Shown here: one piece after another, positions 1 to 64,000 of the stretch
Layout: each line of letters begins with the position of its first letter
How positions within the stretch are numbered: the stretch's first letter is position 1
Virus record (IMG/VR): IMGVR_UViG_3300031963_011573
Location: 1-64,000 of that record
Reading direction: 5' to 3' (one strand)
DNA from: a virus
DNA length: 64,000 nt
The notes under the pieces: generated by a model
Database searches by the model: none
The model's input: only the letters and a program-made list of their open reading frames with translations
What the model was told of the DNA's origin: nothing
Made by a program: the position numbers and the translations under genes

Positions 1-90
1 CCTGACTACACCTTAATACCGATTCGAGTTTGACAATTAAGAGGGACCTTGCTCCTTAAGTGGAAAAAATGTCGTTAAATAACCCTCCGC

Positions 91-120
91 ACCAGGTGGC
101 ATCGGTGACCTGGTTTTTTT
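91..120 (+). terminator. Intrinsic terminator
   Basis: A 7-bp hairpin (ACCAGGT at 91-97, ACCTGGT at 108-114) is followed directly by a run of seven T. It ends whatever transcript enters the window from the left. The first nine bases of the window match the 3' end of the tRNA-like RNA at 11840, but the rest of that element would lie outside. Confidence 0.8.
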
Positions 121-124
121 TGAA

Positions 125-132
125 ATATTTAT
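125..132 (+). promoter_or_regulatory. Late-type promoter box ATATTTAT
   Basis: Exact match to the box found upstream of the structural genes, placed just after the terminator and before the structured untranslated stretch. Confidence 0.45.
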
Positions 133-137
133 TTATG

Positions 138-456
138 ACAGTACCTACCACGCTTCTGGACTGGGGTATCCCCGATCGAGCGTACCAGGGTAGGTCTTTT
201 ACACCCCACCGTTATGTAAATAACGGAACCCCATGGTGATACTGTTGCCATGGAATGCCTCCCCCCTATGAATAGAATTCATAGGACAAGTACCATCGGG
301 CATACCGTTAGATCTGCTCACTTAGATGGTCTTTTTCGATATTGGGAAATGGGACCTGCTTTATGGGTGCAAGACGTTGCCTTCATAAACAACCTTATAA
401 CCAACTATCACCCCCTAGATGGTCTGCTTGATCAACAGATCCCACTAGGGGTTTTT
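138..456 (+). ncRNA. Structured untranslated region, candidate ncRNA
   Basis: No convincing protein is encoded here, but several hairpins follow one another: ACCTACC/GGTAGGT (143-149 with 189-195) enclosing GGGG/CCCC (163-166, 170-173); CCGTTAT/ATAACGG (209-226); CCATGG/CCATGG (231-253); a 9-bp stem with a 3-nt loop (265-285); and a terminator-like stem at 412-451. Inside the first domain CGCT/AGCG and CTGG/CCAG would cross, so a pseudoknot is possible. It lies between a late box at 125 and the tRNA cluster. I recognise no known RNA family. Structure is seen in sequence; function is unknown. Confidence 0.4.
412..456 (+). terminator. Terminator of the structured region
   Basis: CCCCTAG (412-418) pairs with CTAGGGG (445-451), with a further inner stem around TCTG/CAGA, followed by TTTTT. 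Confidence 0.65.
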
Positions 457-493
457 GATTCTTTACCTTAGGTAAGGAACTTACAAAGGTTTT

Positions 494-522
494 AAACGTT
501 GAACCCGAATCAACGTTTTTTT
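494..522 (+). terminator. Terminator before the tRNA cluster
   Basis: A 9-bp perfect stem (AAACGTTGA 494-502, TCAACGTTT 510-518) with a 7-nt loop runs into seven T directly before tRNA-Thr. Confidence 0.7.
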
Positions 523-595
523 GCCGATATAGCTCAGCTGGTAGAGCAACTGATTTGTAATCAGTAGGTCGGGGGTTCGAATCCCTCCATCGGCT
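523..595 (+). tRNA. tRNA-Thr (anticodon TGT)
   Basis: Full cloverleaf by eye: acceptor GCCGAT/ATCGGC with a mismatch at the seventh pair, D arm, anticodon stem ACTGA/TCAGT with loop TTTGTAA, T arm GGGGG-TTCGAAT-CCCTC. It reads ACA (and possibly other ACN) codons. First of a phage tRNA cluster; no encoded CCA. Confidence 0.95.
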
Positions 596-599
596 CAAT

Positions 600-673
600 G
601 GTGCGTTAGTTCAGTTGGTTAGAATACTTGCCTGTCACGCAAGGGGTCATGGGTTCGAGTCCCATACGCACCG
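600..673 (+). tRNA. tRNA-Asp (anticodon GTC)
   Basis: Acceptor GGTGCGT/ACGCACC, anticodon stem CTTGC/GCAAG with loop CTGTCAC, and a standard T loop. Only four bases separate it from tRNA-Thr, so both probably come from one precursor. Confidence 0.96.
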
Positions 674-680
674 CAAAAAT

Positions 681-764
681 GCTCGGGTGGTGGAACTGGT
701 AGACACGCCGGACTTAAAATCCTGTGGGCTTTTGCCCGTGCGGGTTCGATTCCCGCTCCGAGTA
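681..764 (+). tRNA. tRNA-Leu (anticodon TAA)
   Basis: Class II tRNA with long variable arm (GGGC/GCCC), anticodon loop CTTAAAA and T loop TTCGATT. It reads TTA, by far the preferred Leu codon in this AT-rich genome, so it plausibly supports phage translation. Confidence 0.95.
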
Positions 765-798
765 CAAAAATTGATATTTAAAGTATCAAAGGGGTAAT

Positions 799-806
799 AT
801 ATTTAT
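799..806 (+). promoter_or_regulatory. Late-type promoter box ATATTTAT
   Basis: Begins exactly 14 nt before the ATG at 813, the spacing seen at 1058, 2019 and 35714. Confidence 0.6.
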
Positions 807-812
807 AATAAG

Positions 813-968
813 ATGGAAAAAAAACCACTTAAAATACAAACGGAATTGGCCTCACTTGAAAAAACACTAGTGAAACTACAGGAAAAATACAACATGTATC
901 CCTCAAAAAATTTGAGTGATGCAATAACACATTTACAAGCTACAATTCGTAGTTTGAGTAATGTATAG
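813..968 (+). CDS. Small helical protein, 51 aa
   Basis: Unrecognised. The product (starts MEKKPLKIQTELASL) is charged, probably one or two helices with coiled-coil character in residues 8-28. A late box 14 nt upstream supports this start. The stop codon TAG (966-968) overlaps the first base of tRNA-Ser, so mRNA and tRNA share a transcript. Too short for a functional call. Confidence 0.6.
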   Translation: MEKKPLKIQTELASLEKTLVKLQEKYNMYPSKNLSDAITHLQATIRSLSNV

Positions 969-1054
969 GAAGTGTGCTTGAGCGGTTTAAAAGGCTGGTC
1001 TTGAAAACCAGTGAATTCGAAAGGGTTCCGTAGGTTCGAATCCTACCACTTCCG
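968..1054 (+). tRNA. tRNA-Ser (anticodon TGA)
   Basis: Class II tRNA: acceptor GGAAGTG/CACTTCC, anticodon stem CTGGT/ACCAG with loop CTTGAAA, long variable arm and T loop TTCGAAT. It reads TCA, a frequent Ser codon here. Confidence 0.95.
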
Positions 1055-1057
1055 CTA

Positions 1058-1065
1058 ATATTTAT
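1058..1065 (+). promoter_or_regulatory. Late-type promoter box ATATTTAT
   Basis: Starts 14 nt before the ATG at 1072. Confidence 0.6.
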
Positions 1066-1071
1066 AAACAA

Positions 1072-1249
1072 ATGAATAAAATATCTAGCATATTGACCAT
1101 TATGTTTTTAGGTGTAATGGGAGTTTTATGGCCATTTTGGCTAATAGATGGATACCTTGATAGTTGGTACTTAAAAATAGCCACTTTCATTGCTGTGTAT
1201 GGAGGTTTTGTCGCAAATTTAGTGTGGTACCTTCAATACAGGAAAAAAA

Positions 1250-1266
<17 letters not shown>
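1072..1266 (+). CDS. Two-helix membrane protein, 64 aa
   Basis: Two hydrophobic segments (about residues 5-24 and 34-54) joined by a short acidic turn and ending in a basic tail (YRKKNGN). It overlaps the next membrane-protein gene by 17 nt, so the two are translationally linked. The late box suggests expression with virion genes. Membrane topology is visible; a holin or lysis-accessory role is possible but not supported by a recognised motif. Confidence 0.7.
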
Positions 1267-1712
<446 letters not shown>

Positions 1713-1716
1713 CTTC

Positions 1717-1746
1717 AACCCTATCATTTTGATAGGGTTTCTTTTT
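1717..1746 (+). terminator. Terminator after tRNA-Ala
   Basis: A 9-bp hairpin AACCCTATC/GATAGGGTT with a 5-nt loop, followed by a T-rich run. Confidence 0.8.
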
Positions 1747-1763
1747 CCTTGGTTATTTAAAAA

Positions 1764-1967
1764 ATGGGTTTTATATTTCCATTAAAAATAGAAAATATGA
1801 TTTATATTGTTGGATTACTAATTGGATTTTGTTTCTTTTTACTTAAAAGAATAGTTGAATTAAAAAATAGATTGGGAGAAATTGAAAAAACACTCAAATC
1901 AATTAACTATGATTTGAATATGGTTGCTTATTCTCAAAAAAATTCCAAACAAATATTAAAAGGATAA
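1764..1967 (+). CDS. Single-span membrane protein with coiled coil, 67 aa
   Basis: One hydrophobic helix (about residues 12-28) followed by a heptad-like charged helix (RIVELKNRLGEIEKTL). Start may instead be the ATG at 1797, just before the hydrophobic helix. No family recognised; the design is like spanin-type or membrane-anchor proteins, but that is only a resemblance. Confidence 0.5.
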   Translation: MGFIFPLKIENMIYIVGLLIGFCFFLLKRIVELKNRLGEIEKTLKSINYDLNMVAYSQKNSKQILKG

Positions 1968-2018
1968 TAATAAATAGTAAATAACCCGTCAAAAACTTCT
2001 ACGTTTTTTCCATTTAGA

Positions 2019-2026
2019 ATATTTAT
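2019..2026 (+). promoter_or_regulatory. Late-type promoter box ATATTTAT
   Basis: Starts 14 nt before the ATG of the T9SS-type secreted protein, which places that host-like gene under phage late control. Confidence 0.65.
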
Positions 2027-2032
2027 AAATAG

Positions 2033-3316
2033 ATGAAAATAATCACTCTAATATCGTTTATTCTAATTTCATTTTTTACATTTTCACAATGTAACCAATA
2101 CCAAATTTATGAAAGTTTTAATTCTACATTACCTACACAAGGAGGAACTTGGACCGCAACTTCTATAGTATATGGCACATCCCCGGTGAGGACTGGAACA
2201 CACCAATTAACCTTTAATGGTGTTAATGATGTTATAAGAACCCCACAAATTGCAAACCCTGGCGTGTTAACTTTCTGGCACAGACGAAGTTCAAATTCTA
2301 CTGCATGGACCTTAAATATACAAACTTCACCAAACGGAACTACTTGGACAACGAGAGGATCTGTCACAGCTCCGACTACTACTTGGACTCAGTACTCACT
2401 TAATATCGGATCTTTAGGTTTAACCAATGTTTTTATTCGATTGCTAGACGGTAGAGCATCTGGTACACACGAAAGATATGTCGATGATTTGGGAATAACT
2501 TCAACCAATGCTAGTGAAAATACTCTCATTCCATTTATTAATGCATGTTCTCAAAATATCGATTCTTACATATACACAATAACTGATGATGCAGGCCCAA
2601 CCGCAGCTCTATTAGGAGGATATTCTAATAGCGTTAATAGAACTCTAACATTCACACCGTCAGATAACACAAAAAAATTAGAGCTATCATTCACCGAATT
2701 GGATTTAGAAACAAATTTCGATTATCTATACGTTTATGACGGAGCAAATACATCATCACCTCTGTTAGCCACTCTTACGGGAGAAGCTACTCCGTCTTCA
2801 ATTGTAGCAACAAATGCAGCAGGACAACTTACTATTCGATGGACTTCCGATGTTTCAAATTCTGGAGCCTGGAGTGGATGGGTTGGTATCATTCAAACTA
2901 TAACACCCCTACCAGTTGAACTTCTATATTTTGAAGGTACTGCATATCAATCATTCAACATATTACAATGGGCGACAGCTTCTGAACACAATTCATTTTA
3001 TTTTGATTTAGAAAGATCGGTAGATGGTGTAAAATGGACTCATGTTGCAACTAGTTTAGCAGCAGGAAACAGCACAGAGCTTCTAACATACTCATATCTG
3101 GATTATGTAGAACGAACACCGCTTTACTATTATCGATTAATTCAAGTTGATATTGATGGGAAATATAAAACGTACGGGCCCATTGTAGTTTATGGTGTTC
3201 CTGTAAAACAAGTTATAAAATATGTTAATTTATTAGGTCAAGAAGTCCCAGCATCTACTACAGGTGTTTTGTTTGAAATATACGAAGATGGTACCTCAAA
3301 GAAAATTATTAGATAA
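2033..3316 (+). CDS. Secreted protein with CUB-like domain and T9SS C-terminal sorting domain
   Basis: A 427-aa protein built like a flavobacterial T9SS cargo. Residues 1-19 form a signal peptide ending in FTFSQ. About 25-160 is a beta-sandwich-like region (WHRRSS, DDLGI), about 165-290 a CUB-like domain (LYVYDG), about 292-385 an FN3-like segment opening with PLPVELL and containing YYYRLIQVDIDG, and 388-427 resembles the type-A Por/T9SS sorting domain (NLLGQEV, then DGTSKKIIR at the end). T9SS cargo cross the outer membrane and have this tail removed, often with attachment to the cell surface. It sits between phage tRNAs and a phage-type phosphoesterase, with a late box 14 nt upstream. Probably captured from a host; it may remodel or mask the infected cell surface (inference). 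Confidence 0.85.
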   Translation: MKIITLISFILISFFTFSQCNQYQIYESFNSTLPTQGGTWTATSIVYGTSPVRTGTHQLTFNGVNDVIRTPQIANPGVLTFWHRRSSNSTAWTLNIQTSPNGTTWTTRGSVTAPTTTWTQYSLNIGSLGLTNVFIRLLDGRASGTHERYVDDLGITSTNASENTLIPFINACSQNIDSYIYTITDDAGPTAALLGGYSNSVNRTLTFTPSDNTKKLELSFTELDLETNFDYLYVYDGANTSSPLLATLTGEATPSSIVATNAAGQLTIRWTSDVSNSGAWSGWVGIIQTITPLPVELLYFEGTAYQSFNILQWATASEHNSFYFDLERSVDGVKWTHVATSLAAGNSTELLTYSYLDYVERTPLYYYRLIQVDIDGKYKTYGPIVVYGVPVKQVIKYVNLLGQEVPASTTGVLFEIYEDGTSKKIIR

Positions 3317-3346
3317 TTTGGCTTTCTAAATCTTCTTTTGTATATT
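3314..3346 (+). promoter_or_regulatory. Host-like promoter, TTTG class
   Basis: AATTTG box, then TATATTT 20 nt after the TTTG; resembles the Bacteroidota -33/-7 promoter. Drives the phosphoesterase gene with a leader of only a few bases. Confidence 0.6.
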
Positions 3347-3352
3347 TAAAGT

Positions 3353-4072
3353 ATGAAATTTAAAATTACATTCATATCAGACACTCACGGAAAACACAAC
3401 CAACTAACAAAAGATCTACCAGGTGGAGACATATTAATTCATGCTGGGGATTTTATGAATGCAGGTTACTATAAAACAGAAGCAATTGAATTTTTCAATT
3501 GGTTTGATGCAATCAACAACTACGATACAAAAGTATTTATTGCAGGAAATCATGACCGTTTAATGGAAGATGATTCAACATGGGCTCAAGGTTATTTAAC
3601 AGGATTTAAAACAATAGATTATTTACAAGACGAAGAAATAGGAATATACCACGATGATTTAAATGGAGACCACTCAGAAGATAATATTCATATTTATGGT
3701 TCACCTTGGCAACCTGAATTTTTTAATTGGGCATTCAATTTACCTCGAAATGGTAATGAATTGAAAGAACGTTGGAACATAATACCCAACAACACAGACA
3801 TTTTAGTTACACATGGCCCTCCATTTGGATTCCTAGATATCCCAGGACATGGTACTCCAATGAATGTTGGTTGTGAGATGTTACGTTATCGAATAGATGA
3901 ATTGCGTCCAAAAATACATGTATTCGGGCATATTCATGGTAGTGCAGGTTACTATTTTAATGGACATACTCATTTTATAAACGCATCTGTTTTAAATGAG
4001 AGATATGTTTATGAAAATAAACCACTAACATTTGAATGGGATAATATAACAAATGAAATTCAGTGGTTATAA
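3353..4072 (+). CDS. Calcineurin-like metallophosphoesterase, 239 aa
   Basis: All core motifs of the superfamily are visible: FISDTHGKH (residues 7-15), GDILIHAGDF (24-33), AGNHD (65-69), THGPP (about 155-159) and FGHIHGSAG (about 192-200). Length and the THGPP/GHIHG pattern fit the MPPED/UPF0046-like group, which hydrolyses phosphodiesters with a two-metal centre. The substrate in the phage is unknown; nucleotide or RNA turnover is plausible. First gene of the accessory region, with its own promoter and followed by a GGA-class promoter. Confidence 0.88.
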   Translation: MKFKITFISDTHGKHNQLTKDLPGGDILIHAGDFMNAGYYKTEAIEFFNWFDAINNYDTKVFIAGNHDRLMEDDSTWAQGYLTGFKTIDYLQDEEIGIYHDDLNGDHSEDNIHIYGSPWQPEFFNWAFNLPRNGNELKERWNIIPNNTDILVTHGPPFGFLDIPGHGTPMNVGCEMLRYRIDELRPKIHVFGHIHGSAGYYFNGHTHFINASVLNERYVYENKPLTFEWDNITNEIQWL

Positions 4073-4074
4073 GA

Positions 4075-4107
4075 GGAATAGGCTTTTAAAAAAAATTTTC
4101 GTATATT
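4075..4107 (+). promoter_or_regulatory. GGA-class promoter
   Basis: GGAATAG, 19-nt spacer, GTATATT; first member of the series. Confidence 0.75.
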
Positions 4108-4124
4108 CAAGTAAAATAAAGGAA

Positions 4125-4349
4125 ATGGCAAAAGTAATTTTAGAATTTGATCCAATTGAAGATAGAGATGATATGGAAAACGCTATCAATGGATGGAAAT
4201 GGAAAACGTTAGTATGGGATTTAGACCAGCATTTACGATCTGAATTAAAATACAATGATGCAATTACTGGGGATGTATATGATGCTTTAGAAAAAATTAG
4301 AGAGCATTTACATGAATTAAAAAATGAAAGTGGATTAACTTTAGAATAA
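4125..4349 (+). CDS. Conserved phage protein, 74 aa
   Basis: The ATG at 4125 is preferred to one at 4053 because the upstream in-frame stretch contains the promoter. The product (starts MAKVILEFDPIEDRDD, with a W-K-T-L-V-W-D-L segment and an acidic C-terminus) resembles a family I recall from many T4-type cyanophages and marine myoviruses. Function unknown. First of a tightly packed operon running to about 6.8 kb. Confidence 0.75.
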   Translation: MAKVILEFDPIEDRDDMENAINGWKWKTLVWDLDQHLRSELKYNDAITGDVYDALEKIREHLHELKNESGLTLE

Positions 4350-4352
4350 AAC

Positions 4353-4649
4353 ATGGCAAAGAGATTAACAAGAGAAGAAAAACGAGAACAAGCAGTAGTT
4401 GATTTAATCAACGAAATGTTTCGTATTGCAGGACATGATGTTACGTTTGATGATATTTTGGACCGAGAAAATTGGTTTAATGAATATGAAATGACTGAAG
4501 AGCAATATGATGAATGGAAAGCTTGGGGTAAAAAACATTTAATGAAAAAATTGGGTCTGCATGCTGCACGAGCAGAAAAAGAGATGGCTTGGGCTGGGTT
4601 ACAATGGGGATTAAAAATAAAACAAAATGAGCAAACTGAATCAAATTAA
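4353..4649 (+). CDS. Conserved phage protein, 98 aa
   Basis: Charged helical protein (starts MAKRLTREEKREQAVVDLI). A W-x-x-W-G-K-K-H-L-M segment lies around residues 51-65. Three bases after the previous gene and overlapping the next by 23 nt. It resembles hypothetical proteins of marine myoviruses; no domain recognised. Confidence 0.7.
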   Translation: MAKRLTREEKREQAVVDLINEMFRIAGHDVTFDDILDRENWFNEYEMTEEQYDEWKAWGKKHLMKKLGLHAARAEKEMAWAGLQWGLKIKQNEQTESN

Positions 4650-4941
4650 GATACCGGTTGAAATAGAGGACTCTAGACCAACCCCAAACTATAAACTAGT
4701 AAGAGAACGTGATGGGCTAGAAAAATATTCACAGGATATTATTTGGGTAGAATGGGATGAAGCAGGATACTTTAAAGACAGACATAAAGAACTTGCTATT
4801 GGCCGATCATTGTTGATGTCTCCGTTCCATCCATTTACCTTTACTTGGCAGACAACACCAGTAACAGAAATTATAGAACAAAGAGAAGACTATATTAAAT
4901 TTAGAACAGAAAATAGCAACTACGAATTATTTAAAATATGA
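4627..4941 (+). CDS. Hypothetical protein, 104 aa
   Basis: Mixed alpha/beta composition with many aromatic residues in the middle (IIWVEWDEAGYF, FHPFTFTW). No family recognised. Overlaps both neighbours, typical of this translationally coupled operon. Confidence 0.65.
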   Translation: MSKLNQIKIPVEIEDSRPTPNYKLVRERDGLEKYSQDIIWVEWDEAGYFKDRHKELAIGRSLLMSPFHPFTFTWQTTPVTEIIEQREDYIKFRTENSNYELFKI

Positions 4942-5174
4942 AAATTAACCACGAGGGAAAAGGCAGACCAGCAGAGGAAAAAATACCAACAGTTGTAGTA
5001 TATAAAAAACCAACCGGGAAAAAATACTACATGTTAGTAACAGAATCTGAAGTGGATAATATCTTGAATTCTTCAAAACGTAAACCACTTATTCCTGATG
5101 GATGTGAAATAGTTGATATTGGAATAGGAAAATCATTTATTGCAACATATAAAAAACAATACGACATAAAATGA
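4938..5174 (+). CDS. Hypothetical protein, 78 aa
   Basis: Basic small protein; starts within an ATGA overlap with the preceding stop. Predicted beta-rich middle (TVVVYKKPTGKKYYMLV). No recognised motif. Confidence 0.65.
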   Translation: MKINHEGKGRPAEEKIPTVVVYKKPTGKKYYMLVTESEVDNILNSSKRKPLIPDGCEIVDIGIGKSFIATYKKQYDIK

Positions 5175-5425
5175 ATTTTTTAGATAATTTACCTTCTATA
5201 AGCAACAATAAAGCTAAACAAATGAGACTTGACTCGTTTGAAAGAGGATTTAGAGTAGGACAAAAAGAAGCTATTGATGCTTTAAGAGATACACAAAAAT
5301 ACAATTGCAAACATTTAAATGATTTTGAAAAAGCAATAGTAATGAAATTTTTGGATGAATATAATTTAGAGTTTGGATACAATGTTGAAGAGGGTGGATT
5401 TTATGTTTTAAAACGAGTAAAATGA
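5171..5425 (+). CDS. Hypothetical protein, 84 aa
   Basis: Helical, charged protein with KAKQMRLDSFERGFRVGQKE near the N-terminus. ATGA overlap with the previous gene and again with the next. Function unknown. Confidence 0.65.
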   Translation: MNFLDNLPSISNNKAKQMRLDSFERGFRVGQKEAIDALRDTQKYNCKHLNDFEKAIVMKFLDEYNLEFGYNVEEGGFYVLKRVK

Positions 5426-5649
5426 AAACAACAAACCGAATAGACTCGGGACATGAATTATCTATATTCCTCTATGAATTAATGGCAGCTAATATAGAAA
5501 TACCATCTAATATAACATTAGAAATTGATAGTCCCTTATTTGAATCTGAAATAAATGAAATAGCACAAAATTTCTCCCCAGAAGGAGAATCTATATCAAT
5601 GAAACGATTTGAATATATGGGAAACAAAGTAACCTTTAAATCAGAATAG
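5422..5649 (+). CDS. Hypothetical protein, 75 aa
   Basis: Acidic small protein ending VTFKSE. Its last codons and stop lie in the first copy of the 23-bp junction repeat (5631-5653), which also supplies the next gene's ATG. Confidence 0.6.
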   Translation: MKTTNRIDSGHELSIFLYELMAANIEIPSNITLEIDSPLFESEINEIAQNFSPEGESISMKRFEYMGNKVTFKSE

Positions 5650-5653
5650 AATG
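5631..5653 (+). repeat. Gene-junction repeat, copy 1
   Basis: A 23-bp direct repeat starting AACCTTTAAATC and ending in an ATG start codon; identical copies at 5840 and 5971, a diverged copy at 6251. Each copy carries the stop of one gene and the start of the next. Confidence 0.85.
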
Positions 5654-5848
5654 AAAATAGAAACAAATGGAACACAAGAAATTTATAATGTTGGGGATGT
5701 TTTTATGATAGATAATCCTAATATAAATGAACCAAAAGTATTTACAACACATAAAGTAGATAATGATTGGGGTGTAGTATATTATTATCAATTAAATGGT
5801 ATTGAAGAAACAATTGGAATTAGTTATATCACAAAAATTAACCTTTAA
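5651..5848 (+). CDS. Hypothetical protein, 65 aa
   Basis: Beta-rich sequence (YNVGDVFMIDNP, WGVVYYYQLNG) that could form a small SH3-like barrel; this is only a guess from hydrophobic spacing. Lies entirely between repeat copies 1 and 2 and may be an inserted cassette. Confidence 0.6.
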   Translation: MKIETNGTQEIYNVGDVFMIDNPNINEPKVFTTHKVDNDWGVVYYYQLNGIEETIGISYITKINL

Positions 5849-5862
5849 ATCAGAATAGAATG
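5840..5862 (+). repeat. Gene-junction repeat, copy 2
   Basis: Identical to copy 1, but the upstream gene is read through it in a different frame and stops at the TAA inside. Confidence 0.85.
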
Positions 5863-5979
5863 AGAAGTGAAGATATTGAATTTTGTATTGTTTATGGAGC
5901 AATTAGTTTTTCAGGATTTTGTATAGCAATTCACTATTGGTATTACCAATTATTTAAAAAAAGAAAAAGAAACCTTTAA
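5860..5979 (+). CDS. Single-span membrane peptide, 39 aa
   Basis: Hydrophobic stretch at about residues 8-27 followed by FKKRKRN, a positive-inside tail. Occupies the space between repeat copies 2 and 3, so it looks like a second cassette. Confidence 0.55.
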   Translation: MRSEDIEFCIVYGAISFSGFCIAIHYWYYQLFKKRKRNL

Positions 5980-5993
5980 ATCAGAATAGAATG
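5971..5993 (+). repeat. Gene-junction repeat, copy 3
   Basis: Third exact 23-bp copy, supplying the ATG at 5991. Confidence 0.85.
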
Positions 5994-6269
5994 GGTAAAA
6001 CAAGAGAAAAATTATTGAATGCAAATAGGTATTGTCATATCTACGTAGATGATGATGGAATAACTAATTATCATGATACTGAAACAAATGAGACTTATAG
6101 GGTTATACCTGACACAGGAGCATTAGGTTTTTATTTGGAGTATTTTAAAGATGGTGTATTAAAAGCAAGAAATTCATTTGAATTTAAAGAACTTAAAATA
6201 CTTGCAAATCTTACTGGGAGTAATTATTTACTAAACAATTTAATTGGTGGAGAACTTAAATCAGAATAA
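5991..6269 (+). CDS. Hypothetical protein, 92 aa
   Basis: Contains CHIYVDDDGITNYHDTETNE (residues 15-34) and ends in LKSE, the same tail as the gene before the repeat array, because its 3' end is the diverged repeat copy. No family recognised. Confidence 0.6.
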   Translation: MGKTREKLLNANRYCHIYVDDDGITNYHDTETNETYRVIPDTGALGFYLEYFKDGVLKARNSFEFKELKILANLTGSNYLLNNLIGGELKSE

Positions 6270-6273
6270 AATG
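6251..6273 (+). repeat. Gene-junction repeat, diverged copy 4
   Basis: About 20 of 23 positions match copies 1-3; again joins a stop codon to the next ATG (6271). Confidence 0.7.
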
Positions 6274-6555
6274 GATCAAACAGCAGTAGAATGGTTTGTT
6301 GGGCAAATGTTTTTGCAAGGTTATCTTAATGATAGCCCAATGACCATTGTTAACATTAACCATTTTGTTCGACAAGCCAAAGAAATGGAAGCTAAACAAC
6401 GACAAGAAGATACCAATCACGGCTATTCACAAGGATACGATGATGGGGCTCAAGGTAAGGAACCAATGCAACCTGAAATATCTGATTCAGAGGGACAATC
6501 ATACCAGGATAAAATGAGAGATAAAATAGCCAAAGCTAAATCAAGGTTAAAATGA
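6271..6555 (+). CDS. Hypothetical phage protein, 94 aa
   Basis: The ATG at 6271, furnished by the repeat, is chosen over an in-frame ATG at 6244 inside the previous gene. Helical N-terminus (VEWFVGQMFLQGYL) then a Gly/Asp/Gln-rich linker (GYSQGYDDGAQGKE). Similar small proteins occur in marine myoviruses; role unknown. Confidence 0.65.
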   Translation: MDQTAVEWFVGQMFLQGYLNDSPMTIVNINHFVRQAKEMEAKQRQEDTNHGYSQGYDDGAQGKEPMQPEISDSEGQSYQDKMRDKIAKAKSRLK

Positions 6556-6791
6556 AACAATGGTACTACCACGGTGATAAAACGTATATCATCCATAAAA
6601 AAATAGCAATCTCAGCGTTTACAAACGCGGATGGAGTACTAAACATGGAAATGGTTAAAGATGGAAGAGACTCGTTGTTTAATGTGGATCATGTGTTAAA
6701 AACAGACAGACATTTTTTATTTGTAGAAACTATACAAGATGCAGAAATTATTGAAGAAACTCAAGGTGTGGTGGAAGAAACACATAGCTAG
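6552..6791 (+). CDS. Hypothetical protein, 79 aa
   Basis: Predicted beta-rich with an acidic tail (IIEETQGVVEETHS). ATGA overlap with the previous gene. Likely the last gene of the operon that starts at 4125. No domain recognised. Confidence 0.6.
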   Translation: MKQWYYHGDKTYIIHKKIAISAFTNADGVLNMEMVKDGRDSLFNVDHVLKTDRHFLFVETIQDAEIIEETQGVVEETHS

Positions 6792-6828
6792 TGACTGTCC
6801 AAAATATTTAGATGATTTATTTTAAAAT

Positions 6829-7338
6829 ATGAAAGATAAAATTTTAGATTGGTGGCACTCCACCGGAATCAGACAAGTGATCCGAAATACTATAAAGGGA
6901 ATTGAAAATGTAATTTATTGGTTTCCTGTTATTTGGAAGGATAGGGATTGGGATCATTACTATATTTATGAAATTTTAAAAACTAAACTAGAAAAACAAG
7001 CAACAAACATTTATAACAGTGGAAACCATGTTGATTCAAAATATGATGCTGAAAGAATGTTTTTATGTGCTCGTTTAATTCAACTCCAACAAGAAGAATT
7101 ATATGAATATGAGTGGGCTGATCCAATATATGATGAAAATTTAGAGGAATACTTTAAAAAATACCCAAGACAATATAAAAGAGCCATATCAGGTGAATTT
7201 GATAGACCAGGACTTGAACCACTTGATGAAAATAACAAAGATTTAATTGCAATGGAAATTGCTTTGGAAAATCAAAAACGTTCACGTAAATTGCTATTTA
7301 AAATACTAGACCAGAATATTACCAGGTGGTGGGATTGA
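6829..7338 (+). CDS. Conserved phage protein, 169 aa
   Basis: Contains the signature WFPVIWKDRDWDHYYIYEIL (about residues 31-50), which I recall from a family widespread in T4-type and other large phages, without a known function. The remainder is helical and charged. No promoter box is obvious in the short gap upstream, so it may be read through from the preceding operon. Confidence 0.75.
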   Translation: MKDKILDWWHSTGIRQVIRNTIKGIENVIYWFPVIWKDRDWDHYYIYEILKTKLEKQATNIYNSGNHVDSKYDAERMFLCARLIQLQQEELYEYEWADPIYDENLEEYFKKYPRQYKRAISGEFDRPGLEPLDENNKDLIAMEIALENQKRSRKLLFKILDQNITRWWD

Positions 7339-7359
7339 TGTAAAATATATTTCATTAAA

Positions 7360-7392
7360 GGAATAGGGAGCGCGAGCTCCCTTTCGTATATT
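7360..7392 (+). promoter_or_regulatory. GGA-class promoter with nested terminator hairpin
   Basis: GGAATAG, 19 nt, GTATATT. The spacer holds GGGAGC-GCGA-GCTCCC followed by TTT. Confidence 0.8.
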
Positions 7393-7410
7393 CCCCTCAA
7401 ATTAAAGGAA

Positions 7411-7620
7411 ATGAAAGTTTTATTAAATAAAAAACAAAGAGAACCTAAACCAAAACAATTTATAATATTAAATGAATTTTGTCAGGTGTTTTGTGGTTTA
7501 CAAGGTGGTTACCCTGCTTTCAGTGATAATATAGATGAAGCAAAACCACTTGAAAACGATGCTCAAATTAGAATGATTCAACAAGGGACTTCATTTAAAC
7601 TAGAGAAGGAATATTTATGA
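7411..7620 (+). CDS. Hypothetical protein, 69 aa
   Basis: Basic N-terminus (NKKQREPKPKQF) and an alpha/beta remainder (FCGLQGGYPAFSDN). Role unknown. Its stop overlaps the next start (ATGA). Confidence 0.6.
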   Translation: MKVLLNKKQREPKPKQFIILNEFCQVFCGLQGGYPAFSDNIDEAKPLENDAQIRMIQQGTSFKLEKEYL

Positions 7621-7796
7621 TCATGGAAGGTGAAATCTTAGATGACTTGATGCTTGCTCACCATGTCTTGGAAGAAGCAGCTCAATATGATTTAGAATCT
7701 GAAGTGTTTGTATGGTCACTTAAAGCAATGAAGGAAGATCCTTCATTAACAATCGATGAAGCTATTTTAAAAGGAAAAAAAGAGTGGTTGAAGTAA
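7617..7796 (+). CDS. Small helical protein, 59 aa
   Basis: Reads MIMEGEILDDLMLAHHVLEE onward; acidic and fully helical in appearance. The second ATG (7623) is an alternative start. Coupled to the upstream gene by ATGA overlap. No family recognised. Confidence 0.6.
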   Translation: MIMEGEILDDLMLAHHVLEEAAQYDLESEVFVWSLKAMKEDPSLTIDEAILKGKKEWLK

Positions 7797-7797
7797 G

Positions 7798-7830
7798 GGA
7801 ATAGTTTTTATAAAAAATATTTCGTATATT
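7798..7830 (+). promoter_or_regulatory. GGA-class promoter
   Basis: GGAATAG, 19 nt, GTATATT, followed by AAAGTATAAAA and AAAGGTTATG. Confidence 0.8.
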
Positions 7831-7849
7831 AAAGTATAAAATAAAGGTT

Positions 7850-8077
7850 ATGTGGAATAAGATAGTTAGTATATTTAGGTTTTTAGAAGGTGTTGTTTTA
7901 TTTTATTTAGCATTTGTTTTTATAAAATGGTATGTAAAAGGACATTTTGGTAAGTATTTTATATTCTTTTGGTTGAATACTATAATTGCTTTTGTAATGT
8001 ATTTTAATCATCAACAACAAATAGAAGAAGAATATGATAATAGAACAGGTGCAGAAATATGGGAAGCAACACATTAA
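7850..8077 (+). CDS. Two-helix membrane protein, 75 aa
   Basis: Hydrophobic segments at about 7-28 and 38-54, with an acidic soluble tail (QQQIEEEYDNRTGAEIW). No recognised family; single-gene transcription unit between two GGA-class promoters. Confidence 0.65.
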   Translation: MWNKIVSIFRFLEGVVLFYLAFVFIKWYVKGHFGKYFIFFWLNTIIAFVMYFNHQQQIEEEYDNRTGAEIWEATH

Positions 8078-8086
8078 TCTAAAAGA

Positions 8087-8119
8087 GGAATAGTTTAAGT
8101 AAAAAAAAGTTTGTATATT
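8087..8119 (+). promoter_or_regulatory. GGA-class promoter
   Basis: GGAATAG, 19 nt, GTATATT; drives the RecA-fold ATPase. Confidence 0.8.
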
Positions 8120-8146
8120 AAAGTATAAATTAAAAAAATAAAAGTT

Positions 8147-8956
8147 ATGAATATTGAAAGAAGAGAAATGAAACAAGAAAGAAGAGGACGCCCTTCAAAA
8201 CAACCAGAACAAGTTATATTAGATCCGTCTAAAATTTCATTAGTTAGAGGTAATGAATTACATTTTAATGAATCATTATTTACACCAATGAAAACTAACA
8301 CTGAGTTAGATGTTATATTTTCAACTGAAGGTGGATTGATGCCTGGAGTGTCAATGATGATAGCTGGAGGCCCCGGTTCAGGTAAATCTACATTAGTTTT
8401 GGATACATTAGCTAGACTTACTCAACAAGGTTATAAATGTTTATTAATACAAGGAGAAATGGACCAAATAGGACATTATAAGTATTGTAAACGGATTCCT
8501 CAGTTTGGGTGTATTCAAACATTGTTTCTAAAAGAATATATTGATAATGTAAAAGAAGTAATTGAGTATGTTTTTAATCTAGGATATGATGTTATAGGAA
8601 TCGACTCAATTGCTGAAGTACTAGATATGTACAGAAATCAAAATGGAGGAACAGCTAAACAAGCTGAAACATGGTTCTTGAAACTTCAAGATGAGACTAA
8701 GAAAGGAAAGAATGAGAAAGGATATTATACATCTTTTATCAACATACAACAATTTACTAAGAGTGATGAGTTTGCTGGGAGTAACAGATTGAAACATATG
8801 ATGGAAGCCTATGCTGAAGTAAATAGAAGTAAAGATGGGTTAGAAAGATCAATTTTCTTTAGTAAGAATAGAGATTGTGATAAGGATTTTAAAATATATT
8901 TTTCAATTTATAATGATGGAGTTTATTTCTCCTATGAATTAGAAAAAGAAGATTAA
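8147..8956 (+). CDS. RecA-fold ATPase (RadA/DnaB-like core), 269 aa
   Basis: Walker A GGPGSGKST is at residues 74-82 and a Walker B-like strand (DVIGIDSI) near residue 149. The spacing fits RecA-superfamily ATPases such as RadA/Sms, DnaB or KaiC-type proteins. The N-terminus has an AT-hook-like RRGRPSKQP (12-20), suggesting DNA contact. At 269 aa it lacks the Lon-like domain of RadA and the N-terminal domain of replicative helicases. Likely role: ATP-driven step in phage recombination or replication; the exact class is not settled. Confidence 0.8.
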   Translation: MNIERREMKQERRGRPSKQPEQVILDPSKISLVRGNELHFNESLFTPMKTNTELDVIFSTEGGLMPGVSMMIAGGPGSGKSTLVLDTLARLTQQGYKCLLIQGEMDQIGHYKYCKRIPQFGCIQTLFLKEYIDNVKEVIEYVFNLGYDVIGIDSIAEVLDMYRNQNGGTAKQAETWFLKLQDETKKGKNEKGYYTSFINIQQFTKSDEFAGSNRLKHMMEAYAEVNRSKDGLERSIFFSKNRDCDKDFKIYFSIYNDGVYFSYELEKED

Positions 8957-8958
8957 AA

Positions 8959-8991
8959 AGGATAGGAGAAGCAATTCTCCTATCATATATT
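8959..8991 (+). promoter_or_regulatory. GGA-class promoter, variant, with nested hairpin
   Basis: GGATAG box displaced by one base, CATATATT as second box; spacer hairpin GGAGAA/TTCTCC. Confidence 0.6.
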
Positions 8992-9011
8992 AAATCATAA
9001 TTAAAACAAAT

Positions 9012-9131
9012 ATGAGCTGCTCAAGAGGAAAATCAACTAAAAAAGGACGCTATAATAAAGCAAATAATTTAAAGAAACCTACAGGATATACTGTAGACAA
9101 AAATGGAAATATTAAACCAACGTATAACTAA
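9012..9131 (+). CDS. Small basic peptide, 39 aa
   Basis: Reads MSCSRGKSTKKGRYNKANN onward; rich in Lys, Gly and Asn, so nucleic-acid binding is possible but unproven. Upstream of and probably co-transcribed with the DUF932 gene. Confidence 0.5.
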   Translation: MSCSRGKSTKKGRYNKANNLKKPTGYTVDKNGNIKPTYN

Positions 9132-9143
9132 AAACAAAAAAGT

Positions 9144-9905
9144 ATGAATTACAAATTTATCCCAGTTAACAATGATTTAAATAAAGCAGTTGCTTTTGCT
9201 AATTCATTAGACCAGAACTATTTAAAAAATGTTCAAAAAACAAAACAAAAAACATTTTATGTACCAACAATGGATATACTTGAGTCTTTACAAAAAGAAG
9301 GATGGTATATCAAAGGTGTAGATGAACATAGAGCATCAAATAGAAAAATTTCATCTAATTATGTTCAATTACATCATCCTGATTTTGAATTAAAGAATAA
9401 AAAAGGTAAAATGGAAGCTGTTTCATCTCTTACTATTTCAAATAGTTGTAATGGAAGCAGTCCGTTAACAATGAATTTAGGAATGTATAGACAAGTATGT
9501 TCTAATGGGTTAATAGCGTTTGATAAACAAGCTGAAAGTACTAAAATACGCCATATAGAGACAGATTATAATAATTTACCAAGAATATTAGCTAGTGTAA
9601 ATAACAAAGTAGATAAAGTATTAGAGCAATTTGGAATTCTACAAAATAAAAATTTAACAATAGAGGAAGCAGCTAAATTCGCCCGTCAAGCAGCCCAACT
9701 TAGATTTTCTAATAATGACATTTCTGAAACAACTGTAAATAATTTATTAGCTGTTAATCGAAATGAAGATGAAGGGATGGATTTGTGGTCTGTATTTAAT
9801 AGAGTACAAGAAAATTTAACAGGAGGAATTCGAAATATGAGTGATGATATTAGAGTTAATCAACAGTTATTTAGCTTAGCAGATCAGTATGCATTAGCAG
9901 TTTAA
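9144..9905 (+). CDS. DUF932 family protein, 253 aa
   Basis: Matches the DUF932 pattern: an N-terminal segment ending in YVPTMDILESLQKEGW, a beta-rich middle with MYRQVCSNGLIAF (about residues 112-124), and LWSVFNRVQENL with a basic C-terminal region. The family is common in phages and plasmids and its biochemical role is not established. A paralogue starts at 11021; both share V-C-x-N-G-L and D-L-W-S-V-F-N. Confidence 0.85.
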   Translation: MNYKFIPVNNDLNKAVAFANSLDQNYLKNVQKTKQKTFYVPTMDILESLQKEGWYIKGVDEHRASNRKISSNYVQLHHPDFELKNKKGKMEAVSSLTISNSCNGSSPLTMNLGMYRQVCSNGLIAFDKQAESTKIRHIETDYNNLPRILASVNNKVDKVLEQFGILQNKNLTIEEAAKFARQAAQLRFSNNDISETTVNNLLAVNRNEDEGMDLWSVFNRVQENLTGGIRNMSDDIRVNQQLFSLADQYALAV

Positions 9906-9917
9906 AAAATATACAAA

Positions 9918-9950
9918 GGAAGAGCTCTTTCGAGAGCTCTTTCGTATATT
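9918..9950 (+). promoter_or_regulatory. GGA-class promoter with nested terminator hairpin
   Basis: GGAAGAG, 19 nt, GTATATT; spacer hairpin AGAGCTCT-TTCG-AGAGCTCT followed by TT. Confidence 0.8.
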
Positions 9951-9970
9951 AAAATATTAAAATAAAGGTT

Positions 9971-10207
9971 ATGAACGAAAGAAGAATTTTAAGTCAAATA
10001 GCAGCAAGTAATTTAGATTTTCACCCAACTATCAGAGATAGTAAATTGTCAATAGATGACAAATTAGAACTACAATTTTTACTTGAACATAAGTTTGGTG
10101 GTGATTTTAGAGCATTAATTGAAGATATATTAGCATATGCTATTGAAGTTGAAGAATATGAATTAGCAGCAATAATCAGAGACGAATTACAAAACAATAT
10201 AAAATAA
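9971..10207 (+). CDS. UVR-motif-like small protein, 78 aa
   Basis: Residues 56-75 (EVEEYELAAIIRDELQ) resemble the UvrB/UvrC interaction (UVR) motif, which forms a helical hairpin. The rest is helical. It could engage a host UvrB/UvrC- or McsA-like partner, but the motif is short and this is inference. Heads an operon of three genes to 10955. Confidence 0.65.
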   Translation: MNERRILSQIAASNLDFHPTIRDSKLSIDDKLELQFLLEHKFGGDFRALIEDILAYAIEVEEYELAAIIRDELQNNIK

Positions 10208-10212
10208 GAGTT

Positions 10213-10554
10213 ATGGCAAAGAAAGAAAAACACACAATTGAGATAGATTTTTTAGATCTAAAAACACGTTTCAAAGCAGGTGAATTAACAACAGAAGAAG
10301 TAGATCAAATCACAAGCAAACTCATAGCTGAATTAGCTGTATTAACTGTGAATGGTATTACTGAAATAAATGGTACATCAATTGATTTATACAAAGATAG
10401 AGTATGGTGGATTGTAGAAAAAGCAGGATTGTTACCTGAATATAGAGATCCAGAAGACGACATTAAAGATTTGTTTGATGAAGACGAAGACGATTACTAC
10501 AAAACAGATGATGAATTCGATTTTGAAATAGATGATAGTAAGTTTTACAAATAA
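10213..10554 (+). CDS. Acidic hypothetical protein, 113 aa
   Basis: Starts MAKKEKHTIEIDFLDLKTRF; the last 35 residues are strongly acidic (DDIKDLFDEDEDDYY). Similar acidic-tailed proteins occur in other T4-type phages. Function unknown. Confidence 0.65.
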   Translation: MAKKEKHTIEIDFLDLKTRFKAGELTTEEVDQITSKLIAELAVLTVNGITEINGTSIDLYKDRVWWIVEKAGLLPEYRDPEDDIKDLFDEDEDDYYKTDDEFDFEIDDSKFYK

Positions 10555-10565
10555 AATAAAACAAT

Positions 10566-10955
10566 ATGAAAAAATTAATTTTAACAGTTGCATTGTTTTG
10601 CAGCACAGCATTAAATGCTCAAATGACGAATTTGGATGGATTTGAGAAAAGTAAACTTGGATATACAAAAACATTCTTTACCTTAGAAGAAGCTATTAAA
10701 GTATACAGTTATGTAATGGATAAAAATGGAGTAGATACTTTAAATTCCCGATATAACAGAGACAAAAACCCAGTTATATTTGATTATTTTAAATTAGATC
10801 CAAACTCAAAGAAAGTTAATATTGGAGTCATTATTTATTACAATGGAGTGTATGATGTACTATTCACAACAATCAAAGATCAAGATACTGTTTTATTTTC
10901 AGTTAAAGATGAAAATGGTGAGTTGATTGATTTAATTTACAAAAAAGAAGAATAA
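10566..10955 (+). CDS. Exported small protein, 129 aa
   Basis: Residues 1-18 form a signal peptide (MKKLILTVALFCSTALNAQ), the Ala-Gln end being typical of flavobacterial signal peptidase I sites. The mature part is beta-rich with no recognised domain. Co-transcribed with cytoplasmic-looking genes from the 9918 promoter. A periplasmic role during infection is inferred from the signal peptide only. Confidence 0.7.
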   Translation: MKKLILTVALFCSTALNAQMTNLDGFEKSKLGYTKTFFTLEEAIKVYSYVMDKNGVDTLNSRYNRDKNPVIFDYFKLDPNSKKVNIGVIIYYNGVYDVLFTTIKDQDTVLFSVKDENGELIDLIYKKEE

Positions 10956-10987
10956 AATTTGGAGAAGTAAAAAAGTTTTCGTATATT
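10955..10987 (+). promoter_or_regulatory. Host-like promoter, TTTG class
   Basis: AATTTG in place of the GGA box, same distance to GTATATT; overlaps the stop codon of the preceding gene. Confidence 0.55.
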
Positions 10988-11020
10988 AAAGTATTAAAAA
11001 AAGAAATAAAAAGAAAAGTT

Positions 11021-11830
11021 ATGTTAGATTTAAGCAAAGATGGTTTTTTAAAAACAAGTGAAATTAAAGAAAGAGCAAGATCAATTTTCACTGAAACGGC
11101 AAGTCCAAGTGTATCAAGTAAGTTTACACATATTCCAACATTTAAAGTAATTGAGGATATGGCTCAATTAGGATGGAATGTAGTTGATGCTAAAGAAGTT
11201 AAAGCACGAGCCAAAAATAGCATTGGTTTCCAAAAACACTTAGTTGTATTCCGTAATCCTGATGTAGTAATCAATGGAGCGGATGGTGATACAGTATTTC
11301 CACAAATCCTATTGACAAATTCAAATGATGGAAAAAATGCATTTACATTTACAGCTGGTTTATTCCGTTTAGTGTGTGAAAATGGTTTGGTTATTTCAAC
11401 TGAGCAATTCAACGATGTTAAAATGCGTCACATGGGTTATACATTTGAAGAGTTGCAAACACAAATTAGAGCAATGGTTGAGCAATTGCCTTTGACAGTT
11501 GAATCAATGAACAAAATGAAATCAATTCAATTGAGTGAAGAGCAAGCAAAAGAATTAGCTACAAAAGCATTAACAACTCGTTTCACAGAAGATCAAATTG
11601 ATGCTGTTAAAATTGATTTAGATTTGTTACTTGAGCCAACACGTCCTGAAGATAAAGGTAGTGATTTATGGTCAGTGTTCAATGTAATTCAAGAAAAGAT
11701 ATTAGATGGTAATTTTAATTACATATCAGGTAATAAAGTAAGAAAAGCACGTAAAGTGAAGAATTTTAAACAAGACCTAGAAATCAATCAAAAATTATTT
11801 GCAATGGCAGCTGAATTTATAGCTGCCTAA
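11021..11830 (+). CDS. DUF932 family protein, 269 aa (paralogue)
   Basis: Second DUF932 copy: LFRLVCENGLVIS (about residues 116-128), a helical middle (LSEEQAKELATKALTTRF) and DLWSVFNVIQEKIL with a basic stretch (GNKVRKARKVKNFK) absent from the first copy. Followed after 9 bases by a tRNA-like RNA, so processing of that RNA would set the 3' end of the mRNA. Confidence 0.85.
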   Translation: MLDLSKDGFLKTSEIKERARSIFTETASPSVSSKFTHIPTFKVIEDMAQLGWNVVDAKEVKARAKNSIGFQKHLVVFRNPDVVINGADGDTVFPQILLTNSNDGKNAFTFTAGLFRLVCENGLVISTEQFNDVKMRHMGYTFEELQTQIRAMVEQLPLTVESMNKMKSIQLSEEQAKELATKALTTRFTEDQIDAVKIDLDLLLEPTRPEDKGSDLWSVFNVIQEKILDGNFNYISGNKVRKARKVKNFKQDLEINQKLFAMAAEFIAA

Positions 11831-11839
11831 GCAAAAAAT

Positions 11840-11947
11840 AGTCAGGTGGCGGAATTGGTTAGACGCTATCTAGAAGATTATATGAAAGGGTGATATAAGA
11901 ATGAAATGAATAAACCCACTTACAGGTTCGAATCCTGTCCTGACTAC
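11840..11947 (+). ncRNA. tRNA-like RNA A, without anticodon arm
   Basis: Acceptor stem AGTCAGG/CCTGACT, a tRNA-Leu-type D arm (GCG...CGC around GAATTGGTTAGA) and a perfect T arm (ACAGG-TTCGAAT-CCTGT) are present. Between D and T arms lie about 54 bases in which I find no normal anticodon arm; a TTATAT/ATATAA hairpin is possible. The first 29 bases are the same as in RNA B at 16856. A short hairpin with loop CTTCATAAC and then a strong terminator follow. Could be a decayed tRNA-Leu, a tRNA-like decoy or a processing signal. Confidence 0.7.
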
Positions 11948-11948
11948 A

Positions 11949-11967
11949 AAACGCTTCATAACCGTTT
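11949..11967 (+). other. Hairpin with conserved loop CTTCATAAC
   Basis: Stem AAACG/CGTTT with loop CTTCATAAC, 2 nt after RNA A. The same 9-nt loop on a different stem follows RNA B. The inner seven bases TTCATAA look like an anticodon loop with CAT, although the flanking C-C is unpaired. Confidence 0.6.
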
Positions 11968-11972
11968 CTTTT

Positions 11973-12008
11973 CCTGCCGTGTGGATACGAACATACGGCA
12001 GGTTTTTT
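11973..12008 (+). terminator. Terminator after tRNA-like RNA A
   Basis: Perfect 8-bp stem CCTGCCGT (11973-11980) with ACGGCAGG (11995-12002), followed by six T. Confidence 0.85.
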
Positions 12009-12014
12009 AAAAAA

Positions 12015-12047
12015 GGACGTTTATGAGCAAAAGAAATTTCGTATATT
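12015..12047 (+). promoter_or_regulatory. GGA-class promoter
   Basis: GGACGTT, 19 nt, GTATATT; only the GGA core of the first box is kept. Confidence 0.6.
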
Positions 12048-12071
12048 AACATAAATTAAAAAAAAAAGAAA

Positions 12072-12257
12072 ATGAATACACATTTACAAACAACAGCAAC
12101 ACTTTTAATACTAGCCGCTATAGTAGCAGGGCTTTATTTTTTCACAGTAGAAACACTATTTCTATTTATTCTAACAATTGTTTATGCTATAATTTATGCT
12201 GAGATAAAAGAATCTAAAGAAAATAAAAATGGGAAAAAAATTGAAGAAAATAATTGA
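12072..12257 (+). CDS. Two-helix membrane protein, 61 aa
   Basis: Hydrophobic segments at about 8-26 and 29-46, then a charged tail (EIKESKENKNGKK). First of four overlapping small genes (12072-12798). No family recognised. Confidence 0.6.
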   Translation: MNTHLQTTATLLILAAIVAGLYFFTVETLFLFILTIVYAIIYAEIKESKENKNGKKIEENN

Positions 12258-12372
12258 GATTCAACAGGAAATAATTGAAATTTTAAAGAAAGACATTGAA
12301 TCACGTGACAAATATATAGACATATTAGAGCGTCAAATTAAAATAACAGAAAAATATATAAATGAGCGATAA
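12229..12372 (+). CDS. Coiled-coil peptide, 47 aa
   Basis: Reads MGKKLKKIIEIQQEIIEIL onward; regular isoleucine/leucine heptads over almost its whole length indicate a coiled coil. Overlaps both membrane-protein genes around it, so it may be their partner. Confidence 0.55.
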   Translation: MGKKLKKIIEIQQEIIEILKKDIESRDKYIDILERQIKITEKYINER

Positions 12373-12565
12373 AAAAACAAACACAAACGGAATTGGAATT
12401 GGTATGATACTATTCCTTATATTTATGACTTTAAAATTAACAGGCCATATTACTTGGAGTTGGTGGTGGGTTGCCCTCCCTTTATATGGGCCTATCTTAG
12501 CTGCCGTATTGATTATGGGGATAGCATTTTTAATTGCTTTTATAGTATACAAAAACAAAAAATGA
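12362..12565 (+). CDS. Two-helix membrane protein, 67 aa
   Basis: Segments about 9-27 and 37-61 are hydrophobic and are separated by HITWSWWWVALPL, a Trp-rich motif I recall from small membrane proteins of many phages. Function not known. Overlaps the next gene by 4 nt. Confidence 0.7.
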   Translation: MSDKKTNTNGIGIGMILFLIFMTLKLTGHITWSWWWVALPLYGPILAAVLIMGIAFLIAFIVYKNKK

Positions 12566-12798
12566 AGCAAGTAACACCACGTGTTAAAACGCTTAACCAT
12601 ATCAGAGAGGCAGTTGGTAGAGTAACATTTACCAACATCTCTCCAACTATGAAAGCACGTCTAATTTCGTATGACGAGGAAAAGTCATATTTTGAAGTCC
12701 AACCACACCAAGAACATACAAAATATAACGAATGTGCAGGACAAATGTTTTATGTACCAACATATATGGCTATTTGTTTCAACTATATAGAGGAATAG
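12562..12798 (+). CDS. Hypothetical protein, 78 aa
   Basis: The ATG at 12562 overlaps the upstream stop (ATGA) and is preferred over one at 12454. Sequence MKQVTPRVKTLNHIREAVGR then a beta-rich part. Its final codons (GAGGAATAG) are also the first box of the next promoter. Confidence 0.6.
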   Translation: MKQVTPRVKTLNHIREAVGRVTFTNISPTMKARLISYDEEKSYFEVQPHQEHTKYNECAGQMFYVPTYMAICFNYIEE

Positions 12799-12824
12799 GT
12801 TTTAAAGTAAAAATTTCGTATATT
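12792..12824 (+). promoter_or_regulatory. GGA-class promoter
   Basis: GGAATAG (overlapping the upstream stop codon), 19 nt, GTATATT. Confidence 0.8.
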
Positions 12825-12841
12825 CAAGCAAATTAAAAGAA

Positions 12842-13231
12842 ATGGAAGAAAGAATTCAAGTAAATGGTATATGGTATGTTAGAGAAACTGATCCAACACC
12901 TGAAATCAAAGAAAAAGACATTACATTCAGTATGGAACGTATTTGGGAATCAAACAACTGGAGTTTTATTGCAACTGTAATTATGTTAGATGGAGCTGAA
13001 ACATTGGACGATCATTACCCGGACCCATACATTAAAATAACAGATAAACGTTCTTTAGAGAGAGAAGATTGGATTGAGGATGAAATAGATAATCCAAATT
13101 TTATGTGGGGTGTATTAGAGGGTAATCCTGATTCAATGATTGATGCAAATGAAATGTTTGATAAACAAGGTTTAGAGGAATTTAAAGCATTTCTTTTATA
13201 TTTGAATAGTATTGGTTGGTTAACAAAATAA
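12842..13231 (+). CDS. Hypothetical protein, 129 aa
   Basis: Acidic alpha/beta protein (MEERIQVNGIWYVRETDPTP at the start). No recognised domain. Monocistronic between two GGA-class promoters. Confidence 0.65.
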   Translation: MEERIQVNGIWYVRETDPTPEIKEKDITFSMERIWESNNWSFIATVIMLDGAETLDDHYPDPYIKITDKRSLEREDWIEDEIDNPNFMWGVLEGNPDSMIDANEMFDKQGLEEFKAFLLYLNSIGWLTK

Positions 13232-13232
13232 A

Positions 13233-13265
13233 GGAATAACTCTCGTAAGAGAGCTTTCGTATATT
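13233..13265 (+). promoter_or_regulatory. GGA-class promoter with nested hairpin
   Basis: GGAATAA, 19 nt, GTATATT; spacer hairpin CTCTC-GTAA-GAGAG followed by CTTTC. Confidence 0.8.
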
Positions 13266-13284
13266 AAAGTATAAAAATAAGAAA

Positions 13285-13965
13285 ATGAAAAACATACATT
13301 TATTAAAAACAGAAAAACCAACAGGTATATTTCAATCAAATAGTGGTTTACAATTTTCAATTAGAGACAAAGTAAGAGTGTACCCATTAATAGGATTCCA
13401 CACCTACATCACTTCTGATAAAGAAATTAAAATAGGAAATTGGTGTATTGATAAACACAACGCTGTTTATAAACAAGAAACAGATAAAATTTTTACAGAG
13501 TTTACTAACTCTAAAAAAATAATCCTAACAACAGACGAAGACTTAATTGCTGATGGTGTACAAGCTATTGATGATGGGTTTTTAGAATGGTTTGTGAAGA
13601 ATCCAAGTTGTGAAAGTGTTGAAACTAAAGTAGTAGATTTTGAAGTGGATATGGGATTAGGAGATGAGTGTATTGAACATGGTAGTTATTATAAAATCAT
13701 CATTCCAAAAGAAGAACCTAAACAAGAAACACTTGAAGAAGCTTCTGAAAGATATGCTACAAAACAAGTTGATATTTCTATGAGAGAAGATACATTAGAA
13801 TTCTCTAAATCAGGAAAAGAATTATATCAAGAATCTAAAATTGATTTTATTGAAGGTGCTAAATGGCAAGCTGAAAATATGCCAATACACATAATAGATG
13901 TTGAAAATATCTATGTACACATTGAAAATGGTGTAATAATAGTTGAGAAAAATAAAAAGAAATAA
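13285..13965 (+). CDS. Hypothetical phage protein, 226 aa
   Basis: The middle (GNWCIDKHNAVYK, IADGVQAIDDGFLEWFVKNP) and the C-terminal KWQAENM segment occur in phage proteins of flavobacterial and marine viruses that I recall only as hypothetical. No catalytic motif visible. Starts an operon reaching 14911. Confidence 0.7.
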   Translation: MKNIHLLKTEKPTGIFQSNSGLQFSIRDKVRVYPLIGFHTYITSDKEIKIGNWCIDKHNAVYKQETDKIFTEFTNSKKIILTTDEDLIADGVQAIDDGFLEWFVKNPSCESVETKVVDFEVDMGLGDECIEHGSYYKIIIPKEEPKQETLEEASERYATKQVDISMREDTLEFSKSGKELYQESKIDFIEGAKWQAENMPIHIIDVENIYVHIENGVIIVEKNKKK

Positions 13966-13978
13966 CATATATTAAAAA

Positions 13979-14287
13979 ATGGGAGAAGACGTAATTTCAA
14001 TATTGGTTAAACGATTAAGACGTTGTGGTATCGAAATAGAATTAAGTGGAAATTATCCATGGATCTACTTAGATAAAGTAAATGGTAATCGCATTAAACA
14101 AGAAGATTTTACATCAAATCATGGTTTCAACATTGCTTGGTTTGGAATTAAAAATGATGATAAAATAAAATTTGCTGAGGAACCTAAAGTAATTATTGCT
14201 TTAATTCGAAAATATGTTAGGGAATCAAAATTGATTCAAATGATAAAAGACGATGAAGAAGCAGGATTATATCAAAAACCAGAATAG
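13979..14287 (+). CDS. Hypothetical protein, 102 aa
   Basis: Contains LRRCGIEIELSGNYPWIYLD near the N-terminus and TSNHGFNIAWFGI in the middle, a pattern seen in uncharacterised phage proteins. Followed after one base by the next gene. Confidence 0.65.
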   Translation: MGEDVISILVKRLRRCGIEIELSGNYPWIYLDKVNGNRIKQEDFTSNHGFNIAWFGIKNDDKIKFAEEPKVIIALIRKYVRESKLIQMIKDDEEAGLYQKPE

Positions 14288-14288
14288 A

Positions 14289-14528
14289 ATGACACCAAAA
14301 GAAAAAGCAGAAGAGCTAGTTGAAATGTTTATGAACATAAGAAAACAGAAGTTAGCAGACTATTCTATAATTTATCATCCAACATCTAAACAATGTGCTT
14401 TAATTGCAGTAAATGAAATACTACTAACACTAAACAAAGATATCAGAGATTTAGATGTGGTAGGTAATGTATTGTTGGATTTAATTGACTATTGGAATGA
14501 AGTTAAACAAGAAATAGAACAACTATGA
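14289..14528 (+). CDS. Hypothetical protein, 79 aa
   Basis: Start at 14289 chosen because it directly follows the upstream stop; an in-frame ATG at 14253 lies inside that gene. Helical (TPKEKAEELVEMFMNI, then NEILLTLNKDIRDLDVV). Similar small helical proteins are frequent in tailed phages; role unknown. Confidence 0.7.
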   Translation: MTPKEKAEELVEMFMNIRKQKLADYSIIYHPTSKQCALIAVNEILLTLNKDIRDLDVVGNVLLDLIDYWNEVKQEIEQL

Positions 14529-14911
14529 CAGAACAAGAAATGAACGATTTTCTACAATCCATAGGTGGGTTGGAAAATGGCATGTACTCAAATAGAGAAC
14601 CAATAACGAATGCAGGATTCTTTGAATGCGATTCAGGTTGGTATCAAATAATAAAAGATCTTATTGTTAATTTAATTGAATTGGGTTGGAATAAAGAAAT
14701 ATGCCAAGTAAAGGAAAAATTTGGTGGTCTACGCTTCTATATCAATGAAGCATCAGATGAAATGCATGCGCGTATAAGCAAAGCAGAAGATTTAAGTTAC
14801 CAAACATGCGAGATAACAGGTAAACCAGGACAATTAAGAACAGATATAGGTTGGCATACAACTTTATGTGAAGAAGAATATCAAAAGATATTAGCAAAAA
14901 GGAATAGTTAA
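14525..14911 (+). CDS. Conserved phage protein, 128 aa
   Basis: Signature ECDSGWYQIIKDLI, then QVKEKFGGLRFYINEAS (about residues 60-77) and TCEITGKPG. I recall this family in many phages; relatives often have a zinc-ribbon-like C-x-x-C near the end, which here is partly lost (CEIT). Function unknown. Confidence 0.75.
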   Translation: MTEQEMNDFLQSIGGLENGMYSNREPITNAGFFECDSGWYQIIKDLIVNLIELGWNKEICQVKEKFGGLRFYINEASDEMHARISKAEDLSYQTCEITGKPGQLRTDIGWHTTLCEEEYQKILAKRNS

Positions 14912-14933
14912 TTTAAAAGAATTTTCGTATATT
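14901..14933 (+). promoter_or_regulatory. GGA-class promoter
   Basis: GGAATAG, 19 nt, GTATATT; overlaps the end of the upstream gene. Confidence 0.8.
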
Positions 14934-14949
14934 CCAGCAAATTAAGAAA

Positions 14950-15120
14950 ATGGAACCTTGGTTATTAAATTGGACAGCGTTTTTAGTTAGAAATACTCAT
15001 GCAACTGTTGAAGGACTAACATATGAAGAAGATGGCCCAGCATGGTTTAATGCAATGTGGGAATTGTGGTGTAAAAATTCTGATTTTGGAGAAGAATTAA
15101 TGAAGGATAAAGAAAAGTAA
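14950..15120 (+). CDS. Hypothetical protein, 56 aa
   Basis: Trp-rich small protein (MEPWLLNWTAFLVRN at the start, WFNAMWELWCK later). Monocistronic with its own promoter. Unrecognised. Confidence 0.6.
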   Translation: MEPWLLNWTAFLVRNTHATVEGLTYEEDGPAWFNAMWELWCKNSDFGEELMKDKEK

Positions 15121-15137
15121 AATAGAGATCGTATATT
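15105..15137 (+). promoter_or_regulatory. GGA-class promoter
   Basis: GGATAAA, 19 nt, GTATATT; drives the DNA ligase gene. Confidence 0.7.
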
Positions 15138-15155
15138 TAAACAAAAATAAAGGTT

Positions 15156-16211
15156 ATGAAAATATTATATAAACGCTCAACAACAGGAAAAATAAACGAA
15201 TGGTCAATTGAAGTTGAGGGAAATAAATTTAGGACTATATCTGGGTTCACTGATGGGTTAAAAGTGACATCAGAATGGACTATATGTGGGGCTAAATCAT
15301 ATTGTACAGCTGAAGAACAAGCCATGAAGCAAGCTAAAGCATTACATAAAAAGAAAATTGATTTAGGCGCTTTTGAAGATATCAACGATATCGACAAACC
15401 AGTATTCTTTAAACCAATGTTGGCTCACGACTACAATGACTATAAAGAAAAAATAAAATACCCAGTAGCAACTCAACCTAAATTAGATGGTGTAAGGTGT
15501 ATTGTAGACATTGATGGAATGAGAAGTCGTAATGGAAAAGAACTCATATCCGCCCCTCATATCCATGAAGCATTAAAACCATTATTTGAGAAATATCCTG
15601 ATTTGGTATTTGATGGTGAGTTATATGCTCATAAGAGTGATGGAGTTGATTTCAATAAAATTATTTCTTGTGTTAGAAAAACAAAACCAACCCCAAACGA
15701 TATAATTGAAAGTAAACAACATATCCAATACTGGATTTATGATTTACCATCACATACAGGCACATTCACAGAACGAAGTTTTGCTATAAGTGATTTAGAT
15801 TTACCTGAATGTTGTATTGTGGTTGATACAACTATTATACATAACAAAGAAGACTTAATGGGTATGTATCGTGTTTATATGGCTGATGGGTATGAAGGTC
15901 AAATGATTAGAGTGTTGGATAGCGAATATGAAAATAAACGTTCTAAACATTTACTTAAACATAAGTCATTTATGGATGCTGAATTTGAAATTAAAGGTGT
16001 AGTTGAAGGTAAAGGAAAACTAACAGGAAAAATAGGTAAACTAGTATTTGACGGGTTCGATTCGGCTATAAATGGAGATCATGAGTATTTAGAAATGTTA
16101 TTTAGAAGAGGAGACTTAATAGGTAAAAAAGCAACTGTTAAGTATTTTGAGTTAACTACAGATGGTGTACCTAGATTCCCGAAGGTAGTCGCTATTCGGG
16201 ATTTTGAATAA
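15156..16211 (+). CDS. ATP-dependent DNA ligase, 351 aa
   Basis: Adenylation motif KLDGVR has its lysine at residue 109; further nucleotidyltransferase motifs include LVFDGELYAH, DGYEGQMIRV and LLKHKSF. Residues 1-75 form a small N-terminal domain (NEWSIEVEGNKFRTISGF) often attached to phage ligases, resembling a WGR-type module. The C-terminus forms the OB-fold. It seals nicks using ATP, in replication and repair of phage DNA. Bacteroidota hosts carry a NAD-dependent ligase, so this one is phage-supplied. Confidence 0.92.
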   Translation: MKILYKRSTTGKINEWSIEVEGNKFRTISGFTDGLKVTSEWTICGAKSYCTAEEQAMKQAKALHKKKIDLGAFEDINDIDKPVFFKPMLAHDYNDYKEKIKYPVATQPKLDGVRCIVDIDGMRSRNGKELISAPHIHEALKPLFEKYPDLVFDGELYAHKSDGVDFNKIISCVRKTKPTPNDIIESKQHIQYWIYDLPSHTGTFTERSFAISDLDLPECCIVVDTTIIHNKEDLMGMYRVYMADGYEGQMIRVLDSEYENKRSKHLLKHKSFMDAEFEIKGVVEGKGKLTGKIGKLVFDGFDSAINGDHEYLEMLFRRGDLIGKKATVKYFELTTDGVPRFPKVVAIRDFE

Positions 16212-16231
16212 TAAAATAGGTTTTGTATATT
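16199..16231 (+). promoter_or_regulatory. GGA-class promoter, weak first box
   Basis: GGATTTT, 19 nt, GTATATT; overlaps the ligase stop codon. Confidence 0.5.
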
Positions 16232-16245
16232 TAAGAAAAAAAGTT

Positions 16246-16542
16246 ATGAGAATAAAAAATGAAATGATTGAGTTTGTAAATGAGAATTTTGAAGTGATTA
16301 AAAATAATTTCTATAATAGTGAATTGAATATATTAGAAGAAATTCTTGAAGATGAACTCCATAGGGGTGAAGGTGATATTGATGACCATAATATGTTAGT
16401 TGAATTTTTAAATCACCAGATGAATGTTTCAACCGCTGAAGAATTAGTTGAGGCAATTAATGAACGTTCTTTAGGGGTTGATTTTGAGGATAATGAAGAT
16501 ACAAATGAGTTATTTAAAATGATTAAAGCAATAAAGGAGTAA
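16246..16542 (+). CDS. Acidic helical protein, 98 aa
   Basis: The ATG at 16246 follows the promoter and AAAGTT leader; an upstream in-frame ATG at 16204 would lie within the promoter. Highly acidic (EEILEDELHRGEGDIDDHN). No family recognised. Confidence 0.65.
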   Translation: MRIKNEMIEFVNENFEVIKNNFYNSELNILEEILEDELHRGEGDIDDHNMLVEFLNHQMNVSTAEELVEAINERSLGVDFEDNEDTNELFKMIKAIKE

Positions 16543-16568
16543 ATTTGCTAAAATAAGTTTCGTATATT
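16536..16568 (+). promoter_or_regulatory. GGA-class promoter
   Basis: GGAGTAA, 19 nt, GTATATT. Confidence 0.7.
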
Positions 16569-16582
16569 TAAGAAAAAAAGTT

Positions 16583-16846
16583 ATGACAGTAAGAGAGTTT
16601 AGAATGATGGTAGGAGAAACAAAAATATTCTCTGTTGATTTCATTAAAAAAGATGGTTCATTAAGAACAATGATTGCCCGTTTAGGAGTAAGAAAACATT
16701 TACAAGGAGGAACATTAAAATACAATGCTGAAGAGAGATCATTGTTACCTGTATTTGATATGGAAAAACAAGCCTATAGAATGGTAAATGTGAGCACTAT
16801 CAGGGAAATTAGACATGAAGGAGAAACAATTAAATTAGAGGAATAA
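16583..16846 (+). CDS. SH3-barrel-like conserved phage protein, 87 aa
   Basis: FIKKDGSLRTMIARLGVRKH, then GGTLKYNAEERSLLPVFDM and YRMVNVSTIREI: I recall this set of strands as a very widespread small phage family annotated as SH3 beta-barrel-fold protein. No enzymatic motif; probably binds nucleic acid or a protein partner (inference). The second tRNA-like RNA begins 9 bases after its stop. Confidence 0.78.
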   Translation: MTVREFRMMVGETKIFSVDFIKKDGSLRTMIARLGVRKHLQGGTLKYNAEERSLLPVFDMEKQAYRMVNVSTIREIRHEGETIKLEE

Positions 16847-16855
16847 AACAATATG

Positions 16856-16964
16856 GTCAGGTGGCGGAATTGGTTAGACGCTATTGAATGAGAAAAACGG
16901 TTAAGATTAACATGGATGTAAATGAGGAAGTTAATCATGCAGGTTCGAATCCTGCCCTGACAAC
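16856..16964 (+). ncRNA. tRNA-like RNA B, without anticodon arm
   Basis: Same first 29 bases as RNA A: acceptor GTCAGG/CCTGAC, tRNA-Leu-type D arm, and T arm GCAGG-TTCGAAT-CCTGC (its outer pair differs from A but still pairs). The roughly 55-base insert between D and T arms differs from A and contains a 7-bp stem GATTAAC/GTTAATC like a long variable arm, but no anticodon arm that I can find. Compensatory change in the T stem and conservation of the ends suggest selection for a tRNA-shaped fold rather than free decay. Confidence 0.72.
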
Positions 16965-16968
16965 AATT

Positions 16969-17002
16969 AAGATACCGCTTCATAACCGGTTTTATCTTTT
17001 TT
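16969..17002 (+). terminator. Hairpin with conserved loop CTTCATAAC, followed by T-run
   Basis: AAGAT+ACCG (16969-16977) pairs with CGGT and ATCTT (16987-16990, 16994-16998) around the same CTTCATAAC loop as behind RNA A; T-run to 17002. The stem differs from copy A while the loop is unchanged. Confidence 0.65.
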
Positions 17003-17019
17003 AATTATACGCCTTATAG

Positions 17020-17042
17020 AGCCCGGTTGATCCGGGCTTTTT
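17020..17042 (+). terminator. Terminator after tRNA-like RNA B
   Basis: AGCCCGG-TTGAT-CCGGGCT followed by TTTT; GC-rich and strong. Confidence 0.85.
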
Positions 17043-17052
17043 GGGGTCCAAA

Positions 17053-17085
17053 GGAATAGGAATTTAAAAAATCATTTTGTATATT
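17053..17085 (+). promoter_or_regulatory. GGA-class promoter
   Basis: GGAATAG, 19 nt, GTATATT. Confidence 0.8.
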
Positions 17086-17112
17086 TAAAGTATAAATTTA
17101 AAAAATAAAGTT

Positions 17113-17421
17113 ATGACACTAGCAGAAAGAAAATTAAATGTAGTAGAGTATTTAAAATATGAAAGAGATGAACGTATCCCTGAACTAATAGAAATGTATG
17201 GTGGGGACGAGCAGTATGTAATAGATGAAGTATGGGGCCCATTAGAAACATGTTTAGATGGAAAAACAGATGAAGATTTAATAAATATAGTTGATAAGAT
17301 AATGGATGATCCTTCATTTGAAAAATCCTTTAAAGAGTTTAAAGAATATATGGGAGAAAAATGGAGTGTTGAAGAGTTAGATTACGAGCTTATTTGGGAA
17401 TTTATTACAAATCATAATTAG
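17113..17421 (+). CDS. Acidic hypothetical protein, 102 aa
   Basis: Helical, strongly acidic (DERIPELIEMYGGDEQYVID, then DEDLINIVDKIMDD). No recognised family. Stop codon overlaps the GGA box of the next promoter. Confidence 0.62.
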   Translation: MTLAERKLNVVEYLKYERDERIPELIEMYGGDEQYVIDEVWGPLETCLDGKTDEDLINIVDKIMDDPSFEKSFKEFKEYMGEKWSVEELDYELIWEFITNHN

Positions 17422-17453
17422 GATTAAGTAAACCAATTTTTAATTAATATATT
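17421..17453 (+). promoter_or_regulatory. GGA-class promoter, AATATATT variant
   Basis: GGATTAA, 19 nt, ATATATT. Confidence 0.6.
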
Positions 17454-17466
17454 TAAAATAAAAAAT

Positions 17467-17664
17467 ATGAAAAATTTAAAAAAATTAAAATTAATTAAAT
17501 CGAAAATTGAAGATTTAAGAATTGAAATGATTGATGTTGCTGTTGACATGAATATAAAAGAAAAAAATTATGATGATATTTTTGAATTTGTTTCAACAGA
17601 AGCTGAAAATGCATTTTGTATTTTATTGAATGAATTTGAGATGTTTATTGAAGAGATTAAGTAA
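17467..17664 (+). CDS. Helical hypothetical protein, 65 aa
   Basis: Charged coiled-coil-like N-terminus (LKKLKLIKSKIEDLRIEM). Monocistronic or followed by the next small gene. Unrecognised. Confidence 0.55.
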   Translation: MKNLKKLKLIKSKIEDLRIEMIDVAVDMNIKEKNYDDIFEFVSTEAENAFCILLNEFEMFIEEIK

Positions 17665-17722
17665 AATTAAACAATTATTTAAAATTACTTTCATATACCT
17701 TAATATAATTAAAAATAAAAAG

Positions 17723-17866
17723 ATGGAAATACAACATTTAACCAGATCCACTTATGCAGTGGTAGACTTAAACACCGGAGAAACTCTTTTTATGGGAGGA
17801 TTAGAGGAATGTGAAGATTATCTTTGGAGTTATGAAAAAAAGTTAGAAAGGGATTACATGTATTAA
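17723..17866 (+). CDS. Hypothetical protein, 47 aa
   Basis: The ATG at 17723 is preferred over an in-frame one at 17630 inside the previous gene. Sequence AVVDLNTGETLFMGGLEECE looks beta-rich. Weak TATACC-like box upstream but no GGA box. Confidence 0.5.
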   Translation: MEIQHLTRSTYAVVDLNTGETLFMGGLEECEDYLWSYEKKLERDYMY

Positions 17867-17883
17867 AGTTTAATTAGTATATT
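17851..17883 (+). promoter_or_regulatory. GGA-class promoter
   Basis: GGATTAC, 19 nt, GTATATT; lies over the end of the upstream gene. Confidence 0.65.
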
Positions 17884-17910
17884 TAAATATAATTAAAAAA
17901 AATAAAAGTT

Positions 17911-18702
17911 ATGGAAAGTTTAAACGAACAAGAGTACATTAAAGATCCAAATCAATTAGATCTATTTGAAGGTATATTACATACACCTGAACAAGAACAA
18001 AAAATAGCAGAGTTTATTAAAAGTAGAGAAAACACTGCTAATGTAGGTGAAAGTGTAAATAAACAACATGAACAATTACTTATCAATAATGGTTTTGTTA
18101 AAGATGTTGATTTTGTTAATACTTTTAAAGTAGAAACTGTTACTAAAGAAATACAATTAGGTTATAGTTGGCAAAAAAATCAATTTAAAGCTGAAGTGAC
18201 ATTTAAAGATGTAACAGGTTATATTTCATTAAAAGGGAAACAATTCAATTCATATAATAAACCAAATGAATTGAGTGATGTTACATTTAATGTTGATTTT
18301 GACCGAGGAGATAAAATTAATTGTTCTTCAATCCAAGGTAATTATCGCTACATTAAACCTACAACATTATTTGATAAATTGATGGAATTCAATAAACACC
18401 AGGAATATCTATTTGAAGAACATCTAAAGAAAACTGATTTAAAACAAAACATAATTGACAAATATGCAAAACTATATCCAAATGCTACAATAACTGTTAA
18501 AAACGAATGGTCAAAATATAGTGGTACATTTGATATAATTGAAGTTAAATTTGAATCAGGTAGTTTTGTTCAATTTAGATTGGATACTCATAAAAATATA
18601 GAATACCTACATAAGAAACACGATGCTGAATTTGAAGCATTAAAGATAGAGGAATTGTTAGAAAGATTTTCAAAACAAGTAAAAAAGGAAGGCTCTAATT
18701 AA
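17911..18702 (+). CDS. Hypothetical protein, 263 aa
   Basis: One of the longer accessory proteins. Helical, acidic N-terminus (residues 1-60), a beta-rich middle (FKAEVTFKDVTGYISLKGK, around 90-150) and a helical C-terminus with two similar beta segments (TFDIIEVKFESGSFVQFRL). No family recognised; no catalytic or nucleotide-binding motif visible. Confidence 0.65.
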   Translation: MESLNEQEYIKDPNQLDLFEGILHTPEQEQKIAEFIKSRENTANVGESVNKQHEQLLINNGFVKDVDFVNTFKVETVTKEIQLGYSWQKNQFKAEVTFKDVTGYISLKGKQFNSYNKPNELSDVTFNVDFDRGDKINCSSIQGNYRYIKPTTLFDKLMEFNKHQEYLFEEHLKKTDLKQNIIDKYAKLYPNATITVKNEWSKYSGTFDIIEVKFESGSFVQFRLDTHKNIEYLHKKHDAEFEALKIEELLERFSKQVKKEGSN

Positions 18703-18719
18703 AGAGCCTTTCGTATATT
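18687..18719 (+). promoter_or_regulatory. GGA-class promoter with nested terminator hairpin
   Basis: GGAAGGC, 19 nt, GTATATT; hairpin GGCTCT-AATTA-AGAGCC followed by TTTC lies across the stop codon. Confidence 0.8.
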
Positions 18720-18741
18720 ACAATAAAAAAGAAATTAGAAG

Positions 18742-19314
18742 ATGAAATTTAAAAAAGGAGACATAGTAGAATTTCAAGGAGCATATAGTTATTCTGCTAA
18801 AAAAGGAGCAACAGCTATAGTTGAAGAGTACTATACTGGATGGGATGGTGAAGAATATGTTAAAGTAAAATGGATTAGAAATGGACTATCAGGTGAACAA
18901 TCAGATGGTGGTTATTCTGAAAATTATTTTATCAAAGTAGAGGAAGTTTCTCAGCAAAAAGAAGATCGTATATTTGAAGAAAATAAGAAAGATATGAAAT
19001 TTAATTTTAATGAAGGTAAGCAACGAGTTATAGATATGTTAGAAGGACATATTGAAGATTTTGAATTTGATATGCTACAAGATGTTAAAATGTCAATACA
19101 AGATATTAACAAAAATACAGTAGACCAAATTGAAGATACTATCAGAACAATTAAAACTAACACTAACCATTGTATGAAAGCTATTGGAAAGGTACAAAAT
19201 TCATCAACTGTAGCTAAGATATTAGCATCAATGGAAAATACAATTTATGAAGGAATGGAAGAAACAGTATTGGCTGAATTGTTTGGTTTAAGTAGTATTG
19301 CAAGAGAAGATTAA
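18742..19314 (+). CDS. Hypothetical protein with small barrel-like N-domain, 190 aa
   Basis: Residues 1-65 (MKFKKGDIVEFQGAYSYSA, then YVKVKWIRNG) resemble a small SH3/KOW-type beta barrel; residues 75-190 are helical and acidic. Possibly a protein-nucleic acid or protein-protein adaptor (inference). Confidence 0.62.
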   Translation: MKFKKGDIVEFQGAYSYSAKKGATAIVEEYYTGWDGEEYVKVKWIRNGLSGEQSDGGYSENYFIKVEEVSQQKEDRIFEENKKDMKFNFNEGKQRVIDMLEGHIEDFEFDMLQDVKMSIQDINKNTVDQIEDTIRTIKTNTNHCMKAIGKVQNSSTVAKILASMENTIYEGMEETVLAELFGLSSIARED

Positions 19315-19318
19315 TAGA

Positions 19319-19351
19319 GGAATAAAAGATATTAAAAAAATTTCGTATATT
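19319..19351 (+). promoter_or_regulatory. GGA-class promoter
   Basis: GGAATAA, 19 nt, GTATATT. Confidence 0.75.
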
Positions 19352-19378
19352 ACAGTATAAATAAAAAAAGAAAAAAAT

Positions 19379-19762
19379 ATGAGCACGAGAAGTAGAATAG
19401 CAATTGAAAACCAAGACGGAACAGTAGATTCAATTTATTGTCATTTTGATGGATATGTAGATGGAGTAGGTAAAACATTATTCAACCACTACGATCAAGA
19501 AAAATTAGAGAAATTACTAGAACTAGGTGATATCAGTTCTCTAGGAGAATCAACTATAGATACAGTAGCGTATTGTAGAGATAGAGGAGAGGATTTACAT
19601 TTCAAAACATTTAAAGATATAGAGGATTTGTTTACAAATGGTTTTAATGGTTTTGAGGAATATATTTATTGTTTAAATAAAGATGGTATTTGGATAATGG
19701 GTAAACATAGTTCCCCGATGATTGATTATTTAAAAGAAGTATTAGAGGAAGAGGGTATTTAA
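19379..19762 (+). CDS. Conserved phage protein, 127 aa
   Basis: Begins MSTRSRIAIENQDGTVDSIY and continues CHFDGYVDGVGKTL: this N-terminal pattern belongs to a small family present in very many tailed phages and some bacteria. Function is not established. First gene of a two-gene unit ending at 20038. Confidence 0.82.
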   Translation: MSTRSRIAIENQDGTVDSIYCHFDGYVDGVGKTLFNHYDQEKLEKLLELGDISSLGESTIDTVAYCRDRGEDLHFKTFKDIEDLFTNGFNGFEEYIYCLNKDGIWIMGKHSSPMIDYLKEVLEEEGI

Positions 19763-19783
19763 AAACATTTAAAAAACAAAATT

Positions 19784-20038
19784 ATGACAATAGGATTTAT
19801 ACTTATAGCACTTTTTTTCATATTGATTTCATTTCTTTATATACATGATGAAGATAGAGACCAAATAGGTTTATTTCTTTTCATATTAACAATAATAACC
19901 ATAATAGGAATGGTAATTGGTAGTGATATACAACTTGGGATAGGAACTCAATCTAAAAAACAAATCAAACCAATTATCAAAGTAGAGTGCACTAATGGAA
20001 AATGTGATACAACTTACATTTATAAAACAAAGGAATAG
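19784..20038 (+). CDS. Two-helix membrane protein, 84 aa
   Basis: Hydrophobic segments at about 2-21 and 29-47; soluble tail with Cys pair (VECTNGKCDTTYI). A disulfide or metal pair outside the cytoplasm is possible. The last codons (AAGGAATAG) form the next promoter's GGA box. Confidence 0.65.
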   Translation: MTIGFILIALFFILISFLYIHDEDRDQIGLFLFILTIITIIGMVIGSDIQLGIGTQSKKQIKPIIKVECTNGKCDTTYIYKTKE

Positions 20039-20064
20039 AAATTATCAGATATTTTTCGTATATT
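20032..20064 (+). promoter_or_regulatory. GGA-class promoter
   Basis: GGAATAG (overlapping a stop codon), 19 nt, GTATATT. Confidence 0.8.
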
Positions 20065-20087
20065 CCAATAAATTAAAAAGAAAAAAT

Positions 20088-20471
20088 ATGAGTGGAGGAA
20101 CATTTGATTACAACCAATATCGCATTAGAGATATAGCTGATCGTGTTGAACAAGAAATATCTAAAAGTGGCACACCAAAAACAGAACGTGAATTAAAAGA
20201 TGAAGGTTGGTTTAGAGATAAAGAATAGTACGAAAAATACCCAGAGGACCTAAACCACTACAAATACCCTGATGAAGTTATAGAAGAATTTAAGAAAGGT
20301 TATGAAATGCTCCGCAAAGCAGAAATATATGCTCAACGTATGGATTGGTTGCTTGCAGGTGATGATGGTAATGAATCGTTTTTGCAGCGTTTAAAGGGTG
20401 AATTGTTACATTTAGAACTTGAATTAAAATCTAAAACATTTGAAATAGAGGACGAAGAAGATGAAGATTAA
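20088..20471 (+). pseudogene. Conserved phage protein interrupted by an in-frame TAG
   Basis: Residues 1-46 (start MSGGTFDYNQYRIRDIAD, then KDEGWFRDKE) end at TAG 20226-20228, but the same frame continues without another stop to TAA 20469-20471: YEKYPEDLNHYKYPDEVIEE, GYEMLRKAEIYAQRMDWLL and LAGDDGNESFLQRL. I recall intact homologues with a Trp at about this point, so a TGG-to-TAG change is the simplest explanation. Codon use after the stop looks normal and uneroded. Either a recent nonsense mutation, a sequencing error or readthrough. TAG is a normal stop elsewhere in this genome. Confidence 0.75.
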
Positions 20472-20482
20472 TTTCGTATATT
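20450..20482 (+). promoter_or_regulatory. GGA-class promoter
   Basis: GGACGAA, 19 nt, GTATATT; lies over the end of the interrupted gene. Confidence 0.6.
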
Positions 20483-20504
20483 TAAGTAAATAAAAAAGAA
20501 AGTT

Positions 20505-20744
20505 ATGATAAAAAAAGAAATGATTAAAACAATTCAACAAAAAGAAGCAGAACTATTTTTACAAGTAAAAGTAGATGAAAAGATATTTGGGGAAAAAGAT
20601 GAAATTACAACTCGTTCTAGAGCAAAATGGTGTGGTGTAAATGAAATAATGGAAACATTAGGAATCAAACCAGACAATACATTACCTGAAAATCAAGAGG
20701 CAATTAAATTGATTATGGAAAAAAATAAAAATATAGCAGCGTAA
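20505..20744 (+). CDS. Hypothetical protein, 79 aa (paralogue of 26368)
   Basis: Shares with the 26368 product a helical N-terminus, an FG-containing middle, a W in the pattern R/K-A-x-W, and L-x-x-L-x-I/L-x-P-D near the C-terminal third. A small helical protein family of unknown role, duplicated in the window. Confidence 0.65.
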   Translation: MIKKEMIKTIQQKEAELFLQVKVDEKIFGEKDEITTRSRAKWCGVNEIMETLGIKPDNTLPENQEAIKLIMEKNKNIAA

Positions 20745-20745
20745 T

Positions 20746-20829
20746 ATGAGTGATGAAGAAGCACTAGCAATACTAGAACAAATGGAAGCAGATGATTTTG
20801 GTAGAAGAGATATAGGTTATCCTTACTAA
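20746..20829 (+). CDS. Short acidic peptide, 27 aa
   Basis: Reads MSDEEALAILEQMEADDFGR onward. One base after the previous stop. Plausible because of tight packing, but too short for certainty. Confidence 0.4.
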   Translation: MSDEEALAILEQMEADDFGRRDIGYPY

Positions 20830-20830
20830 A

Positions 20831-20863
20831 GGAATAAAAGATATTAAAAAGCTTTCGTATATT
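20831..20863 (+). promoter_or_regulatory. GGA-class promoter
   Basis: GGAATAA, 19 nt, GTATATT. Confidence 0.8.
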
Positions 20864-20896
20864 AAAGTATAAATTAAAAAAATAAAAAGAAAAGTT

Positions 20897-21253
20897 ATGA
20901 AAAAAGAAAATGTAATTGAACAACTAAACGCAGCAAAAACGTTATCATCACAAGTTGATATTGATAAAGTAATTGCATTGATTGAACAAATCACACCAGA
21001 AGTAAAAATAGGAATTACTCAGGAATTAGCAGAGGAAATTGCAGAACGGATTGAACGAACTTTAGATTACAATAGTAATGATTTAGTTGATAAGGATAAC
21101 ATTACATTTGAAATTGCCTATGGAAACACAATTGAAATAGATGATGCTAGTATTAATATTCGTGATGTAATGGATCATATCACAGCATGTTTAGATGAAT
21201 TTGTTGTTGAAAAAGATGATGAAGAAGAATCAACAGAGGAAGCAGCTAATTAA
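20897..21253 (+). CDS. Hypothetical protein, 118 aa (paralogue of 24208)
   Basis: Same length and layout as the 24208 product: MKKEN/MKKEE start, a helical first half with S-x-V-D/V, I-E-R-T/V-L-D central motif, N-x-R/S-E/D-x-M-D-H-I and a Glu-rich tail. Duplicated phage-specific gene of unknown function. Confidence 0.72.
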   Translation: MKKENVIEQLNAAKTLSSQVDIDKVIALIEQITPEVKIGITQELAEEIAERIERTLDYNSNDLVDKDNITFEIAYGNTIEIDDASINIRDVMDHITACLDEFVVEKDDEEESTEEAAN

Positions 21254-21270
21254 AAGGGCTTTCGTATATT
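21238..21270 (+). promoter_or_regulatory. GGA-class promoter
   Basis: GGAAGCA, 19 nt, GTATATT; over the end of the upstream gene. Confidence 0.65.
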
Positions 21271-21293
21271 TCATTCAAATAAAAATAAAGGTT

Positions 21294-21680
21294 ATGACAA
21301 AAATTAAAACATATTGGGACGAAATCAAAAATCACCCATCACGTTTCTCAGGAGGTAAACAAGGTTGGGAAGTGATACGTGAAAGATGCCCATATTCAAA
21401 TAAAATGATATTTATTTTCCCATTTAGCTCAGGTGATGGAGTTTCAAGAGAAGAAAAGGCATTGTGTAGAAAAGATGTTAAAAAACAATTTGAATTAATA
21501 AAAACATTAGCCCAAGCAAGTCGTAACAGAGAAGAATATAGAGACTTATACAATCGTGTTTCAGATGAGAATTGGAATGAAATAATAGCAACAGGTTTAA
21601 AAGGTTTTGATTTAGGAAAGTATATTAGTGAAAGATATTTAACACAAGACCAAGCTTACACATTGTTTTATAGAATGTAA
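21294..21680 (+). CDS. Hypothetical protein, 128 aa
   Basis: The ATG at 21294 follows the promoter and AAAGGTT leader; an upstream in-frame ATG lies in the previous gene. Basic alpha/beta protein (TKIKTYWDEIKNHPSRFSGG, then CPYSNKMIFIFPF). No family recognised. Confidence 0.65.
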   Translation: MTKIKTYWDEIKNHPSRFSGGKQGWEVIRERCPYSNKMIFIFPFSSGDGVSREEKALCRKDVKKQFELIKTLAQASRNREEYRDLYNRVSDENWNEIIATGLKGFDLGKYISERYLTQDQAYTLFYRM

Positions 21681-21681
21681 A

Positions 21682-21714
21682 GGAATAGAAGTTATTAAAA
21701 AAATTTCGTATATT
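21682..21714 (+). promoter_or_regulatory. GGA-class promoter
   Basis: GGAATAG, 19 nt, GTATATT. Confidence 0.8.
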
Positions 21715-21747
21715 AAAGTATAAATAAAGAAAAGAAAAAGAAAAGTT

Positions 21748-22083
21748 ATGAAAATTACAAGCAAAACATTAATGGTTACATTTGAAACAGAAGCAAAATT
21801 AGGTAACAACGATGCAATTGAGTTAACATTGCAACATCAAGCATTTATTAGTGAAGGAAAAGATGGGAGGACTAATGTTGATATTGATTTTGGAACTGAT
21901 TATTTGAATATAAAATTCTTAGGGGTTGCAATTGAAATAGGTTATGATGCATTTAGGGAATTTAAAAATACATTATCAAAGTTAGGAATTGATTTAGATA
22001 AATTAGTTGATGAAAAAATATCAGAATTAATGAATAGCGGATTAGAAGATAAATTAAAATTGATGTTTAAAGATCAAATTTAA
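21748..22083 (+). CDS. Hypothetical protein, 111 aa
   Basis: Beta-rich first half (KTLMVTFETEAKLGNNDAIE, VDIDFGTDYLNIKFLGV) and helical acidic second half. No recognised family. Confidence 0.62.
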   Translation: MKITSKTLMVTFETEAKLGNNDAIELTLQHQAFISEGKDGRTNVDIDFGTDYLNIKFLGVAIEIGYDAFREFKNTLSKLGIDLDKLVDEKISELMNSGLEDKLKLMFKDQI

Positions 22084-22085
22084 AA

Positions 22086-22118
22086 GGAAGTCCTCAATTA
22101 AGAGGGCTTTCGTATATT
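22086..22118 (+). promoter_or_regulatory. GGA-class promoter with nested hairpin
   Basis: GGAAGTC, 19 nt, GTATATT; spacer has GTCCTC/GAGGGC around AATTAA. Confidence 0.75.
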
Positions 22119-22144
22119 TCAGTATAATTAAAAAAAGAAAAAAA

Positions 22145-22453
22145 ATGATAGTAACAATTAGCAAGTATAAAGAATTAAGAATAAACCCACCTAAATTAAC
22201 TATTAAAGAAGGGGCAAGAGAAGTCATATTCAAAACAGTATCATGTATGTGTGATAATGTTCATTATTTAAGATTTAAGAAAAATAGTGATGGTGATTTT
22301 AAAATGGATGGAATGGGATTTTCAATAAGTAATTGGCAAATGAAACATCCAAAACACGAAATAGAATGGGAAGCAGATGAAAATATGTGGGGTGGAGTAA
22401 TAGCAATGATCAATTCAGGAACAGAAGCAATCGAATCAGTAACAAGTAGATAA
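22145..22453 (+). CDS. Hypothetical protein, 102 aa
   Basis: Contains two nearby cysteines (VSCMCDN) and a Trp-rich stretch (NWQMKHPKHEIEWEADENMW). No recognised domain. Three bases before the next gene. Confidence 0.62.
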   Translation: MIVTISKYKELRINPPKLTIKEGAREVIFKTVSCMCDNVHYLRFKKNSDGDFKMDGMGFSISNWQMKHPKHEIEWEADENMWGGVIAMINSGTEAIESVTSR

Positions 22454-22456
22454 ATT

Positions 22457-22693
22457 ATGGTAACATTAGAACAAATCAAAGCAATGATCATTAAAGAAGA
22501 AAAAGAATGGTTAATAGAAGTACATGGTGAGGATGAAGCACAACACTACATTTATGGAATGGTAAGTGAAATAAATGAATGTGAATCAATAGAAGATATT
22601 ATTGACTTTTACTTAAATAAAGGAATGGATTTATATGAAGCGACAGGTACAATAATATCACTTTTAAGAAGTAATTGTGTAGTAAAGGAATAG
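22457..22693 (+). CDS. Helical acidic protein, 78 aa
   Basis: Charged helices (LEQIKAMIIKEEKEWLIEVH). Unrecognised. Its end (AAAGGAATAG) supplies the next GGA box. Confidence 0.6.
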   Translation: MVTLEQIKAMIIKEEKEWLIEVHGEDEAQHYIYGMVSEINECESIEDIIDFYLNKGMDLYEATGTIISLLRSNCVVKE

Positions 22694-22719
22694 AAGATAT
22701 AAAATAGAGATCGTATATT
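22687..22719 (+). promoter_or_regulatory. GGA-class promoter
   Basis: GGAATAG, 19 nt, GTATATT. Confidence 0.8.
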
Positions 22720-22745
22720 CAGTGTATAATAAAAAAATAAAGGTT

Positions 22746-22823
22746 ATGGAAGAGGAAATGAACATTAAAGGATTATTACCGTGGGATAAAATTGATAATA
22801 TAGTAAATGATGAAGAAGATTAA
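22746..22823 (+). CDS. Short acidic peptide, 25 aa
   Basis: Reads MEEEMNIKGLLPWDKIDNIV onward, preceded by a full GGA-class promoter and the AAAGGTT leader, which supports translation despite its size. Last gene before the iteron-like stretch. Confidence 0.5.
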   Translation: MEEEMNIKGLLPWDKIDNIVNDEED

Positions 22824-22898
22824 AGATATATTGTATTTGTTATTAGTGAGTATTGTTTATAGAGGGTTACTTTAACGTGTATAAACAATTATTATAAG

Positions 22899-23157
22899 TA
22901 AATTACCAAAATATTCATTACAATGAAGATTACCGTTATAACACAAGATATTCATTTAAATTAAACTAATGTTTAGATTAGTTCATTAAAGGAAAATTAC
23001 CGTATGTGACCCGAAAATGAAAGTGTGGACTGAAAATGAAAAATGAAAATTACCGGGAAAATAAAAATTATCAAAGAAAATAAAAATTACCGTAAGGATA
23101 AAAATTACCAATGATGTATAAAAAATAATAAAAATCACTATGGAAATGAAAATTAAT
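22899..23157 (+). repeat. Iteron-like array of RAAAATTACCG
   Basis: The stretch 22824-23330 holds no gene. Seven or eight close copies of (G/A)AAAATTACC(G) occur in direct orientation at about 22899, 22925, 22992, 23045, 23063 (TATC variant), 23082 and 23100, with weaker versions at 23130 and 23148. Spacing is irregular (9-67 bases). Such arrays usually bind a replication initiator or regulator. A C-rich tract (23251-23292) unlike the rest of the genome follows. Candidate origin or regulatory centre. Confidence 0.65.
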
Positions 23158-23250
23158 GGGGAGGTAGTGGTTATTGTAGGAGTAAAAATTGTTAATGAAT
23201 AGTATATGGAAAGTGAATAAATAATAGGTAGTATGAGGATTACAAGGGTC

Positions 23251-23292
23251 TAACCCCCATATGTATCACCCCGCCCCCTTTAACCCCTTTCC
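23251..23292 (+). other. C-rich tract in untranslated region
   Basis: Contains ACCCCC, ACCCCGCCCCC and ACCCC in 42 bases, a sharp departure from the AT-rich surroundings, between the iteron-like array and the GIY-YIG gene. No hairpin is evident. Confidence 0.55.
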
Positions 23293-23334
23293 AAAAGTAT
23301 ATACAAGTGTTTGGCAAAGAGGGAGAAAGATCAT

Positions 23335-23342
23335 ATATTTAT
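23335..23342 (+). promoter_or_regulatory. Late-type promoter box ATATTTAT
   Basis: Starts 17 nt before the ATG at 23352; the only late box inside the GGA-class region, in front of a mobile-type nuclease gene. Confidence 0.5.
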
Positions 23343-23351
23343 TGTAAAAGA

Positions 23352-23786
23352 ATGCATTACGTTTATGGATTATATTCAACTCGTCATTTAAAGAAAAATT
23401 ATCCTGAGAAGATTAAATACATTGGGAGAACAAATAACCCAACAGCTCGCCTTTTATCTCACATCAATAAAGCTAATACAGGAGAATTAAATCCATTATA
23501 TGAATGGATGAGAAATGAAATAAGTAAAGGAGGTGAAATTAAAATGACACTTCTTCACCAATGTGACTCAACTGAGATAATCGAGCAAGAAAAATTATTT
23601 ATTGAGAAAAATAAATCTAGAAATCTCTTAAATCTAGTAAATAACCCGACTATGTCACCAACACAGTCTTATAAGAAAATTAAAGCTTTAACTAAAGATA
23701 ATTTAAACTTATACACCCATATTAAATTCTTAGAACAATATATCATAAACTCAGGTTTAAAACTGCCATACGAAAAGGAAAATTAG
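23352..23786 (+). CDS. GIY-YIG endonuclease, 144 aa
   Basis: GIY-YIG core motifs: YVYGLYS (residues 3-9) and IKYIGRTNNPTARLLSHI (about 21-38), followed by an N-x-L-Y-E-W segment and a conserved Glu region (EIIEQEKLFIEKN). The ATG at 23352 starts just before the first motif and follows a late box; an upstream in-frame ATG at 23307 adds 15 residues. The C-terminal third is helical and may bind DNA. Free-standing GIY-YIG proteins in phages are often homing endonucleases; its place beside the iteron-like array fits an insertion. Confidence 0.83.
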   Translation: MHYVYGLYSTRHLKKNYPEKIKYIGRTNNPTARLLSHINKANTGELNPLYEWMRNEISKGGEIKMTLLHQCDSTEIIEQEKLFIEKNKSRNLLNLVNNPTMSPTQSYKKIKALTKDNLNLYTHIKFLEQYIINSGLKLPYEKEN

Positions 23787-23819
23787 CCACCACTCTGTTT
23801 TCGTATATTTAAAATAAAA
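23787..23819 (+). promoter_or_regulatory. GTATATT box without GGA or TTTG box
   Basis: TTTCGTATATTT is present, but at the usual distance the first box reads CCACCAC. The one clear exception in the series. Confidence 0.4.
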
Positions 23820-23828
23820 AGAAATAAA

Positions 23829-23942
23829 ATGAAAACAATACAAGTAACTCAGGCTGAAATAAATCAAGCAACCCGCCCTAACATTTATAGGAATAAAAAG
23901 AAATACACTCGTAAAATAAAACATAAAAATTCAGGGGAGTAA
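23829..23942 (+). CDS. Conserved small basic peptide, 37 aa
   Basis: Reads MKTIQVTQAEINQATRPNIY and ends YTRKIKHKNSGE. I recall very similar 35-45-residue peptides next to other genes in flavobacterial and marine phages; function unknown. Basic, so nucleic-acid contact is possible. Confidence 0.6.
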   Translation: MKTIQVTQAEINQATRPNIYRNKKKYTRKIKHKNSGE

Positions 23943-23968
23943 ATTAATTAAAGTTGGTTTCGTATATT
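23936..23968 (+). promoter_or_regulatory. GGA-class promoter
   Basis: GGAGTAA (over the stop codon), 19 nt, GTATATT. Confidence 0.7.
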
Positions 23969-23986
23969 TAAGAAAAAATAAAAGTT

Positions 23987-24163
23987 ATGACAAATTTAGA
24001 TCGTTTAGAAGGATTAATTAATCAAAAACACTTAAAACAATTCATAGAGGCTATTGAATTAATAGGTGATGATTTAGTTGAAAAGGAAGGATTTGACCCT
24101 GAAGATGTAAGAGACTATTTAAACAGTTACTTAAAAGATATTTTAGGGGATGAGAATTATTAA
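23987..24163 (+). CDS. Acidic hypothetical protein, 58 aa
   Basis: Helical (MTNLDRLEGLINQKHLKQFI, then DPEDVRDYLNSYLKDIL). Promoter and AAAGTT leader support the start. No family recognised. Confidence 0.55.
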   Translation: MTNLDRLEGLINQKHLKQFIEAIELIGDDLVEKEGFDPEDVRDYLNSYLKDILGDENY

Positions 24164-24180
24164 ATTTAGTTTCGTATATT
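24148..24180 (+). promoter_or_regulatory. GGA-class promoter
   Basis: GGATGAG, 19 nt, GTATATT. Confidence 0.65.
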
Positions 24181-24207
24181 TAAGTATAATTTAAAAAGAT
24201 AAGTGTT

Positions 24208-24564
24208 ATGAAAAAGGAAGAATTAATTAAAAAATTAGAGGAAGTAAAATCTTTAACAACAGTAGTATCGGTTGATACAATGATTGAGTTAGTAAAAGAG
24301 TTAAAAACAGGAGGAATTACACCTGAATTACATGATGAGATTTATAATAAGATTGAACGGGTATTAGATAATAATCATAATGAGTTAGTTGATTTGGAAA
24401 GTGCTGAGTTTGAATTAAATTATGATAATAGAATTGAGTTAAATAGAGTGGATGTTAATATCTCAGAAATAATGGATCATATCTCAGGAGTATTTGAAGA
24501 TTTTATGGTTGAGGAAGATGAAGAAGAAACTGAAGAAGAAACTGAAGAGGAGGGCTCTAATTAA
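24208..24564 (+). CDS. Hypothetical protein, 118 aa (paralogue of 20897)
   Basis: Second copy of the 118-aa family: KIERVLDNNHNELVD in the centre, ISEIMDHISGVFEDFM near the end and a Glu-rich tail of simple repeats (EEETEEE). Own GGA-class promoter, as for the first copy. Function unknown. Confidence 0.7.
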   Translation: MKKEELIKKLEEVKSLTTVVSVDTMIELVKELKTGGITPELHDEIYNKIERVLDNNHNELVDLESAEFELNYDNRIELNRVDVNISEIMDHISGVFEDFMVEEDEEETEEETEEEGSN

Positions 24565-24581
24565 AGAGCTCTTCTTATATT
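24549..24581 (+). promoter_or_regulatory. GGA-class promoter with nested hairpin
   Basis: GGAGGGC, 19 nt, TTATATT; hairpin GGGCTCT-AATTA-AGAGCTC lies across the stop codon. Confidence 0.65.
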
Positions 24582-24599
24582 TAAAGAAAAATAAAAGTT

Positions 24600-24803
24600 A
24601 TGAGAGCAAGTACAATCAGGAAAAAAGAGACACTCCAACAATTAAAGAATTTAGAATATCGTTTTAAGAAAAAAGGTGGATACTCTAATTGGGACTCAAA
24701 AGTGAAAATAACATTTCAGGCTTCAGGTTCATATTCGTTTGAGGATTTGGTTTATAAAGACATTAACTCAGCAGAATGTTTGATTAATATATTCAAGGAT
24801 TAA
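24600..24803 (+). CDS. Hypothetical protein, 67 aa
   Basis: Basic helical N-terminus (TIRKKETLQQLKNLEYRFKKK), then a beta-rich end. Possible small nucleic-acid-binding protein; not recognised. Confidence 0.58.
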   Translation: MRASTIRKKETLQQLKNLEYRFKKKGGYSNWDSKVKITFQASGSYSFEDLVYKDINSAECLINIFKD

Positions 24804-24829
24804 TTTAATTTAGATTCGATTCGTATATT
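24797..24829 (+). promoter_or_regulatory. GGA-class promoter
   Basis: GGATTAA (over the stop codon), 19 nt, GTATATT. Confidence 0.7.
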
Positions 24830-24855
24830 TAATCATAATTAAAAAATAATAAATT

Positions 24856-25011
24856 ATGTATAGTTTAAATTGTGATTATTTTGTAGAGGAGTTTAGTACA
24901 ATAGAAAAATTAATGTACTATGTAGAACAAGTAGGGATGGATCCGAATTATGAAATTACCCGTAACGGGAAACCAACTGGAGAATATTTAAGTGAATTAA
25001 TTGGGTTTTAA
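24856..25011 (+). CDS. Conserved small phage protein, 51 aa
   Basis: Contains MDPNYEITRNGKPTGE (about residues 28-43), a signature I recall from small proteins in many large phages. Function unknown. Promoter and leader present. Confidence 0.62.
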   Translation: MYSLNCDYFVEEFSTIEKLMYYVEQVGMDPNYEITRNGKPTGEYLSELIGF

Positions 25012-25014
25012 TTA

Positions 25015-25047
25015 GGAATAAATATAATTAAATTTGATTAGTATATT
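25015..25047 (+). promoter_or_regulatory. GGA-class promoter
   Basis: GGAATAA, 19 nt, GTATATT. Confidence 0.75.
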
Positions 25048-25069
25048 TAAATAAATTAAAAAGATAAAT

Positions 25070-25279
25070 ATGAGACCAGAATTTACAGTTGAGGAAGGAT
25101 TAAAAATCCAAGCCGAGCATTTAACCCAATGGAAAACAATTCTAATACCTGAGGTATATGAAGCGTTAGAAGAGTATACTAAACGGAACAATGACAAAGC
25201 CCAAACAGGATATGATGTTCGTAGAGGGTGTGATTTAGATTTTTATATTAACAACTATATGTTGGGACACAGATTGTAA
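25070..25279 (+). CDS. Hypothetical protein, 69 aa
   Basis: Helical (FTVEEGLKIQAEHLTQWKTI) with a short basic stretch (DVRRGCDLDFYI). Unrecognised. Confidence 0.58.
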   Translation: MRPEFTVEEGLKIQAEHLTQWKTILIPEVYEALEEYTKRNNDKAQTGYDVRRGCDLDFYINNYMLGHRL

Positions 25280-25297
25280 ATAGTTAATTCGTATATT
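25265..25297 (+). promoter_or_regulatory. GGA-class promoter
   Basis: GGACACA, 19 nt, GTATATT. Confidence 0.6.
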
Positions 25298-25324
25298 TAA
25301 GTATAATTAAAAAAATAATAAATT

Positions 25325-25531
25325 ATGAAAAGGTATTTAAAAGTTGATTTTGAATTAAGTTTTACAAGTATTTGTGATACTAAAGAAGAGGTAATTGAGG
25401 GGTGTGGTTATGATATTGATGAAATTACATTTGAGGAGTTGTTAGAGGAGGTAAAGGGTGTTTATGAAATTATTGAAATTGAAGGTGATGTTAGATGGTT
25501 GAATGATGTTGATGATGAAGATGAGGAATAA
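25325..25531 (+). CDS. Acidic hypothetical protein, 68 aa
   Basis: Starts MKRYLKVDFELSFTS, then very acidic, ending in a run of Asp/Glu. Its last codons overlap the next GGA box. No family recognised. Confidence 0.58.
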   Translation: MKRYLKVDFELSFTSICDTKEEVIEGCGYDIDEITFEELLEEVKGVYEIIEIEGDVRWLNDVDDEDEE

Positions 25532-25557
25532 GTAGATTAAAAATAAATTAGTATATT
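25525..25557 (+). promoter_or_regulatory. GGA-class promoter
   Basis: GGAATAA (over the stop codon), 19 nt, GTATATT. Confidence 0.75.
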
Positions 25558-25581
25558 TTAGTATAATTAAAAAGATAAGTT

Positions 25582-25782
25582 ATGAAGTTTGAAAGTATTA
25601 AAGAATTAAATTTGTTTATTAATGAATATGATGAGGTAGATTTTGTAAGTGAGAAAGATGAGGTAGAGTTTTTAGAATTAGTAAATAAAGAGTTAGTAAA
25701 TTATAAAAGAAAGAATCCTTTTAATGTAAATAATTGTTTGATTAAATTAGAAAATAAAGGGTTGTTAGATAAGTTTTGTTAA
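25582..25782 (+). CDS. Acidic hypothetical protein, 66 aa
   Basis: Helical, Glu/Asp-rich (KELNLFINEYDEVDFVSEKD). Unrecognised. Confidence 0.55.
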   Translation: MKFESIKELNLFINEYDEVDFVSEKDEVEFLELVNKELVNYKRKNPFNVNNCLIKLENKGLLDKFC

Positions 25783-25815
25783 GGATTAAATAAATTAAAT
25801 CAAAATTAGTATATT
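25783..25815 (+). promoter_or_regulatory. GGA-class promoter
   Basis: GGATTAA directly after the stop codon, 19 nt, GTATATT. Confidence 0.7.
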
Positions 25816-25844
25816 TAAGTATAATTAAAATAAAAATAAAGGTT

Positions 25845-26183
25845 ATGGAAAGAAATGAATTAGTTAAAAAAGCTTTAGAAGCAGGGATTACAAAAGCAAA
25901 TACTATGAAGAGTGTAGTATTGGAAGAAATGTTAAAAGAATTAGAAGTTAAGAAAACAGGTAAGAGAGGAAGACCAATTAATGAAGACAGTGTTAGACAA
26001 AAAAGAATTAAAGAATTAGAGAATAAAAGAATAAATGGAGAATTGAAAAAAGGACGACCAGTAAATGAAAATAGTGTTAGACAGATGAGGTTAAAAGAGA
26101 TGGAGTTAAAGAGAATGAATGGAGAGTTGAGAAGAGGAAGACCAAAAATGAATAAAACGGATAATAATGAGGTAGCCGCTTAG
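25845..26183 (+). CDS. AT-hook repeat protein, 112 aa
   Basis: Three AT-hook cores (KRGRP about 41-45, KKGRP about 68-72, RRGRP about 95-99) are spaced 27 residues apart by near-identical linkers with the pattern N-E-x-S-V-R-Q-x-R-x-K-E-x-E-x-K-R-x-N-G-E-L. The N-terminal 35 residues are a separate helical segment. AT-hooks insert into the minor groove of AT-rich DNA, which is abundant here (26889-27045). A nucleoid-type or regulatory DNA-binding role is likely. Its stop codon lies in the loop of a terminator hairpin. Confidence 0.8.
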   Translation: MERNELVKKALEAGITKANTMKSVVLEEMLKELEVKKTGKRGRPINEDSVRQKRIKELENKRINGELKKGRPVNENSVRQMRLKEMELKRMNGELRRGRPKMNKTDNNEVAA

Positions 26184-26196
26184 GCTACCTTTTTTA
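26170..26196 (+). terminator. Terminator spanning the stop codon
   Basis: AGGTAGCC-GCTTA-GGCTACCT followed by a T-run; encodes the last residues of the AT-hook protein. Confidence 0.85.
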
Positions 26197-26215
26197 ATTT
26201 ATTAATTAGTATATT
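26183..26215 (+). promoter_or_regulatory. Degenerate GGA-class promoter
   Basis: First box reads GGCTACC (arm of the terminator hairpin), 19 nt, GTATATT. Confidence 0.5.
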
Positions 26216-26240
26216 TAAGTATAATTAAAAAATAAAAGTT

Positions 26241-26366
26241 ATGAGCAGAGAAGAATATTTAGAATTAAAATTAATGGCGTTTCTAGTGACACAAGAATTA
26301 GCTTGTGAGATTTTATTTTTACCAGGTACATTTAAATTTGAAGACGCAATTATAAGACCAAATTAA
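26241..26366 (+). CDS. Hypothetical protein, 41 aa
   Basis: Reads MSREEYLELKLMAFLVTQEL onward; helical and moderately hydrophobic. One base before the next gene. Unrecognised. Confidence 0.55.
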   Translation: MSREEYLELKLMAFLVTQELACEILFLPGTFKFEDAIIRPN

Positions 26367-26367
26367 T

Positions 26368-26607
26368 ATGAGAAGAGTAGACATGATAAAGAAGCTTCAA
26401 TTAGCGGAAGCTAAAGCATGGGTGACAATGATGGAGTGGGGTAAGTTATTCGGCCATAATGAACAATATGAAATAAAAGCGAGTGCGTGGAATAGTTTAT
26501 ATTCAGCGTTATTAACACTCAACTTAGAACCAGATCGCGAATTACGAGCACAGTTAATTGAAGCGGATATAAAATGTAATGGCTTAACAGGGACTAATTT
26601 TAACTAA
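26368..26607 (+). CDS. Hypothetical protein, 79 aa (paralogue of 20505)
   Basis: Same length and pattern as the 20505 product (helical start, FGHN/FGEK, S-A-W, L-x-L-x-P-D). Base composition is less AT-rich than its neighbours. Function unknown. Confidence 0.62.
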   Translation: MRRVDMIKKLQLAEAKAWVTMMEWGKLFGHNEQYEIKASAWNSLYSALLTLNLEPDRELRAQLIEADIKCNGLTGTNFN

Positions 26608-26623
26608 ATTGGCTTCGTATATT
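26591..26623 (+). promoter_or_regulatory. GGA-class promoter
   Basis: GGACTAA, 19 nt, GTATATT. Confidence 0.7.
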
Positions 26624-26648
26624 TAGTCATAATTAAAAATAAAATAAT

Positions 26649-26855
26649 ATGAAGAGCTTAGAAAATTTTATTGACGACAATTTTAACGAATTTAGTAATT
26701 TAGATTGCAGTGAAGTGATTGAGTGTAGTTTAGATGAGTTTGATAGTGTTGAGATCGAATACTTAAAAGAGCATTATAGATTCGATTATAAAGACATTTG
26801 TGTTTATTATGTTGAGGAGAATGATGAGATATGGATTGAAAATATGGCGAGTTAG
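26649..26855 (+). CDS. Acidic hypothetical protein, 68 aa
   Basis: Asp/Glu-rich (SLENFIDDNFNEFSNLDCSE). Unrecognised. Stop is directly followed by a GGA box. Confidence 0.55.
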   Translation: MKSLENFIDDNFNEFSNLDCSEVIECSLDEFDSVEIEYLKEHYRFDYKDICVYYVEENDEIWIENMAS

Positions 26856-26888
26856 GGAATAATTTTAATAAAATTAGTTTAGTATATT
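26856..26888 (+). promoter_or_regulatory. GGA-class promoter
   Basis: GGAATAA, 19 nt, GTATATT; faces the AT-only stretch. Confidence 0.65.
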
Positions 26889-27045
26889 TAATTATATTTA
26901 AAAATAAAAAATAATATATTTAATTTAATAAAAAATAAAATTATATTTAAATAAATAATATAATATAAAGGATTAAATTTAAATAAAATTATTTAATATA
27001 TTTAAATAAATAAAATAATTAATTAATAATTTAAAATTTAAAATT
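26889..27045 (+). other. Near-pure A+T stretch, no gene
   Basis: About 157 bases with hardly any G or C (a GG near 26972 is the main exception), built of TATATTTAA, AATAAATAA and TTAATTAA pieces. Several TATATTTAA units resemble extra -7 boxes. Candidate melting region, origin element or long AT leader. The AT-hook protein is encoded 0.8 kb upstream. Confidence 0.6.
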
Positions 27046-27276
27046 ATGGAGGATTTAAAATTAAAATTAGAAGAATTAGGATTAGAAGTTAATTATGTTG
27101 GGGAGGATAATAGTGGATATGAAGATGATGGTTATTTAAATATAAATGGAGAAATAGATATATTTGAAGGGGCATACCAGAAATGGGATATTTATATAGA
27201 AGAGGGAGATATAGAGAAAAGTTTTATGAGTGATGATGAGTTAATTATGTTTTTAAAAGATTATATTAAGGAATAA
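27046..27276 (+). CDS. Acidic hypothetical protein, 76 aa
   Basis: Rich in Asp, Glu and Gly (EVNYVGEDNSGYEDDGYLNI). No family recognised. Stop overlaps the next GGA box. Confidence 0.55.
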   Translation: MEDLKLKLEELGLEVNYVGEDNSGYEDDGYLNINGEIDIFEGAYQKWDIYIEEGDIEKSFMSDDELIMFLKDYIKE

Positions 27277-27302
27277 TTTTAATTAAATTAATTTAATATA
27301 TT
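27270..27302 (+). promoter_or_regulatory. GGA-class promoter, ATATATT variant
   Basis: GGAATAA, 19 nt, ATATATT; last GGA-class site of the series. Confidence 0.65.
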
Positions 27303-27346
27303 TAAATAAATAAAAAATAAATAATTAATAATTTAAAATTAAAGTT

Positions 27347-27604
27347 ATGAAGGAAAAAAGAGAAATGTTATTAAAAAGATTAAATGTTTTAGTTAAAGGA
27401 AGAGAAAGAGAGTTTTTATTGTTTATGGAGGAGGTAGATGGGAGTTTAAGTGAGGAAAGAATAAATGAGGATTTAGATATATTATTAAATAGTTTTATAT
27501 ATTTTGAAGAGGATAATAATGAGGAGGAATTTACAGAGGAAGTAATGGAGGAAGTATTAAACATTTACATCCCAGGATTTGAGAAAGGGGAACATATTTT
27601 TTAA
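27347..27604 (+). CDS. Acidic helical protein, 85 aa
   Basis: Basic first 25 residues (EKREMLLKRLNVLVKGRERE), acidic remainder. Unrecognised. Last gene before the terminator and untranslated stretch. Confidence 0.55.
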   Translation: MKEKREMLLKRLNVLVKGREREFLLFMEEVDGSLSEERINEDLDILLNSFIYFEEDNNEEEFTEEVMEEVLNIYIPGFEKGEHIF

Positions 27605-27628
27605 TAATTAAATAATAATAGAGGAAGG

Positions 27629-27666
27629 AGGAAGGGCCACCTAGGAATAGGTGACTTTCCTTTTTT
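27629..27666 (+). terminator. Strong terminator at the end of the GGA-class region
   Basis: Nested stems GGAAG/CTTTCC and CACCT/AGGTG (27630-27660) followed by six T. The loop contains GGAATAG, the promoter box sequence. Confidence 0.8.
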
Positions 27667-27931
27667 AAAATTTAATCCTGAGGAATAGGCTCCTGTAATA
27701 TAGTATATATATGGTATATATTACGTTAGAGGATATATAGGGGTACCACGTACGTTGATATCAATATACGGCGGAGGTATTGGGGAAGGGCATTTAGACC
27801 ACTTTACAGATCGTAAATGATCTTTACACATCGACATTGTATATAACTATATACCCACAACTAAAACTAAATTTCCAAAATGCAAAAAAAGGACAAAACT
27901 CCACAAAACCAAAATCTTCTTTCTTTAAAAG
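27667..27931 (+). other. Untranslated region, candidate regulatory or origin element
   Basis: No gene. It contains GGAATAG (27682-27688) with TATATATG about 19 nt downstream, TATATATGG/TATATATTA pieces, a cluster of palindromes (GGTACC, ACGTACGT, TGATATCA between about 27740 and 27765), a GC-richer stretch CGGCGGAGG and a hairpin AGATC-GTAAAT-GATCT (about 27809-27824). It separates the GGA-class region from the next operon. Could be a short ncRNA unit or replication element. Confidence 0.4.
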
Positions 27932-27964
27932 ATCTTTGGCATCGATATAGGATATACGTATATT
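27932..27964 (+). promoter_or_regulatory. Host-like promoter, TTTG class
   Basis: ATCTTTG box, 20 nt after TTTG comes TATATTTAA; the same ATCTTTG box is used at 62446. ATG follows within 10 nt. Confidence 0.6.
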
Positions 27965-27970
27965 TAAAAT

Positions 27971-28192
27971 ATGAAACAAACAGTAATACAAGAAATGATA
28001 AGTGAGTTCAATAAAGAACTTGATGTGGCCATTAATATTGCAAATGATGATAAAATTAAAACAATAAAGCATCTAATTAATATTGCAAGTAAGTATTTAC
28101 AAATGGAAAAAGAAGAAAACCAATCCCAATATCATAGAGGATATAAAGATGGAGTATTCACAAAATTTTTACAAAAAAATGAACGAAAATAA
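27971..28192 (+). CDS. Helical hypothetical protein, 73 aa
   Basis: Helical throughout (TVIQEMISEFNKELDVAINI), with YHRGYKDGVFTKFL near the end. Two bases before the next gene. Similar 70-residue proteins occur in marine myoviruses. Confidence 0.62.
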   Translation: MKQTVIQEMISEFNKELDVAINIANDDKIKTIKHLINIASKYLQMEKEENQSQYHRGYKDGVFTKFLQKNERK

Positions 28193-28193
28193 T

Positions 28194-28430
28194 ATGGAAA
28201 ACGGAAAAAAACCAGCATTTGCCGCTGCCAGTGAAATTTGGCATCAATTAGGCTTAACAAAAAGAGAATACTTTGCTATACATATAGCAACAGGATTATC
28301 AGTTCAAGCAATTGCAGGTAGACATAATATGGCAAGTGAAATGGCTCGAGATGTCCCAGCTACTGCTGTTATGATTGCAGATGCTTTAATGGCAGAATTA
28401 GATAAAACAGAGTTAAATGAAAAAATTTAG
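28194..28430 (+). CDS. Hypothetical phage protein, 78 aa
   Basis: Start at 28194 directly after the previous stop; an alternative in-frame ATG is at 28179. Motif LTKREYFAIHIATGLSVQAI and RHNMASEMARDVP: I recall this helical family in phages and prophages, where it is uncharacterised. Overlaps the next gene. Confidence 0.7.
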   Translation: MENGKKPAFAAASEIWHQLGLTKREYFAIHIATGLSVQAIAGRHNMASEMARDVPATAVMIADALMAELDKTELNEKI

Positions 28431-28632
28431 ACTACCAAGAAAAATAAAAAAGAAAATATATAAGCACGGTCATTTTTACCCTATGAATCCAGTAGAAAAA
28501 ACATATCAAATGGCATTTCCAAGGGAAAATCAAGAGGACTACGATGCTTATAAACAAGGAATATTAACCAATTTGCTAGACGATATAAAAAGACTAGCAA
28601 AAGAATATAAAAACAATGAAAAAATATTTTAA
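28417..28632 (+). CDS. Basic hypothetical protein, 71 aa
   Basis: Very basic N-terminus (MKKFRLPRKIKKKIYKHGHF), then YDAYKQGILTNLL. Possible nucleic-acid binding. Overlaps both neighbours. Confidence 0.62.
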   Translation: MKKFRLPRKIKKKIYKHGHFYPMNPVEKTYQMAFPRENQEDYDAYKQGILTNLLDDIKRLAKEYKNNEKIF

Positions 28633-28720
28633 TAGTAATGAGCTTTGGAATGCATTTTTATATGGTTCCTTTTTAGGAATATTTGCGGGTATAACCGTTG
28701 GTTACCTAATATTTATATAA
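28616..28720 (+). CDS. Single-span membrane peptide, 34 aa
   Basis: Reads MKKYFNSNELWNAFLYGSFL and continues hydrophobic to the C-terminus. Translationally coupled to the previous gene (17-nt overlap). Confidence 0.5.
   Translation: MKKYFNSNELWNAFLYGSFLGIFAGITVGYLIFI
28709..28716 (+). promoter_or_regulatory. Late-type promoter box ATATTTAT
   Basis: Starts 13 nt before the ATG at 28722, inside the end of the previous coding sequence. Confidence 0.4.
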
Positions 28721-28721
28721 G

Positions 28722-28835
28722 ATGAACAAACTAAAAAATCTTATAAAAATGCCTTTTACAATGCTTGTAGGGGCAATTGGTGTTATTGCTTGTGCACATT
28801 ATGAATTTTCCAAATATTTATGGAAAACCAAATAA
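28722..28835 (+). CDS. Single-span membrane peptide, 37 aa
   Basis: Reads MNKLKNLIKMPFTMLVGAIG and continues with VIACAHYEF; one membrane helix. Its stop abuts the next ATG. Confidence 0.5.
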   Translation: MNKLKNLIKMPFTMLVGAIGVIACAHYEFSKYLWKTK

Positions 28836-29183
28836 ATGCCAATAGTAAACTACCCTTACAGTGACCTATATGAAGGTACTTCCTCAATTAATTTAACAAA
28901 AGGAACCGCTTACACTTTTACCATAACAAATAATTCAGGCTCAAGTTACTTTGTAATGGAAACCCCATTTAACTATTTGTTTGATGGTTCTACCCCTAAA
29001 AATGTTTCAGGGTCATTTTCCTCATTAACCAATATTTCAGAACCTGTTGCCTCAAATTATATTGCCGGGTTTGTTTTACCAACAGGAACAAATTCATTTA
29101 TTTTTACTCCCGCTACTAATGTAACAGGAACTACTTTAAAATTTAAAGGAACTGGAGGTATAAGACTTGTTTTATCTTATTAA
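28836..29183 (+). CDS. Beta-rich protein, 115 aa
   Basis: Ser/Thr/Asn/Gly-rich beta pattern (SINLTKGTAYTFTITNNSGS, then LPTGTNSFIFTPATN) like phage virion decoration or fibre domains. No signal peptide. A late box before the preceding gene supports a virion role, but no homologue is recognised. Confidence 0.62.
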   Translation: MPIVNYPYSDLYEGTSSINLTKGTAYTFTITNNSGSSYFVMETPFNYLFDGSTPKNVSGSFSSLTNISEPVASNYIAGFVLPTGTNSFIFTPATNVTGTTLKFKGTGGIRLVLSY

Positions 29184-29186
29184 GAA

Positions 29187-29219
29187 AAACTTGGCTATTA
29201 AATTTCATGATAGTATATT
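29187..29219 (+). promoter_or_regulatory. Host-like promoter, TTG class
   Basis: AACTTG box, usual distance, GTATATTTA. Confidence 0.5.
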
Positions 29220-29247
29220 TAGAGTATAAATTTAAAAAATAAAGGTC

Positions 29248-29388
29248 ATGAAAACATCAATCGTATTTATTTTAATTATTGCACTTCTAGGTATTGCATT
29301 TTTAATTCACTCACACCTATTAGCTCTTGTAGCTGGGTTTGCTTTAGGTACTAAGTTAGGGGAAACTATTTTTAATATTAAAATTTAA
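29248..29388 (+). CDS. Two-helix membrane peptide, 46 aa
   Basis: Almost entirely hydrophobic (TSIVFILIIALLGIAFLI, then LLALVAGFALG). Unrecognised. Heads a unit of three or more genes. Confidence 0.55.
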   Translation: MKTSIVFILIIALLGIAFLIHSHLLALVAGFALGTKLGETIFNIKI

Positions 29389-29391
29389 ATT

Positions 29392-29634
29392 ATGGAAAAT
29401 CAAAAATATCAACCCTCAAGAAAAATCACAACAGCAGACGGAACTCAAATGTTTATGTTTGATGGTAAATTACATAATTGGGAAGGTCCCGCGGTAATAC
29501 CTCAAGGTAATATGCGTTTACGCGAGTACTATTTAAATGGAATCAAATATACGGAGGAGCAGTGGAAGGAGCGTTTACGCACAAGAGAAGGATTACCTTG
29601 GTATAAAGGTTCGAGTGCAAAAGCTCGTTTCTAA
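29392..29634 (+). CDS. Conserved phage protein, 80 aa
   Basis: Signature DGKLHNWEGPAVIPQGN (about residues 22-38) and REYYLNGIKYTEEQW, which I recall from a repeat-like family widespread in phages (related to MORN-like beta hairpins). Function unknown. Confidence 0.72.
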   Translation: MENQKYQPSRKITTADGTQMFMFDGKLHNWEGPAVIPQGNMRLREYYLNGIKYTEEQWKERLRTREGLPWYKGSSAKARF

Positions 29635-29658
29635 AAGTAAATTTATTAAATAAAGGTT

Positions 29659-30111
29659 ATGGAAAAAATTTCAAATGAGGAATCCCAAAAATATGTTCCG
29701 TATTTTAGAACACCACTTTCACCTAATCCTGCTTTTTATACAATAAAAGTTGATTCCGATGGTTGGGAAACTGTAGAGTATTTTACAAGACGTTTAAGAC
29801 AAAGTTCTCAAGGAGGAAAGGGTGATCAATTTGTTTATGTTTTACAAAATGATTCTATGCCCGGAATGCTTAAAATTGGTTATACTAAAAATGAGGTTGA
29901 TATTCGAGCTGAGCAATTGAGTAAACCAACTGGTATTCCTACCCCGTTTAATGTTGTATATACTTATAGTTGTTTTAATGGGGAGAGGATTGAAAAAGAA
30001 GTTCATAAGGAACTTGTAAAAAAACGAGTAAGGGGTGAAAGAGAATTCTTTTATGTTACCCTTGAAGAAGCTGAAAAAATAATTAAACAAATAGGAGAAA
30101 AACATGATTAA
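29659..30111 (+). CDS. T5orf172/MUG113-type GIY-YIG-fold protein, 150 aa
   Basis: Residues 55-140 carry the family pattern: FVYVLQNDSMPGMLKIGYTK, then RAEQLSKPTGIPTPFNVVY and EKEVHKELVKKR with REFFYV. The family belongs to the GIY-YIG fold and is common in phages, often fused to other domains; nuclease activity is not always shown. An N-terminal segment of 50 residues is unassigned. ATGA-type overlap with the next gene. Confidence 0.8.
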   Translation: MEKISNEESQKYVPYFRTPLSPNPAFYTIKVDSDGWETVEYFTRRLRQSSQGGKGDQFVYVLQNDSMPGMLKIGYTKNEVDIRAEQLSKPTGIPTPFNVVYTYSCFNGERIEKEVHKELVKKRVRGEREFFYVTLEEAEKIIKQIGEKHD

Positions 30112-30352
30112 TATTTATCAACAAATAGTAGATATGGAATTACATGACCTAGAAGATAAACTAATTGATCTTCAAAATGTTTTGGTTGGTAATTATAGTG
30201 TGTTAGAGGAACTTTGGGCTTATCATCCATCAAACCCTAATTTTATAAATCCTATCAAGGCGTATGATGAATTGAAGATTCAAATTTCTGAATTAGAAAA
30301 TGAACTTACTGATATAGAAAATAAAATTAAACATTTAAAATCTGTGAATTAA
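30104..30352 (+). CDS. Coiled-coil protein, 82 aa
   Basis: Two helical coiled-coil segments (DLEDKLIDLQNVLVG; LKIQISELENELTDIENKI). Overlaps the previous gene by 8 nt. Probably an adaptor or assembly factor; no family recognised. Confidence 0.6.
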   Translation: MINIYQQIVDMELHDLEDKLIDLQNVLVGNYSVLEELWAYHPSNPNFINPIKAYDELKIQISELENELTDIENKIKHLKSVN

Positions 30353-30385
30353 CGCGTAAATTTTAAATTAAAAGAATATATACAC

Positions 30386-30826
30386 ATGAATTTAAATAAA
30401 ATATTCTTAATGTTTGGATACGGTGGAGATGATAAAGGAGATTCTAAAAAAATGAAAGAGGAATTTAATTTATATAAAAATACACCTTACTTTAAAATTG
30501 GGATGTTTCATAAATTGATTACAAATGGAAATAATTTTTCCCAACAAGTTTTAAAATTTTTCTTACAAGCCGATCCTACATTAGATGCTACTGGAATTGA
30601 TGAAGCAGGAGAATATATGATGTATACCAGAGCATGGTATTGGATCAGTCAATGTAAATTAAGGAAAAAAGAATGGAAAGAAGCCCTTATAAGTTATACT
30701 TCAGATGAATTTATAGTGTCTATTAAATTGAGTATTCATTATTTTGAAAGTATAGAAGAATATGAAAAATGCGCGTTTTTGAAAAAAATACAAGATTTCT
30801 TACAAAAGAATTTAAAGGAAGCTTGA
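30386..30826 (+). CDS. Hypothetical protein, 146 aa
   Basis: Helical, TPR-like spacing of aromatic residues (NTPYFKIGMFHKLI, RAWYWISQCKLRKKEWKEAL). No recognised family. Confidence 0.6.
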   Translation: MNLNKIFLMFGYGGDDKGDSKKMKEEFNLYKNTPYFKIGMFHKLITNGNNFSQQVLKFFLQADPTLDATGIDEAGEYMMYTRAWYWISQCKLRKKEWKEALISYTSDEFIVSIKLSIHYFESIEEYEKCAFLKKIQDFLQKNLKEA

Positions 30827-30933
30827 TTCCTCAAAAAATTTTTATTATCTTCATCAATTGAATTTAAATTTTATAAATTATTAAATAAAATATTTAGGTA
30901 AAAATAATTAAGTAATTAAAATAAATAAAAATA

Positions 30934-31101
30934 ATGAAATATAAAGAATTAATATTGAGAAGGATGGAATCTATGGAGAATCGCTTTAAGCGATTAAGAC
31001 ATGCTTTAAATGAAAGAAATATTGAAGCTGCAAGAGAAATCTTAAAAGAAATTGAAGAATTAAGAGACGACACTCAATCAATAATTGAAAGAGAAAATTA
31101 A
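30934..31101 (+). CDS. Coiled-coil protein, 55 aa
   Basis: Reads MKYKELILRRMESMENRFKR and continues as a charged helix. Precedes the HD-domain gene. Comparable short helical proteins occur before virion genes in related phages (recollection only). Confidence 0.58.
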   Translation: MKYKELILRRMESMENRFKRLRHALNERNIEAAREILKEIEELRDDTQSIIEREN

Positions 31102-31118
31102 TCTGAAATAAATAAGTT

Positions 31119-31913
31119 ATGAATTTGACAGCCGAACAAATCCAAGATAATTGGAATGAATTAATGAGGTATATTAATGAATATATTTCTGAACCACGTA
31201 AAGAAAAATTATTAGCTTTTTATGAGCAATATGCTGAACGTTTAATGTTAATGCCTGCCGCGCATAAAAAAGAATATCATAATGCTTTCCCTGGAGGGTA
31301 TGTAGAACATGTTTTACGTGTTATTAGGTGTGCTATACATCAAGCGGCATTATGGGAATTAGAAGGAGCCGATATGACTACTTTCACAACTGAAGAATTA
31401 ATATTCTCAGCTTTAAATCATGATTTAGGTAAAATGGGATCCGAAGATGAAGATTCATATATCCCCCAGACTGATCAATGGAGAAAAGATAAATTAGGAG
31501 AAGACTACATGTTTAATACCAAAGTACCATTTGCTTCAGTTCCAGATAGAGGATTATTTATGCTCCAATCTCATGGTATCCAGTATACATTTAATGAAAT
31601 GGTTGCCATTCAAACACATGATGGTTTATATGATGAAGGTAATAAAAAATATCTTATGTCATTTATGCCAGAACAAAAACCAAGAACATCTTTACCTTTT
31701 ATTTTACACCAGGCCGATTTAATGGCAGCACGAATTGAATTTGAACGTGAATGGTTACCTAAATTAAAAGAAGGTAAAAAATCCGTGGATATTAAAAAGG
31801 AAAATTTTACATTGGGGAATAAACCCAATACATCAAAAAAACAATCAACCAAAACAAAAGCTTTGGGTACATTTAAAAGTGAAGGTTTAAAAAATATATT
31901 TGATAATTTATGA
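31119..31913 (+). CDS. HD-domain phosphohydrolase, 264 aa
   Basis: Metal-binding HD signature: EYHNAFPGGYVEH gives H64 and surrounding residues, and LNHDLGKMG gives H101-D102 with a following K/G. Further HDG near residue 169 supports the fold. HD proteins hydrolyse phosphate esters such as nucleotides. The C-terminal 40 residues are basic and disordered-looking (NKPNTSKKQSTKTKALG). Overlaps the next gene (ATGA), and stands just before the late sigma gene. Confidence 0.83.
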   Translation: MNLTAEQIQDNWNELMRYINEYISEPRKEKLLAFYEQYAERLMLMPAAHKKEYHNAFPGGYVEHVLRVIRCAIHQAALWELEGADMTTFTTEELIFSALNHDLGKMGSEDEDSYIPQTDQWRKDKLGEDYMFNTKVPFASVPDRGLFMLQSHGIQYTFNEMVAIQTHDGLYDEGNKKYLMSFMPEQKPRTSLPFILHQADLMAARIEFEREWLPKLKEGKKSVDIKKENFTLGNKPNTSKKQSTKTKALGTFKSEGLKNIFDNL

Positions 31914-32197
31914 TAGCTTTAACAATTGTTTGCTGTGCATTAGCAGTTTTAGTCGTGATTCTAGGATTCACGACTTTCAATCTTCTTAAGAAAAATGAAA
32001 AAGCAGAAGATATAGTAGTTGGATATGTAGAATATCTTGATAGATTATCTCGTGTTATTGAAATTTCTGATAAAAAACTTAAACAATTAGATAGTGCAGG
32101 TGCTTTTAAAGCAGATGATGAAGTGGGTTCTATTTTTAAAGGTATACAACAAATACAAGAAATATTAAATGAATTCAATGTTAGAAAATACAATTAA
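31910..32197 (+). CDS. Membrane-anchored coiled-coil protein, 95 aa
   Basis: N-terminal hydrophobic helix (TIVCCALAVLVVILGF) followed by a charged helical region. Overlaps the HD-domain gene (ATGA) and the sigma gene (29 nt). Its role is unknown. Confidence 0.65.
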   Translation: MIALTIVCCALAVLVVILGFTTFNLLKKNEKAEDIVVGYVEYLDRLSRVIEISDKKLKQLDSAGAFKADDEVGSIFKGIQQIQEILNEFNVRKYN

Positions 32198-32906
32198 AAA
32201 AACCCGCAAACCTAAAAATAAAAATTATTTCACCCAAGAAACTGAGGATGCTATTATATTATATAACAATACTTCCAACCCAGTCTTAAGGAGTAAAATA
32301 TATGAGGAAAAAATCCATTTCCCATTTTTTAAACTTACCCAAAATATAATTCATACTTTTAAATTTTATCATACCGAAGTAGAAAATTTAGAACACCTTC
32401 AACATGAAATTATAGTTTTTCTTTTATCTAAAATTCATTTATTCAACCCAGAGAATGGAGCTAAAGCATATTCATATTTTGGTACCATAGTTAAACGTTG
32501 GTGTATTTTATATAATGAAAAAACTTATAAATCAAAAGTTAAAAAAACCTCAATTGATGAACTATCCAAAGATGATAGTTACTCTTACACTTTAGAATTA
32601 TCATCCCCAGATGATAAATTATCATATTTTATAGATCAATATGTTGATTATGTAACAGAAAATATTTATTTAATTTTTCCAAAAGAAGCAGATGCTAAAA
32701 TAGCAGATGCAGTATTAGAATTATTTAGAAAAAGAGACCAAATAGATATTTTCAATAAAAAAGCACTTTATATCTATATCCATGAAATGATCCCTAATGC
32801 TAAAACCCCTAAAATAACCAAAATAGCAAATTCATTATACGATATATTTAAAAAGAACTATGTGTTCTATTTAGATCAAGGATATATAGATTTTCAATCC
32901 TTGTAA
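32169..32906 (+). CDS. 55: Late-transcription sigma factor, T4 gp55-like, 245 aa
   Basis: Around residues 75-120 the arrangement HEIIVFLLSKIHLFNPENG, AYSYFGTIVKRWCI and then a basic segment matches the gp55-type region 2 of T4-like late sigma factors (helix, F-[D/N]-P..G, A-Y-x-Y-F, basic helix). Such proteins direct host RNA polymerase to late promoters together with the sliding clamp and a gp33-like co-activator. It precedes the structural module and is the natural reader of the ATATTTAT boxes. Sequence identity to T4 gp55 is low, so the call rests on pattern and place. Confidence 0.75.
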   Translation: MNSMLENTIKKTRKPKNKNYFTQETEDAIILYNNTSNPVLRSKIYEEKIHFPFFKLTQNIIHTFKFYHTEVENLEHLQHEIIVFLLSKIHLFNPENGAKAYSYFGTIVKRWCILYNEKTYKSKVKKTSIDELSKDDSYSYTLELSSPDDKLSYFIDQYVDYVTENIYLIFPKEADAKIADAVLELFRKRDQIDIFNKKALYIYIHEMIPNAKTPKITKIANSLYDIFKKNYVFYLDQGYIDFQSL

Positions 32907-32912
32907 TTTTTC

Positions 32913-32920
32913 ATATTTAT
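32913..32920 (+). promoter_or_regulatory. Late-type promoter box ATATTTAT
   Basis: Starts 23 nt before the ATG of the first gene of the baseplate module. Confidence 0.6.
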
Positions 32921-32935
32921 TCCCAAAAAACTAAT

Positions 32936-33274
32936 ATGAGTAATTTAGAAGAAAATATTTGGGGTAAGAAAAAATTCTCCGATTTGTTAAAGGAGATATA
33001 TGAAAACTCTAAGAAAAAAGAAGCCCAAATCAATGCTTTAATAGGTGAATTAAAACCTTTAATCAATGACATAGGTGATGCTACTTTAATAGTTCCTTTA
33101 ATTAAGGAATACATGGAATTAGGTATCAAAAATGATGAACAACTTATTAAAATGGCTACTATCGCTCAACGAGCAATTGCTACTGGAAAATCAAGTGAAG
33201 AAGGATTTGGTATGACTGAAGAAGAAAAAGCTCAATTGTTAAATGAAGTTAAAAAATTTAATTCAAAAGACTAA
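32936..33274 (+). CDS. Baseplate-module protein, 112 aa
   Basis: Helical (FSDLLKEIYENSKKKEAQIN, IVPLIKEYMELGIKNDEQLI). I recall it as a conserved hypothetical protein just before the spike gene in marine T4-type phages. Overlaps the spike gene by one base. Confidence 0.68.
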   Translation: MSNLEENIWGKKKFSDLLKEIYENSKKKEAQINALIGELKPLINDIGDATLIVPLIKEYMELGIKNDEQLIKMATIAQRAIATGKSSEEGFGMTEEEKAQLLNEVKKFNSKD

Positions 33275-34536
33275 TGTCGCATAAATTTGGATTTCCTGCA
33301 ATGACTAATAGGGCTTTAGGGAATAAACCTAATACCCCCTCATCTCCTTCTAAAGGTGGGAAAATATTAGTTAGAATTATAGATATAATTTTAGATGAAA
33401 ATCATCCCAATTTTAATTCTAATGCAGGTCTTAACCAAATAGGACAAATCACAGCAGAAACAGTCTCAATTAATTCCTCAGTTAGACCTAGAATTTACAC
33501 AGCAACTCCTGCGTTTCCTGATAAAAAGAATTTACCATTAATAAACGAATATGTTTATGTATACCAAATTGTAAGCCCTAATTCTATAGGTGGTTCATGG
33601 GTATATGATCCACAACCTATATCATTGTATGGAATATTATCACCAAACGCAAACCCATATCCTTCATCCATATCTGATCTTAATCCATCATCACAAAAAT
33701 TAGATTATACTCAAGTTGAATTAGGAGCATCTAATATAACAGATAATCAATTAGTTGAACTTGATTTAAATTCTAAAACCAACCCAAGTCAAAATACATT
33801 TGTAGAAAAAGGAAATATTCATCCCTTAATGCCTTTTGCAGGGGATATAATTTATGAAGGAAGATGGGGGAATAGTATCCGATTAGGTTCTACAGCAAAA
33901 TCAAAAAGTAAGTATGTTAATAATTGGTCAATTGCTGGAGAAAATGGGGATCCTATTACTATTTTAAGAAATGGGCAAAATCCAAATTCTGGGGATTTTG
34001 GTGCTGAACCTATTACTGAAAATATAAGTAAAGATTTATCCTCAATATATTTAACTTCTACTCAAAAAATTCCATTTAGTTTAGCAAATGAGAATTTCAT
34101 TTCTTATACAAAACCACCTATAACCCCAGCTTCATTTACATCTCCACAAATAATTTTAAATTCAGATAGAGTAATTCTAAATGCTAAAACTGATAATGTT
34201 TTAATTAGTGGACAAAAATCAATTGGTTTATCTTCAAATGAAAGTATAAATTTAGAATCTGATAAAGTTTATATAGGGTCTAATGATATTAGATTAGGAG
34301 ATAAAAATGCTACCCAACCTGTTTTAAAAGGAGATGACACTGTAACTCTACTTAAACAAGTAATTACTGAACTTTTAAACATTTCAACAGCACTTAAAAC
34401 TATTCAAATATTCCCTGGAGGAGCACCTTCCCCAGACCCTATTATAGGCCCAACAGCTAACATAGCAGCCACTAATTTGAATACTATTCTACAACAAATA
34501 GATAAAATTAAATCTAATTTTGTAAAAACTAGTTAA
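33274..34536 (+). CDS. Baseplate central spike-like protein (gp5/VgrG-like), 420 aa
   Basis: N-terminal OB-type region (KILVRIIDIILDENHPNF; INEYVYVYQIV), then a conserved segment FAGDIIYEGRWGNSIRLGST (about 185-205) and GDPITILRNGQ. Residues about 285-350 show short alternating strands (VILNAKTDNVLISGQKSIGL, VYIGSNDIRLG), as in the triple-stranded beta-helix of gp5/gpV/VgrG spikes. No lysozyme domain is present. It probably forms the cell-puncturing tip under the tail tube. Confidence 0.75.
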   Translation: MSHKFGFPAMTNRALGNKPNTPSSPSKGGKILVRIIDIILDENHPNFNSNAGLNQIGQITAETVSINSSVRPRIYTATPAFPDKKNLPLINEYVYVYQIVSPNSIGGSWVYDPQPISLYGILSPNANPYPSSISDLNPSSQKLDYTQVELGASNITDNQLVELDLNSKTNPSQNTFVEKGNIHPLMPFAGDIIYEGRWGNSIRLGSTAKSKSKYVNNWSIAGENGDPITILRNGQNPNSGDFGAEPITENISKDLSSIYLTSTQKIPFSLANENFISYTKPPITPASFTSPQIILNSDRVILNAKTDNVLISGQKSIGLSSNESINLESDKVYIGSNDIRLGDKNATQPVLKGDDTVTLLKQVITELLNISTALKTIQIFPGGAPSPDPIIGPTANIAATNLNTILQQIDKIKSNFVKTS

Positions 34537-34539
34537 AAA

Positions 34540-35709
34540 ATGATATCCCATTCTACAGGAACTATAGTTAACATTTATTTAAACTCACCATTAGTTGGGG
34601 CTGTGGTAAGAGTTAATACATTTACTACTACTACTGATAAAAATGGAAATTTTAAAATCCCAATCTCTGAAATCCCAGAATATTCTCCTTCAATTTCTCC
34701 AAACCAAATTTCAATTTCAATACCAAACTACCAGGCTTTAAATATAACCCCCTATAAAGGAGACGGAAGTGTAAAAGAAGATATAGGGGTAATAGGATTA
34801 ACCCCTTTATTAGATAGTTTAGATGATGAAAAAATATCTTCATCCCAATTAAAAATTGAACAAATTGAAGAAATATCTTTATCAAAAAAAGACTTTAAAT
34901 ATTTTGCTCAAAAGAAATTAATTGATTTAGTTAATAATGTAAAATCAACTTTAATACCTTTAATATTAACTTTAATATCTAGGTTTGGGATATCTCAAGT
35001 AGAAAAACTTATCCAACAGAAAAAGAATAATATTAATGATATCAAAGATCAAATAATATGTCCTACCCCACAAGAATTATCTAAAATAATATCTAGAAAA
35101 AATAAAACAGTAAAACAATTAAACAATGCTATTAAAACAATAGATAAAACAACTAAAGCTTTAGGCATTACTGGAGGAGTTATAACTTCATTAGAAATAG
35201 CATTTAATATTTTAAAAAATCTTCCTATACCTTCTGCTGTTCCTCCCGGAGTAGGTCTTCCCCTTAATGTTATTTTAGGAGTCCAAGATGGAAAAGATAA
35301 AATTGGAAAAATTATAACCTCACTTAAAACAGTTAATGCTGGGTTATTAGTTATATTAGTACTTTTAAGGCAAGTTTTAACTCAAGCAGTCCAATATTTA
35401 AATTTACTTGATACCCTTATTCAACATTGTGCACCTGACTCTTATCAAGAACAAATCTCAACAGAATTAATAGCTTTAACCACTCAACAATCAAACCAAG
35501 AATCCCCAGTAGTTACAAATGTAAATGGATTTGAAATGGGAGTTGAAACAGAAACTACAACAAATCCTTTAAAACGTAGAAGAGCAATAGCTAGAAATAA
35601 AAGTGGTGTAGTTATGTTAAAAGGAGAATGGTCTTTTAGCTCAATTGATCAGATATTAATAGATGAACTTGTATTTTATATACAACAAAACAATTTAAAA
35701 GCAGATTAA
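34540..35709 (+). CDS. Baseplate structural protein, 389 aa
   Basis: Residues 1-70 look like a carboxypeptidase-regulatory-type beta domain (GAVVRVNTFTTTTDKNGNFK); the middle is helical with two long hydrophobic segments (about 145-165 and 255-290), and the C-terminus ends in a short alpha/beta part. Position between spike and gp25 suggests a hub or wedge role. No T4 gene recognised. Confidence 0.65.
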   Translation: MISHSTGTIVNIYLNSPLVGAVVRVNTFTTTTDKNGNFKIPISEIPEYSPSISPNQISISIPNYQALNITPYKGDGSVKEDIGVIGLTPLLDSLDDEKISSSQLKIEQIEEISLSKKDFKYFAQKKLIDLVNNVKSTLIPLILTLISRFGISQVEKLIQQKKNNINDIKDQIICPTPQELSKIISRKNKTVKQLNNAIKTIDKTTKALGITGGVITSLEIAFNILKNLPIPSAVPPGVGLPLNVILGVQDGKDKIGKIITSLKTVNAGLLVILVLLRQVLTQAVQYLNLLDTLIQHCAPDSYQEQISTELIALTTQQSNQESPVVTNVNGFEMGVETETTTNPLKRRRAIARNKSGVVMLKGEWSFSSIDQILIDELVFYIQQNNLKAD

Positions 35710-35713
35710 CCCT

Positions 35714-35721
35714 ATATTTAT
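35714..35721 (+). promoter_or_regulatory. Late-type promoter box ATATTTAT
   Basis: Starts 14 nt before the ATG at 35728. Confidence 0.65.
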
Positions 35722-35727
35722 AACCAT

Positions 35728-36063
35728 ATGAAAACCGACGGATTAAAAAAAATAATTAAAGAAGCTGTACGAGAAGCAATTCAAGAAGAATTAAAAGATA
35801 TTTTACTTGAAGCTGTTCGTTCACCAAAACAAATAGTTAGAGAATCTATTCAACCTGTAGGAACCCCAAAATCATCATTTACTCAACCAACTGTGGATTT
35901 AAGACAAAAATATAAAGATGTACTAGGAGAAACAGCTTTAAGTTTCACCTCAAACGATATTCAACCAGCTTTTAGACCTCAATCAAGTGACCCAGTAAAT
36001 GGTAATTTAGGTACCGGTGAGCTAGGAATGGATCAGATTATGGGACTTTTAAATAGTAAATAA
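35728..36063 (+). CDS. Late protein with leader-type N-terminus, 111 aa
   Basis: N-terminal helix GLKKIIKEAVREAIQEELKD resembles the leader shared by other late proteins here, though longer. The rest is Pro/Gln/Ser-rich and probably extended, ending in a helix. Directly before gp25. Possibly a virion assembly or internal protein. Confidence 0.6.
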   Translation: MKTDGLKKIIKEAVREAIQEELKDILLEAVRSPKQIVRESIQPVGTPKSSFTQPTVDLRQKYKDVLGETALSFTSNDIQPAFRPQSSDPVNGNLGTGELGMDQIMGLLNSK

Positions 36064-36467
36064 TGGCGTTTAACCCACAACAAATATATCCTATTGATTT
36101 AGATAATAGCGCTGCTGTTGGGGTAAACTTACCTTTAAATGGTCCTGCTGTTTTTATATCAAATTTTCAAACAAAGGATGCTATAAAAAATAATTTAATA
36201 AATTTTTTCTTAACTAACCCTGGAGAAAGACCATTAAATCCAACATTCGGGGGTGGATTAAGAACATTTATTTTTGAACAAATTACTACAGACAATTTAA
36301 ATTTTCTTAGAGAAGACATAAATAGTAAACTTGCCATATATTTTCCCAATATAAATATAGAAGATCTTATAGTAGCAGGACAAGAAGATTTAAATCAAAT
36401 TACTGTAACTTTAAAATATTCAGTAATTAATACTAACATAACAGATACTTTAGAAATCCAACTTTAA
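36063..36467 (+). CDS. 25: Baseplate wedge protein gp25-like, 134 aa
   Basis: GPW/gp25 family signature: DAIKNNLINFFLTNPGERPL (about residues 39-58) followed by PTFGGGLRTFIFE (60-72) and a C-terminal strand set. Length matches T4 gp25 (132 aa). It links wedge and sheath and is part of the conserved contractile-tail core. Overlaps the preceding gene by one base and precedes gp6, the usual order. Confidence 0.93.
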   Translation: MAFNPQQIYPIDLDNSAAVGVNLPLNGPAVFISNFQTKDAIKNNLINFFLTNPGERPLNPTFGGGLRTFIFEQITTDNLNFLREDINSKLAIYFPNINIEDLIVAGQEDLNQITVTLKYSVINTNITDTLEIQL

Positions 36468-36468
36468 A

Positions 36469-38313
36469 ATGGCTAATACAAATAGAGATATAAAATATAT
36501 TAATCGTGATTTTTCTGATTTTAGACAACGATTAATAGAATATTCTAAAACATATTTTCCTAACACATATAACGATTTTTCCCCTGCATCACCTGGTATG
36601 ATGTTTATAGAACAATCAGCATATGTTGGAGATGTTTTAAGCTTCTATTTAGATAACCAATTACAAGAAACCTTTACTCAATATGCTCAACAAACAAATA
36701 ATATTTATGAATTAGCTTACATGTTTGGGTATAAACCAAAAGTTTCCACAGCAGCCCAAGTCACTTTAGATTTTTACCAACAATTACCAGCTAAAACAAT
36801 AAGTGGAGAAGTAGTACCTGATTTTGATTATGCTTTAACAATTGGGGAAAATACAACTATAACTTCCCAAACAGGTGCTTCTTTTATCATACAAGATAAA
36901 ATTGATTTTTCAGTTTCTAGTTCCCAAGACCCTACAGAAATTTCAGTCTACCAAATTTCAGGAAATACACCTCAATATTTTCTTTTAAAGAAAAGTAGAA
37001 ATACAATCTCTTCTACTATTAACACAACTTCATTTAATTTCACTGATCCTATTCCTTTCCAAACAATAAACATTACAGCGAATAATTTTATCAAAATTTT
37101 AGATATTATAGATTCTGATGGAAATATATGGTATGAAGTAGATAATTTAGGACAAGAAATGGTTTTAGATAGTATAAAAAATACTAATATAAATGATCCT
37201 AATGCAGGTACAGATGCTCCATATTTATTAAGACTTAAAAAAGCCCAACGTAGATTTGCTTCTCGTATATTATCAAATTCAACCATCCAACTCCAATTTG
37301 GAGCCGGCTCTCCAAATAATATTGATGAGGAAATAGTACCAAATGCTAATAATGTTGGAATTGGGTTACCTTTCATACAAGACAAACTAACAACAGCATA
37401 CTCCCCAGTAAATTTTTTATTTACTGGAACTTATGGTATATCCCCATCAAATACAACATTAAATGTTAGATATTTAACAGGTGGGGGAGTTTCATCTAAT
37501 GTAAATTCAAATACTTTAACAACAGTATCTCCAACTAATGTCAAATTTAATAATACTAATTTAAACCCAACAATTGCTAATTATATATTTAATTCATTAT
37601 CCTCAAATAACCCATTAGCTGCCTCAGGAGGTAAAGGAGGAGATACTTTAGAGGAAATCCGTCAAAATTCTTTAGCCCTTATAGCATCCCAAAAACGTTC
37701 AGTTACAGCAGATGATTATTTAATTAGAGCATTAAGTATGCCTTCACAATATGGGGCTGTATCTAAAGCATATATTGAACAACCAAAATTAACAGATAAT
37801 CAAGTTTCTACTATTGAAACTTTAAATTTATATATTTTAACCCAAAATTCTAGTGGTCAACTAGATTATGCTGGTGATGCTTTAAAAAATAATTTAAGAA
37901 CATATCTTTCCCAATATAGAATGATAGGGGATAATATTGAAATTAGGGATGCATTTATTATTAATATAGGTGTAAATTTTGAAATCACAGTATTACCAAA
38001 TTACAATAACAGTGAAGTTTTATTAGCTTGTATTTCTACTTTACAAAACTATTTTGATACAAATAAATGGCAATTAAACCAACCTATATTATTAAAAGAC
38101 TTATATATTTTACTAGACAAAACCCCAGGAATTCAAACAGTAAAAAATGTTTCTATAACAAATAAAGCAGGAACCTCCTCAGGATACTCCCAATATACCT
38201 ATGATATAGCAGGTGCAACTCAAAATCAAGTAATTTATCCTTCACTAGACCCTAGTATTTTTGAAGTAAGATACCCAAATTCTGATATAAAAGGTAAAGT
38301 AGTTCCTTTATAA
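36469..38313 (+). CDS. 6: Baseplate wedge protein gp6-like (baseplate J), 614 aa
   Basis: Starts with INRDFSDFRQRLIEYSKTYF and SPGMMFIEQSAYVGDVLSFY (about residues 42-61), the hallmark of gp6 in T4-like phages. A baseplate-J-type middle (GKGGDTLEEIRQNSLALIAS, then RSVTADDYLIRAL) and a C-terminal half follow. Length is close to T4 gp6 (660 aa). It forms the wedge ring around the hub. Confidence 0.92.
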   Translation: MANTNRDIKYINRDFSDFRQRLIEYSKTYFPNTYNDFSPASPGMMFIEQSAYVGDVLSFYLDNQLQETFTQYAQQTNNIYELAYMFGYKPKVSTAAQVTLDFYQQLPAKTISGEVVPDFDYALTIGENTTITSQTGASFIIQDKIDFSVSSSQDPTEISVYQISGNTPQYFLLKKSRNTISSTINTTSFNFTDPIPFQTINITANNFIKILDIIDSDGNIWYEVDNLGQEMVLDSIKNTNINDPNAGTDAPYLLRLKKAQRRFASRILSNSTIQLQFGAGSPNNIDEEIVPNANNVGIGLPFIQDKLTTAYSPVNFLFTGTYGISPSNTTLNVRYLTGGGVSSNVNSNTLTTVSPTNVKFNNTNLNPTIANYIFNSLSSNNPLAASGGKGGDTLEEIRQNSLALIASQKRSVTADDYLIRALSMPSQYGAVSKAYIEQPKLTDNQVSTIETLNLYILTQNSSGQLDYAGDALKNNLRTYLSQYRMIGDNIEIRDAFIINIGVNFEITVLPNYNNSEVLLACISTLQNYFDTNKWQLNQPILLKDLYILLDKTPGIQTVKNVSITNKAGTSSGYSQYTYDIAGATQNQVIYPSLDPSIFEVRYPNSDIKGKVVPL

Positions 38314-38317
38314 TTGC

Positions 38318-38325
38318 ATATTTAT
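38318..38325 (+). promoter_or_regulatory. Late-type promoter box ATATTTAT
   Basis: Starts 23 nt before the ATG at 38341. Confidence 0.55.
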
Positions 38326-38340
38326 AATAAAACATTATAA

Positions 38341-39459
38341 ATGGCTGTTTATAAAATTTTCCCCTTACAGGATACTACTTTATATTCTAATCATCCTGTA
38401 ATGAACACAGGACTAGATGCAATATGTGAAATATTTAATATTTTAGGTATTGATGGTAATCCTGGAGTAGCAAGATATTTAACCCAATTTGACCAGGAAG
38501 AAATCAATGATGTTATAGATAATAAAATTAATGGGGCTGAATATAGCGTATATTTAAGAAATTTTATTGCTACCGCTCAAGGAATAAATTCAACAACTGC
38601 TTTTGAAGTATACCCTATAGCTCAACAATGGAATAATGGAACAGGTCATTATTTAGATTCTCCCCAAATAACAGATGGAGCTTCTTGGAAATTTTCAAAC
38701 TATTCAGGATCAGGTTTTTGGAGTTTAAGTGGTTCATATAATGGATATTCTTATACAGGTTCATATGACCCTTTTAATTCTGAACCTGGTGGAGGAAATT
38801 GGTTTAATGACCCATCTTTTCAAATTACCCAATCATATTCATTACGTGAAGTAAAAGACTTTGATTTAAACACCAGTAATATTGTTGATGCTTGGTACTC
38901 TTCTTCTATTCCTAACTATGGGTTTATAATTAAATTATCAAGCTCATTTGAATTTTCTCCTAGTCAATATGTACAGCCTATCTTAAAATATTATAGTGTT
39001 GATACAAACACAATTTACCCTCCAACACTTGAATTTAGATGGAATGATTATACCTCATCAATAACTCCTTCTTCCCCAATTATAGATACAATTGATGTTA
39101 AAATGTCTTTAGATGGAAATACTGGTGTTTTTTATCCTGACAGTGTAAACAGATTTTATATTAATGTAAGTCCTTTATACCCTACTAGAGTATATCAAAC
39201 ATCGTCATTGTATACTAATTTAAATTATTTACCAACTTCTTCATATTACGCTATAAAGGATTTGGATACTAATGAATTTGTTATTAACTTTGACGAAACA
39301 TATACTAAAATAAGTTCTGATAGTAAAGGAAATTATTTTGATATTTACATGAGTGGCTTAGAACCTGAAAGATACTATAAAATTTTAATTAAAACTGTAA
39401 TTAATGGTTCTACTTTAGTATTTGATGACAATTACTATTTTAAAGTTATTAATGAATGA
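38341..39459 (+). CDS. Baseplate/tail structural protein with DNRLRE-like domain, 372 aa
   Basis: N-terminal YKIFPLQDTTLYSNHPVMN and FEVYPIAQQWNNGTG resemble DNRLRE/CBM-like beta-sandwich domains found in phage tail proteins. The second half contains a fibronectin-like part (PTLEFRWNDYTSS). Lies in the position after gp6 where other T4-type phages encode wedge proteins gp7/gp8. Overlaps the next gene by 4 nt. Confidence 0.68.
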   Translation: MAVYKIFPLQDTTLYSNHPVMNTGLDAICEIFNILGIDGNPGVARYLTQFDQEEINDVIDNKINGAEYSVYLRNFIATAQGINSTTAFEVYPIAQQWNNGTGHYLDSPQITDGASWKFSNYSGSGFWSLSGSYNGYSYTGSYDPFNSEPGGGNWFNDPSFQITQSYSLREVKDFDLNTSNIVDAWYSSSIPNYGFIIKLSSSFEFSPSQYVQPILKYYSVDTNTIYPPTLEFRWNDYTSSITPSSPIIDTIDVKMSLDGNTGVFYPDSVNRFYINVSPLYPTRVYQTSSLYTNLNYLPTSSYYAIKDLDTNEFVINFDETYTKISSDSKGNYFDIYMSGLEPERYYKILIKTVINGSTLVFDDNYYFKVINE

Positions 39460-39818
39460 ATGAAAATATAAAATTTCAAAAGCAGGTATTTAATAAGGGG
39501 GATTATTCTAAAATAATAGATACTTCTTTTAAACAACTTGGTGTTCAAACAATTCAACAACAAATTGAAGAACAACCAACTGTTGAAGATTTTTTTAATA
39601 TGTACAATGATTTATTTTACGATATACCTGAAACAGGAGAAATAAATTCACATGAATTTCTAATCAAAAAAAGTAGTGAATATATTAATTTTGACCCAAA
39701 CCAGGAAGAAATAGAAGCATTACAAGCTGAAATAGCTCAATTAAGAACAGATTTACTTGATTCACAAAAACAAGTAATAGAATTACAAACAGGAACAACA
39801 TTAGCTAACCCACAATAA
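39456..39818 (+). CDS. Virion-module protein with C-terminal coiled coil, 120 aa
   Basis: The C-terminal 40 residues form a heptad coiled coil (EEIEALQAEIAQLRTDLL). The N-terminal part contains EDFFNMYNDLFYDIP. Coupled to both neighbours by start/stop overlap. Probably an adaptor in the baseplate; no family recognised. Confidence 0.65.
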   Translation: MNENIKFQKQVFNKGDYSKIIDTSFKQLGVQTIQQQIEEQPTVEDFFNMYNDLFYDIPETGEINSHEFLIKKSSEYINFDPNQEEIEALQAEIAQLRTDLLDSQKQVIELQTGTTLANPQ

Positions 39819-42800
39819 TGGCAGCAGAAATTATTCAAATTGATACCCAAACCTTTACTTCACAAACATATGAAGGACAAGATACAAACTTGATCCCTAC
39901 ATTTGAAGTTCCTACTAATCTTTCAGAAAATAGTTATATTGAATATTTTACATATGACAATAATCAAAATATACTAACTTCTGACTACAATTTTACCCAA
40001 TATACAATTCAAAATGATGGTCAATCCGCTGGTAATGAAGGAAATATATCTCAAATAATAGTAGATCCTGAACAAGTTTTAGTAAATAATGGATTTGATC
40101 AAGGAGAATATATTACATATTTTAATTTTTTCAACAAACAAGTAGGTTCTAATCTAGAACAACTTTATATCTCAGAAATATCTTCTGATAGAACAGAAAT
40201 TCGTTTAGATAGTACTGTTCTTTCCAATCCTGATATTGTAGAGCAAACTACAAAATTCATTAGTGAACGAGAAAACAGTGAGTATTTTTTAGATTTTTAT
40301 TTAAACTTTGGTGACAACCAACTTATCATATCAAATAATGTTGTTTTAGATAATCAAGACCCAACTAATCCAACAGTATTAATTAAACTATATGAACCAT
40401 TACCTGAAGAATTTGATATAAATTCTACATTATGGGTAGTATCTCTTGTTGAAGAACCGAGAGCATATCAAGTTACTTTTGAGGAAGAACCTATTATTTT
40501 TGTAGATACCGTTAATATTAGTGGACCTAATTTTAATTTAGATATAAAAGATCAAGTAAATAATTCAACTTTAGAATTATCATATATTGATTTAATTACT
40601 ACATCTTTAACAAGTTCTCAAAACCAATTAAATAGTTTATTAGAGGAAAAAGAAATAGATATAAACGTAGACTATACAGATTTTTCTAATTTTGTACATT
40701 TTAGTTCAGCACAAACACGTTTAGAGAATTTTTACTATAAAACCCAATTAATAGAACAATACTCTTCATCTATTGCTGTATTAAATAATACTGTTAATTC
40801 CCCATTAAATGTTAGTAGTAGTGCTGCTGTATATGAAAGTAAAATAAGTGAAATCATAACCAATTTTGATGGTTATGAATATTTCTTATACTATGAAAAT
40901 AACCCATATACTTGGCCTAAAACTAATAATCAAAAACCATATACTTTAGAAAAATCAGATAGTACAATTGTTTTATCTTGGATTGGAAGCACAAATGAAT
41001 ATAGTCCATATTATGGAGGTTTAATTTTATCTGCCTCGTTATACGATAATAACAATAAAGATAACCTTTTATTTACAATCCCTGAATATCTAAGAGACGA
41101 TCCTGAAAACAACCAATATGAATTATTTGTTCAAATGGTTGCTCAACATTATGATAATATTTGGATATATTATAAAGAGGTAACCCAAAAATATAATGCT
41201 GATAACCGTTTAGAATACGGTATTTCAAAAGATATAGTAGCGGATGCTATTCGTGATTTTGGAGTTAAATTATACCAAAACAATTTTTCAAATGATGATT
41301 TATACACCGCATTCTTAGGTATCACACCAGAAGGTGGTTTATTCCCTTTCCCAAATATAACAGGATCTTTACCTACCCCTCCAGGATTTGAATACATAAA
41401 CACTTTAATTTCAGCATCAAACGATTATATGCCGTTAGATGATGTAAATAAATCGTTATATAAACGCATTTACCATAATTTACCATACCTGCTTAAATCA
41501 AAAGGTACTTTACCTGGTTTACGTGCTTTAATTACTTCATACGGTATTCCTGATACTATTTTAAGAATTAATGAATTTGGAGGGAAAGATAAAATAAACG
41601 TAAACGATTGGGATTCATGGCAAAATGAATTTAACTATGCATTTAATACTTCAGGAAGTAATTTTATATCTTCATCATGGGAGTTAAATCCTACTTGGAA
41701 TGCTCCAAATAATGTTCCTTCAACATTGATGTTTAGATTTAAAACAGATGGTCTTCCTTCAAACAATATTCTATACTCTCAAAGTTTATGGTATGGTGAT
41801 GGAGGAAGTGCTTTAGTATTAAAATACACAGGGTCAGCATATGTAAGTGAATCATATTCTGGTTCAATAATTGACCCGTATTACCAATATGCTAATGTAA
41901 TATTTTACCCTGATGTAAATAATTCTACCCAAACAGCAAGTGTTTATTTACCATTTTATAATGGTGGATGGTGGTCTGTAATGGTTACTAAAAATTCAAA
42001 TACTTATACATTACATTCACAAAATAAAATATATGAGGGAGGGGATAATGGAACTCTTTTAGGTTTTAAAGCATCTAGTTCTATAACATATGCTTCTAGT
42101 GCTTGGACTAATACTTCTACAAGTTATTTCCCTGTTAGTTTCTCTATTTCAGGTACCATAGGATATGATATATCAGCATATGATGTTGGAGTATATGATG
42201 AGGTAGGAAATTTAGCAGGATCATTTATACCATTTGTTGGAGCTTACCAAGAAATTAGATATTATACAGTCCCAATAAGTGAAAGTGTATTCATAGACTA
42301 TACAATGAACCCACATTCAGTTGAGGGAAATTCATTAAATAGCTCTCCAGATGAATTAGCTTTTAGAGCCTCAATTGGAGGAGAACAATACACAGCTTCA
42401 ATTTCTATACATCCTAAAGTAACTGGATCTTGGCAAACAACTCATTCATTTGCCTCTGATAGTAATTTTTACTATGATACTTCACCTAATTTTATACCAA
42501 ATGTTGAATATACTTTTGCTGATCAACCTATAGCAGGTATTAAAAATATTGTAAATGATAAAATTAGAGTAGAAAATAATGTATTACCTGAGGGAGATAC
42601 TTTATCTCAATATAGATCACTTTCTCAACAAGCTAATATATCCCAAAGTTATACCCCAAGTATTAACTATTTAGAGGTAGCATTTTCACCACAAAATGAA
42701 ATTAATGAAGATATAGTTGATCAACTTGGATATTTTAACATAGGAGAATTTATTGGAGACCCTAGATTAAGATCATCATCAGCTGAGTCATACCCTGCGT

Positions 42801-45769
42801 TAGATCAATTAAGGAATGAGTATTTCACCAAATACGTCAAAAATTATAACTTAAAAGATTTTATACGTTTAATTAAGTTTTTTGACAACTCATTATTTAA
42901 AATGATTAGAGATTTTGTACCCGCACGTACAAGTCTTGCCTCTGGTATTGTTATCAAACAACATTTACTTGAAAGAAACAAATACCCACAACCTCAAATG
43001 TCTTGGGAAAACTTAGATATTTCTGGAACTTTAAAACCAACATGGAATGGGTATGAACCTGGAACAGTAGAAAATTTTGAAGGTGGAACAGGAGGTTCTT
43101 TTGAACCATTTAATCTAGCAACTAATGTATCTCAAAGTTGGTATGAAACTATTCAAACCCTTTCAGGCTCAGTAAATATATTACACAATTCACAAGATGA
43201 GTTTTATAATGGAGAATTTAGTGGCTCAACTATTTTAATTTCTGATGGGATTGTAAATGAAGCTTATCCTATAGAAAATAAAGCATTTGATTACAAACAA
43301 ATATACTATTATGGGACTTCATCTAAAGAAAGTTCTGTATTTGAAGATAATTTTTTAAACCCTAATACCTCCCCAGAGGATGGAGAAATATTGTTTTTTA
43401 GTCAAGTTAAAAGAGTAAAAGTTTCTTTAATTTTCATTAATGTTTATACTTTTAAATATTTAAAAATTGCTAAAACTGATTGTAATGGAAATAATAATGA
43501 TGTTCCGTTAAGTCAAACAAAGAAAATTTTAGTTAATACTCCACTTTCAACAGGAACTTTTGTTATAGAATATGATGTTACACTTATAGGTGAAAGTGGT
43601 AATTATTACTTATATGAAATAAGTTCTGCTAAAAAACAAGGAATCTTTACACCTTATAGTCCTTTTGGTTTCCCAAACCAAGTATTAGATTATTACGTAT
43701 CTGCTTCAAAAACCACCACAGACCCATTTTCCTCACAACCCATTAGAGTAACTAGTTGGCAATCTGAATCAGGAGATGTTCTTGGATATTTCAACCCAAT
43801 TTCAGGAATATATAATTTACAAAATACCCCCAACACACCTCTTATAATTTCAGCATCATTTAATGTATCCCAATCAGGTGCAGGAAGTGCTGGTACATGT
43901 TCTATTTCATTTTTTGATAGTATTGCTAATAAAGTATCAACCAATTTAGCTTCAGTAACTTTCCCATCAACTTTTACTGGAACAAAAACAGTATCAACTA
44001 CCTACTATGGAGTAGAAGGAGAAAATATTTGTCTTTCAATTAAAGGAGGAACCAATGTTAAATTAACTGGTTCAAATTTACTTATCACCCAAAGTAGAGC
44101 AGTAAGTTCCTCAAATTGTGAAAGTTTAATTCTTGAACCTTACATTTCTCTTCCGAATTTTTATAATAGCGATGAAAATGCTTTAATTAATAGTGTTGAT
44201 GGATTAAGAGATAGCTCTTATTATATGGATGTTGATTACACATCAGGTATAACAACCCCAGTTAATTTTAATCAATTAATAGATGGAAGTGCTACTAGAG
44301 CAAAAGTACAAGATTCGAATTATACAACTAAACGCCATATCCTTCCTAGATATGAAGGTTCAAGATCAACTTCCCAATTTTTAAACAAATGGTCCTTTAA
44401 TGATGTTGGTACTTTTGGTAAATTACCAACAATTGAAAATGTAAGTTCATTTGTTGCTTATGCTCCTAGTATTGGAGGATGGCCTCCTGAACGTATGAAT
44501 GCATCTGCTATATTTATAAAATATTTAATTGACCAAAACGGAGATGTTTTAATCCCCAATACATCTGAAAATTCACTATCAATTACTCAACAAAATTTTA
44601 GATCAGGAGATAAAGTAAGAATCACAGTTCCATCTCAAGGAAGTGGAGAAGTATCTAATTTAAGAACAATAATTAGAGGGGGTACTCGTATTGAACCTAT
44701 TTTATATACTCAATTTGGAAGTACTCCAAATGCACAATGGAATACAACAATAAATTTTGAAGATATTATTCCTTCTGATGCTGGAGTTGTAGGAAACTAC
44801 ACAGCCTTATTTAAAAAAACCAATATCCAATTCCCCATCCCTCAGAATGGTACAACTTTAATTATTTTTCAACAATCAATTTATGGAAATTCCTATTATA
44901 ATACTAATGGGTATCAAATACCTTCTTCAGCTATTATTGATGGAGTTAATTTAATATTTGAAGCCCAAGTTAAAATAGATGGTGATTTTATTGGTTTTGG
45001 TACTTACGTTGTTCAAATATTTAATTCTACTACAGGAAAGGTATTAGGTGAAGTTTCCAATAAAAATAATCCTGCTTATTCATCTCCAAATTTTAACGGA
45101 ATTTTTTATGTATCTGCAACTTTAAATAACTCCCAACTTCAAACTAATGATATTATAAAAGTTCAACTTAAAACTAGTACTGTTAATCCTTTAACTTTAA
45201 TCCAAAGTAATTCCACCTCCTTTAAAATCACTCAATACCCAGCCTATACAACCCCAATAACATCTTCAGGGGTTAATTCAATTTGGGGATATGCAGATAC
45301 AACAAATTATCCATATGTTATAACATCTTCTAATTCAACTTTAGTTGAGTTATATGACTCAAATGTTAAACAATCCAATATATCAGGATCAGGATTTAAT
45401 CCTATATCTTTACCTTGGTCTATAAAATATGGGGATGAATTTAGATTTGAGGGAAGAGAAGACTTTACATTTATTGTAGGACAAGTATTCAACCCTGCTG
45501 AAAGTGGCTCAGGACGTTTATTTGAAACAGGATCTATTGAAGTCCATTTTAGTACTAATCTCCCAGTAAGTGCTAGTTCCTCGATATTTAATTTAGACCA
45601 TTTTTTAATTAGAAGATATGTTGATGATGCTTCACAAATTTTAATTGAAGGATTCAAACCAGTAAACACAAATGGACCATACATTATAACCCCAGAATAT
45701 GTAACTGATTCATTAAACAAAAACGCTGATACATTTATTACGGATCTTACCGAAAGAGGTTTGCTCTAG
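39818..45769 (+). CDS. Giant tail/baseplate protein, 1983 aa
   Basis: The largest gene here, about 9 percent of the window. The conserved core is around residues 545-600 (YKRIYHNLPYLLKSKGTLPG; ALITSYGIPDTILRINEFGG), a motif I recall in big structural proteins of marine T4-type phages, and a second core near 1000-1055 (FIRLIKFFDNSLFKMIRDFV). The rest consists of many beta-sandwich-like repeats rich in Ser, Thr and Asn. Position after gp6 suggests a gp7-like wedge function or tail-fibre attachment. Ends in TAG. Confidence 0.72.
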   Translation: MAAEIIQIDTQTFTSQTYEGQDTNLIPTFEVPTNLSENSYIEYFTYDNNQNILTSDYNFTQYTIQNDGQSAGNEGNISQIIVDPEQVLVNNGFDQGEYITYFNFFNKQVGSNLEQLYISEISSDRTEIRLDSTVLSNPDIVEQTTKFISERENSEYFLDFYLNFGDNQLIISNNVVLDNQDPTNPTVLIKLYEPLPEEFDINSTLWVVSLVEEPRAYQVTFEEEPIIFVDTVNISGPNFNLDIKDQVNNSTLELSYIDLITTSLTSSQNQLNSLLEEKEIDINVDYTDFSNFVHFSSAQTRLENFYYKTQLIEQYSSSIAVLNNTVNSPLNVSSSAAVYESKISEIITNFDGYEYFLYYENNPYTWPKTNNQKPYTLEKSDSTIVLSWIGSTNEYSPYYGGLILSASLYDNNNKDNLLFTIPEYLRDDPENNQYELFVQMVAQHYDNIWIYYKEVTQKYNADNRLEYGISKDIVADAIRDFGVKLYQNNFSNDDLYTAFLGITPEGGLFPFPNITGSLPTPPGFEYINTLISASNDYMPLDDVNKSLYKRIYHNLPYLLKSKGTLPGLRALITSYGIPDTILRINEFGGKDKINVNDWDSWQNEFNYAFNTSGSNFISSSWELNPTWNAPNNVPSTLMFRFKTDGLPSNNILYSQSLWYGDGGSALVLKYTGSAYVSESYSGSIIDPYYQYANVIFYPDVNNSTQTASVYLPFYNGGWWSVMVTKNSNTYTLHSQNKIYEGGDNGTLLGFKASSSITYASSAWTNTSTSYFPVSFSISGTIGYDISAYDVGVYDEVGNLAGSFIPFVGAYQEIRYYTVPISESVFIDYTMNPHSVEGNSLNSSPDELAFRASIGGEQYTASISIHPKVTGSWQTTHSFASDSNFYYDTSPNFIPNVEYTFADQPIAGIKNIVNDKIRVENNVLPEGDTLSQYRSLSQQANISQSYTPSINYLEVAFSPQNEINEDIVDQLGYFNIGEFIGDPRLRSSSAESYPALDQLRNEYFTKYVKNYNLKDFIRLIKFFDNSLFKMIRDFVPARTSLASGIVIKQHLLERNKYPQPQMSWENLDISGTLKPTWNGYEPGTVENFEGGTGGSFEPFNLATNVSQSWYETIQTLSGSVNILHNSQDEFYNGEFSGSTILISDGIVNEAYPIENKAFDYKQIYYYGTSSKESSVFEDNFLNPNTSPEDGEILFFSQVKRVKVSLIFINVYTFKYLKIAKTDCNGNNNDVPLSQTKKILVNTPLSTGTFVIEYDVTLIGESGNYYLYEISSAKKQGIFTPYSPFGFPNQVLDYYVSASKTTTDPFSSQPIRVTSWQSESGDVLGYFNPISGIYNLQNTPNTPLIISASFNVSQSGAGSAGTCSISFFDSIANKVSTNLASVTFPSTFTGTKTVSTTYYGVEGENICLSIKGGTNVKLTGSNLLITQSRAVSSSNCESLILEPYISLPNFYNSDENALINSVDGLRDSSYYMDVDYTSGITTPVNFNQLIDGSATRAKVQDSNYTTKRHILPRYEGSRSTSQFLNKWSFNDVGTFGKLPTIENVSSFVAYAPSIGGWPPERMNASAIFIKYLIDQNGDVLIPNTSENSLSITQQNFRSGDKVRITVPSQGSGEVSNLRTIIRGGTRIEPILYTQFGSTPNAQWNTTINFEDIIPSDAGVVGNYTALFKKTNIQFPIPQNGTTLIIFQQSIYGNSYYNTNGYQIPSSAIIDGVNLIFEAQVKIDGDFIGFGTYVVQIFNSTTGKVLGEVSNKNNPAYSSPNFNGIFYVSATLNNSQLQTNDIIKVQLKTSTVNPLTLIQSNSTSFKITQYPAYTTPITSSGVNSIWGYADTTNYPYVITSSNSTLVELYDSNVKQSNISGSGFNPISLPWSIKYGDEFRFEGREDFTFIVGQVFNPAESGSGRLFETGSIEVHFSTNLPVSASSSIFNLDHFLIRRYVDDASQILIEGFKPVNTNGPYIITPEYVTDSLNKNADTFITDLTERGLL

Positions 45770-45771
45770 CA

Positions 45772-45779
45772 ATATTTAT
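45772..45779 (+). promoter_or_regulatory. Late-type promoter box ATATTTAT
   Basis: Starts directly after the giant gene. A second similar site (CATTTATATAA near 45790) lies closer to the ATG at 45810. Confidence 0.5.
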
Positions 45780-45809
45780 TAGTATAATACATTTATATAA
45801 TATAAAACA

Positions 45810-46469
45810 ATGGGATATTTAAACAATACAGTCGTTACAATTGACGCTATACTAACAACAAAAGGTAGAGAACTTTTAGCTAAAAATGATGGTTCTTTTA
45901 GAATTACACAATTTTCATTAGCAGATGACGAGATAGATTATACCTTATATAATCCAAACCACCCATCAGGTTCTTCATTTTATGGAGAAGCAATTGAGAA
46001 CATGCCTTTACTTGAGGCATTTCCTCTTGAAACTCAAATCATGAAATACAAGTTAGCTACTTTACCTCGTGGAACCGCTAAACTACCTGTACTTGATTTA
46101 GGTTATTCTGCTATTACTTTAGTTCAAGGAGCTTCACTTGCAATTACTCCACAAACATTGAATTATTTAGGAAATAACCAAACATATGAAACAAGTGGAT
46201 ATTCAGCTACAATTTCAGATGTTAGATTAATGAGCACATTTACTGGAATAGGAATCAACACACCATCAGCTCAATCAGCTAATACTCAAACAACTACATT
46301 AGGTACTAATGTTTCTACAACAGTAATAGGTTCTCAAATCAACTTAAGAGCAACCACAGTAAATACATTATTTGGAACAAACACTCAACTTTCAGCTACA
46401 TTAACTGTTGTAGGTTTAGACAGTGGAGCTAGATTAACTATTCCTATTACAATCAACAAAACCCAATAA
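45810..46469 (+). CDS. Virion structural protein, 219 aa
   Basis: Begins with VVTIDAILTTKGRELLAKND, followed by FRITQFSLADDEIDYTLYNP, a pattern I recall in structural proteins of many marine myoviruses. The C-terminal half is a Thr/Asn-rich beta region. Start supported by a late promoter. Role in the tail not known. Confidence 0.75.
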   Translation: MGYLNNTVVTIDAILTTKGRELLAKNDGSFRITQFSLADDEIDYTLYNPNHPSGSSFYGEAIENMPLLEAFPLETQIMKYKLATLPRGTAKLPVLDLGYSAITLVQGASLAITPQTLNYLGNNQTYETSGYSATISDVRLMSTFTGIGINTPSAQSANTQTTTLGTNVSTTVIGSQINLRATTVNTLFGTNTQLSATLTVVGLDSGARLTIPITINKTQ

Positions 46470-46480
46470 AATAATAAACA

Positions 46481-47491
46481 ATGTCATTTAAAAGATTTGA
46501 TCCCGAAGACTTTTTAGTAAGCAGTGATTCAATTACCTCTACATTATGGTCAAACGGAGTCCCAACATTATCAACATTTTTTACTAGTTCCCTTCAACAA
46601 GCTAGTTCTGCTGGAAATTATTATGCAAGTGTTTATAATACTTCCTCAAACGAACAAGAAATTCAATTTGATATAGTATATTGTGATTCTCAAGGGAGTG
46701 GTAGTACATGGTTTAATCAAATTGTAGATTTTGCTTCCCCAACAAAAACAATGTATGGTCAATATCGTGCATTGATTTTAGAAGATGAGAATGCAAATTT
46801 CATATTTGGGAAAGGAAATAACGTTATAACAGGCTCGTATTTTTGGGTATTATCTATAGAACGTGCACGATATAAACAATCATTGTTTCCTGGGTCTTTA
46901 AATTTAACTCTTTTGGGCCCAAACAGTGAGATCATTAATTTAACAGATGACTCCCAAGACAACCCAGTAAATACATTTATTGGATCCTCTCGTGTTTACC
47001 AATTAATTTCAGGATCAAATGGAACAGCAGGATCTTTACTAAACAGTGGATATGTACCCGGATCAGGATCATATGGTTTAGTATTCCCTGATTTAGGAAC
47101 TATTATATTAAACCCATTTGCATTATCTCAATCACTTGAACTTTTTCCAAGCCGCTCAAACAATTCAGATGGAGGAAATAATGGAAGATTATTTACAGCT
47201 ATTAGTGGAGGAGCTTCATTTGCTTTAAACTCAGAAGAAACAATCACCTCAGATTATGTATTTGTTAGAGCAAGAAACAGTGAATTTAACTACTCAGAAA
47301 ATCCTTCATTTATTTCTGGTTCTACTGGTGAGGTAATTTACGATAATTTTATAAATGCCCCTCAAACATACATCACAACTGTGGGAATGTATAATGATTC
47401 AAATGAACTCTTAGCAGTAGCTAAATTATCTAGACCATTATTGAAAGATTTTACAAAAGAAGCATTGATTAGAGTAAAACTTGATTTTTAA
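46481..47491 (+). CDS. Tail structural protein, 336 aa (paralogue 1)
   Basis: N-terminus KRFDPEDFLVSSDSITSTLW, Gly/Ser-rich beta middle, and C-terminal block with YITTVGMYNDSNELLAVAKL. That C-terminal block is shared with the next gene, together with NEFNYSENP/NEFNFSQNP. The pair likely arose by duplication and may form two related fibre- or wedge-attached proteins. Confidence 0.7.
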   Translation: MSFKRFDPEDFLVSSDSITSTLWSNGVPTLSTFFTSSLQQASSAGNYYASVYNTSSNEQEIQFDIVYCDSQGSGSTWFNQIVDFASPTKTMYGQYRALILEDENANFIFGKGNNVITGSYFWVLSIERARYKQSLFPGSLNLTLLGPNSEIINLTDDSQDNPVNTFIGSSRVYQLISGSNGTAGSLLNSGYVPGSGSYGLVFPDLGTIILNPFALSQSLELFPSRSNNSDGGNNGRLFTAISGGASFALNSEETITSDYVFVRARNSEFNYSENPSFISGSTGEVIYDNFINAPQTYITTVGMYNDSNELLAVAKLSRPLLKDFTKEALIRVKLDF

Positions 47492-47497
47492 GAATGA

Positions 47498-48535
47498 ATG
47501 AGCGTCTACAAACCATTCATAACTTCTGACGTTATTGTCTCACCTTTTAAGGTAAATAAATCATTTACTTTTAAGGGAAATGAACTTACTGGCTCAAACG
47601 TAGAAATTGATAGATATATTGGAAGAAATATTACCTCATCTTTATGGGTTTCTGGTTCATACCCTACAGGACATATTACTACTCAAGATGAAATTCTAGT
47701 ATACCGTTCCATAAAAGAACTATACTATTCCAACTACTTAACAAACCCATCAGGTTCCCCAGCAGGCACTGCCTCATTTAATACAGATGGAACAATTACA
47801 GGACCAGCTTATACTACAAATTACTACAATTATCTTTCAACTACATTACCAACTTATAGATATATTCCTACAGAATCAAACGCTGCTATAGGTGTAATAT
47901 CTATCCCCTCAAATTTATTTGGAGAATACCTTAACCCAGGTACAGTTAGTATTTCAAACGGAAATATCACCATTACAGATGATGGTTTAGGAAATATGAT
48001 TTCCGGTTCCTTAAAATTTGGAGATGTAATTTATGAGCATGGGATTATTACTATAACTAGCACTGGAGTTACTGGTGTTGATGATGGGTATGGTTATATA
48101 ACTTATGGTTCGGGTTTATATGGTGGTGCTACTTTTAATTTTATAAACGGTTTTATAAATGGGAATAACGTAACATGTTCTTTCCAAAGCACAACCACAA
48201 TATATGAAACCCAATACAAATGCACTATCAGACAAAATGAATTTAATTTTTCACAAAACCCAACAATTTTAGGTTTACTTGATCAAGGATACGACATAGA
48301 TTACTATAATGAAGTATTAACCTATGAAGATGATGCTATATATGATGGGTATGATTCACCAACATCAACAACCGATATTTATCCTTGGGCAACAGGTTCA
48401 TATTTTACACCTTATATCACAACAGTAGGATTGTACAATAACAACAAAGAACTTTTAGCAGTAGCTAAACTTGCTCAACCTTTACCAATCTCATCAGTTA
48501 CCGATACTAACATAATAATCAATTTAGATTTATAA
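47498..48535 (+). CDS. Tail structural protein, 345 aa (paralogue 2)
   Basis: Shares the C-terminal block (YITTVGLYNNNKELLAVAKL) and a NEFNFSQNP segment with the upstream gene, whereas the N-terminal and middle parts differ. Beta-rich with Ser/Thr/Gly repeats. The two-domain pattern suggests a common attachment domain with a variable body. Confidence 0.7.
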   Translation: MSVYKPFITSDVIVSPFKVNKSFTFKGNELTGSNVEIDRYIGRNITSSLWVSGSYPTGHITTQDEILVYRSIKELYYSNYLTNPSGSPAGTASFNTDGTITGPAYTTNYYNYLSTTLPTYRYIPTESNAAIGVISIPSNLFGEYLNPGTVSISNGNITITDDGLGNMISGSLKFGDVIYEHGIITITSTGVTGVDDGYGYITYGSGLYGGATFNFINGFINGNNVTCSFQSTTTIYETQYKCTIRQNEFNFSQNPTILGLLDQGYDIDYYNEVLTYEDDAIYDGYDSPTSTTDIYPWATGSYFTPYITTVGLYNNNKELLAVAKLAQPLPISSVTDTNIIINLDL

Positions 48536-48542
48536 TATTTAT
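48535..48542 (+). promoter_or_regulatory. Late-type promoter box ATATTTAT
   Basis: Starts 13 nt before the ATG of the tail-fibre gene and overlaps the upstream stop. Confidence 0.65.
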
Positions 48543-48547
48543 AACAT

Positions 48548-50023
48548 ATGGCAAATACACTTACTCAAGTAGGAATTGAAACAGGAAATGCAGTTGAGGC
48601 ATATCATGTTACTCAATCAATTGATGCTTTTACTGGAGCAATAGCATATGATATTACTCTTTCAGGCTCATTTAATATGACGGGCCCCATTAATGGACAA
48701 TCAGGATTAATTAACCCATTAACCGCCTCTTATGCCATATCATCATCGCGTGCTATATCGGCTTCATTTGTAACCAGTGCTTCATATGCTTTAAGTTCTT
48801 CACGTGCTATATCGGCTTCATTTGTAACTAGTGCTTCATATGCTTTAAGTTCATCTTACGCGGTAACAGCTTCTCATGTACCGAACACATTTGTACAGAA
48901 TGGAAATAGTTTTGGTACAACCGCAACACTTGGAACCAATGATACTCAACCTTTAATATTTGAAACAAATAATACTCAAAGAATTTACATATCTAGCTCA
49001 GGTAACATTGGAATCAACACTATTTTACCTACAGCTCGTCTCTTTATTTCAGAATCTACTAGCCAAATTGCATTGAGAATTTCCCAAGCAGGTACAGGTA
49101 ATGCATTGCAAATAGAAGACGCTGCATCAGATACTTCTCCATTTATAGTAGACCAAAATGGTAATGCTGCTATAGGAAAAACTTCAGTTGATTCTTATGG
49201 TACAAATCCTTACAAACTACAAGTTAGTGGAAGTACAAATCTTTCCTCACCCCAATCTTTTACAACTAGTCAACCTCCAGTATTATCTATTACTAATCTT
49301 TTTGATGGTTTTAATAGAATGATTGAATATGCTACTAGAATCTCTGGTTCTGCAACATATGTTAAAAGAATAATATCTAATGGTGGGTATCATGCAAATA
49401 ATCCTGTATTTCATAACTATGCTTGTGATATAATTGGTGAATCTAATAATCCTACTAGCGGATTAAACAATAATATAGATTATACTCTAGGTTGGAGATG
49501 GGGAACATTCAACTCGAGTAATTATCAGATATACATGCAGCTAAATTCTAGTGGATCTAAAGCTGGAAATTTAGGTTTAGGCTTAGGATCTTTTGGTGAT
49601 CCTAATTATTTAATTCATTTAGGAGCAGATTCTGCAGGTAAACCAGGTGGAGGAAGCTGGACAGATAGTTCAGATGAACGACTTAAAGAAAACATTGAAT
49701 TAGCAGATTTAGATATATGCTATAATGTTGTTAAAAATTTACCACTTAAAAGATATCGTTGGAAAAATAATTCATACACAGATGAACAGATAGTAGATAG
49801 AAATGTTGTTGGGTGGATAGCACAAGATGTTGCAGATGTCTTTCCAAAAGCTGTTAATTTAAAACCATTTACTCAAGTAGATGGAACAGTTTTAGAGGAT
49901 TGTCTATCTCTTAACGAAACAATGATCAACAGAACGTTATATGGTGCTGTACAAAAACTTATACAAGAAAATGAAACGTTAAAATCTGAAATAGAGGCAA
50001 TTAAAACACACTTAGGTTTATAA
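48548..50023 (+). CDS. Tail fibre with S74 intramolecular chaperone, 491 aa
   Basis: The C-terminal 116 residues are a peptidase S74/ICA domain: SSDERLKENI (catalytic-type Ser 375 region and Lys 380), RYRWKN, VGWIAQDV and a final coiled coil (LIQENETLKSEIEAI). The domain trimerises the fibre and then cuts itself off. Residues about 58-110 are short repeats of the pattern S-S-x-A-x-S/T-A-S-x-V. The central part is fibre-like. It is the best candidate for the receptor-binding fibre in the window. Confidence 0.88.
   Translation: MANTLTQVGIETGNAVEAYHVTQSIDAFTGAIAYDITLSGSFNMTGPINGQSGLINPLTASYAISSSRAISASFVTSASYALSSSRAISASFVTSASYALSSSYAVTASHVPNTFVQNGNSFGTTATLGTNDTQPLIFETNNTQRIYISSSGNIGINTILPTARLFISESTSQIALRISQAGTGNALQIEDAASDTSPFIVDQNGNAAIGKTSVDSYGTNPYKLQVSGSTNLSSPQSFTTSQPPVLSITNLFDGFNRMIEYATRISGSATYVKRIISNGGYHANNPVFHNYACDIIGESNNPTSGLNNNIDYTLGWRWGTFNSSNYQIYMQLNSSGSKAGNLGLGLGSFGDPNYLIHLGADSAGKPGGGSWTDSSDERLKENIELADLDICYNVVKNLPLKRYRWKNNSYTDEQIVDRNVVGWIAQDVADVFPKAVNLKPFTQVDGTVLEDCLSLNETMINRTLYGAVQKLIQENETLKSEIEAIKTHLGL
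48727..48862 (+). repeat. Tandem repeat in tail-fibre gene
   Basis: A unit of about 66 bases coding for SSRAISASFVTSASYAL occurs twice nearly identically, with partial copies on both sides; likely prone to slippage that changes shaft length. Confidence 0.75.
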
Positions 50024-50033
50024 TTTACATTTT

Positions 50034-50483
50034 ATGTCAAATTGGTTATACAAAAATAAAGAGATATCCTCAATAGAGGATATACCTCAAAACACATTCG
50101 GTTTCATATATATTACAACTCATACTCCAACCGGTAAAAAATACTTAGGTAAAAAATCTATTTACCATAACGTAAAGAAAAAACTTACCAAAAAGGAACT
50201 TGCCGAACAACCTGTAACTAGAGGTAGAAAATCTACTACCACTACAATCCAAAAAGAATCAGATTGGAAAACATATTATGGTTCAGAGGAATTTATCAAA
50301 CAAAAAATAAAAGATAAAAAACAAGAAGAATTCACTCGAGAAATACTGTTTTTTGTTCCAAATAAAAAACTTTTAACCTACTACGAGTGTAAATACCAAT
50401 TTGTTTATGGTGTATTAGAGTCTGATGAATGGCTTAATACTAATATCTTAGGTAAATTCTATTCAAAAGACTTTGTTGCTTAA
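50034..50483 (+). CDS. GIY-YIG-like phage endonuclease, 149 aa
   Basis: FGFIYITTHTPTGKKYLGKK (about residues 22-41) resembles the GIY-YIG opening, followed by ESDWKTYYGSEEFI and a conserved YYECKYQFVYG. I recall this as a conserved T4-type phage family often labelled putative endonuclease. Whether it cuts DNA is uncertain because the second motif is loose. Between tail fibre and primase. Confidence 0.68.
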   Translation: MSNWLYKNKEISSIEDIPQNTFGFIYITTHTPTGKKYLGKKSIYHNVKKKLTKKELAEQPVTRGRKSTTTTIQKESDWKTYYGSEEFIKQKIKDKKQEEFTREILFFVPNKKLLTYYECKYQFVYGVLESDEWLNTNILGKFYSKDFVA

Positions 50484-50500
50484 GGTTTTTTTCTTATATT
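50469..50500 (+). promoter_or_regulatory. Host-like promoter, TTTG class
   Basis: TTTG at 50472, TTATATT 19-20 nt later; drives the primase gene with an ATG within 10 nt. Confidence 0.5.
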
Positions 50501-50507
50501 ACCATAT

Positions 50508-51437
50508 ATGGTAAACGAACTGCTAGTTAATTTAGTAAATTCTGTTTTAGGGGTAGGAAAACGAACAGCAAGAGGAAATCAAGCATATACATGTCCTTTT
50601 TGCCATCATCATAAGCCAAAACTTGAAGTTAATTTTACTGAAAACAAAGAAGGAAATAATCCTTGGGCGTGTTGGACTTGTGGTAAAAAAGGCAAAACAG
50701 TTAAAAGTTTATTTAAACAAATTCAAGTTGATGCAAGTTATTTTCAAGAATTGAGTAAACTTGTAAAAAATGTTTCTATAGAAGACATAGGAGAAATAAA
50801 ACAATCTTTACTTGAATTACCAAAAGAATTCAAAACCTTTATCAACAACAAAGATATTATAGCAAAACATGCTTTAGCATACCTTAAAAAACGAAACCTT
50901 ACCAAACAAGATATTTTAAAATATAACATTGGTTATTGTGATTCAGGTCAATATAATAATATGGTAGTTATACCTTCATATGATAACAACGGTAAATTAA
51001 ATTATTTTACCGCGAGATCATTTGAGAAAGATCCTTATGTCAAATACCGCAACCCCGAAACGTCTCGCGATATAATACCGTTTGAATTGTTTGTTAATTG
51101 GGATTTACCTATTATATTATGTGAGGGCCCATTTGATGCAATAGCAATTAAACGTAATGTTATACCGTTATTTGGTAAAAATATACAACCAACTTTAATG
51201 AAAAAGTTAGTAGAATCAAAAGTTCAAAAAATATACATTGCATTAGATACTGATGCTTTAAAACAAGCCCTTGGTTTTTGTGAACAGCTTTTAGACATTG
51301 GAAAAGAAGTTTATCTTGTAGAAATGCAAGGAAAAGATCCAAGTGAAATGGGTTTTGAAAACTTTACTAAACTTATACAAACAGTTTCTCCTTTAACACA
51401 ATATAATTTAATGGAGAAAAAATTATATACCATATGA
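50508..51437 (+). CDS. 61: DNA primase, T4 gp61-like, 309 aa
   Basis: N-terminal zinc finger CPFC (residues 29-32) and CWTC (55-58) with basic neighbours, then Toprim-type motifs: VVIPSYDNNGKLNYFTARSF, LCEGPFDAIAIK (Glu 206 region) and YIALDTDALKQ. Length matches gp61 (342 aa) and other single-subunit phage primases. It lays RNA primers for lagging-strand synthesis with a gp41-type helicase, which is not in this window. Overlaps the next gene (ATGA). Confidence 0.88.
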   Translation: MVNELLVNLVNSVLGVGKRTARGNQAYTCPFCHHHKPKLEVNFTENKEGNNPWACWTCGKKGKTVKSLFKQIQVDASYFQELSKLVKNVSIEDIGEIKQSLLELPKEFKTFINNKDIIAKHALAYLKKRNLTKQDILKYNIGYCDSGQYNNMVVIPSYDNNGKLNYFTARSFEKDPYVKYRNPETSRDIIPFELFVNWDLPIILCEGPFDAIAIKRNVIPLFGKNIQPTLMKKLVESKVQKIYIALDTDALKQALGFCEQLLDIGKEVYLVEMQGKDPSEMGFENFTKLIQTVSPLTQYNLMEKKLYTI

Positions 51438-52198
51438 TCATTAAAAAACAATACCAACGTATACTCCAAATTTCTGAAGATTCTAAACAAATCACACTCC
51501 CTGATTCACGTTATTATTTACGAAATGGAGAATATTACCCCTCAATTACTTATATTTTACAGTACTACCCTAAAGGGAAACATTTTGAAGATTGGTTAAA
51601 ACAAGTAGGTAATAATGCTGATTATATTGTTAGAAAAGCAGCTGATGAAGGAACCCAAGTACATAATTTATGTGAATTATACTTAAAAAATGAAGAATTA
51701 AACTTCCTCTCCCCGTCAGGTGACCCTAAATATGATGTTAATATTTGGCAAATGTTTTTACGTTTTGTTGAATTTTGGGAGACTTTTAATCCTATACTTA
51801 TAGAAACAGAAGTACTTTTATTTTCTGATGAATGGAAAGTAGCAGGTACTTGTGATTTAGTAGTTGAAATTGGAGGGAAGATATGGGTATTAGATATTAA
51901 AACATCTAATCATTTACATACTATATATGATTTTCAAACAGCAGTATATGGAAAATGTTATGAAGAATGTTTTAATAAAAAAATAGATCACCGTGGTATT
52001 TTATGGCTTAAATCAGCTAAAAGAGGAGCTAAAAAAGATAAAATGCAAGGAAAAGGATGGGAAATAGTTGAATCTGCTCGTACATACGAGGAAGATTTAA
52101 ATTTATTTAAAACAGTAAAAACTATATTTGATTTAGAAAATCCTAACCATTCCCCGTCATTTACTGAATTTAGAACCACGGTTAAAAAAGAATCATAA
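51434..52198 (+). CDS. PD-(D/E)XK nuclease, 254 aa
   Basis: RecB/Cas4-like nuclease motifs: DEGTQVHNLCELYL (about residues 73-86), VAGTCDLVVEIGGKIWVLDIKTS (D about 143, D-I-K about 155-158) and a later Q/Y motif (YDFQTAVYGKCYEE). No helicase domain or Fe-S cysteines. Probably a DNA-processing exonuclease coupled to the primase gene by ATGA overlap. Confidence 0.85.
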   Translation: MIIKKQYQRILQISEDSKQITLPDSRYYLRNGEYYPSITYILQYYPKGKHFEDWLKQVGNNADYIVRKAADEGTQVHNLCELYLKNEELNFLSPSGDPKYDVNIWQMFLRFVEFWETFNPILIETEVLLFSDEWKVAGTCDLVVEIGGKIWVLDIKTSNHLHTIYDFQTAVYGKCYEECFNKKIDHRGILWLKSAKRGAKKDKMQGKGWEIVESARTYEEDLNLFKTVKTIFDLENPNHSPSFTEFRTTVKKES

Positions 52199-52209
52199 TA
52201 TGTATAATC

Positions 52210-52635
52210 ATGGTAAAATTATCTCAACTACTAAAAGAAATATATGCTGAACCTAATAAATTTAATTATCCCCCATTAATTAAATCTCTTACAGAATATA
52301 TGTTGGGAAAAGGAATGAATATTCGTCCTTTACCTAAAGTAAAATTTGTTGATGATGATATTGAAAATTCCCAAAATTTCTTTGGAAAAACAGCATATTA
52401 TAACCCGAATGAAAAATCAATAGTTTTATACACTTATGGGCGTCACCCAAAAGATATAATGCGTTCGTTTGCTCATGAAATGATTCACCATGAACAAAAT
52501 TGTGAAGGGCGTTTAGGTAATACTCCTACTACTAATATCAATGAAGATGATTATCTATATGAATTAGAAAAAGAAGCTAATACATTAGGAACCATGATAT
52601 TTAGAGAATGGACAGACAAAATAACAAATAATTAA
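52210..52635 (+). CDS. HExxH zinc metallopeptidase with leader, 141 aa
   Basis: FAHEMIHHEQN gives H89-E90-x-x-H93, and a downstream YELEKEANTLG offers the third ligand Glu, so a gluzincin-type minimal protease. Residues 1-12 (MVKLSQLLKEIY) are the leader shared by several late proteins. This suggests that the protease may be packaged in the head and injected (inference). Alternatively a virion-maturation enzyme. Two bases before the next gene. Confidence 0.78.
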   Translation: MVKLSQLLKEIYAEPNKFNYPPLIKSLTEYMLGKGMNIRPLPKVKFVDDDIENSQNFFGKTAYYNPNEKSIVLYTYGRHPKDIMRSFAHEMIHHEQNCEGRLGNTPTTNINEDDYLYELEKEANTLGTMIFREWTDKITNN

Positions 52636-52636
52636 T

Positions 52637-53209
52637 ATGTCAGATAACGTTTTAAAAAAACAATTCCAAAAAAACGACGTAGAACGCCTACGTAACCTTA
52701 TTAAAGGTAAACACGGTGACCGAACCACAGTAGGAATTGGTTATAACGGAGAAATAATAGAAGACCATAAAGAAGGTGATATTTGGGAACAAGGAGGTAA
52801 AACTTGGACTATTCGAGATGGAATTAAAGAAAATATCACTAAACTAGATAAATTTAAAAAAGTAGCAGTTCCTTTATTTTGCCCTGATTGCAAACAAATT
52901 ATGGATAAACAATTAGATCCACATTATTTTAAATCATATGGTCATTGTCTAGATTGTAGAACAAAATTTGAAACTCAACTTAAACTAGAAGGCAAATGGG
53001 AGGAATACACTAATTCTACATTCAATGCCGAAATAGATAAACAAATAGAAGAATATAAAGGTTATTTTGAATCACTCCTTTCAGAAGGAAACCAAGACTA
53101 TGTTTCCGAAAATGGTGAAATTCAAAAATGGGTTGGTGGAATAGATAAAGAGCGTGCTCAAAACGCTTTAGATGAGATGGTTAAACACTTAAATTCTTTA
53201 AAAAAATAA
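52637..53209 (+). CDS. Zinc-ribbon protein, 190 aa
   Basis: Middle part has CPDC (about residues 79-82) and CLDC (about 101-104), a four-cysteine zinc ribbon, preceded by a conserved segment (WEQGGKTWTIRDGIKENITK) and followed by a helical tail with GIDKERAQNALDEM. I recall it as a widespread protein of T4-type marine phages, with unknown role. Confidence 0.75.
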   Translation: MSDNVLKKQFQKNDVERLRNLIKGKHGDRTTVGIGYNGEIIEDHKEGDIWEQGGKTWTIRDGIKENITKLDKFKKVAVPLFCPDCKQIMDKQLDPHYFKSYGHCLDCRTKFETQLKLEGKWEEYTNSTFNAEIDKQIEEYKGYFESLLSEGNQDYVSENGEIQKWVGGIDKERAQNALDEMVKHLNSLKK

Positions 53210-53832
53210 TGGAAACTTTTACAATGATAACAACTGTCTTAGTAGCACTAATTACAGCTGTTGTAGGACCTATAATTGTTAATTGGTTTAAAATTAAAAT
53301 GGAAAAAAAAGATACCTCTACTCCAATGAGAGATGCTCTTGAAACCTCTACTTTAATTGACACCCAATTAGAACAAATAATGGATGAATTAGAAAGTGAT
53401 CGTATTTGGATAGCCCAATTCCATAATGGAGGCTATTTTTACCCTACAGGCAGATCAATCCAAAAATTCTCCATATTTTATGAAAAATGTACCCCAGAAA
53501 CACCTACCATCCAGAATACATTCCAAAACATTCCTGTATCTTTATTTCCTAGAGTATTATCCAAAATATACAAAGATAATGAATTATCAATTGAGGATGT
53601 AGATATAGAAGAAGATACATATGGTTTAGAATATATAACAACACAATTTGGTACTAAATCAATTTGTATGGTTGGTTTACATAGTTTAGATAATCATTTA
53701 ATAGGTGTATTAGCTATTTCCTTTCAAAACCCACACCATATTACAAAAGATGAATGGATTTATATAAGACAAAAAGTAGGAGTTGTAGGAACACTACTTT
53801 CCGAATATTTATACACGACAACAAAAAAATAA
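53209..53832 (+). CDS. Membrane-anchored GAF-like protein, 207 aa
   Basis: One N-terminal membrane helix (about residues 6-26: LVALITAVVGPIIVNW), a linker helix, then a GAF-like sensor domain (DRIWIAQFHNGGYFYPTGRS; SICMVGLHSLDNHLIGVLAI). I recall similar phage proteins with the AQFHNG motif. It could sense a small molecule or hold a phage complex at the membrane; evidence is by resemblance only. Confidence 0.7.
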   Translation: METFTMITTVLVALITAVVGPIIVNWFKIKMEKKDTSTPMRDALETSTLIDTQLEQIMDELESDRIWIAQFHNGGYFYPTGRSIQKFSIFYEKCTPETPTIQNTFQNIPVSLFPRVLSKIYKDNELSIEDVDIEEDTYGLEYITTQFGTKSICMVGLHSLDNHLIGVLAISFQNPHHITKDEWIYIRQKVGVVGTLLSEYLYTTTKK

Positions 53833-53834
53833 AA

Positions 53835-54374
53835 ATGGACAATTTTGACTTAAAAAAATTCTTAAAAGAAAGTAAAGCTCTAGAGAATTTAAACCCTATA
53901 CTAAAAAAAGAAAACCTTAGTGAAGGTAACATGCGTGGTAAAATCCGCGAAATGATTTTAGCTGAATTGGGAAACCCAGATGACTATGATTATGATCCAA
54001 ATGATGATTACGGGGATGATGAATCTAGTTATTTTCCTCATATGCAAGGTTTAGAAGATGAACCTGAAAGTGAATTAGAGGAAGCTAAAAAGAAAAAAGA
54101 CGAAGAAGTAGAAGATGTTGAAACAACTGATACTGAAACAACTGATACAACTGAAGAAATGCCTGCTGAGGAAGCGCCTGCTGAAGATGCACCTGCTGAT
54201 GGAGGTGGTTTAGAAGATGTAGCTGCAAACATGGAAGGTACTGAAGGTGAATTAATGGACCATTTAATGAGTGCATTTAAAATTGCTAAAGGTATGAACA
54301 ATGAAAAACTTGAAACACAAGTTGGAAACACACTTAAATTTTTCGTTAGCGAATATATTGGTGGAGGAGAATAG
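53835..54374 (+). CDS. Acidic leader-bearing late protein, 179 aa
   Basis: Starts MDNFDLKKFLKESKAL, nearly the same leader as the 61413 product (MDNFDLRKYLAEGKLYE). Then an acidic Pro/Ala/Glu/Thr-rich middle (TTDTETTDTTEEMPAEEAPA) and a helical end. An in-frame ATG at 53754 lies in the previous gene. Composition resembles head-core or internal proteins of T4-type phages. Confidence 0.72.
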   Translation: MDNFDLKKFLKESKALENLNPILKKENLSEGNMRGKIREMILAELGNPDDYDYDPNDDYGDDESSYFPHMQGLEDEPESELEEAKKKKDEEVEDVETTDTETTDTTEEMPAEEAPAEDAPADGGGLEDVAANMEGTEGELMDHLMSAFKIAKGMNNEKLETQVGNTLKFFVSEYIGGGE

Positions 54375-54405
54375 TAATTAATTAAATCTATATAAAATAA
54401 AATCT

Positions 54406-54579
54406 ATGAACACAACAGAAATTTTAGAAGCAATCAAAGTTGCTGTAGCTGATTTAGAGGCAAACCATGCTAAATCTTCAAAAGCAGCTCGTGGTAGAGC
54501 ACGTAGTGCAGCTAACACAATTAAAAAACTAGCAGCTGAATTTAAAAAGACTTCAACTGCAGAAGACAAAGAAGCATAA
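54406..54579 (+). CDS. Histone H1-like (Hc1-type) protein, 57 aa
   Basis: Reads MNTTEILEAIKVAVADLEAN and then KSSKAARGRARSAANTIKKL with EFKKTS: this matches the Hc1-like histone family of chlamydiae and Bacteroidota (A-x-R-A-R-K/S-A...I-x-K-L-x-K-E-F-R/K-K). Small, Lys/Ala-rich and DNA-binding. Placed among internal-head-type proteins, it may compact phage DNA or be delivered with it; it might also be of host origin. Confidence 0.75.
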   Translation: MNTTEILEAIKVAVADLEANHAKSSKAARGRARSAANTIKKLAAEFKKTSTAEDKEA

Positions 54580-54580
54580 A

Positions 54581-55462
54581 ATGCAAAAAAAAAGAACCGA
54601 AAATTCAATTGAAAAATCCAACGGAACTTCCGTTGGATCTTTTGGTTCTTTAACTGAAGGATTTATCCCAACACCTGAACAATCAAAGGAAATAGTAGAT
54701 AAATTCAAATCCATTATCAACACTCGTTTAGATAAACTATATGATACTAGAGGAGCAGATGGAGAATTATACGCTTATGGCATTGCTGTTAATCAAGTAA
54801 AGAAAAAAGCAGAATCGGGTGCTGAAACACCTGAAGAAACACCAACAGAAGAACCAATGGATAAAGAAACTAAATTAAAAGAAATGATTCAAGCGGCTTT
54901 ATCTAAGCCTTTAAATGAAAAGAAAAAATCTTTCCCTGATTTGACAGGTGATGGTAAAGTAACTCAAGCTGATATTTTAAAAGCACGAGGGGTTGAATTA
55001 GAGGAAGACCTTGATTTAGGTCACCAAGATGATGAACCACACATGCTTAAATCTGATTTATATGATATTGGGAAATATGCTATAGAACTTTATAAAATAG
55101 TTGATCAATTTGAAGGTGAACAAGAAGTTGATTTCCCACACTGGTGGCAAGCAAAAATTGTTAAAGCCAAAGAACTTATATCTTCAGCAAAACATTATCT
55201 TGAATTTGAGATAAAAGAACCTCAAATCGATGCTATGGTAGATGTAGTTTCTGAAGAAGATGTAATTGATGAAAAATTAAAACCTTCTATGGGTGCAGGA
55301 GCATATGTTAAAGATTTTGAAAAATCTGAAGCACCTCAATTTAAAGGTAAATCTGAAAAGAAAAAACAAAAAATGGCGGTAGCTGCTTATCTGTCTGCTA
55401 AAGATAAAACTAAGAAAAAAATAAAAGAAGCTATTTTAGCTAAATTTAAAAATAAACAATGA
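54581..55462 (+). CDS. Internal-head-type protein, 293 aa
   Basis: Several modules common in T4-type marine phages: KKKSFPDLTGDGKVTQADIL (about residues 108-127), a helical HMLKSDLYDIGKYAIELYK and DFPHWWQAKIVKAKELI block (about 150-200), and a very basic C-terminus (KSEKKKQKMAVAAYLSAKDK). LTEGF near residue 26 could be a processing site. Role probably in head core or DNA packaging; inferred from context. Confidence 0.7.
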   Translation: MQKKRTENSIEKSNGTSVGSFGSLTEGFIPTPEQSKEIVDKFKSIINTRLDKLYDTRGADGELYAYGIAVNQVKKKAESGAETPEETPTEEPMDKETKLKEMIQAALSKPLNEKKKSFPDLTGDGKVTQADILKARGVELEEDLDLGHQDDEPHMLKSDLYDIGKYAIELYKIVDQFEGEQEVDFPHWWQAKIVKAKELISSAKHYLEFEIKEPQIDAMVDVVSEEDVIDEKLKPSMGAGAYVKDFEKSEAPQFKGKSEKKKQKMAVAAYLSAKDKTKKKIKEAILAKFKNKQ

Positions 55463-55923
55463 CCCGCAACCAACTAAAAGATAGAATTAGAAACCTAGTA
55501 AAACAATCATATTCCCAACAAACTATTACCCCAGAGGAAGCTGTTCAATATGATGAGTTAACTAAATTTCCTGAACTGAAAAAAGTTATAGTTGATTTAT
55601 TGACAAACGAATATGATAATTTTTTGGAATCTATTGATTGGGTTGCTCCACGTCCTACTACATTTAGAATTAACTTAAAAAACGGACAAGAATTTTATCT
55701 AATTTATGGTAAACGCAGTTGGATTGCCCAAATAGAAGGCAAAAAATATTATCTAAAAAACCTCCCAGAAGAACAACGTGCGGCAGAATCTATAGCTCAA
55801 ATTTTGAGATATGGAACCCCTGAGAAAAAATCTGAAGAAGAATTTGAACCAGAAGCTGGAGCAGAAACTCCACCTGCTGAAGAAACACCACCAGCTGAAG
55901 AAACACCACCAACAGAAGCATAA
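55459..55923 (+). CDS. Leader-bearing late protein, 154 aa
   Basis: Starts MTRNQLKDRIRNLVKQSYSQ, a basic form of the shared leader. The middle (FRINLKNGQEFYLIYGKRSW) is beta-rich, and the tail is an acidic Pro/Glu/Thr repeat (PPAEETPPAEETPP). Overlaps the preceding and following genes. Likely virion-associated. Confidence 0.66.
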   Translation: MTRNQLKDRIRNLVKQSYSQQTITPEEAVQYDELTKFPELKKVIVDLLTNEYDNFLESIDWVAPRPTTFRINLKNGQEFYLIYGKRSWIAQIEGKKYYLKNLPEEQRAAESIAQILRYGTPEKKSEEEFEPEAGAETPPAEETPPAEETPPTEA

Positions 55924-56810
55924 TGGATATTTTAGAAAAATTTTTAAATAGTATAGCTTACAAGTTTCCTAAAGGATATCCTGATATGAAGGATCCTAAC
56001 GATGTTGAATTGCTTCATAAGTTATTAAATGAAGTAATTGATTTAGAAGAATTAAAAACCAAACCTCATTGGGATGAACGAATTAAGGAAAGAGGTACTA
56101 TATTAGATATAATTAGTTTTCCTAAAGATTATCCTTTATCTAAACAAGAAGTTATTAAACAAATTGAAGATGAACTTAATAGGAGAGCTATCAATTTAGA
56201 AAAACTTAAAGAAGTTCCATTATCTCTTCCATATAAAATAGGATACAAATTATTCAAACCACTACTTAATTATAACGGGAAAAATATATCTCTTGATTTA
56301 AAAGTTGAATATACTGTTAAAGGTATTAAAAAAATAGGAATAGGGAACTCATTTGTGGCTGTAATAAATAATGATACATTAATTACTTTACTATTATTAC
56401 CAAGTGATGATAATCCTACTATAGAATTATCTTTAGAAAAGCACGAAGAAAGAGAATATGGAAAACCTAAACCAATAAAAATAATTTCTTCAAGTAATTA
56501 TGAATTTATCATTACTCCTAAACCAGAAAGCTCTCAATTAATTAAAATTACAGATCTACCATATAAAGTAAAAACTTCATATCGTCCTGGAACAACTTTT
56601 ACTCATGACAAATATGGAACTGGAACTATTATAGCAGCAGCCTCCGCTGGGACTAGATCAGGTGAGCCTGATAGTAGAGGAATAGTCGATTGGGTTGAAG
56701 TAGATTTTGGTAAACCATATGTTTTAGGCGGGCAATTTAAAAAAACAAGAACTATAAAAGACGTATATACTTCAATTTCTCCTGACTTAGACTCCCCAGC
56801 AGCTGAATAA
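55923..56810 (+). CDS. Hypothetical late protein, 295 aa
   Basis: N-terminal helices with HWDERIKERGTILDIISFPK, beta-rich middle and C-terminal YRPGTTFTHDKYGTGTIIAA, a small barrel-like motif seen in phage and bacterial proteins. Ends SPAAE. No enzyme motif seen. Confidence 0.62.
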   Translation: MDILEKFLNSIAYKFPKGYPDMKDPNDVELLHKLLNEVIDLEELKTKPHWDERIKERGTILDIISFPKDYPLSKQEVIKQIEDELNRRAINLEKLKEVPLSLPYKIGYKLFKPLLNYNGKNISLDLKVEYTVKGIKKIGIGNSFVAVINNDTLITLLLLPSDDNPTIELSLEKHEEREYGKPKPIKIISSSNYEFIITPKPESSQLIKITDLPYKVKTSYRPGTTFTHDKYGTGTIIAAASAGTRSGEPDSRGIVDWVEVDFGKPYVLGGQFKKTRTIKDVYTSISPDLDSPAAE

Positions 56811-56843
56811 GTATTTGGTTTTATAAAAAACTTTTCTTATATT
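56811..56843 (+). promoter_or_regulatory. Host-like promoter, TTTG class
   Basis: GTATTTG box, exact usual distance, TTATATTTAA; drives the phosphoesterase gene. Confidence 0.6.
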
Positions 56844-56866
56844 TAAATCAAACTTCAAAATAAATT

Positions 56867-57964
56867 ATGGAAGAAAACTCAAAAGTTATATCATCAGAAA
56901 TTACTAATCGTGTAATTACAGTAGAAGATCTTTTAAATATATATAATGTATCTTTAGATAAATGGGAAATTGAAAAACAAATCCTCAACACATGGGAAGT
57001 TGGTGCGAAAGGACCAGATAATAAAATTGTTACTACTCCTTTATTTCAAGTAAAAGTTTGGTTAAAAAATAAACAAACTGAAATATTAAAAAATATTCGA
57101 GAAGAATTTATTGAAGATATTAAAAAATTATCTCCTAAAGTTGAAAAAATAAACTATAAACAAAAAGTAGATAAATACCCATTATTATTAGAAATTAATA
57201 TATTTGATTTACATTTAGGTAAAATAGCATGGTCTGAAGAAACTAACCATGATTATAATTTAGAAATAGCAAGTACTATATTTAACCAATGTATAAATGA
57301 ATTTATTGAAGAAACATCTAATAAAAATATAGACCGTATAGTTTTCCCTGTAGGAAATGATTTTTTTAACTCAGACAGATCTCATCCTTTTAATAGTACA
57401 ACTAAAGGCACACCACAAGAAGAAGACGCTAGATGGCAAAAAACATTTAGGTTAGGACGTCAATTATTAGTAGAAGCTATAAATAAACTTCAATATATTG
57501 CCCCTGTAGATGTGATTATGATTCCTGGTAATCATGATTTTGAAAGGAATTTTTATTTAGGTGATTCATTAGAAAGTTGGTTTTACAACAATGAAAATGT
57601 AACTGTAGATAATTCTGCAAATCCTAGAAAATATTATAAATACGGTGAAGTATTAATTGGTTATACGCATGGTAATGAAGAGAAAATAACTGATTTACCT
57701 TTAATTATGGCTAATGAAAAACCAACAGATTGGGCATTATCAACTTATAGAGAATTCCATTTAGGTCACTTACACCATAAAAAAGAAATTAAATTCAAAT
57801 CCACAGAAGAATACCAAGGAGTAATCATTAGATATTTCAATTCATTATCAGGTTCCGACTCATGGCATCATAAAAAAGGATACGTTGGAGCTAAACGTTC
57901 TGCTGAAGCATTACTCTGGGATAAAACTAAAGGTTTAAAAAATAATATCTATTTTACTTTATGA
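56867..57964 (+). CDS. Calcineurin-like metallophosphoesterase, 365 aa
   Basis: Motifs: INIFDLHLGK (about residues 106-115), VGNDFFNSD (about 161-169), IPGNHDFERN (about 221-230), YTHGNEEK and LGHLHHKKE (about 300-308). The first Asp-x-His is D-L-H as in other phage proteins of this group. An N-terminal 95-residue helical domain precedes it. Probably a DNA or nucleotide phosphoesterase of the SbcD-like superfamily, but no SbcC partner is nearby. Overlaps the next gene (ATGA). Confidence 0.85.
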   Translation: MEENSKVISSEITNRVITVEDLLNIYNVSLDKWEIEKQILNTWEVGAKGPDNKIVTTPLFQVKVWLKNKQTEILKNIREEFIEDIKKLSPKVEKINYKQKVDKYPLLLEINIFDLHLGKIAWSEETNHDYNLEIASTIFNQCINEFIEETSNKNIDRIVFPVGNDFFNSDRSHPFNSTTKGTPQEEDARWQKTFRLGRQLLVEAINKLQYIAPVDVIMIPGNHDFERNFYLGDSLESWFYNNENVTVDNSANPRKYYKYGEVLIGYTHGNEEKITDLPLIMANEKPTDWALSTYREFHLGHLHHKKEIKFKSTEEYQGVIIRYFNSLSGSDSWHHKKGYVGAKRSAEALLWDKTKGLKNNIYFTL

Positions 57965-58473
57965 AACCAGCAGATTTAGTTACACCTGAATTAATTCAAT
58001 ATTGTATTCAATTTAACACAATAGTGGTTTTAGGTTACACTAAAACAGGTAAACTTCCAATAGCTAAAAAAATTGCCCAAGAATTAGATCGTCCTTTATT
58101 TATTTCTGATGAGTATTTAGAATTAAAAGATCCATTAGATGCTTTTATGAGTGATGTTACTTGGCATCAAAGAAGAGGAAATCAAATAGTAATTGAAGGT
58201 ACTTTATGTTTTAGATTATTAAGAAAAGGTTTAGAATTATCTAATTTTAATACTGATTTAATTATCAAAACTAAATGTAATGATGAAACAATAAAACATT
58301 TTTATAGAATAGATGGTGAGGAATCTAAAATTAAACGAGCTCTCTCATTTAATCAAGGTTTAAATAAAATATGGGATGAATATAGAGGAATATTACAAAC
58401 TAAAACATATAATGAAATCCCTAAATTTATAGAATTAGAAACCACACTCCCTGAATATTCGTATTTCTCATAA
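57961..58473 (+). CDS. P-loop kinase-like protein, degenerate, 170 aa
   Basis: VVLGYTKTGKLPIAKKIAQE (residues 22-41) is in the position of a Walker A motif, but the usual Ser/Thr after GK is Leu. Later GNQIVIEGTLCFRLL resembles the Walker B/lid region of small kinases. May be an inactive or atypical nucleotide/polynucleotide kinase, co-translated with the phosphoesterase. Confidence 0.65.
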   Translation: MKPADLVTPELIQYCIQFNTIVVLGYTKTGKLPIAKKIAQELDRPLFISDEYLELKDPLDAFMSDVTWHQRRGNQIVIEGTLCFRLLRKGLELSNFNTDLIIKTKCNDETIKHFYRIDGEESKIKRALSFNQGLNKIWDEYRGILQTKTYNEIPKFIELETTLPEYSYFS

Positions 58474-58480
58474 TATTTAT
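58473..58480 (+). promoter_or_regulatory. Late-type promoter box ATATTTAT
   Basis: Starts 17 nt before the ATG at 58490, overlapping the upstream stop. Confidence 0.6.
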
Positions 58481-58489
58481 TAACATATT

Positions 58490-58948
58490 ATGATTAAATT
58501 AATTAATTTACTCAAAGAAATTACTGGGTTCTCAAATTGGAAAATACCTTCCTCGTCTCAACTTAAACAAGAGTTTAAGATAGAACAAGAAATGAAGGGT
58601 AATGAATTTTGGGAAGATGAAGAAGCTTTTTTAAATGCTGTTAAAAACGGTAAAATTGTAACTGTTACTCCTTCTGAAGATCAAGATATAGATTATAGAA
58701 GCGGAACCGAATCATATGAAGAACTTTTAGGTCTTATTAAATCATATCGATCATATCCTGAATTTAGAAATGAAAAAACATTGCAATCTATTTATGATGG
58801 ATTTAAAAATAATTCTCCTATGGATTTACCGATAATTATAGAAGACGATAACGGGTATAGAAGAATTTTTTCTGGGAATACAAGAATGGATATAGCTTTT
58901 CAATTAGGTATAAACCCGAAAGTATTACTCATTAAAGGAGATTTATGA
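58490..58948 (+). CDS. ParB/sulfiredoxin-fold-like protein with leader, 152 aa
   Basis: Starts MIKLINLLKEITGF (shared leader). Residues about 115-150 (MDLPIIIEDDNGYRRIFSGN and TRMDIAFQLGINPKVLLI) resemble the ParB/Srx core, with GNTR in place of the usual G-x-H-R motif. Such domains act as nucleases, CTPases or kinases; activity here is unknown. With the leader it is a candidate injected protein. Overlaps the next gene (ATGA). Confidence 0.68.
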   Translation: MIKLINLLKEITGFSNWKIPSSSQLKQEFKIEQEMKGNEFWEDEEAFLNAVKNGKIVTVTPSEDQDIDYRSGTESYEELLGLIKSYRSYPEFRNEKTLQSIYDGFKNNSPMDLPIIIEDDNGYRRIFSGNTRMDIAFQLGINPKVLLIKGDL

Positions 58949-59514
58949 TTAGATTAGTAGATTTATTAAAAGAAATAAACGAGGCCAAACAAGTAGGAGA
59001 CATCTATCATTTTACTGATACTGATACTATAACCTCTATGATCAAAGATTATGGAGGCATAACCTTAGACCCTTCATTCTCTAGCTTTGCAGCAGATAAG
59101 TACTATTCCTTTACCAGAAACCCCAACTTAGGCACTCTTTCAGAAGAAAAACACCACGTTAGAATAAAACTTAATGGAGATAAAATGTCCAATAAATATA
59201 AATTTGAGCCATATGCTGATTTAGAAAGTGGTGAAGATTTATACTCTAAAAACGCTCCTAATTATGAATCTGAAGAACGAATTAATTCTAAAAAATATGG
59301 AGAAATAAATTTAACTCCATATATTGAAGAAATAACTATCATTAGTCCTGATAGTTTTAAAGAATATCTTGAAAGTTATCATTCTGGTACTAAATATTAT
59401 GATGAAATATTAAATGATTATAATTTTGTTTTAGATTGGATTAAATCTAAAAATATACCTCTTAAATTCTCCCAAGCTAGATCCACATCCTCCATTAGGA
59501 GAGCAGCTGAATAA
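58945..59514 (+). CDS. ADP-ribosyltransferase-like protein with leader, 189 aa
   Basis: Starts MIRLVDLLKEINEA (shared leader). Then GDIYHFTDTDTITSMI (H22), a YYSFTRNPNLG strand (Y54-S55) and ESEERINSK (E108-E111) are spaced like the H-Y/S-E catalytic set of ART-fold proteins. T4 packages an ADP-ribosyltransferase (Alt) that modifies host RNA polymerase on injection. By analogy this could be an injected host-modifying enzyme. Fold assignment comes from motif spacing, so it needs confirmation. Confidence 0.6.
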   Translation: MIRLVDLLKEINEAKQVGDIYHFTDTDTITSMIKDYGGITLDPSFSSFAADKYYSFTRNPNLGTLSEEKHHVRIKLNGDKMSNKYKFEPYADLESGEDLYSKNAPNYESEERINSKKYGEINLTPYIEEITIISPDSFKEYLESYHSGTKYYDEILNDYNFVLDWIKSKNIPLKFSQARSTSSIRRAAE

Positions 59515-59521
59515 TATTTAT
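59514..59521 (+). promoter_or_regulatory. Late-type promoter box ATATTTAT
   Basis: Starts 12 nt before the ATG at 59526; transcripts would be almost leaderless. Confidence 0.55.
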
Positions 59522-59525
59522 TAAT

Positions 59526-60635
59526 ATGGAACGTTTACGACAACTTATAAAAGAAGTACTTTCAACTCCACCTAAAAAAGATAGCTGTAATTGTGGTTGT
59601 CATGATTGTGATAATGTAGGTAATACTGGTGTAGTATTAAATGAAAGTTTAGTTAAAAAAGATATATTGTCGGAAAATCTGCGTTATCACGTGGATAATA
59701 AACTACCACTAACTGAAAACACATTCCGTTATGGTTCTCAAGCATTCCTTGATTTATGGTCGGAAGCTCGTTATTTATATTTACGTGAAATAATTCATGT
59801 AAATGATGATGATAAAGAAATTTTACTTGAAACTAATTTAGGTGAATATGGAATGTATGAAGGTAACAAAGTACCTTTAGATTTACCTATGTTAGAGGAA
59901 AACCAATACCAACCTATCTTAGAAGATATTAAGATGTATGGTAAAATATACGAGGCTGTAAATATAGAAAATTCCTACAAACTAGATGATATTAAATCAA
60001 ACGAAGTAGGAAATGAATTTATTTTTACAGATAAACATGGTATTAAACGTAAATTGATGTTTTTAAGAGGAAATAGCGTTAAATTGTTATGGTTTAACCC
60101 CACCACTCAAGAATGGACAACAGACGATATTCCTAGTAAATATGAAGATGAAAAAGTAATGAATACTTTTGGTATGTTATTAGTTAAAGTAATATTACCA
60201 AAATATGGTTCATTTAATTTTCAAGCTTTAAATGCCGCTCGTTACCGTTTATTTAGAGCATTAATCTATAATAATTTAGACACTTCAAAATATGAAATGG
60301 ATTATGACGATGAAAACAAATCAATTGAAGTTCATCAAATAGATACATTAACAGAAGAAGATAAAAAGAAAACTCCACCAATTGGAAAACCAAAACGTGG
60401 TGGATCTAAAAAATTCTACGTTTATGTTAGAAATAAAGGTAAAGTTAAAAAAGTATCTTTTGGACAAGTAGGAATGTCTGCTAAAATAAATGACCCTAAA
60501 GCACGCAGAGCATTTGCTGCACGTCACGATTGTAAAAATAAAACAGATAGAACTAAACCTTCATATTGGAGTTGTAGGCTTCCAAGGTACGCATCTTTAT
60601 TAGGTCTAAAAAGTTCTTTTAGCGGTTTCTGGTAA
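59526..60635 (+). CDS. Leader-bearing late protein with C-terminal basic domain, 369 aa
   Basis: Residues 1-14 (MERLRQLIKEVLST) are the shared leader, followed by a Cys cluster (CNCGCHDC, about 20-28) that could bind metal. The C-terminal 80 residues (KFYVYVRNKGKVKKVSFGQV, ARRAFAARHDCKNKTDRTKP, YWSCRLPR) form a domain I recall from many T4-type phage internal proteins. Abundant acidic middle. Likely packaged or head-associated. Confidence 0.72.
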   Translation: MERLRQLIKEVLSTPPKKDSCNCGCHDCDNVGNTGVVLNESLVKKDILSENLRYHVDNKLPLTENTFRYGSQAFLDLWSEARYLYLREIIHVNDDDKEILLETNLGEYGMYEGNKVPLDLPMLEENQYQPILEDIKMYGKIYEAVNIENSYKLDDIKSNEVGNEFIFTDKHGIKRKLMFLRGNSVKLLWFNPTTQEWTTDDIPSKYEDEKVMNTFGMLLVKVILPKYGSFNFQALNAARYRLFRALIYNNLDTSKYEMDYDDENKSIEVHQIDTLTEEDKKKTPPIGKPKRGGSKKFYVYVRNKGKVKKVSFGQVGMSAKINDPKARRAFAARHDCKNKTDRTKPSYWSCRLPRYASLLGLKSSFSGFW

Positions 60636-60650
60636 TAAAAAATTAAATTT

Positions 60651-60809
60651 ATGAAAAAATCTGAATTAAAACAACTTATCAAAGAAGAAATTATCCAACA
60701 AAAACTTTTAGAGGAAAAAAATAAAAAAGCCTCTAAAATTAACCAGAATCTTTCAAATTTGATAGAAAAAATGAAAAAAGACTTCAATATAGAAGATGAG
60801 CGATTTTGA
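60651..60809 (+). CDS. Leader-type peptide, 52 aa
   Basis: Reads MKKSELKQLIKEEIIQQKLL and continues as one charged helix: essentially the shared leader plus a short tail. Overlaps the next gene by 14 nt. Confidence 0.6.
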   Translation: MKKSELKQLIKEEIIQQKLLEEKNKKASKINQNLSNLIEKMKKDFNIEDERF

Positions 60810-61410
60810 TAAAATAAAACCTTTACAAAATAAAATAGATACTCTTTTACTAGATATAAAAGATGTAAAACCTAATCTATATGAAGACTATTCAAACATA
60901 GTTGATTATTCTATAAATGGTTTTATTGATTTGGGAGCTGAATATATTAAAAACAACCCACAAGAATTTGAAATTTTTCTAAAAAAATTAAATGACATTA
61001 TTAAAATATTAATATTTATTAAAACTAAAGAAAACATTCAAGAGGAAAAAGAAAAACGCGATAGGTGTTTACGTATTGCAGATCGCAAATACGATAAACC
61101 ATCCGCTTACAAATCTGGTGCTGTTGTTAAGTGTCGTAAAGGTATGATTTGGAAAGGTTTAAAAGAAGAAGTAATTCTTGAAAAAGTAAAAGAAACCCTC
61201 CGCACTTGGTTTTCCCGTAAAGGAACACCTGGTAAAAAAGGTGGATGGGTTGATTGTAATGCACCTATTAAAAAAGATGGCAAAATAACAGGATATAAAT
61301 CATGCGGTAGAGAAGAAGGAGAAAAACGCTCAAAATACCCTTCATGTCGTCCTACACCTTCACAATGTAAAACACCTGGTAAAGGTACTAAATGGGGTAA
61401 AACAAAATAG
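60796..61410 (+). CDS. DUF5872-like Cys-rich protein, 204 aa
   Basis: C-terminal domain LRTWFSRKGTPGKKGGWVDC, GYKSCGREEGEKRSKYPSCR and PTPSQCKTPGKGTKWGK: four or five cysteines in a basic context, as in the DUF5872 family of marine phages. A second motif DRCLRIADRKYDKPSAYKSG (about residues 89-108) is also typical. Function unknown; basic and probably DNA-contacting. Confidence 0.78.
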   Translation: MSDFDKIKPLQNKIDTLLLDIKDVKPNLYEDYSNIVDYSINGFIDLGAEYIKNNPQEFEIFLKKLNDIIKILIFIKTKENIQEEKEKRDRCLRIADRKYDKPSAYKSGAVVKCRKGMIWKGLKEEVILEKVKETLRTWFSRKGTPGKKGGWVDCNAPIKKDGKITGYKSCGREEGEKRSKYPSCRPTPSQCKTPGKGTKWGKTK

Positions 61411-61412
61411 AT

Positions 61413-61853
61413 ATGGATAACTTTGATTTAAGAAAATATTTAGCTGAAGGTAAATTATATGAAGCAGCTATGGCTTGTCCTTTACCTACCCAAGATTTAG
61501 AACTTAACACCAAAAATAGAGACTCAGCTATTAAAGCAGATTATATTAAATATGGTCCTTTAAATGTTGATGAACCTGGAGATTATTGGGACGAATTAGC
61601 AGAACATTGGGATACAACAGTTGAAGCTGCTAAACAATCTTTATGTGCAAATTGTGCAGCATTTGATATTTCCCCAAGAATGGAAGATTGTATGCCTGGA
61701 CCATTACAAGATGAAGATGGAAAATTAGGATATTGTTGGATGCATAGTTTTAAGTGCCATTCAGCTCGTACTTGTAGGACATGGGCTAAAGGTGGTCCTA
61801 TTACACAAGATAGTATATCTTATGATTGGCAAGAGCGTAAAGAAAGTGAGTAA
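61413..61853 (+). CDS. Cys-rich metal-binding-like protein with leader, 146 aa
   Basis: Starts MDNFDLRKYLAEGKLYEAAM, close to the leader of the 53835 product and resembling T4 capsid-targeting peptides with an L-x-E cleavage motif. The C-terminal half has SLCANCAAFDISPRMEDCMP and GYCWMHSFKCHSARTCRTWA, seven cysteines that could hold an Fe-S cluster or zinc. I recall this Cys domain from cyanophages. Candidate packaged protein. Confidence 0.74.
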   Translation: MDNFDLRKYLAEGKLYEAAMACPLPTQDLELNTKNRDSAIKADYIKYGPLNVDEPGDYWDELAEHWDTTVEAAKQSLCANCAAFDISPRMEDCMPGPLQDEDGKLGYCWMHSFKCHSARTCRTWAKGGPITQDSISYDWQERKESE

Positions 61854-62109
61854 ACCATACATTGACATAGAAGTTACAGACAAATATATTATTCGTGAGT
61901 TTAACGAAAATATAGATCCAATTGAATTAAAATGGCATAGGGATTTAGAGAGTCGTACTGTTGAAATTTTAGAAGATACAGATTGGAAACTTCAATTAGA
62001 TAATAGCTTGCCTACCTCACTAAAAGAACATATATTTATACCTGCATTAGAATGGCATCGTGTAATAAAAGGAACAGGAACATTAAAGTTAAAAATACAT
62101 AAATTATGA
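61846..62109 (+). CDS. Conserved phage protein, 87 aa (GTG start)
   Basis: The likely start is GTG at 61846, overlapping the previous stop; an in-frame ATG at 61792 would overlap 60 bases of the previous gene. Pattern YIIREFNENIDPIELKWHRD, RTVEILEDTDWKLQLD and FIPALEWHRVIKGTG: I recall this as a cupin-like small family in myoviruses. Ligand unknown. Confidence 0.68.
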   Translation: MSKPYIDIEVTDKYIIREFNENIDPIELKWHRDLESRTVEILEDTDWKLQLDNSLPTSLKEHIFIPALEWHRVIKGTGTLKLKIHKL

Positions 62110-62387
62110 AAAAAACTGATTTAAAAAATACAATCAAAGAGGAAATTAAAAAAGTATTAATGGAGGAAACGAGTAGAACATCTATACCTCTTATCCGTGG
62201 AGCTCTTAATCAAATAGAAGAGAATGGTAAAATAGAAACTATGAATGCTATGCTTAGAAATCTTACAGATGAAGAAGCTAGACAATTCAATTTACTTGTT
62301 CAAAAAGGAATAGGAAAAGAAATTAAAAGGATCCCAACTAATTCCCCAGCAGCTGATCCTCGTTTAACCCCAGGAACAACAGATTAA
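62106..62387 (+). CDS. Leader-bearing late protein, 93 aa
   Basis: Starts MKKTDLKNTIKEEIKKVLME (shared leader), then a helical segment with LTDEEARQFNLLVQKG and a Pro-rich tail. ATGA overlap with the previous gene. Candidate internal or assembly protein. Confidence 0.62.
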   Translation: MKKTDLKNTIKEEIKKVLMEETSRTSIPLIRGALNQIEENGKIETMNAMLRNLTDEEARQFNLLVQKGIGKEIKRIPTNSPAADPRLTPGTTD

Positions 62388-62439
62388 CATTTAGAGCAGA
62401 TCTATAGCCTGTTCGTTTAAAAAATATTTTTGGAGTTGT

Positions 62440-62468
62440 AGCCCGATCTTTGGATTCGGGCTTTTTTT
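62440..62468 (+). terminator. Terminator overlapping the next promoter
   Basis: AGCCCGA (62440-62446) pairs with TCGGGCT (62456-62462), followed by seven T. The loop contains the TTTG box of the promoter for the next gene. Confidence 0.85.
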
Positions 62469-62478
62469 ATTATATATT
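62446..62478 (+). promoter_or_regulatory. Host-like promoter, TTTG class, nested in terminator
   Basis: ATCTTTG box in the hairpin loop and TATATTTAA at the usual distance; same box as at 27932. Confidence 0.6.
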
Positions 62479-62496
62479 TAAAACAAAATAAGAGTT

Positions 62497-62970
62497 ATGA
62501 ATATATTTTATATCAATGAAAATCCGATTATTGCTGCTCGTGAATTAACGGATGATCATATTAGAAAAATGCAAATTGAAAGTGCACAAATGTGTAGTAC
62601 TGCTCATTGGGTAAGTGGTTCAACTGCCCCTTACAAACAATCACATACTAACCACCCATCAGCAAAATGGACAAGAGAATCTATACAACATTATAGATGG
62701 TTAGTTCAACATGGTTTAGAAATATGTGATGAATTTGAAAAACGATATGGTAAAAGACATAAAACAAAAGATGTACTTGAATGGTTACAAAATAACGAAC
62801 CTAATATCCCTGATACCGGATTTGTTAACCCTCCTCAGTGTATGCCCGATCAATATAAATTAGAAGATACTGTGGAAGCGTATAAGAATTTTTATGTTAA
62901 TGACAAGGTAAAAGTAAAAAAATTAGATTGGAAAAAATTAAACAATAAACCAAGATGGATAAACGAATAG
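62497..62970 (+). CDS. Pyrimidine-dimer glycosylase-like (Pyr_excise family) protein, 157 aa
   Basis: Conserved pattern NENPIIAARELTDDHIRKMQ (about residues 7-26), ESAQMC, HPSAKWTRESIQHYRWL and KRYGKRHKTKDVL, then PPQCMPDQYK, matching phage members of the T4 DenV/Pyr_excise superfamily as I recall it. The canonical T4 DenV enzyme acts on UV dimers, but many phage relatives are untested. Overlaps the FAD-enzyme gene by 16 nt. Confidence 0.65.
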   Translation: MNIFYINENPIIAARELTDDHIRKMQIESAQMCSTAHWVSGSTAPYKQSHTNHPSAKWTRESIQHYRWLVQHGLEICDEFEKRYGKRHKTKDVLEWLQNNEPNIPDTGFVNPPQCMPDQYKLEDTVEAYKNFYVNDKVKVKKLDWKKLNNKPRWINE

Positions 62971-64000
62971 TAATAGTAGGAGCCGGTGTGGCAGGTGTAA
63001 ATGCTGCAACTAAGTTAGTAGATAATGGATATCCTGGAGAATTAATTACATTAATTGATATGGGTAAAGATCCATATAACCGTAAACCTGAAGAAGTAAT
63101 GACAGGTTTTTTAGGTGCTGGAGGTTGGTCTGATGGTAAATTAACTTACCATACAGCAATTGGAGGACAATTATCAAAATACTGTGGTGAGGATAAAGCA
63201 ATGGAATTAATGGATCAAGTGATTACTAATTTCAAACGTTTTCACCCTAAACCAGAGGAAGTACAATGCTCAAATCCTGAAGCAGAACCTGAATTTATTA
63301 AACCATATTTTGGTTTACGTTTATTTCCTGTATGGCACGTAGGAACAGATTATCTATCTGAAATTGCTAAAAATTGGTATGATTATTTAGTGTCTAAAGG
63401 TGTTAATTTTATTTGGGAAAATAAAGTTCATGATATTAATGCTGAACTTAATTTAGTTCTTTACTATGATCCAATTACAGCCGTTGGTAAAGGAATTTCA
63501 TATGATGAACTTATCTTTGCAGTAGGCAAATCAGGCATTGACTTTGCCCAACAATTAGCTAATAAATATAAACTCCCAGATGAACCAAAATCAGTTCAAA
63601 TTGGTGTTCGATTTGAGGCACCACAAGAACACTTCCAAAAACTAATCGATATATCATATGACTTTAAGTTATATAGAAAATTTGATGATGAAGGTGTTTC
63701 GTTACGTTCATTTTGTACAAACAATAATGCAGCTTATGTTGCTGTAGAGGAAACATATGGAGATCATAGCTACAATGGACATGCAAAGAAAGATGAAGCA
63801 TATAGAAATAATATGACTAACTTTGGTATCTTAATGGAAATTAATGGTATTGAAGATCCATTTAAGTGGTCACGTGATGTAGTAAACAAATTACAATTTA
63901 ACGGAACAGGTTTATATTATAGTCCATCTCGTACACCTTCAACCACATCAGAAGGTAATAACGTAACATCTTTCCAAATTGAATTTTTAGATGGTGTAAG
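62955..64000 (+). CDS. FAD-dependent dehydrogenase (COG2509-like), cut by window end
   Basis: N-terminal Rossmann motif IVIVGAGVAGVNAA (residues 5-18) and FLGAGGWSDGKLTYH (about 52-66), the second a hallmark of the uncharacterised FAD-dependent dehydrogenases of COG2509. A further VGKSG segment (about 193-197) closes the FAD domain. At least 348 residues are in the window; the rest lies beyond 64000. Redox enzymes of this kind are unusual in phages; it may act in a cofactor or tRNA/nucleotide modification step (unknown). Confidence 0.8.
   Translation, partial: MDKRIVIVGAGVAGVNAATKLVDNGYPGELITLIDMGKDPYNRKPEEVMTGFLGAGGWSDGKLTYHTAIGGQLSKYCGEDKAMELMDQVITNFKRFHPKPEEVQCSNPEAEPEFIKPYFGLRLFPVWHVGTDYLSEIAKNWYDYLVSKGVNFIWENKVHDINAELNLVLYYDPITAVGKGISYDELIFAVGKSGIDFAQQLANKYKLPDEPKSVQIGVRFEAPQEHFQKLIDISYDFKLYRKFDDEGVSLRSFCTNNNAAYVAVEETYGDHSYNGHAKKDEAYRNNMTNFGILMEINGIEDPFKWSRDVVNKLQFNGTGLYYSPSRTPSTTSEGNNVTSFQIEFLDGV

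Follow-up and report, generated by a model that had tools for sequence, protein, structure and literature searches.

A GGAATAG promoter class occupying the place of the host -33 element in a clade of T4-like phages of Bacteroidota-type bacteria

The window analyzed here is the whole 64-kb stretch of DNA, part of a 106-kb T4-like phage fragment, and it raises the question of what reads a two-box element, GGAATAG followed at a fixed distance by GTATATT, that recurs throughout its small-gene cluster. We confirm that the element is real and not due to chance. GGA-N23-GTATATT occurs in 34 exact copies on the + strand, from about 4.0 to 27.4 kb, and in none on the - strand, and 38 N19 sites (+ strand, 4075-27302) are found when any base is allowed before TATATT. 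The initial annotation had counted about 36 two-box promoters with a fixed 19-nt spacer, which these numbers bear out, and had named shuffled sequence as a check; in 1000 dinucleotide shuffles the mean was 0.054 pairs and the maximum 1. The strict form GGAATAR-N19-GTATATT is present 16 times in the window versus 0 in 100 shuffles, and GTATATT alone 41 times on the + strand versus 3.9 expected. The spacing is rigid: GGA was not found at N18-N22 or N24-N33 in the window, GGAATA-N20-GTATATT gave 16 matches and every other spacer from 14 to 33 gave 0, and across the clade GGAATA-N21-TATATT was found 193 times versus once at N20 and once at N22. It might be argued that an AT-rich window (approximately 30% G+C) would generate such a pattern by itself, or that it is a repeat other than a promoter. 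However, the near-zero shuffles, the strand bias, the position some 20-50 nt ahead of gene starts and the host-type box that sister phages have at the corresponding promoter position leave this explanation next to no probability, and as chance it is already refuted.

The sites, all on the + strand, vary mostly beyond the GGA core. GGAATAG is found at 4075-4107 (with N19-GTATATT), 7360-7392, 7798-7830, 8087-8119 (promoter of 8147-8956, encoding a KaiC/RecA-like ATPase), 12792-12824, 14901-14933, 17053-17085, 20032-20064, 21682-21714 and 22687-22719, and GGAATAA at 13233-13265, 19319-19351, 20831-20863, 25015-25047, 25525-25557, 26856-26888 and 27270-27302. GGATTAA is found at 17421-17453, 24797-24829, 25783-25815 and 26970-27002, and GGAGTAA at 16536-16568 and 23936-23968. 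The other boxes are GGACGTT (12015-12047), GGATAAA (15105-15137), GGATTTT (16199-16231, hybrid-like, containing TTTTG), GGATTAC (17851-17883), GGACGAA (20450-20482), GGAAGCA (21238-21270), GGAAGTC (22086-22118), GGATGAG (24148-24180), GGACACA (25265-25297), GGACTAA (26591-26623), and GGAAGTT in a promoter-like site (18942-18974) within the ORF 18742-19314. The base before TATATT is A or T instead of G at four sites, ATATATT at 17421, 26970 and 27270 and TTATATT at 24549. The single site described in the initial annotation as off by one base is indeed so: GGATAGG at 8960-8991 has an N18 spacer within a 10-bp hairpin. The box reported missing near 23787 is present, because a GGA core (GGAAAAT, 23777-23809) sits there in the right register, while the GTATATT at 26209 is preceded by GGC in place of GGA. 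The statement that nearly every short operon carries the element goes slightly too far: of 27 ORFs that a simple ORF caller places at the head of an operon, 19 have it. One of the exceptions is the DUF932 gene, at 11021-11830 within the GGA cluster, which is preceded by a TTG promoter (10959-10987, +).

It seems that only one half of the promoter is peculiar to these phages. The downstream half, TTTCG-TATATTT, is common to their GGA and ordinary TTG promoters and is a -7 element of the host sigma-A kind (TAnnTTT), as the initial annotation had recognized; TATATT is present at every site and the next base is T at 61% of window sites. The upstream half, GGAATAG, with GGA nearly invariant, lies exactly at the place of the host -33 TTG (GGA at -39 to -37 and GGAATAG at -39 to -33, centred at about -36, when TA is at -12/-11). 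The view of this box as phage-specific and distinct from the host TTTG also holds. Only a few window promoters have TTG at -33, among them the DUF932 promoter, a TTG-N20-TATATT promoter of the metallophosphoesterase gene (3318-3346, +), which serves as the comparison class, and one at 29191-29219 (+). Within these phages, TTG promoters share the -7 element, the TTTC extension and the leader with GGA promoters. Moreover, spacing rigidity alone is no pointer to a special factor, because the phage TTG promoters are almost as rigid as the GGA ones. Host-type TTG promoters remain in front of the replication genes, while GGA drives the small-gene cluster. Some lineages mix GGA, TTG and hybrid boxes (GGAATTG).

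In the relatives, represented by 17 further records, the corresponding small-gene cluster also has GGA boxes. With the proteins used as tblastn queries, no cultured phage of the GGA type turned up in the phage collection. The closest isolates, the group of Flavobacterium phage immuto, have host-type TTG in the same register and no GGA; immuto and 80 related loci gave 174 such TTG sites and 0 GGA. The box of the immuto cluster extends past the host TTG to AGTTGC, as if a phage-specific reader were present there too. In the outgroup, the Mel-JY01 section has 11 TTG sites versus 2.8 expected and no GGA. In a tree built from one baseplate protein, the GGA carriers form one side of a branch with support of 100/100; therefore, the most likely history is a single replacement of TTG by GGA at the promoters of the small-gene cluster, in the common ancestor of the GGA carriers. 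Across the two clades, 43 ortholog pairs have GGA on one side and TTG on the other; the gene family behind the 20831-20863 promoter, for example, has GGA in 13/13 members of the GGA clade and TTG in 3/3 of the immuto clade, and the DUF932 promoter has retained the TTG type in most relatives. Within the GGA clade itself there are 153 swapped GGA/TTG ortholog pairs versus 369 GGA-GGA pairs, which would be easily explained if one unmodified polymerase reads both words. This interchange, with hybrids such as GGAATTG sharing the same -7 and leader, makes a serious rival of the proposal that host sigma-A holoenzyme, unmodified and without the need for a phage factor, recognizes GGAATAG by itself, much as E. 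coli RNA polymerase acts on over-optimised T4 early promoters. The box would then be an alternative, strong upstream element contacted by sigma region 4 or by alpha-CTD. It is in line with this proposal that the GGA class drives a T4-early-like small-gene cluster, and that T4 early promoters have extra consensus sequence atypical of the host (PMC2988021). However, immuto-clade phages never use GGA in the same cluster, and the sampled Bacteroidota genomes show a TTG peak but no GGA class. On balance, we consider direct reading unlikely, though well worth keeping in view.

The genome scans were as follows. The long GGA pattern gave six single matches in 84,980 GTDB genomes. In 395 Bacteroidota genomes there were 30 matches, versus 23 when the pattern was reversed (p = 0.41). 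At TAnnTTTG sites in host DNA, TTG peaks at offset 22-23 (33/179 in G085), and GGA at offset 27 occurred only 0 and 2 times in two 400-kb samples. The GGA promoter class is thus absent from the sampled Bacteroidota genomes, which are not known hosts of these phages. In TTTG-rich genomes GGAA-N23-TAnnTTTG was found 105 times versus 62; we set this excess aside, as TTTG shows 364 versus 103 in those genomes and the control is uncorrected for the enrichment of TAnnTTTG itself. ECF sigma promoters have the form GGAAC-N15-17-CGT. The phage element shares their GGAAT and CGT words, but here a fixed 20 bases separate the two, roughly 3 bp more than at an ECF promoter. We rejected an alternative sigma regulon of the host, because neither the GTDB nor the 395-genome scan shows a GGA class and the spacing is wrong for an ECF factor.

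A phage-encoded sigma factor that reads the whole GGA promoter appears improbable. The resemblance of GGAAT to ECF -35 boxes would favor it, as would an ECF-type sigma gene in contigs G008 and L085 and a 245-aa protein (32169-32906, +) with weak similarity to sigma-70 region 2, for which the G007 orthologue reached E 0.0017 in Pfam and the match to PHROG late sigma had E 0.22. However, the ECF gene was found in these two contigs only, so that a universal phage ECF sigma was rejected, and no ECF gene is common to the GGA clade. The distance from GGA to CGT is longer than at ECF promoters, and the -7 half is identical to that of the TTG promoters. The sigma-like protein has orthologues in both clades, the TTG clade having it just as the GGA clade does. 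It is probably a late sigma like gp55 and is not expected to read the GGA box; a separate late promoter, ATATTTATA, which lacks an upstream box, is a better fit for a factor of the gp55 type.

The initial annotation had suggested a phage activator or sigma appropriation acting like the T4 middle system, with a new box. This view is supported in part. The new box stands as far as searched, and so do its phage specificity and its position at -33. For an activator or sigma appropriation, which would be a further step, no MotA or AsiA match reached threshold in 21 related records and no single gene tracks the box perfectly. As in T4 middle promoters, the host -10 type element is kept, a phage box replaces the upstream host element, the spacing is near-fixed and there are dozens of copies. 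The MotA box, in contrast, is TGCTT centred at -30 (PMC2988021), whereas GGAATAG spans -39 to -33; in 21 related records no MotA homologue scored over the cut-off (the window record is incomplete) and no AsiA homologue was matched. Gene content also runs opposite to the T4 middle analogy, since it is the small genes that are under GGA and the replication genes that keep TTG. By content, the cluster is a host-takeover-type, T4-early-like gene set, and the GGA class resembles T4 early promoters more than middle ones: many near-identical promoters precede small genes of this type, with extended conserved sequence around -10. T4 early promoters, however, still match the host -35 well, and here the -33 word is replaced.

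Hairpins within the spacer are a second property of the element. Stems of at least 5 bp occur in 62 of 379 clade GGA sites versus 7 in shuffles, and in 6 of 40 window sites versus 0.7 expected, as at 7360-7392 (stem 7), 9918-9950 (GGAAGAG, stem 9), 13233-13265, 18687-18719 (GGAAGGC, stem 8) and 24549-24581 (GGAGGGC), besides the N18 site. The arrangement of promoter and stem-loop between small ORFs in a plastic region recalls the PeSL cassettes of T4-like myoviruses. PeSLs, as summarized in later work, use host-like early promoters; the box here is not host-like, and the stem lies inside the promoter spacer. The elements may also, in addition to being promoters, be mobile promoter-terminator cassettes of this kind, in which the intrinsic terminator of the upstream gene is folded into the promoter spacer and the copies provide homologous joints for small-gene shuffling. 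The clear excess of stems and the many similar repeats between small ORFs are consistent with this, as are the passages of PMC4503421 (citing Arbiol 2010 and Comeau 2014) that place PeSLs densely in T4-like shuffling regions. Stems are nevertheless found at a minority of sites, and we regard the suggestion as somewhat doubtful.

With half of the host promoter signal exchanged for GGAATAG, a viral factor probably helps the host RNA polymerase. The reading that we prefer, with about as much confidence as doubt, is that of a phage-clade promoter class in which the host sigma-A -7 is kept and the -33 contact is replaced, the box most likely being recognized by a phage-supplied component. This could be a phage DNA-binding protein that acts with the host sigma-A holoenzyme, replacing the contact of sigma region 4 with -33, or a phage-modified region 4 that itself reads the box; host RNA polymerase would transcribe these promoters, presumably early. 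The candidate regulators are imperfect, which counts against this reading, and no single gene was found to track the box perfectly across records. The 112-aa GRP-repeat protein (25845-26183, +), under its own GGATTAA promoter at 25783, combines a short, helical, SAP-like N-terminus with repeats of [KR]GRPxNxxSxRQxR, whose GRP cores are AT-hook-like, and is present in 20/27 GGA records and 0/10 TTG records; its predicted structure has four helices, at a pTM of 0.34. It is weakened as sole regulator by its absence from G007, which still has seven GGA sites and one GGAATTG hybrid. The second candidate, an HTH/dead-HNH protein encoded outside the window, occurs in the TTG clade as well, and G006 yielded no clear orthologue of it. 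Its AlphaFold model is of only moderate confidence, with a pTM of 0.38, and gave nothing significant by Foldseek against the PDB, nor did PDB profile searches give a significant match. Two further proteins were rejected: a 155-aa SWIM zinc-finger protein, with a TTG promoter and confined to the GGA clade, was absent in a search of G008, G010, G024, G006 and G020, and a 127-142 aa helical protein adjoining the HTH/dead-HNH gene is in both clades and has no family match. More tentatively, the factor could be a phage DNA-binding protein, unrelated to MotA or AsiA, that redirects the sigma-A holoenzyme of Bacteroidota to GGAATAG. Its origin might lie in a homing endonuclease (HTH with a catalytically dead HNH), or it might be the AT-hook-like GRP-repeat protein. 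This would constitute a second, independently evolved sigma appropriation, with a box that differs between sister clades (AGTTGC and GGAATAG).

Phage takeover of the unusual transcription machinery of Bacteroidota has been little studied. These phages offer a natural swap experiment, between sister clades and within mixed genomes, in which genes, -7 and leader are the same and the upstream word alone is exchanged; therefore, what reads -33 during infection is directly testable. The GGA sites supply flavobacterial genetics with a defined panel of candidate promoters, and the element is a sequence signature for a large, apparently abundant and uncultured family of viruses of Bacteroidota-type bacteria.

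We find that the GGA promoter class is real and specific to a phage clade. When every GTATATT in the window (bases 1-64000 of the 106,060-base virus record) was listed together with its upstream sequence, GGA-N23-GTATATT was found 34 times on the + strand between 4.0 and 27.4 kb and never on the opposite strand, and spacers of N18-N22 or N24-N33 between GGA and GTATATT were absent from that stretch and strand. Chance gives no comparable number (mean 0.054, maximum 1 in 1000 dinucleotide shuffles). The number of sites, the register and the rigidity reported in the initial annotation were correct, and its site one base short was confirmed at 8960; the site that it described as lacking the box was misread, since GGAAAAT is present at 23777. 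Leaving the base preceding TATATT free gives 38 sites, and TATATT lies about 20-50 nt upstream of the following ORF where one is called. The window logo runs A-GGA-ATA[AG], TAAAA in mid-spacer and TTTCG-TATATT-TAAGTATAATTAAAA, and an A is placed 12 bases upstream of TATATT in 97% of the sites. In some sites the spacer holds a hairpin followed by TTTC, the shape of an intrinsic terminator (7360, 8960, 9918, 13233, 18687 and 24549; 6 of 40 window sites against 0.7 expected, and 62 of 379 across the whole clade against 7 in shuffles). Because the hairpin lies inside the promoter spacer, one element may both terminate transcription of the preceding gene and initiate that of the following one. The hairpin-bearing sites resemble the promoter/stem-loop (PeSL) cassettes of T4-type phages (PMC4503421, citing Arbiol 2010 and Comeau 2014).

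Terminase, head protease, baseplate wedge and metallophosphoesterase were recognized in this phage, and its relatives also encode a DNA-polymerase sliding clamp and clamp loader. The nearest isolate found is the 160-kb Flavobacterium phage vB_FspM_immuto_2-6A (immuto), with a region syntenic with the window. The promoters of its small-gene cluster have the same layout with the box [AT]AGTTG(C), whose TTG is placed exactly as it is in sigma-A promoters of the host; GGA promoters are absent from it. A pattern scan of IMG/VR (GGAATAR-N17-TCGTATATT) matched at least 118 stretches; among the matches listed, about 80 have two or more GGA promoters, which within a stretch keep to one strand except in locus L117. 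We retrieved 17 GGA-type records in full, and two more of the TTG type. GGA sites are absent from 80 immuto-like loci (174 TTG sites), from 10 TTG-type records and from 42 kb of Microcystis phage Mel-JY01, a section that was reached via the sigma-like protein and has 11 TTG sites against 2.8 expected. In a baseplate-protein tree, every GGA carrier falls on one side of one branch (support 100/100). Taken together, TTG without GGA in these three sets and the one-branch tree make a single replacement of TTG by GGA the most likely history from sequence comparison.

Three promoter classes can be distinguished. Host-type TTTGG-N19-TATATT precedes replication genes, DUF932 and metallophosphoesterase, and GGAATAG serves the small-gene cluster. 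Of the two DUF932 paralogues (9144-9905 and 11021-11830), the second has a host-type TTG promoter inside the GGA cluster, kept in most relatives. The third class, ATATTTATA/ATATGTATA, has no upstream box, occurs in both clades (35714, 38318, 48535 and 52198 in the window, past 64 kb in the same genome, in immuto and in the related record G003), lies mostly 10-30 nt ahead of structural and other genes, and is probably a late promoter class. It is reminiscent of the T4 late promoter, TATAAATA (reverse complement TATTTATA). A 245-aa protein (32169-32906), with orthologues in 18 records of both clades and annotated only as hypothetical in immuto, has weak similarity to sigma-70 region 2. In genome searches at least nine records gave a match where the orthologue lies (E 5e-5 to 0.03); these matches and those of the G007 orthologue (Pfam E 0.0017; PHROG 'late sigma' E 0.22) are weak yet converging, and the protein is probably a gp55-like late sigma. 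Its orthologue in Mel-JY01 lies at PP395634.1 158764-159534; that phage has Bacteroidota-style TTG-N20-TATATT sites and a recorded host, Microcystis elabens, that may merit a second look.

With regard to the reader of the box, MotA and AsiA profiles gave no match over threshold in 21 related records. Sigma-70 region 4 exceeded threshold in G008 only; the gene concerned is of the ECF type, and L085 carries a relative. Within the small-gene cluster this gene was seen in these two related phages only (G008, reversed contig 42484-43077; L085, 8988-9569). The best tracker of the GGA box is a protein with SAP and two to three AT-hook-like GRP repeats (25845-26183), present in 20 of 27 GGA records and 0 of 10 TTG records. 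Records lacking it are mostly partial or GGA-poor; G007 lacks it despite its cluster, seven GGA sites and one additional hybrid site. The second candidate is encoded beyond the window: a protein of 213-226 aa that combines an HTH at its N-terminus with an HNH zinc domain (PHROG E 1e-5 to 3e-10; reversed contig 76362-77015 in G003, 61395-62060 in immuto). Its catalytic His is Phe in all orthologues shown, and it is apparently a domesticated homing endonuclease. Apart from G006, all records that cover the stretch immediately upstream of the cluster have it, as do 3 of 3 TTG-clade genomes. For its predicted recognition helix, most GGA genomes have YQHLKP, whereas G019 has YWHLKD, G010, G013, G014 and G024 have YQHIKP, G007 has YIHYKK and the TTG clade has FVHYKK; this covariation with the box is confounded with phylogeny. 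Since about 70 kb of genome is missing from the window record relative to G003, a regulator may be encoded beyond it.

The box is phage-specific as far as sampled, although the sampled genomes may not be the true hosts. Among 84,980 GTDB genomes, AGGAATAR-N15-TTTCGTATATT gave six single matches spread across phyla, and in 395 Bacteroidota genomes GGAATAR-N19-GTATATT occurred 30 times and its reversed control 23 times (p = 0.41). Intergenic TAnnTTTG sites were examined in two Bacteroidota genomes, 400 kb of each: TTG peaked at offset 22-23 (33 in G085, where the background is 3.7 per offset), whereas GGA occurred at offset 27 zero and two times. Mapping of TSSs in F. psychrophilum distinguishes sigma-A variants of TAnnTTTG, a sigma-54 motif, TAnnTTGY and an ECF motif that includes a CGT box, and no GGA/TATATT class in the part consulted (PMC9723704). 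Within open-access literature, weak evidence of absence, nothing naming such a box was found.

The GGA element is thus rigid and two-part, its downstream half common to host-type promoters and its upstream half, in the TTG register, confined to one phage clade. We give about an even chance to a mechanism in which host sigma-A holoenzyme would read TATATT and the GGA box would be read either by a factor that the phage supplies or by a sigma region 4 that it modifies. The main rival, that the unmodified host enzyme reads GGA directly, is less likely but serious; in its favor, the GGA-driven gene set is T4-early-like and the two boxes interchange. Reading by a phage sigma is less likely again, and we regard it as improbable. 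In T4 middle promoters the -10 is still that of the host, whereas a MotA box centred at -30 takes the place of the -35; these promoters require MotA and AsiA and mainly drive replication and nucleotide-metabolism genes (PMC2988021). The proposal of T4-middle-like action holds in that an upstream element is replaced, but box, position, known factors and gene set differ; by analogy the GGA box may work like a replaced -35 box, and membership in the MotA/AsiA system finds no support here. Intermediate genomes (G007, G010, G013, G014, G020 and G024) mix GGA and TTG boxes, some with the hybrid GGAATTG, over an unchanged -7 and leader. In 43 pairs of orthologous genes the GGA-clade member has GGA and its TTG-clade counterpart TTG, and within the GGA clade 153 swapped pairs stand against 369 GGA-GGA pairs. 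This exchange is a cleaner natural experiment than could have been known from the initial annotation.

Follow-up and report, generated by a model that had tools for sequence, protein, structure and literature searches.

N-terminal leaders resembling T4 capsid-targeting sequences on unrelated late proteins of a T4-type phage of a Flavobacterium-phage lineage

Introduction

Phage T4 is known to inject a handful of proteins into its host (PMC9026906, PMC9391042). Cargo bearing a capsid-targeting sequence (CTS) is cut by gp21 at L/I-x-E and injected with the DNA (PMC9026906, PMC9391042); in IPIII, residues 4 and 7 serve targeting and residues 8 and 10 serve processing, the cut by gp21 falling behind L/I-x-E (PMC9026906). 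One host strain cannot be infected without IPIII, which works in the host cytoplasm; IPI counters a restriction system of the host, and IPII is among the injected proteins without a known role (PMC9026906, PMC9391042). In the head proteins of phiKZ and SPN3US, ejection-protein propeptides included, a gp21-like protease cuts C-terminal to Glu, at sites repeated within the propeptide (PMC5694885, PMC9026906). Literature on capsid-targeting sequences in Bacteroidetes or marine phages was not found.

The leaders described here resemble the CTS of IPI, IPII, IPIII and Alt in being a 10-residue N-terminal start with hydrophobic residues at positions 4 and 7, [LI] at 8 and Glu at 10, but the lineage of our record has several classes of leader on a far larger set of body families, and places the Glu at residue 12 as well as 10. 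One of its classes, MIKLxDLLKE, is near-identical in register and residues to the T4 gp24 propeptide (MAKINELLRE then S), although gp24 is a vertex shell protein and not cargo. The leaders also share with phiKZ and SPN3US a predicted Glu-directed cut by a gp21-like protease and repeated sites, while those phages use the motif A/S-x-E and several SPN3US propeptides exceed 100 residues. What is new is the scale, the existence of several leader classes, and a class that matches the scaffold tail.

Results

The 64,000-nt stretch analysed here (the window) is contained in a 106,060-base virus record whose 3' genes are T4-type: terminase (67277), portal (PF07230), prohead protease, scaffold (called by position and composition) and major capsid protein (PF07068). 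The protease, encoded at 74043-74675, is a T4-type PF03420 Peptidase_S77 (E 1.6e-26), and a homologue is present in all five relatives compared (immuto, G001, G005, G006 and G007). The closest cultured relative found, Flavobacterium phage vB_FspM_immuto (Immutovirus), has the leader types, the late block and the S77 protease as in the record but differs in that some bodies are fused into large proteins; virion proteomics of immuto were sought and not found. The record is a T4-type phage of a Flavobacterium-phage lineage.

The preliminary description had proposed that otherwise unrelated late proteins share an N-terminal leader. This is confirmed for nine to ten proteins of the record, and the N-termini it named are true open reading frame (ORF) starts. 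A strict motif, [LI]..[LIFY][LIV][KRA]E within the first 30 residues, occurs in 8 of 170 ORFs of the 106-kb record, above what is expected from internal windows of the same proteins (mean 1.0, maximum 3, 300 draws) or from shuffled N-termini (mean 0.6, maximum 4, 200 shuffles), and composition as the cause was rejected on these grounds. None of the eight matches lies in the early half of the record, and seven lie in the 18 kb that precede the terminase gene (hypergeometric P = 1.2e-5). The motif recurs in relatives (immuto 7/231, G001 9/251, G005 13/244, G006 7/107 and G007 10/165 ORFs); four siphovirus-type phages gave zero matches. Since codons vary between genes at identical leader residues, what is shared is the peptide rather than a copied DNA element, and selection acts on the peptide; a shared DNA-level element was rejected for this reason. 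The late-promoter sequence TATTTATA lies within 45 nt of only three of ten leader genes, and late genes as a class do carry it, so that promoter linkage was rejected as a marker separating leader genes from other late genes. Look-alike starts are found in the terminase (67277) and, in relatives, also in a RecB-like nuclease, and a single leader match is thus not proof.

Position in the peptide was examined in seven genomes and 166 related loci, comprising 5,240 distinct ORFs in 1,454 body clusters formed by single linkage. Weighted by cluster, Glu peaks at residues 10 (22.0), 12 (34.2) and 20 (17.7), other positions typically giving 2-5; chance alone would supply a few of the matches in each peak. 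A sharper form of the rule is hydrophobic-x-x-hydrophobic-[LIV]-x-E, in which Glu occupies residue 10 or 12. Type 1 reads M-K-K-S-[DE]-L-[KR]-[QK]-[LI]-[IV]-K-E-E-[IL]...L-x-E (47 clusters), type 2 M-I-K-L-x-[DQ]-[LI]-[LI]-K-E (33 clusters), type 3 MDNFDLKKFLxE and type 4 RMQxLAGIITE, and all end in [LIV]-x-E. The logos of types 1 and 2 show no conservation past the leader. As the earlier picture had it, the bodies have no common features; the leaders, however, are not one peptide but fall into four classes or more.

Type-2 leaders have the exact register of IPIII (hydrophobic 4 and 7, [LI] 8, Glu 10), types 1 and 3 are shifted by two residues and type 4 by about seven or more. When T4 itself was scanned in this way, the motif placed its Glu at residue 10 in four ORFs, compared with 0.47 per position: gp24 (MAKINELLRE), gene 61.1, and two ORFs identified by sequence as ipII and ipIII. 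The residue following [LI]-x-E (P1') is small in 38 of 86 leader clusters and in 28 of 140 controls, pooled from two stretches of non-leader proteins (P = 1.5e-4), although Ile or Glu is frequent at P1' as well. Many leaders contain two candidate cleavage sites. The capsid protein of the record's family has a conserved L-V-x-E just before a variable glycine-rich stretch, where the protease could plausibly cut; as P3 is Val there, the specificity of the protease may be wider than in T4.

The leader genes of the window all lie on the plus strand. By N-terminal motif scan, type-2 leaders are MVKLSQLLKE (52210-52239) on a zincin-like metallopeptidase (52210-52635), whose body relatives fuse behind an NMNAT (adenylyltransferase) domain and which here is a separate protein with a leader of its own; MIKLINLLKE (58490-58519) on a protein (58490-58948) labelled ParB-like from a GNTRMDIAF motif only, with no family match; and MERLRQLIKE (59526-59555) on a protein (59526-60635) with a C-terminal phrog_7595 domain. 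A further type-2 leader, MIRLVDLLKEINE (58945-58983), precedes an ART-like protein (58945-59514), labelled from an AF2 model and Foldseek, with a predicted cut between INE and A at the Glu that aligned relatives conserve. Type 3 is represented by MDNFDLKKFLKE (53835-53870; motif scan and type-3 alignment) on an acidic protein (53835-54374), which starts at an internal ATG of ORF 53754-54374 just past the stop of the previous gene, and by MDNFDLRKYLAE followed by G at the predicted cut (61413-61448; swapped in relatives) on a Cys-rich HiPIP-like protein (61413-61853); positions 1-12 of this class average 3.73 bits (60 sequences). A type-1 leader, MKKSELKQLIKE (60651-60686; motif scan), begins a 52-aa ORF overlapping a DUF5872 gene (60796-61410), and in relatives a leader is joined directly to the DUF5872 body.

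Three other proteins named in the preliminary description fared less well. The small protein at 62106-62387 fits partially: its type-1 leader MKKTDLKNTIKEEIKKVLME (62106-62165; motif check) has Thr9 at a hydrophobic position, and carries a second site at E20 as other type-1 leaders do. The type-1-like start MKTDGLKKIIKE (35728-35763) fits in sequence and is kept in relatives, yet its membership is doubtful as it lies in the baseplate block just before gp25; the product may be a helical structural protein. The protein at 55459-55923 failed the motif check, the conserved Glu12 being missing from its start MTRNQLKDRIRNLV, and is excluded; the corresponding immuto protein carries an intact leader internally, where two parts are fused. 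Just outside the window, 65728 (MKKTRLLEIIREEISSALRE) is a further clear leader that had been missed; in its family the leader is by far the best-conserved part (3.83 bits at residues 1-12 versus 1.86 at 23-40).

Leaders are exchanged between bodies, with differing leader types found in three body families. The HiPIP-like body (61413) follows MDNFDLRKYLAE then G in some phages and MIKLTDILSE then A in others, and a kinase-like body of the relatives has either a type-1 or a type-2 leader. The ART-like body (58945) is preceded by MIKLIDILKEITE then G, MKKSELKQIIKEEIRKVLNE then S, or MIKLLDILNE then S, and is also found inside fusions ending LKE then A or LDE then S. Whether the leader is type 1, type 2 or part of a fusion, the junction is always [IL]-x-E followed by [AGS], and Glu13 is invariant in 11 of 11 aligned relatives with varied N-terminal architectures.

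The type-4 motif, RMQxLAG[IVL], also forms the very C-terminal end of the scaffold protein. RMQKLAGI-type motifs were C-terminal in 64 occurrences, where the protein ends at most two residues on and no Glu follows, and N-terminal in 21 proteins of 20 clusters, where [ILV]-x-E follows in 20 of the 21. The protein G001_+138666 begins with a type-2 leader and ends in RMKKLAGL. By sequence comparison, the type-4 leader is the gp22 scaffold C-terminus moved to the cargo N-terminus with a putative cleavage site added; we found no published report of a scaffold C-terminus reused in this way.

Homologues of the bodies outside this lineage bear on the link to the protease. The phrog_7595 domain has a leader in the S77-encoding phage C48C1 (MKKFKQYIDE then G) and none in Kolga, CRP-902, CRP-2 and CRP-6, in which a query with the S77 protease gave no match, T4 being found by the same search. 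The CRP-6 domain is joined to an apparent prohead protease; Kolga and Aegir have the domain two or three genes ahead of a gene for head morphogenesis. The 61413 body is likewise leaderless in six other phages without an S77 match, a search that had no positive control of its own, and in DSL-LC01 it lies directly before the capsid maturation protease gene. Since leaderless bodies stand beside or are fused to head-protease genes, the 59526 C-terminal domain and the 61413 body look head-associated, and the leader appears to go with the T4-type system. For both the phrog_7595 and the HiPIP-like families, then, phages without an S77 match carry the body without the leader; HTVC008M is an exception in the opposite direction, in that S77 is present, its phrog_7595 protein lacks a clean leader, and there is almost no Glu10/12 excess. 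S-PM2 also has the S77 protease and no Glu10/12 excess. Protease and leader are accordingly not strictly linked.

Pfam, PHROG and NCBIfam searches named few bodies in the window. The ART-like protein (58945) has no Pfam match, and no match to it was found among cultured phage records. In its AF2 model the leader is a detached helix, and the best PDB match by Foldseek is tRNA 2'-phosphotransferase, an ART-superfamily fold (E 1e-3, probability 0.97, with a modest TM of 0.29/0.42). For the kinase-like cargo of the relatives, protein or small-molecule kinases make up nearly all of the best 50 listed PDB matches (E 5e-3 to 3e-2), and K37, D175 and D193 are invariant. Leader proteins of the relatives also include a Zeta_toxin-family member (E 3e-12).

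Discussion

We consider it likely, with good though not full confidence, that the leaders are T4-type capsid-targeting sequences read by the prohead core and the prohead protease. The leader, an amphipathic helix of 10-20 residues, would dock its protein to the prohead core while the core is growing. After the shell has been completed, the S77 prohead protease, a gp21 homologue, would cut after [LIV]-x-E, freeing the body and clearing the leader. The freed body would then stay in the head with the DNA and be delivered at infection. As a module, the leader would be exchangeable, its four classes serving many unrelated bodies. A capsid-targeting role had been suggested for the leaders before, and the suggestion survived every test run, namely the protease, the register, the T4 control, the swaps and the leaderless homologues. 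The statistics, register, swapping, protease, and bodies and folds are observed; in the absence of virion data, presence in virions, docking, cleavage, packaging, injection and effector roles are inferred. Some matches, e.g. the terminase, the RecB-like nuclease and the gp25 neighbour, are structural or due to chance, and the claim, which is one from sequence, rests on the class, the positions and the swapping rather than on any single match.

It remains possible, if rather unlikely, that the leader proteins are not injected effectors but, like T4 gp67 and gp68, blocks of the prohead core that help to shape the head and are degraded or kept there. In favour of this, 65728 and the genes before gp21 resemble core proteins with acidic or low-complexity bodies, and T4 IPIII co-purifies with gp22 (PMC9026906). 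However, several bodies resemble folded enzymes (ART-like, kinase-like, zeta-toxin-like, metallopeptidase), and the repertoire varies between close relatives, which better fits accessory cargo than an essential scaffold.

Less probable still is that the leader is an amphipathic helix docking onto a partner other than the prohead, such as a tail part, a host protein or a membrane, without ever being cut. The hydrophobic spacing of i, i+3, i+4 does give an amphipathic helix, the AF2 model has it detached, and the baseplate location of 35728 and the similar start of the terminase would suit such a partner. Yet such a partner would not account for the [LIV]-x-E at the end of every leader class, for the scaffold tail acquiring a site only at the N-terminus, or for the invariance of Glu followed by [AGS] at the junction across leader swaps. 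That the likeness merely reflects composition (Lys/Leu/Glu-rich helical N-termini in an AT-rich phage) or a coding-level element of translation start can practically be dismissed: early genes are also K/L/E-rich at their starts and Shine-Dalgarno sites are absent from the record's genes, but shuffles and internal windows fall below the observed count, the early half has no matches, the Glu peaks at 10 and 12 are position-specific, synonymous codons differ, and one body bears different leader sequences.

If the leaders are capsid-targeting sequences, they may amount to a modular cargo code, in which swappable tags, including the scaffold tail, dock by mimicry of the scaffold, and dozens of accessory bodies per clade are injected, including kinase-like, ART-like, zeta-toxin-like and NAD-salvage enzymes; we regard the evidence for and against this extended proposal as evenly balanced. 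Given that T4 IPI inhibits restriction and IPIII enables infection of a strain, an anti-defence or takeover role for the cargo is a natural guess by analogy. Since the relatives carry such tags on dozens of further proteins, the set of proteins that are probably injected appears largely readable from sequence. If the rule holds, the injected proteins of a large group of environmental phages could be catalogued with no data beyond sequence, and the catalogue would supply candidates for first-strike anti-defence and takeover proteins; the scaffold-tail tag would in addition reveal the part of the scaffold by which cargo is recruited.

Of 77 late genes (positions 32900-64000 and beyond), 16 have the sequence TATTTATA in the 45 nt preceding them, and none of 76 early genes does; it is likely a late promoter element near start codons.

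At 60651-60809, a 52-aa ORF bearing a type-1 leader (the MKKSELKxLIKEEI..LxE class) extends past 60796, where the DUF5872 gene begins; in relatives the leader and the DUF5872 body share one frame. In Roseobacter phage CRP-6 (L089:1168-1857), what we read as a prohead protease carries, fused at its N-terminus, phrog_7595, the C-terminal domain of protein 59526; this fusion ties the domain, whose function is unknown, to head maturation. In Actinomycetia phage DSL-LC01 (L279), the capsid maturation protease gene lies directly downstream of a gene for a HiPIP-like Cys-rich protein related to the leader-bearing protein 61413.

Flavobacterium phage immuto encodes an 841-aa protein (L084:24006-26531) in which relatives of the products of genes 54581 and 55459 are fused, with an internal leader-like stretch at their junction. 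Judged from its sequence, this fusion looks as if it were a polyprotein due for cutting in the head.

T4 gene 61.1 (L286:67-231) encodes a hypothetical 54-aa protein whose N-terminus, MKTFKEFIKED, fits the capsid-targeting register of the T4 internal proteins. On this N-terminal match, its product may be a packaged T4 protein so far unrecognised.

The zincin-like metallopeptidase (protein 52210) has counterparts fused with NMN-adenylyltransferase-like domains (L084:17131-19854 in immuto; 36173 in a relative's genome, G001). Several such fusions begin with a leader-like MNSLVKxLIQPLLEA, hinting that NAD-salvage enzymes may be packaged.
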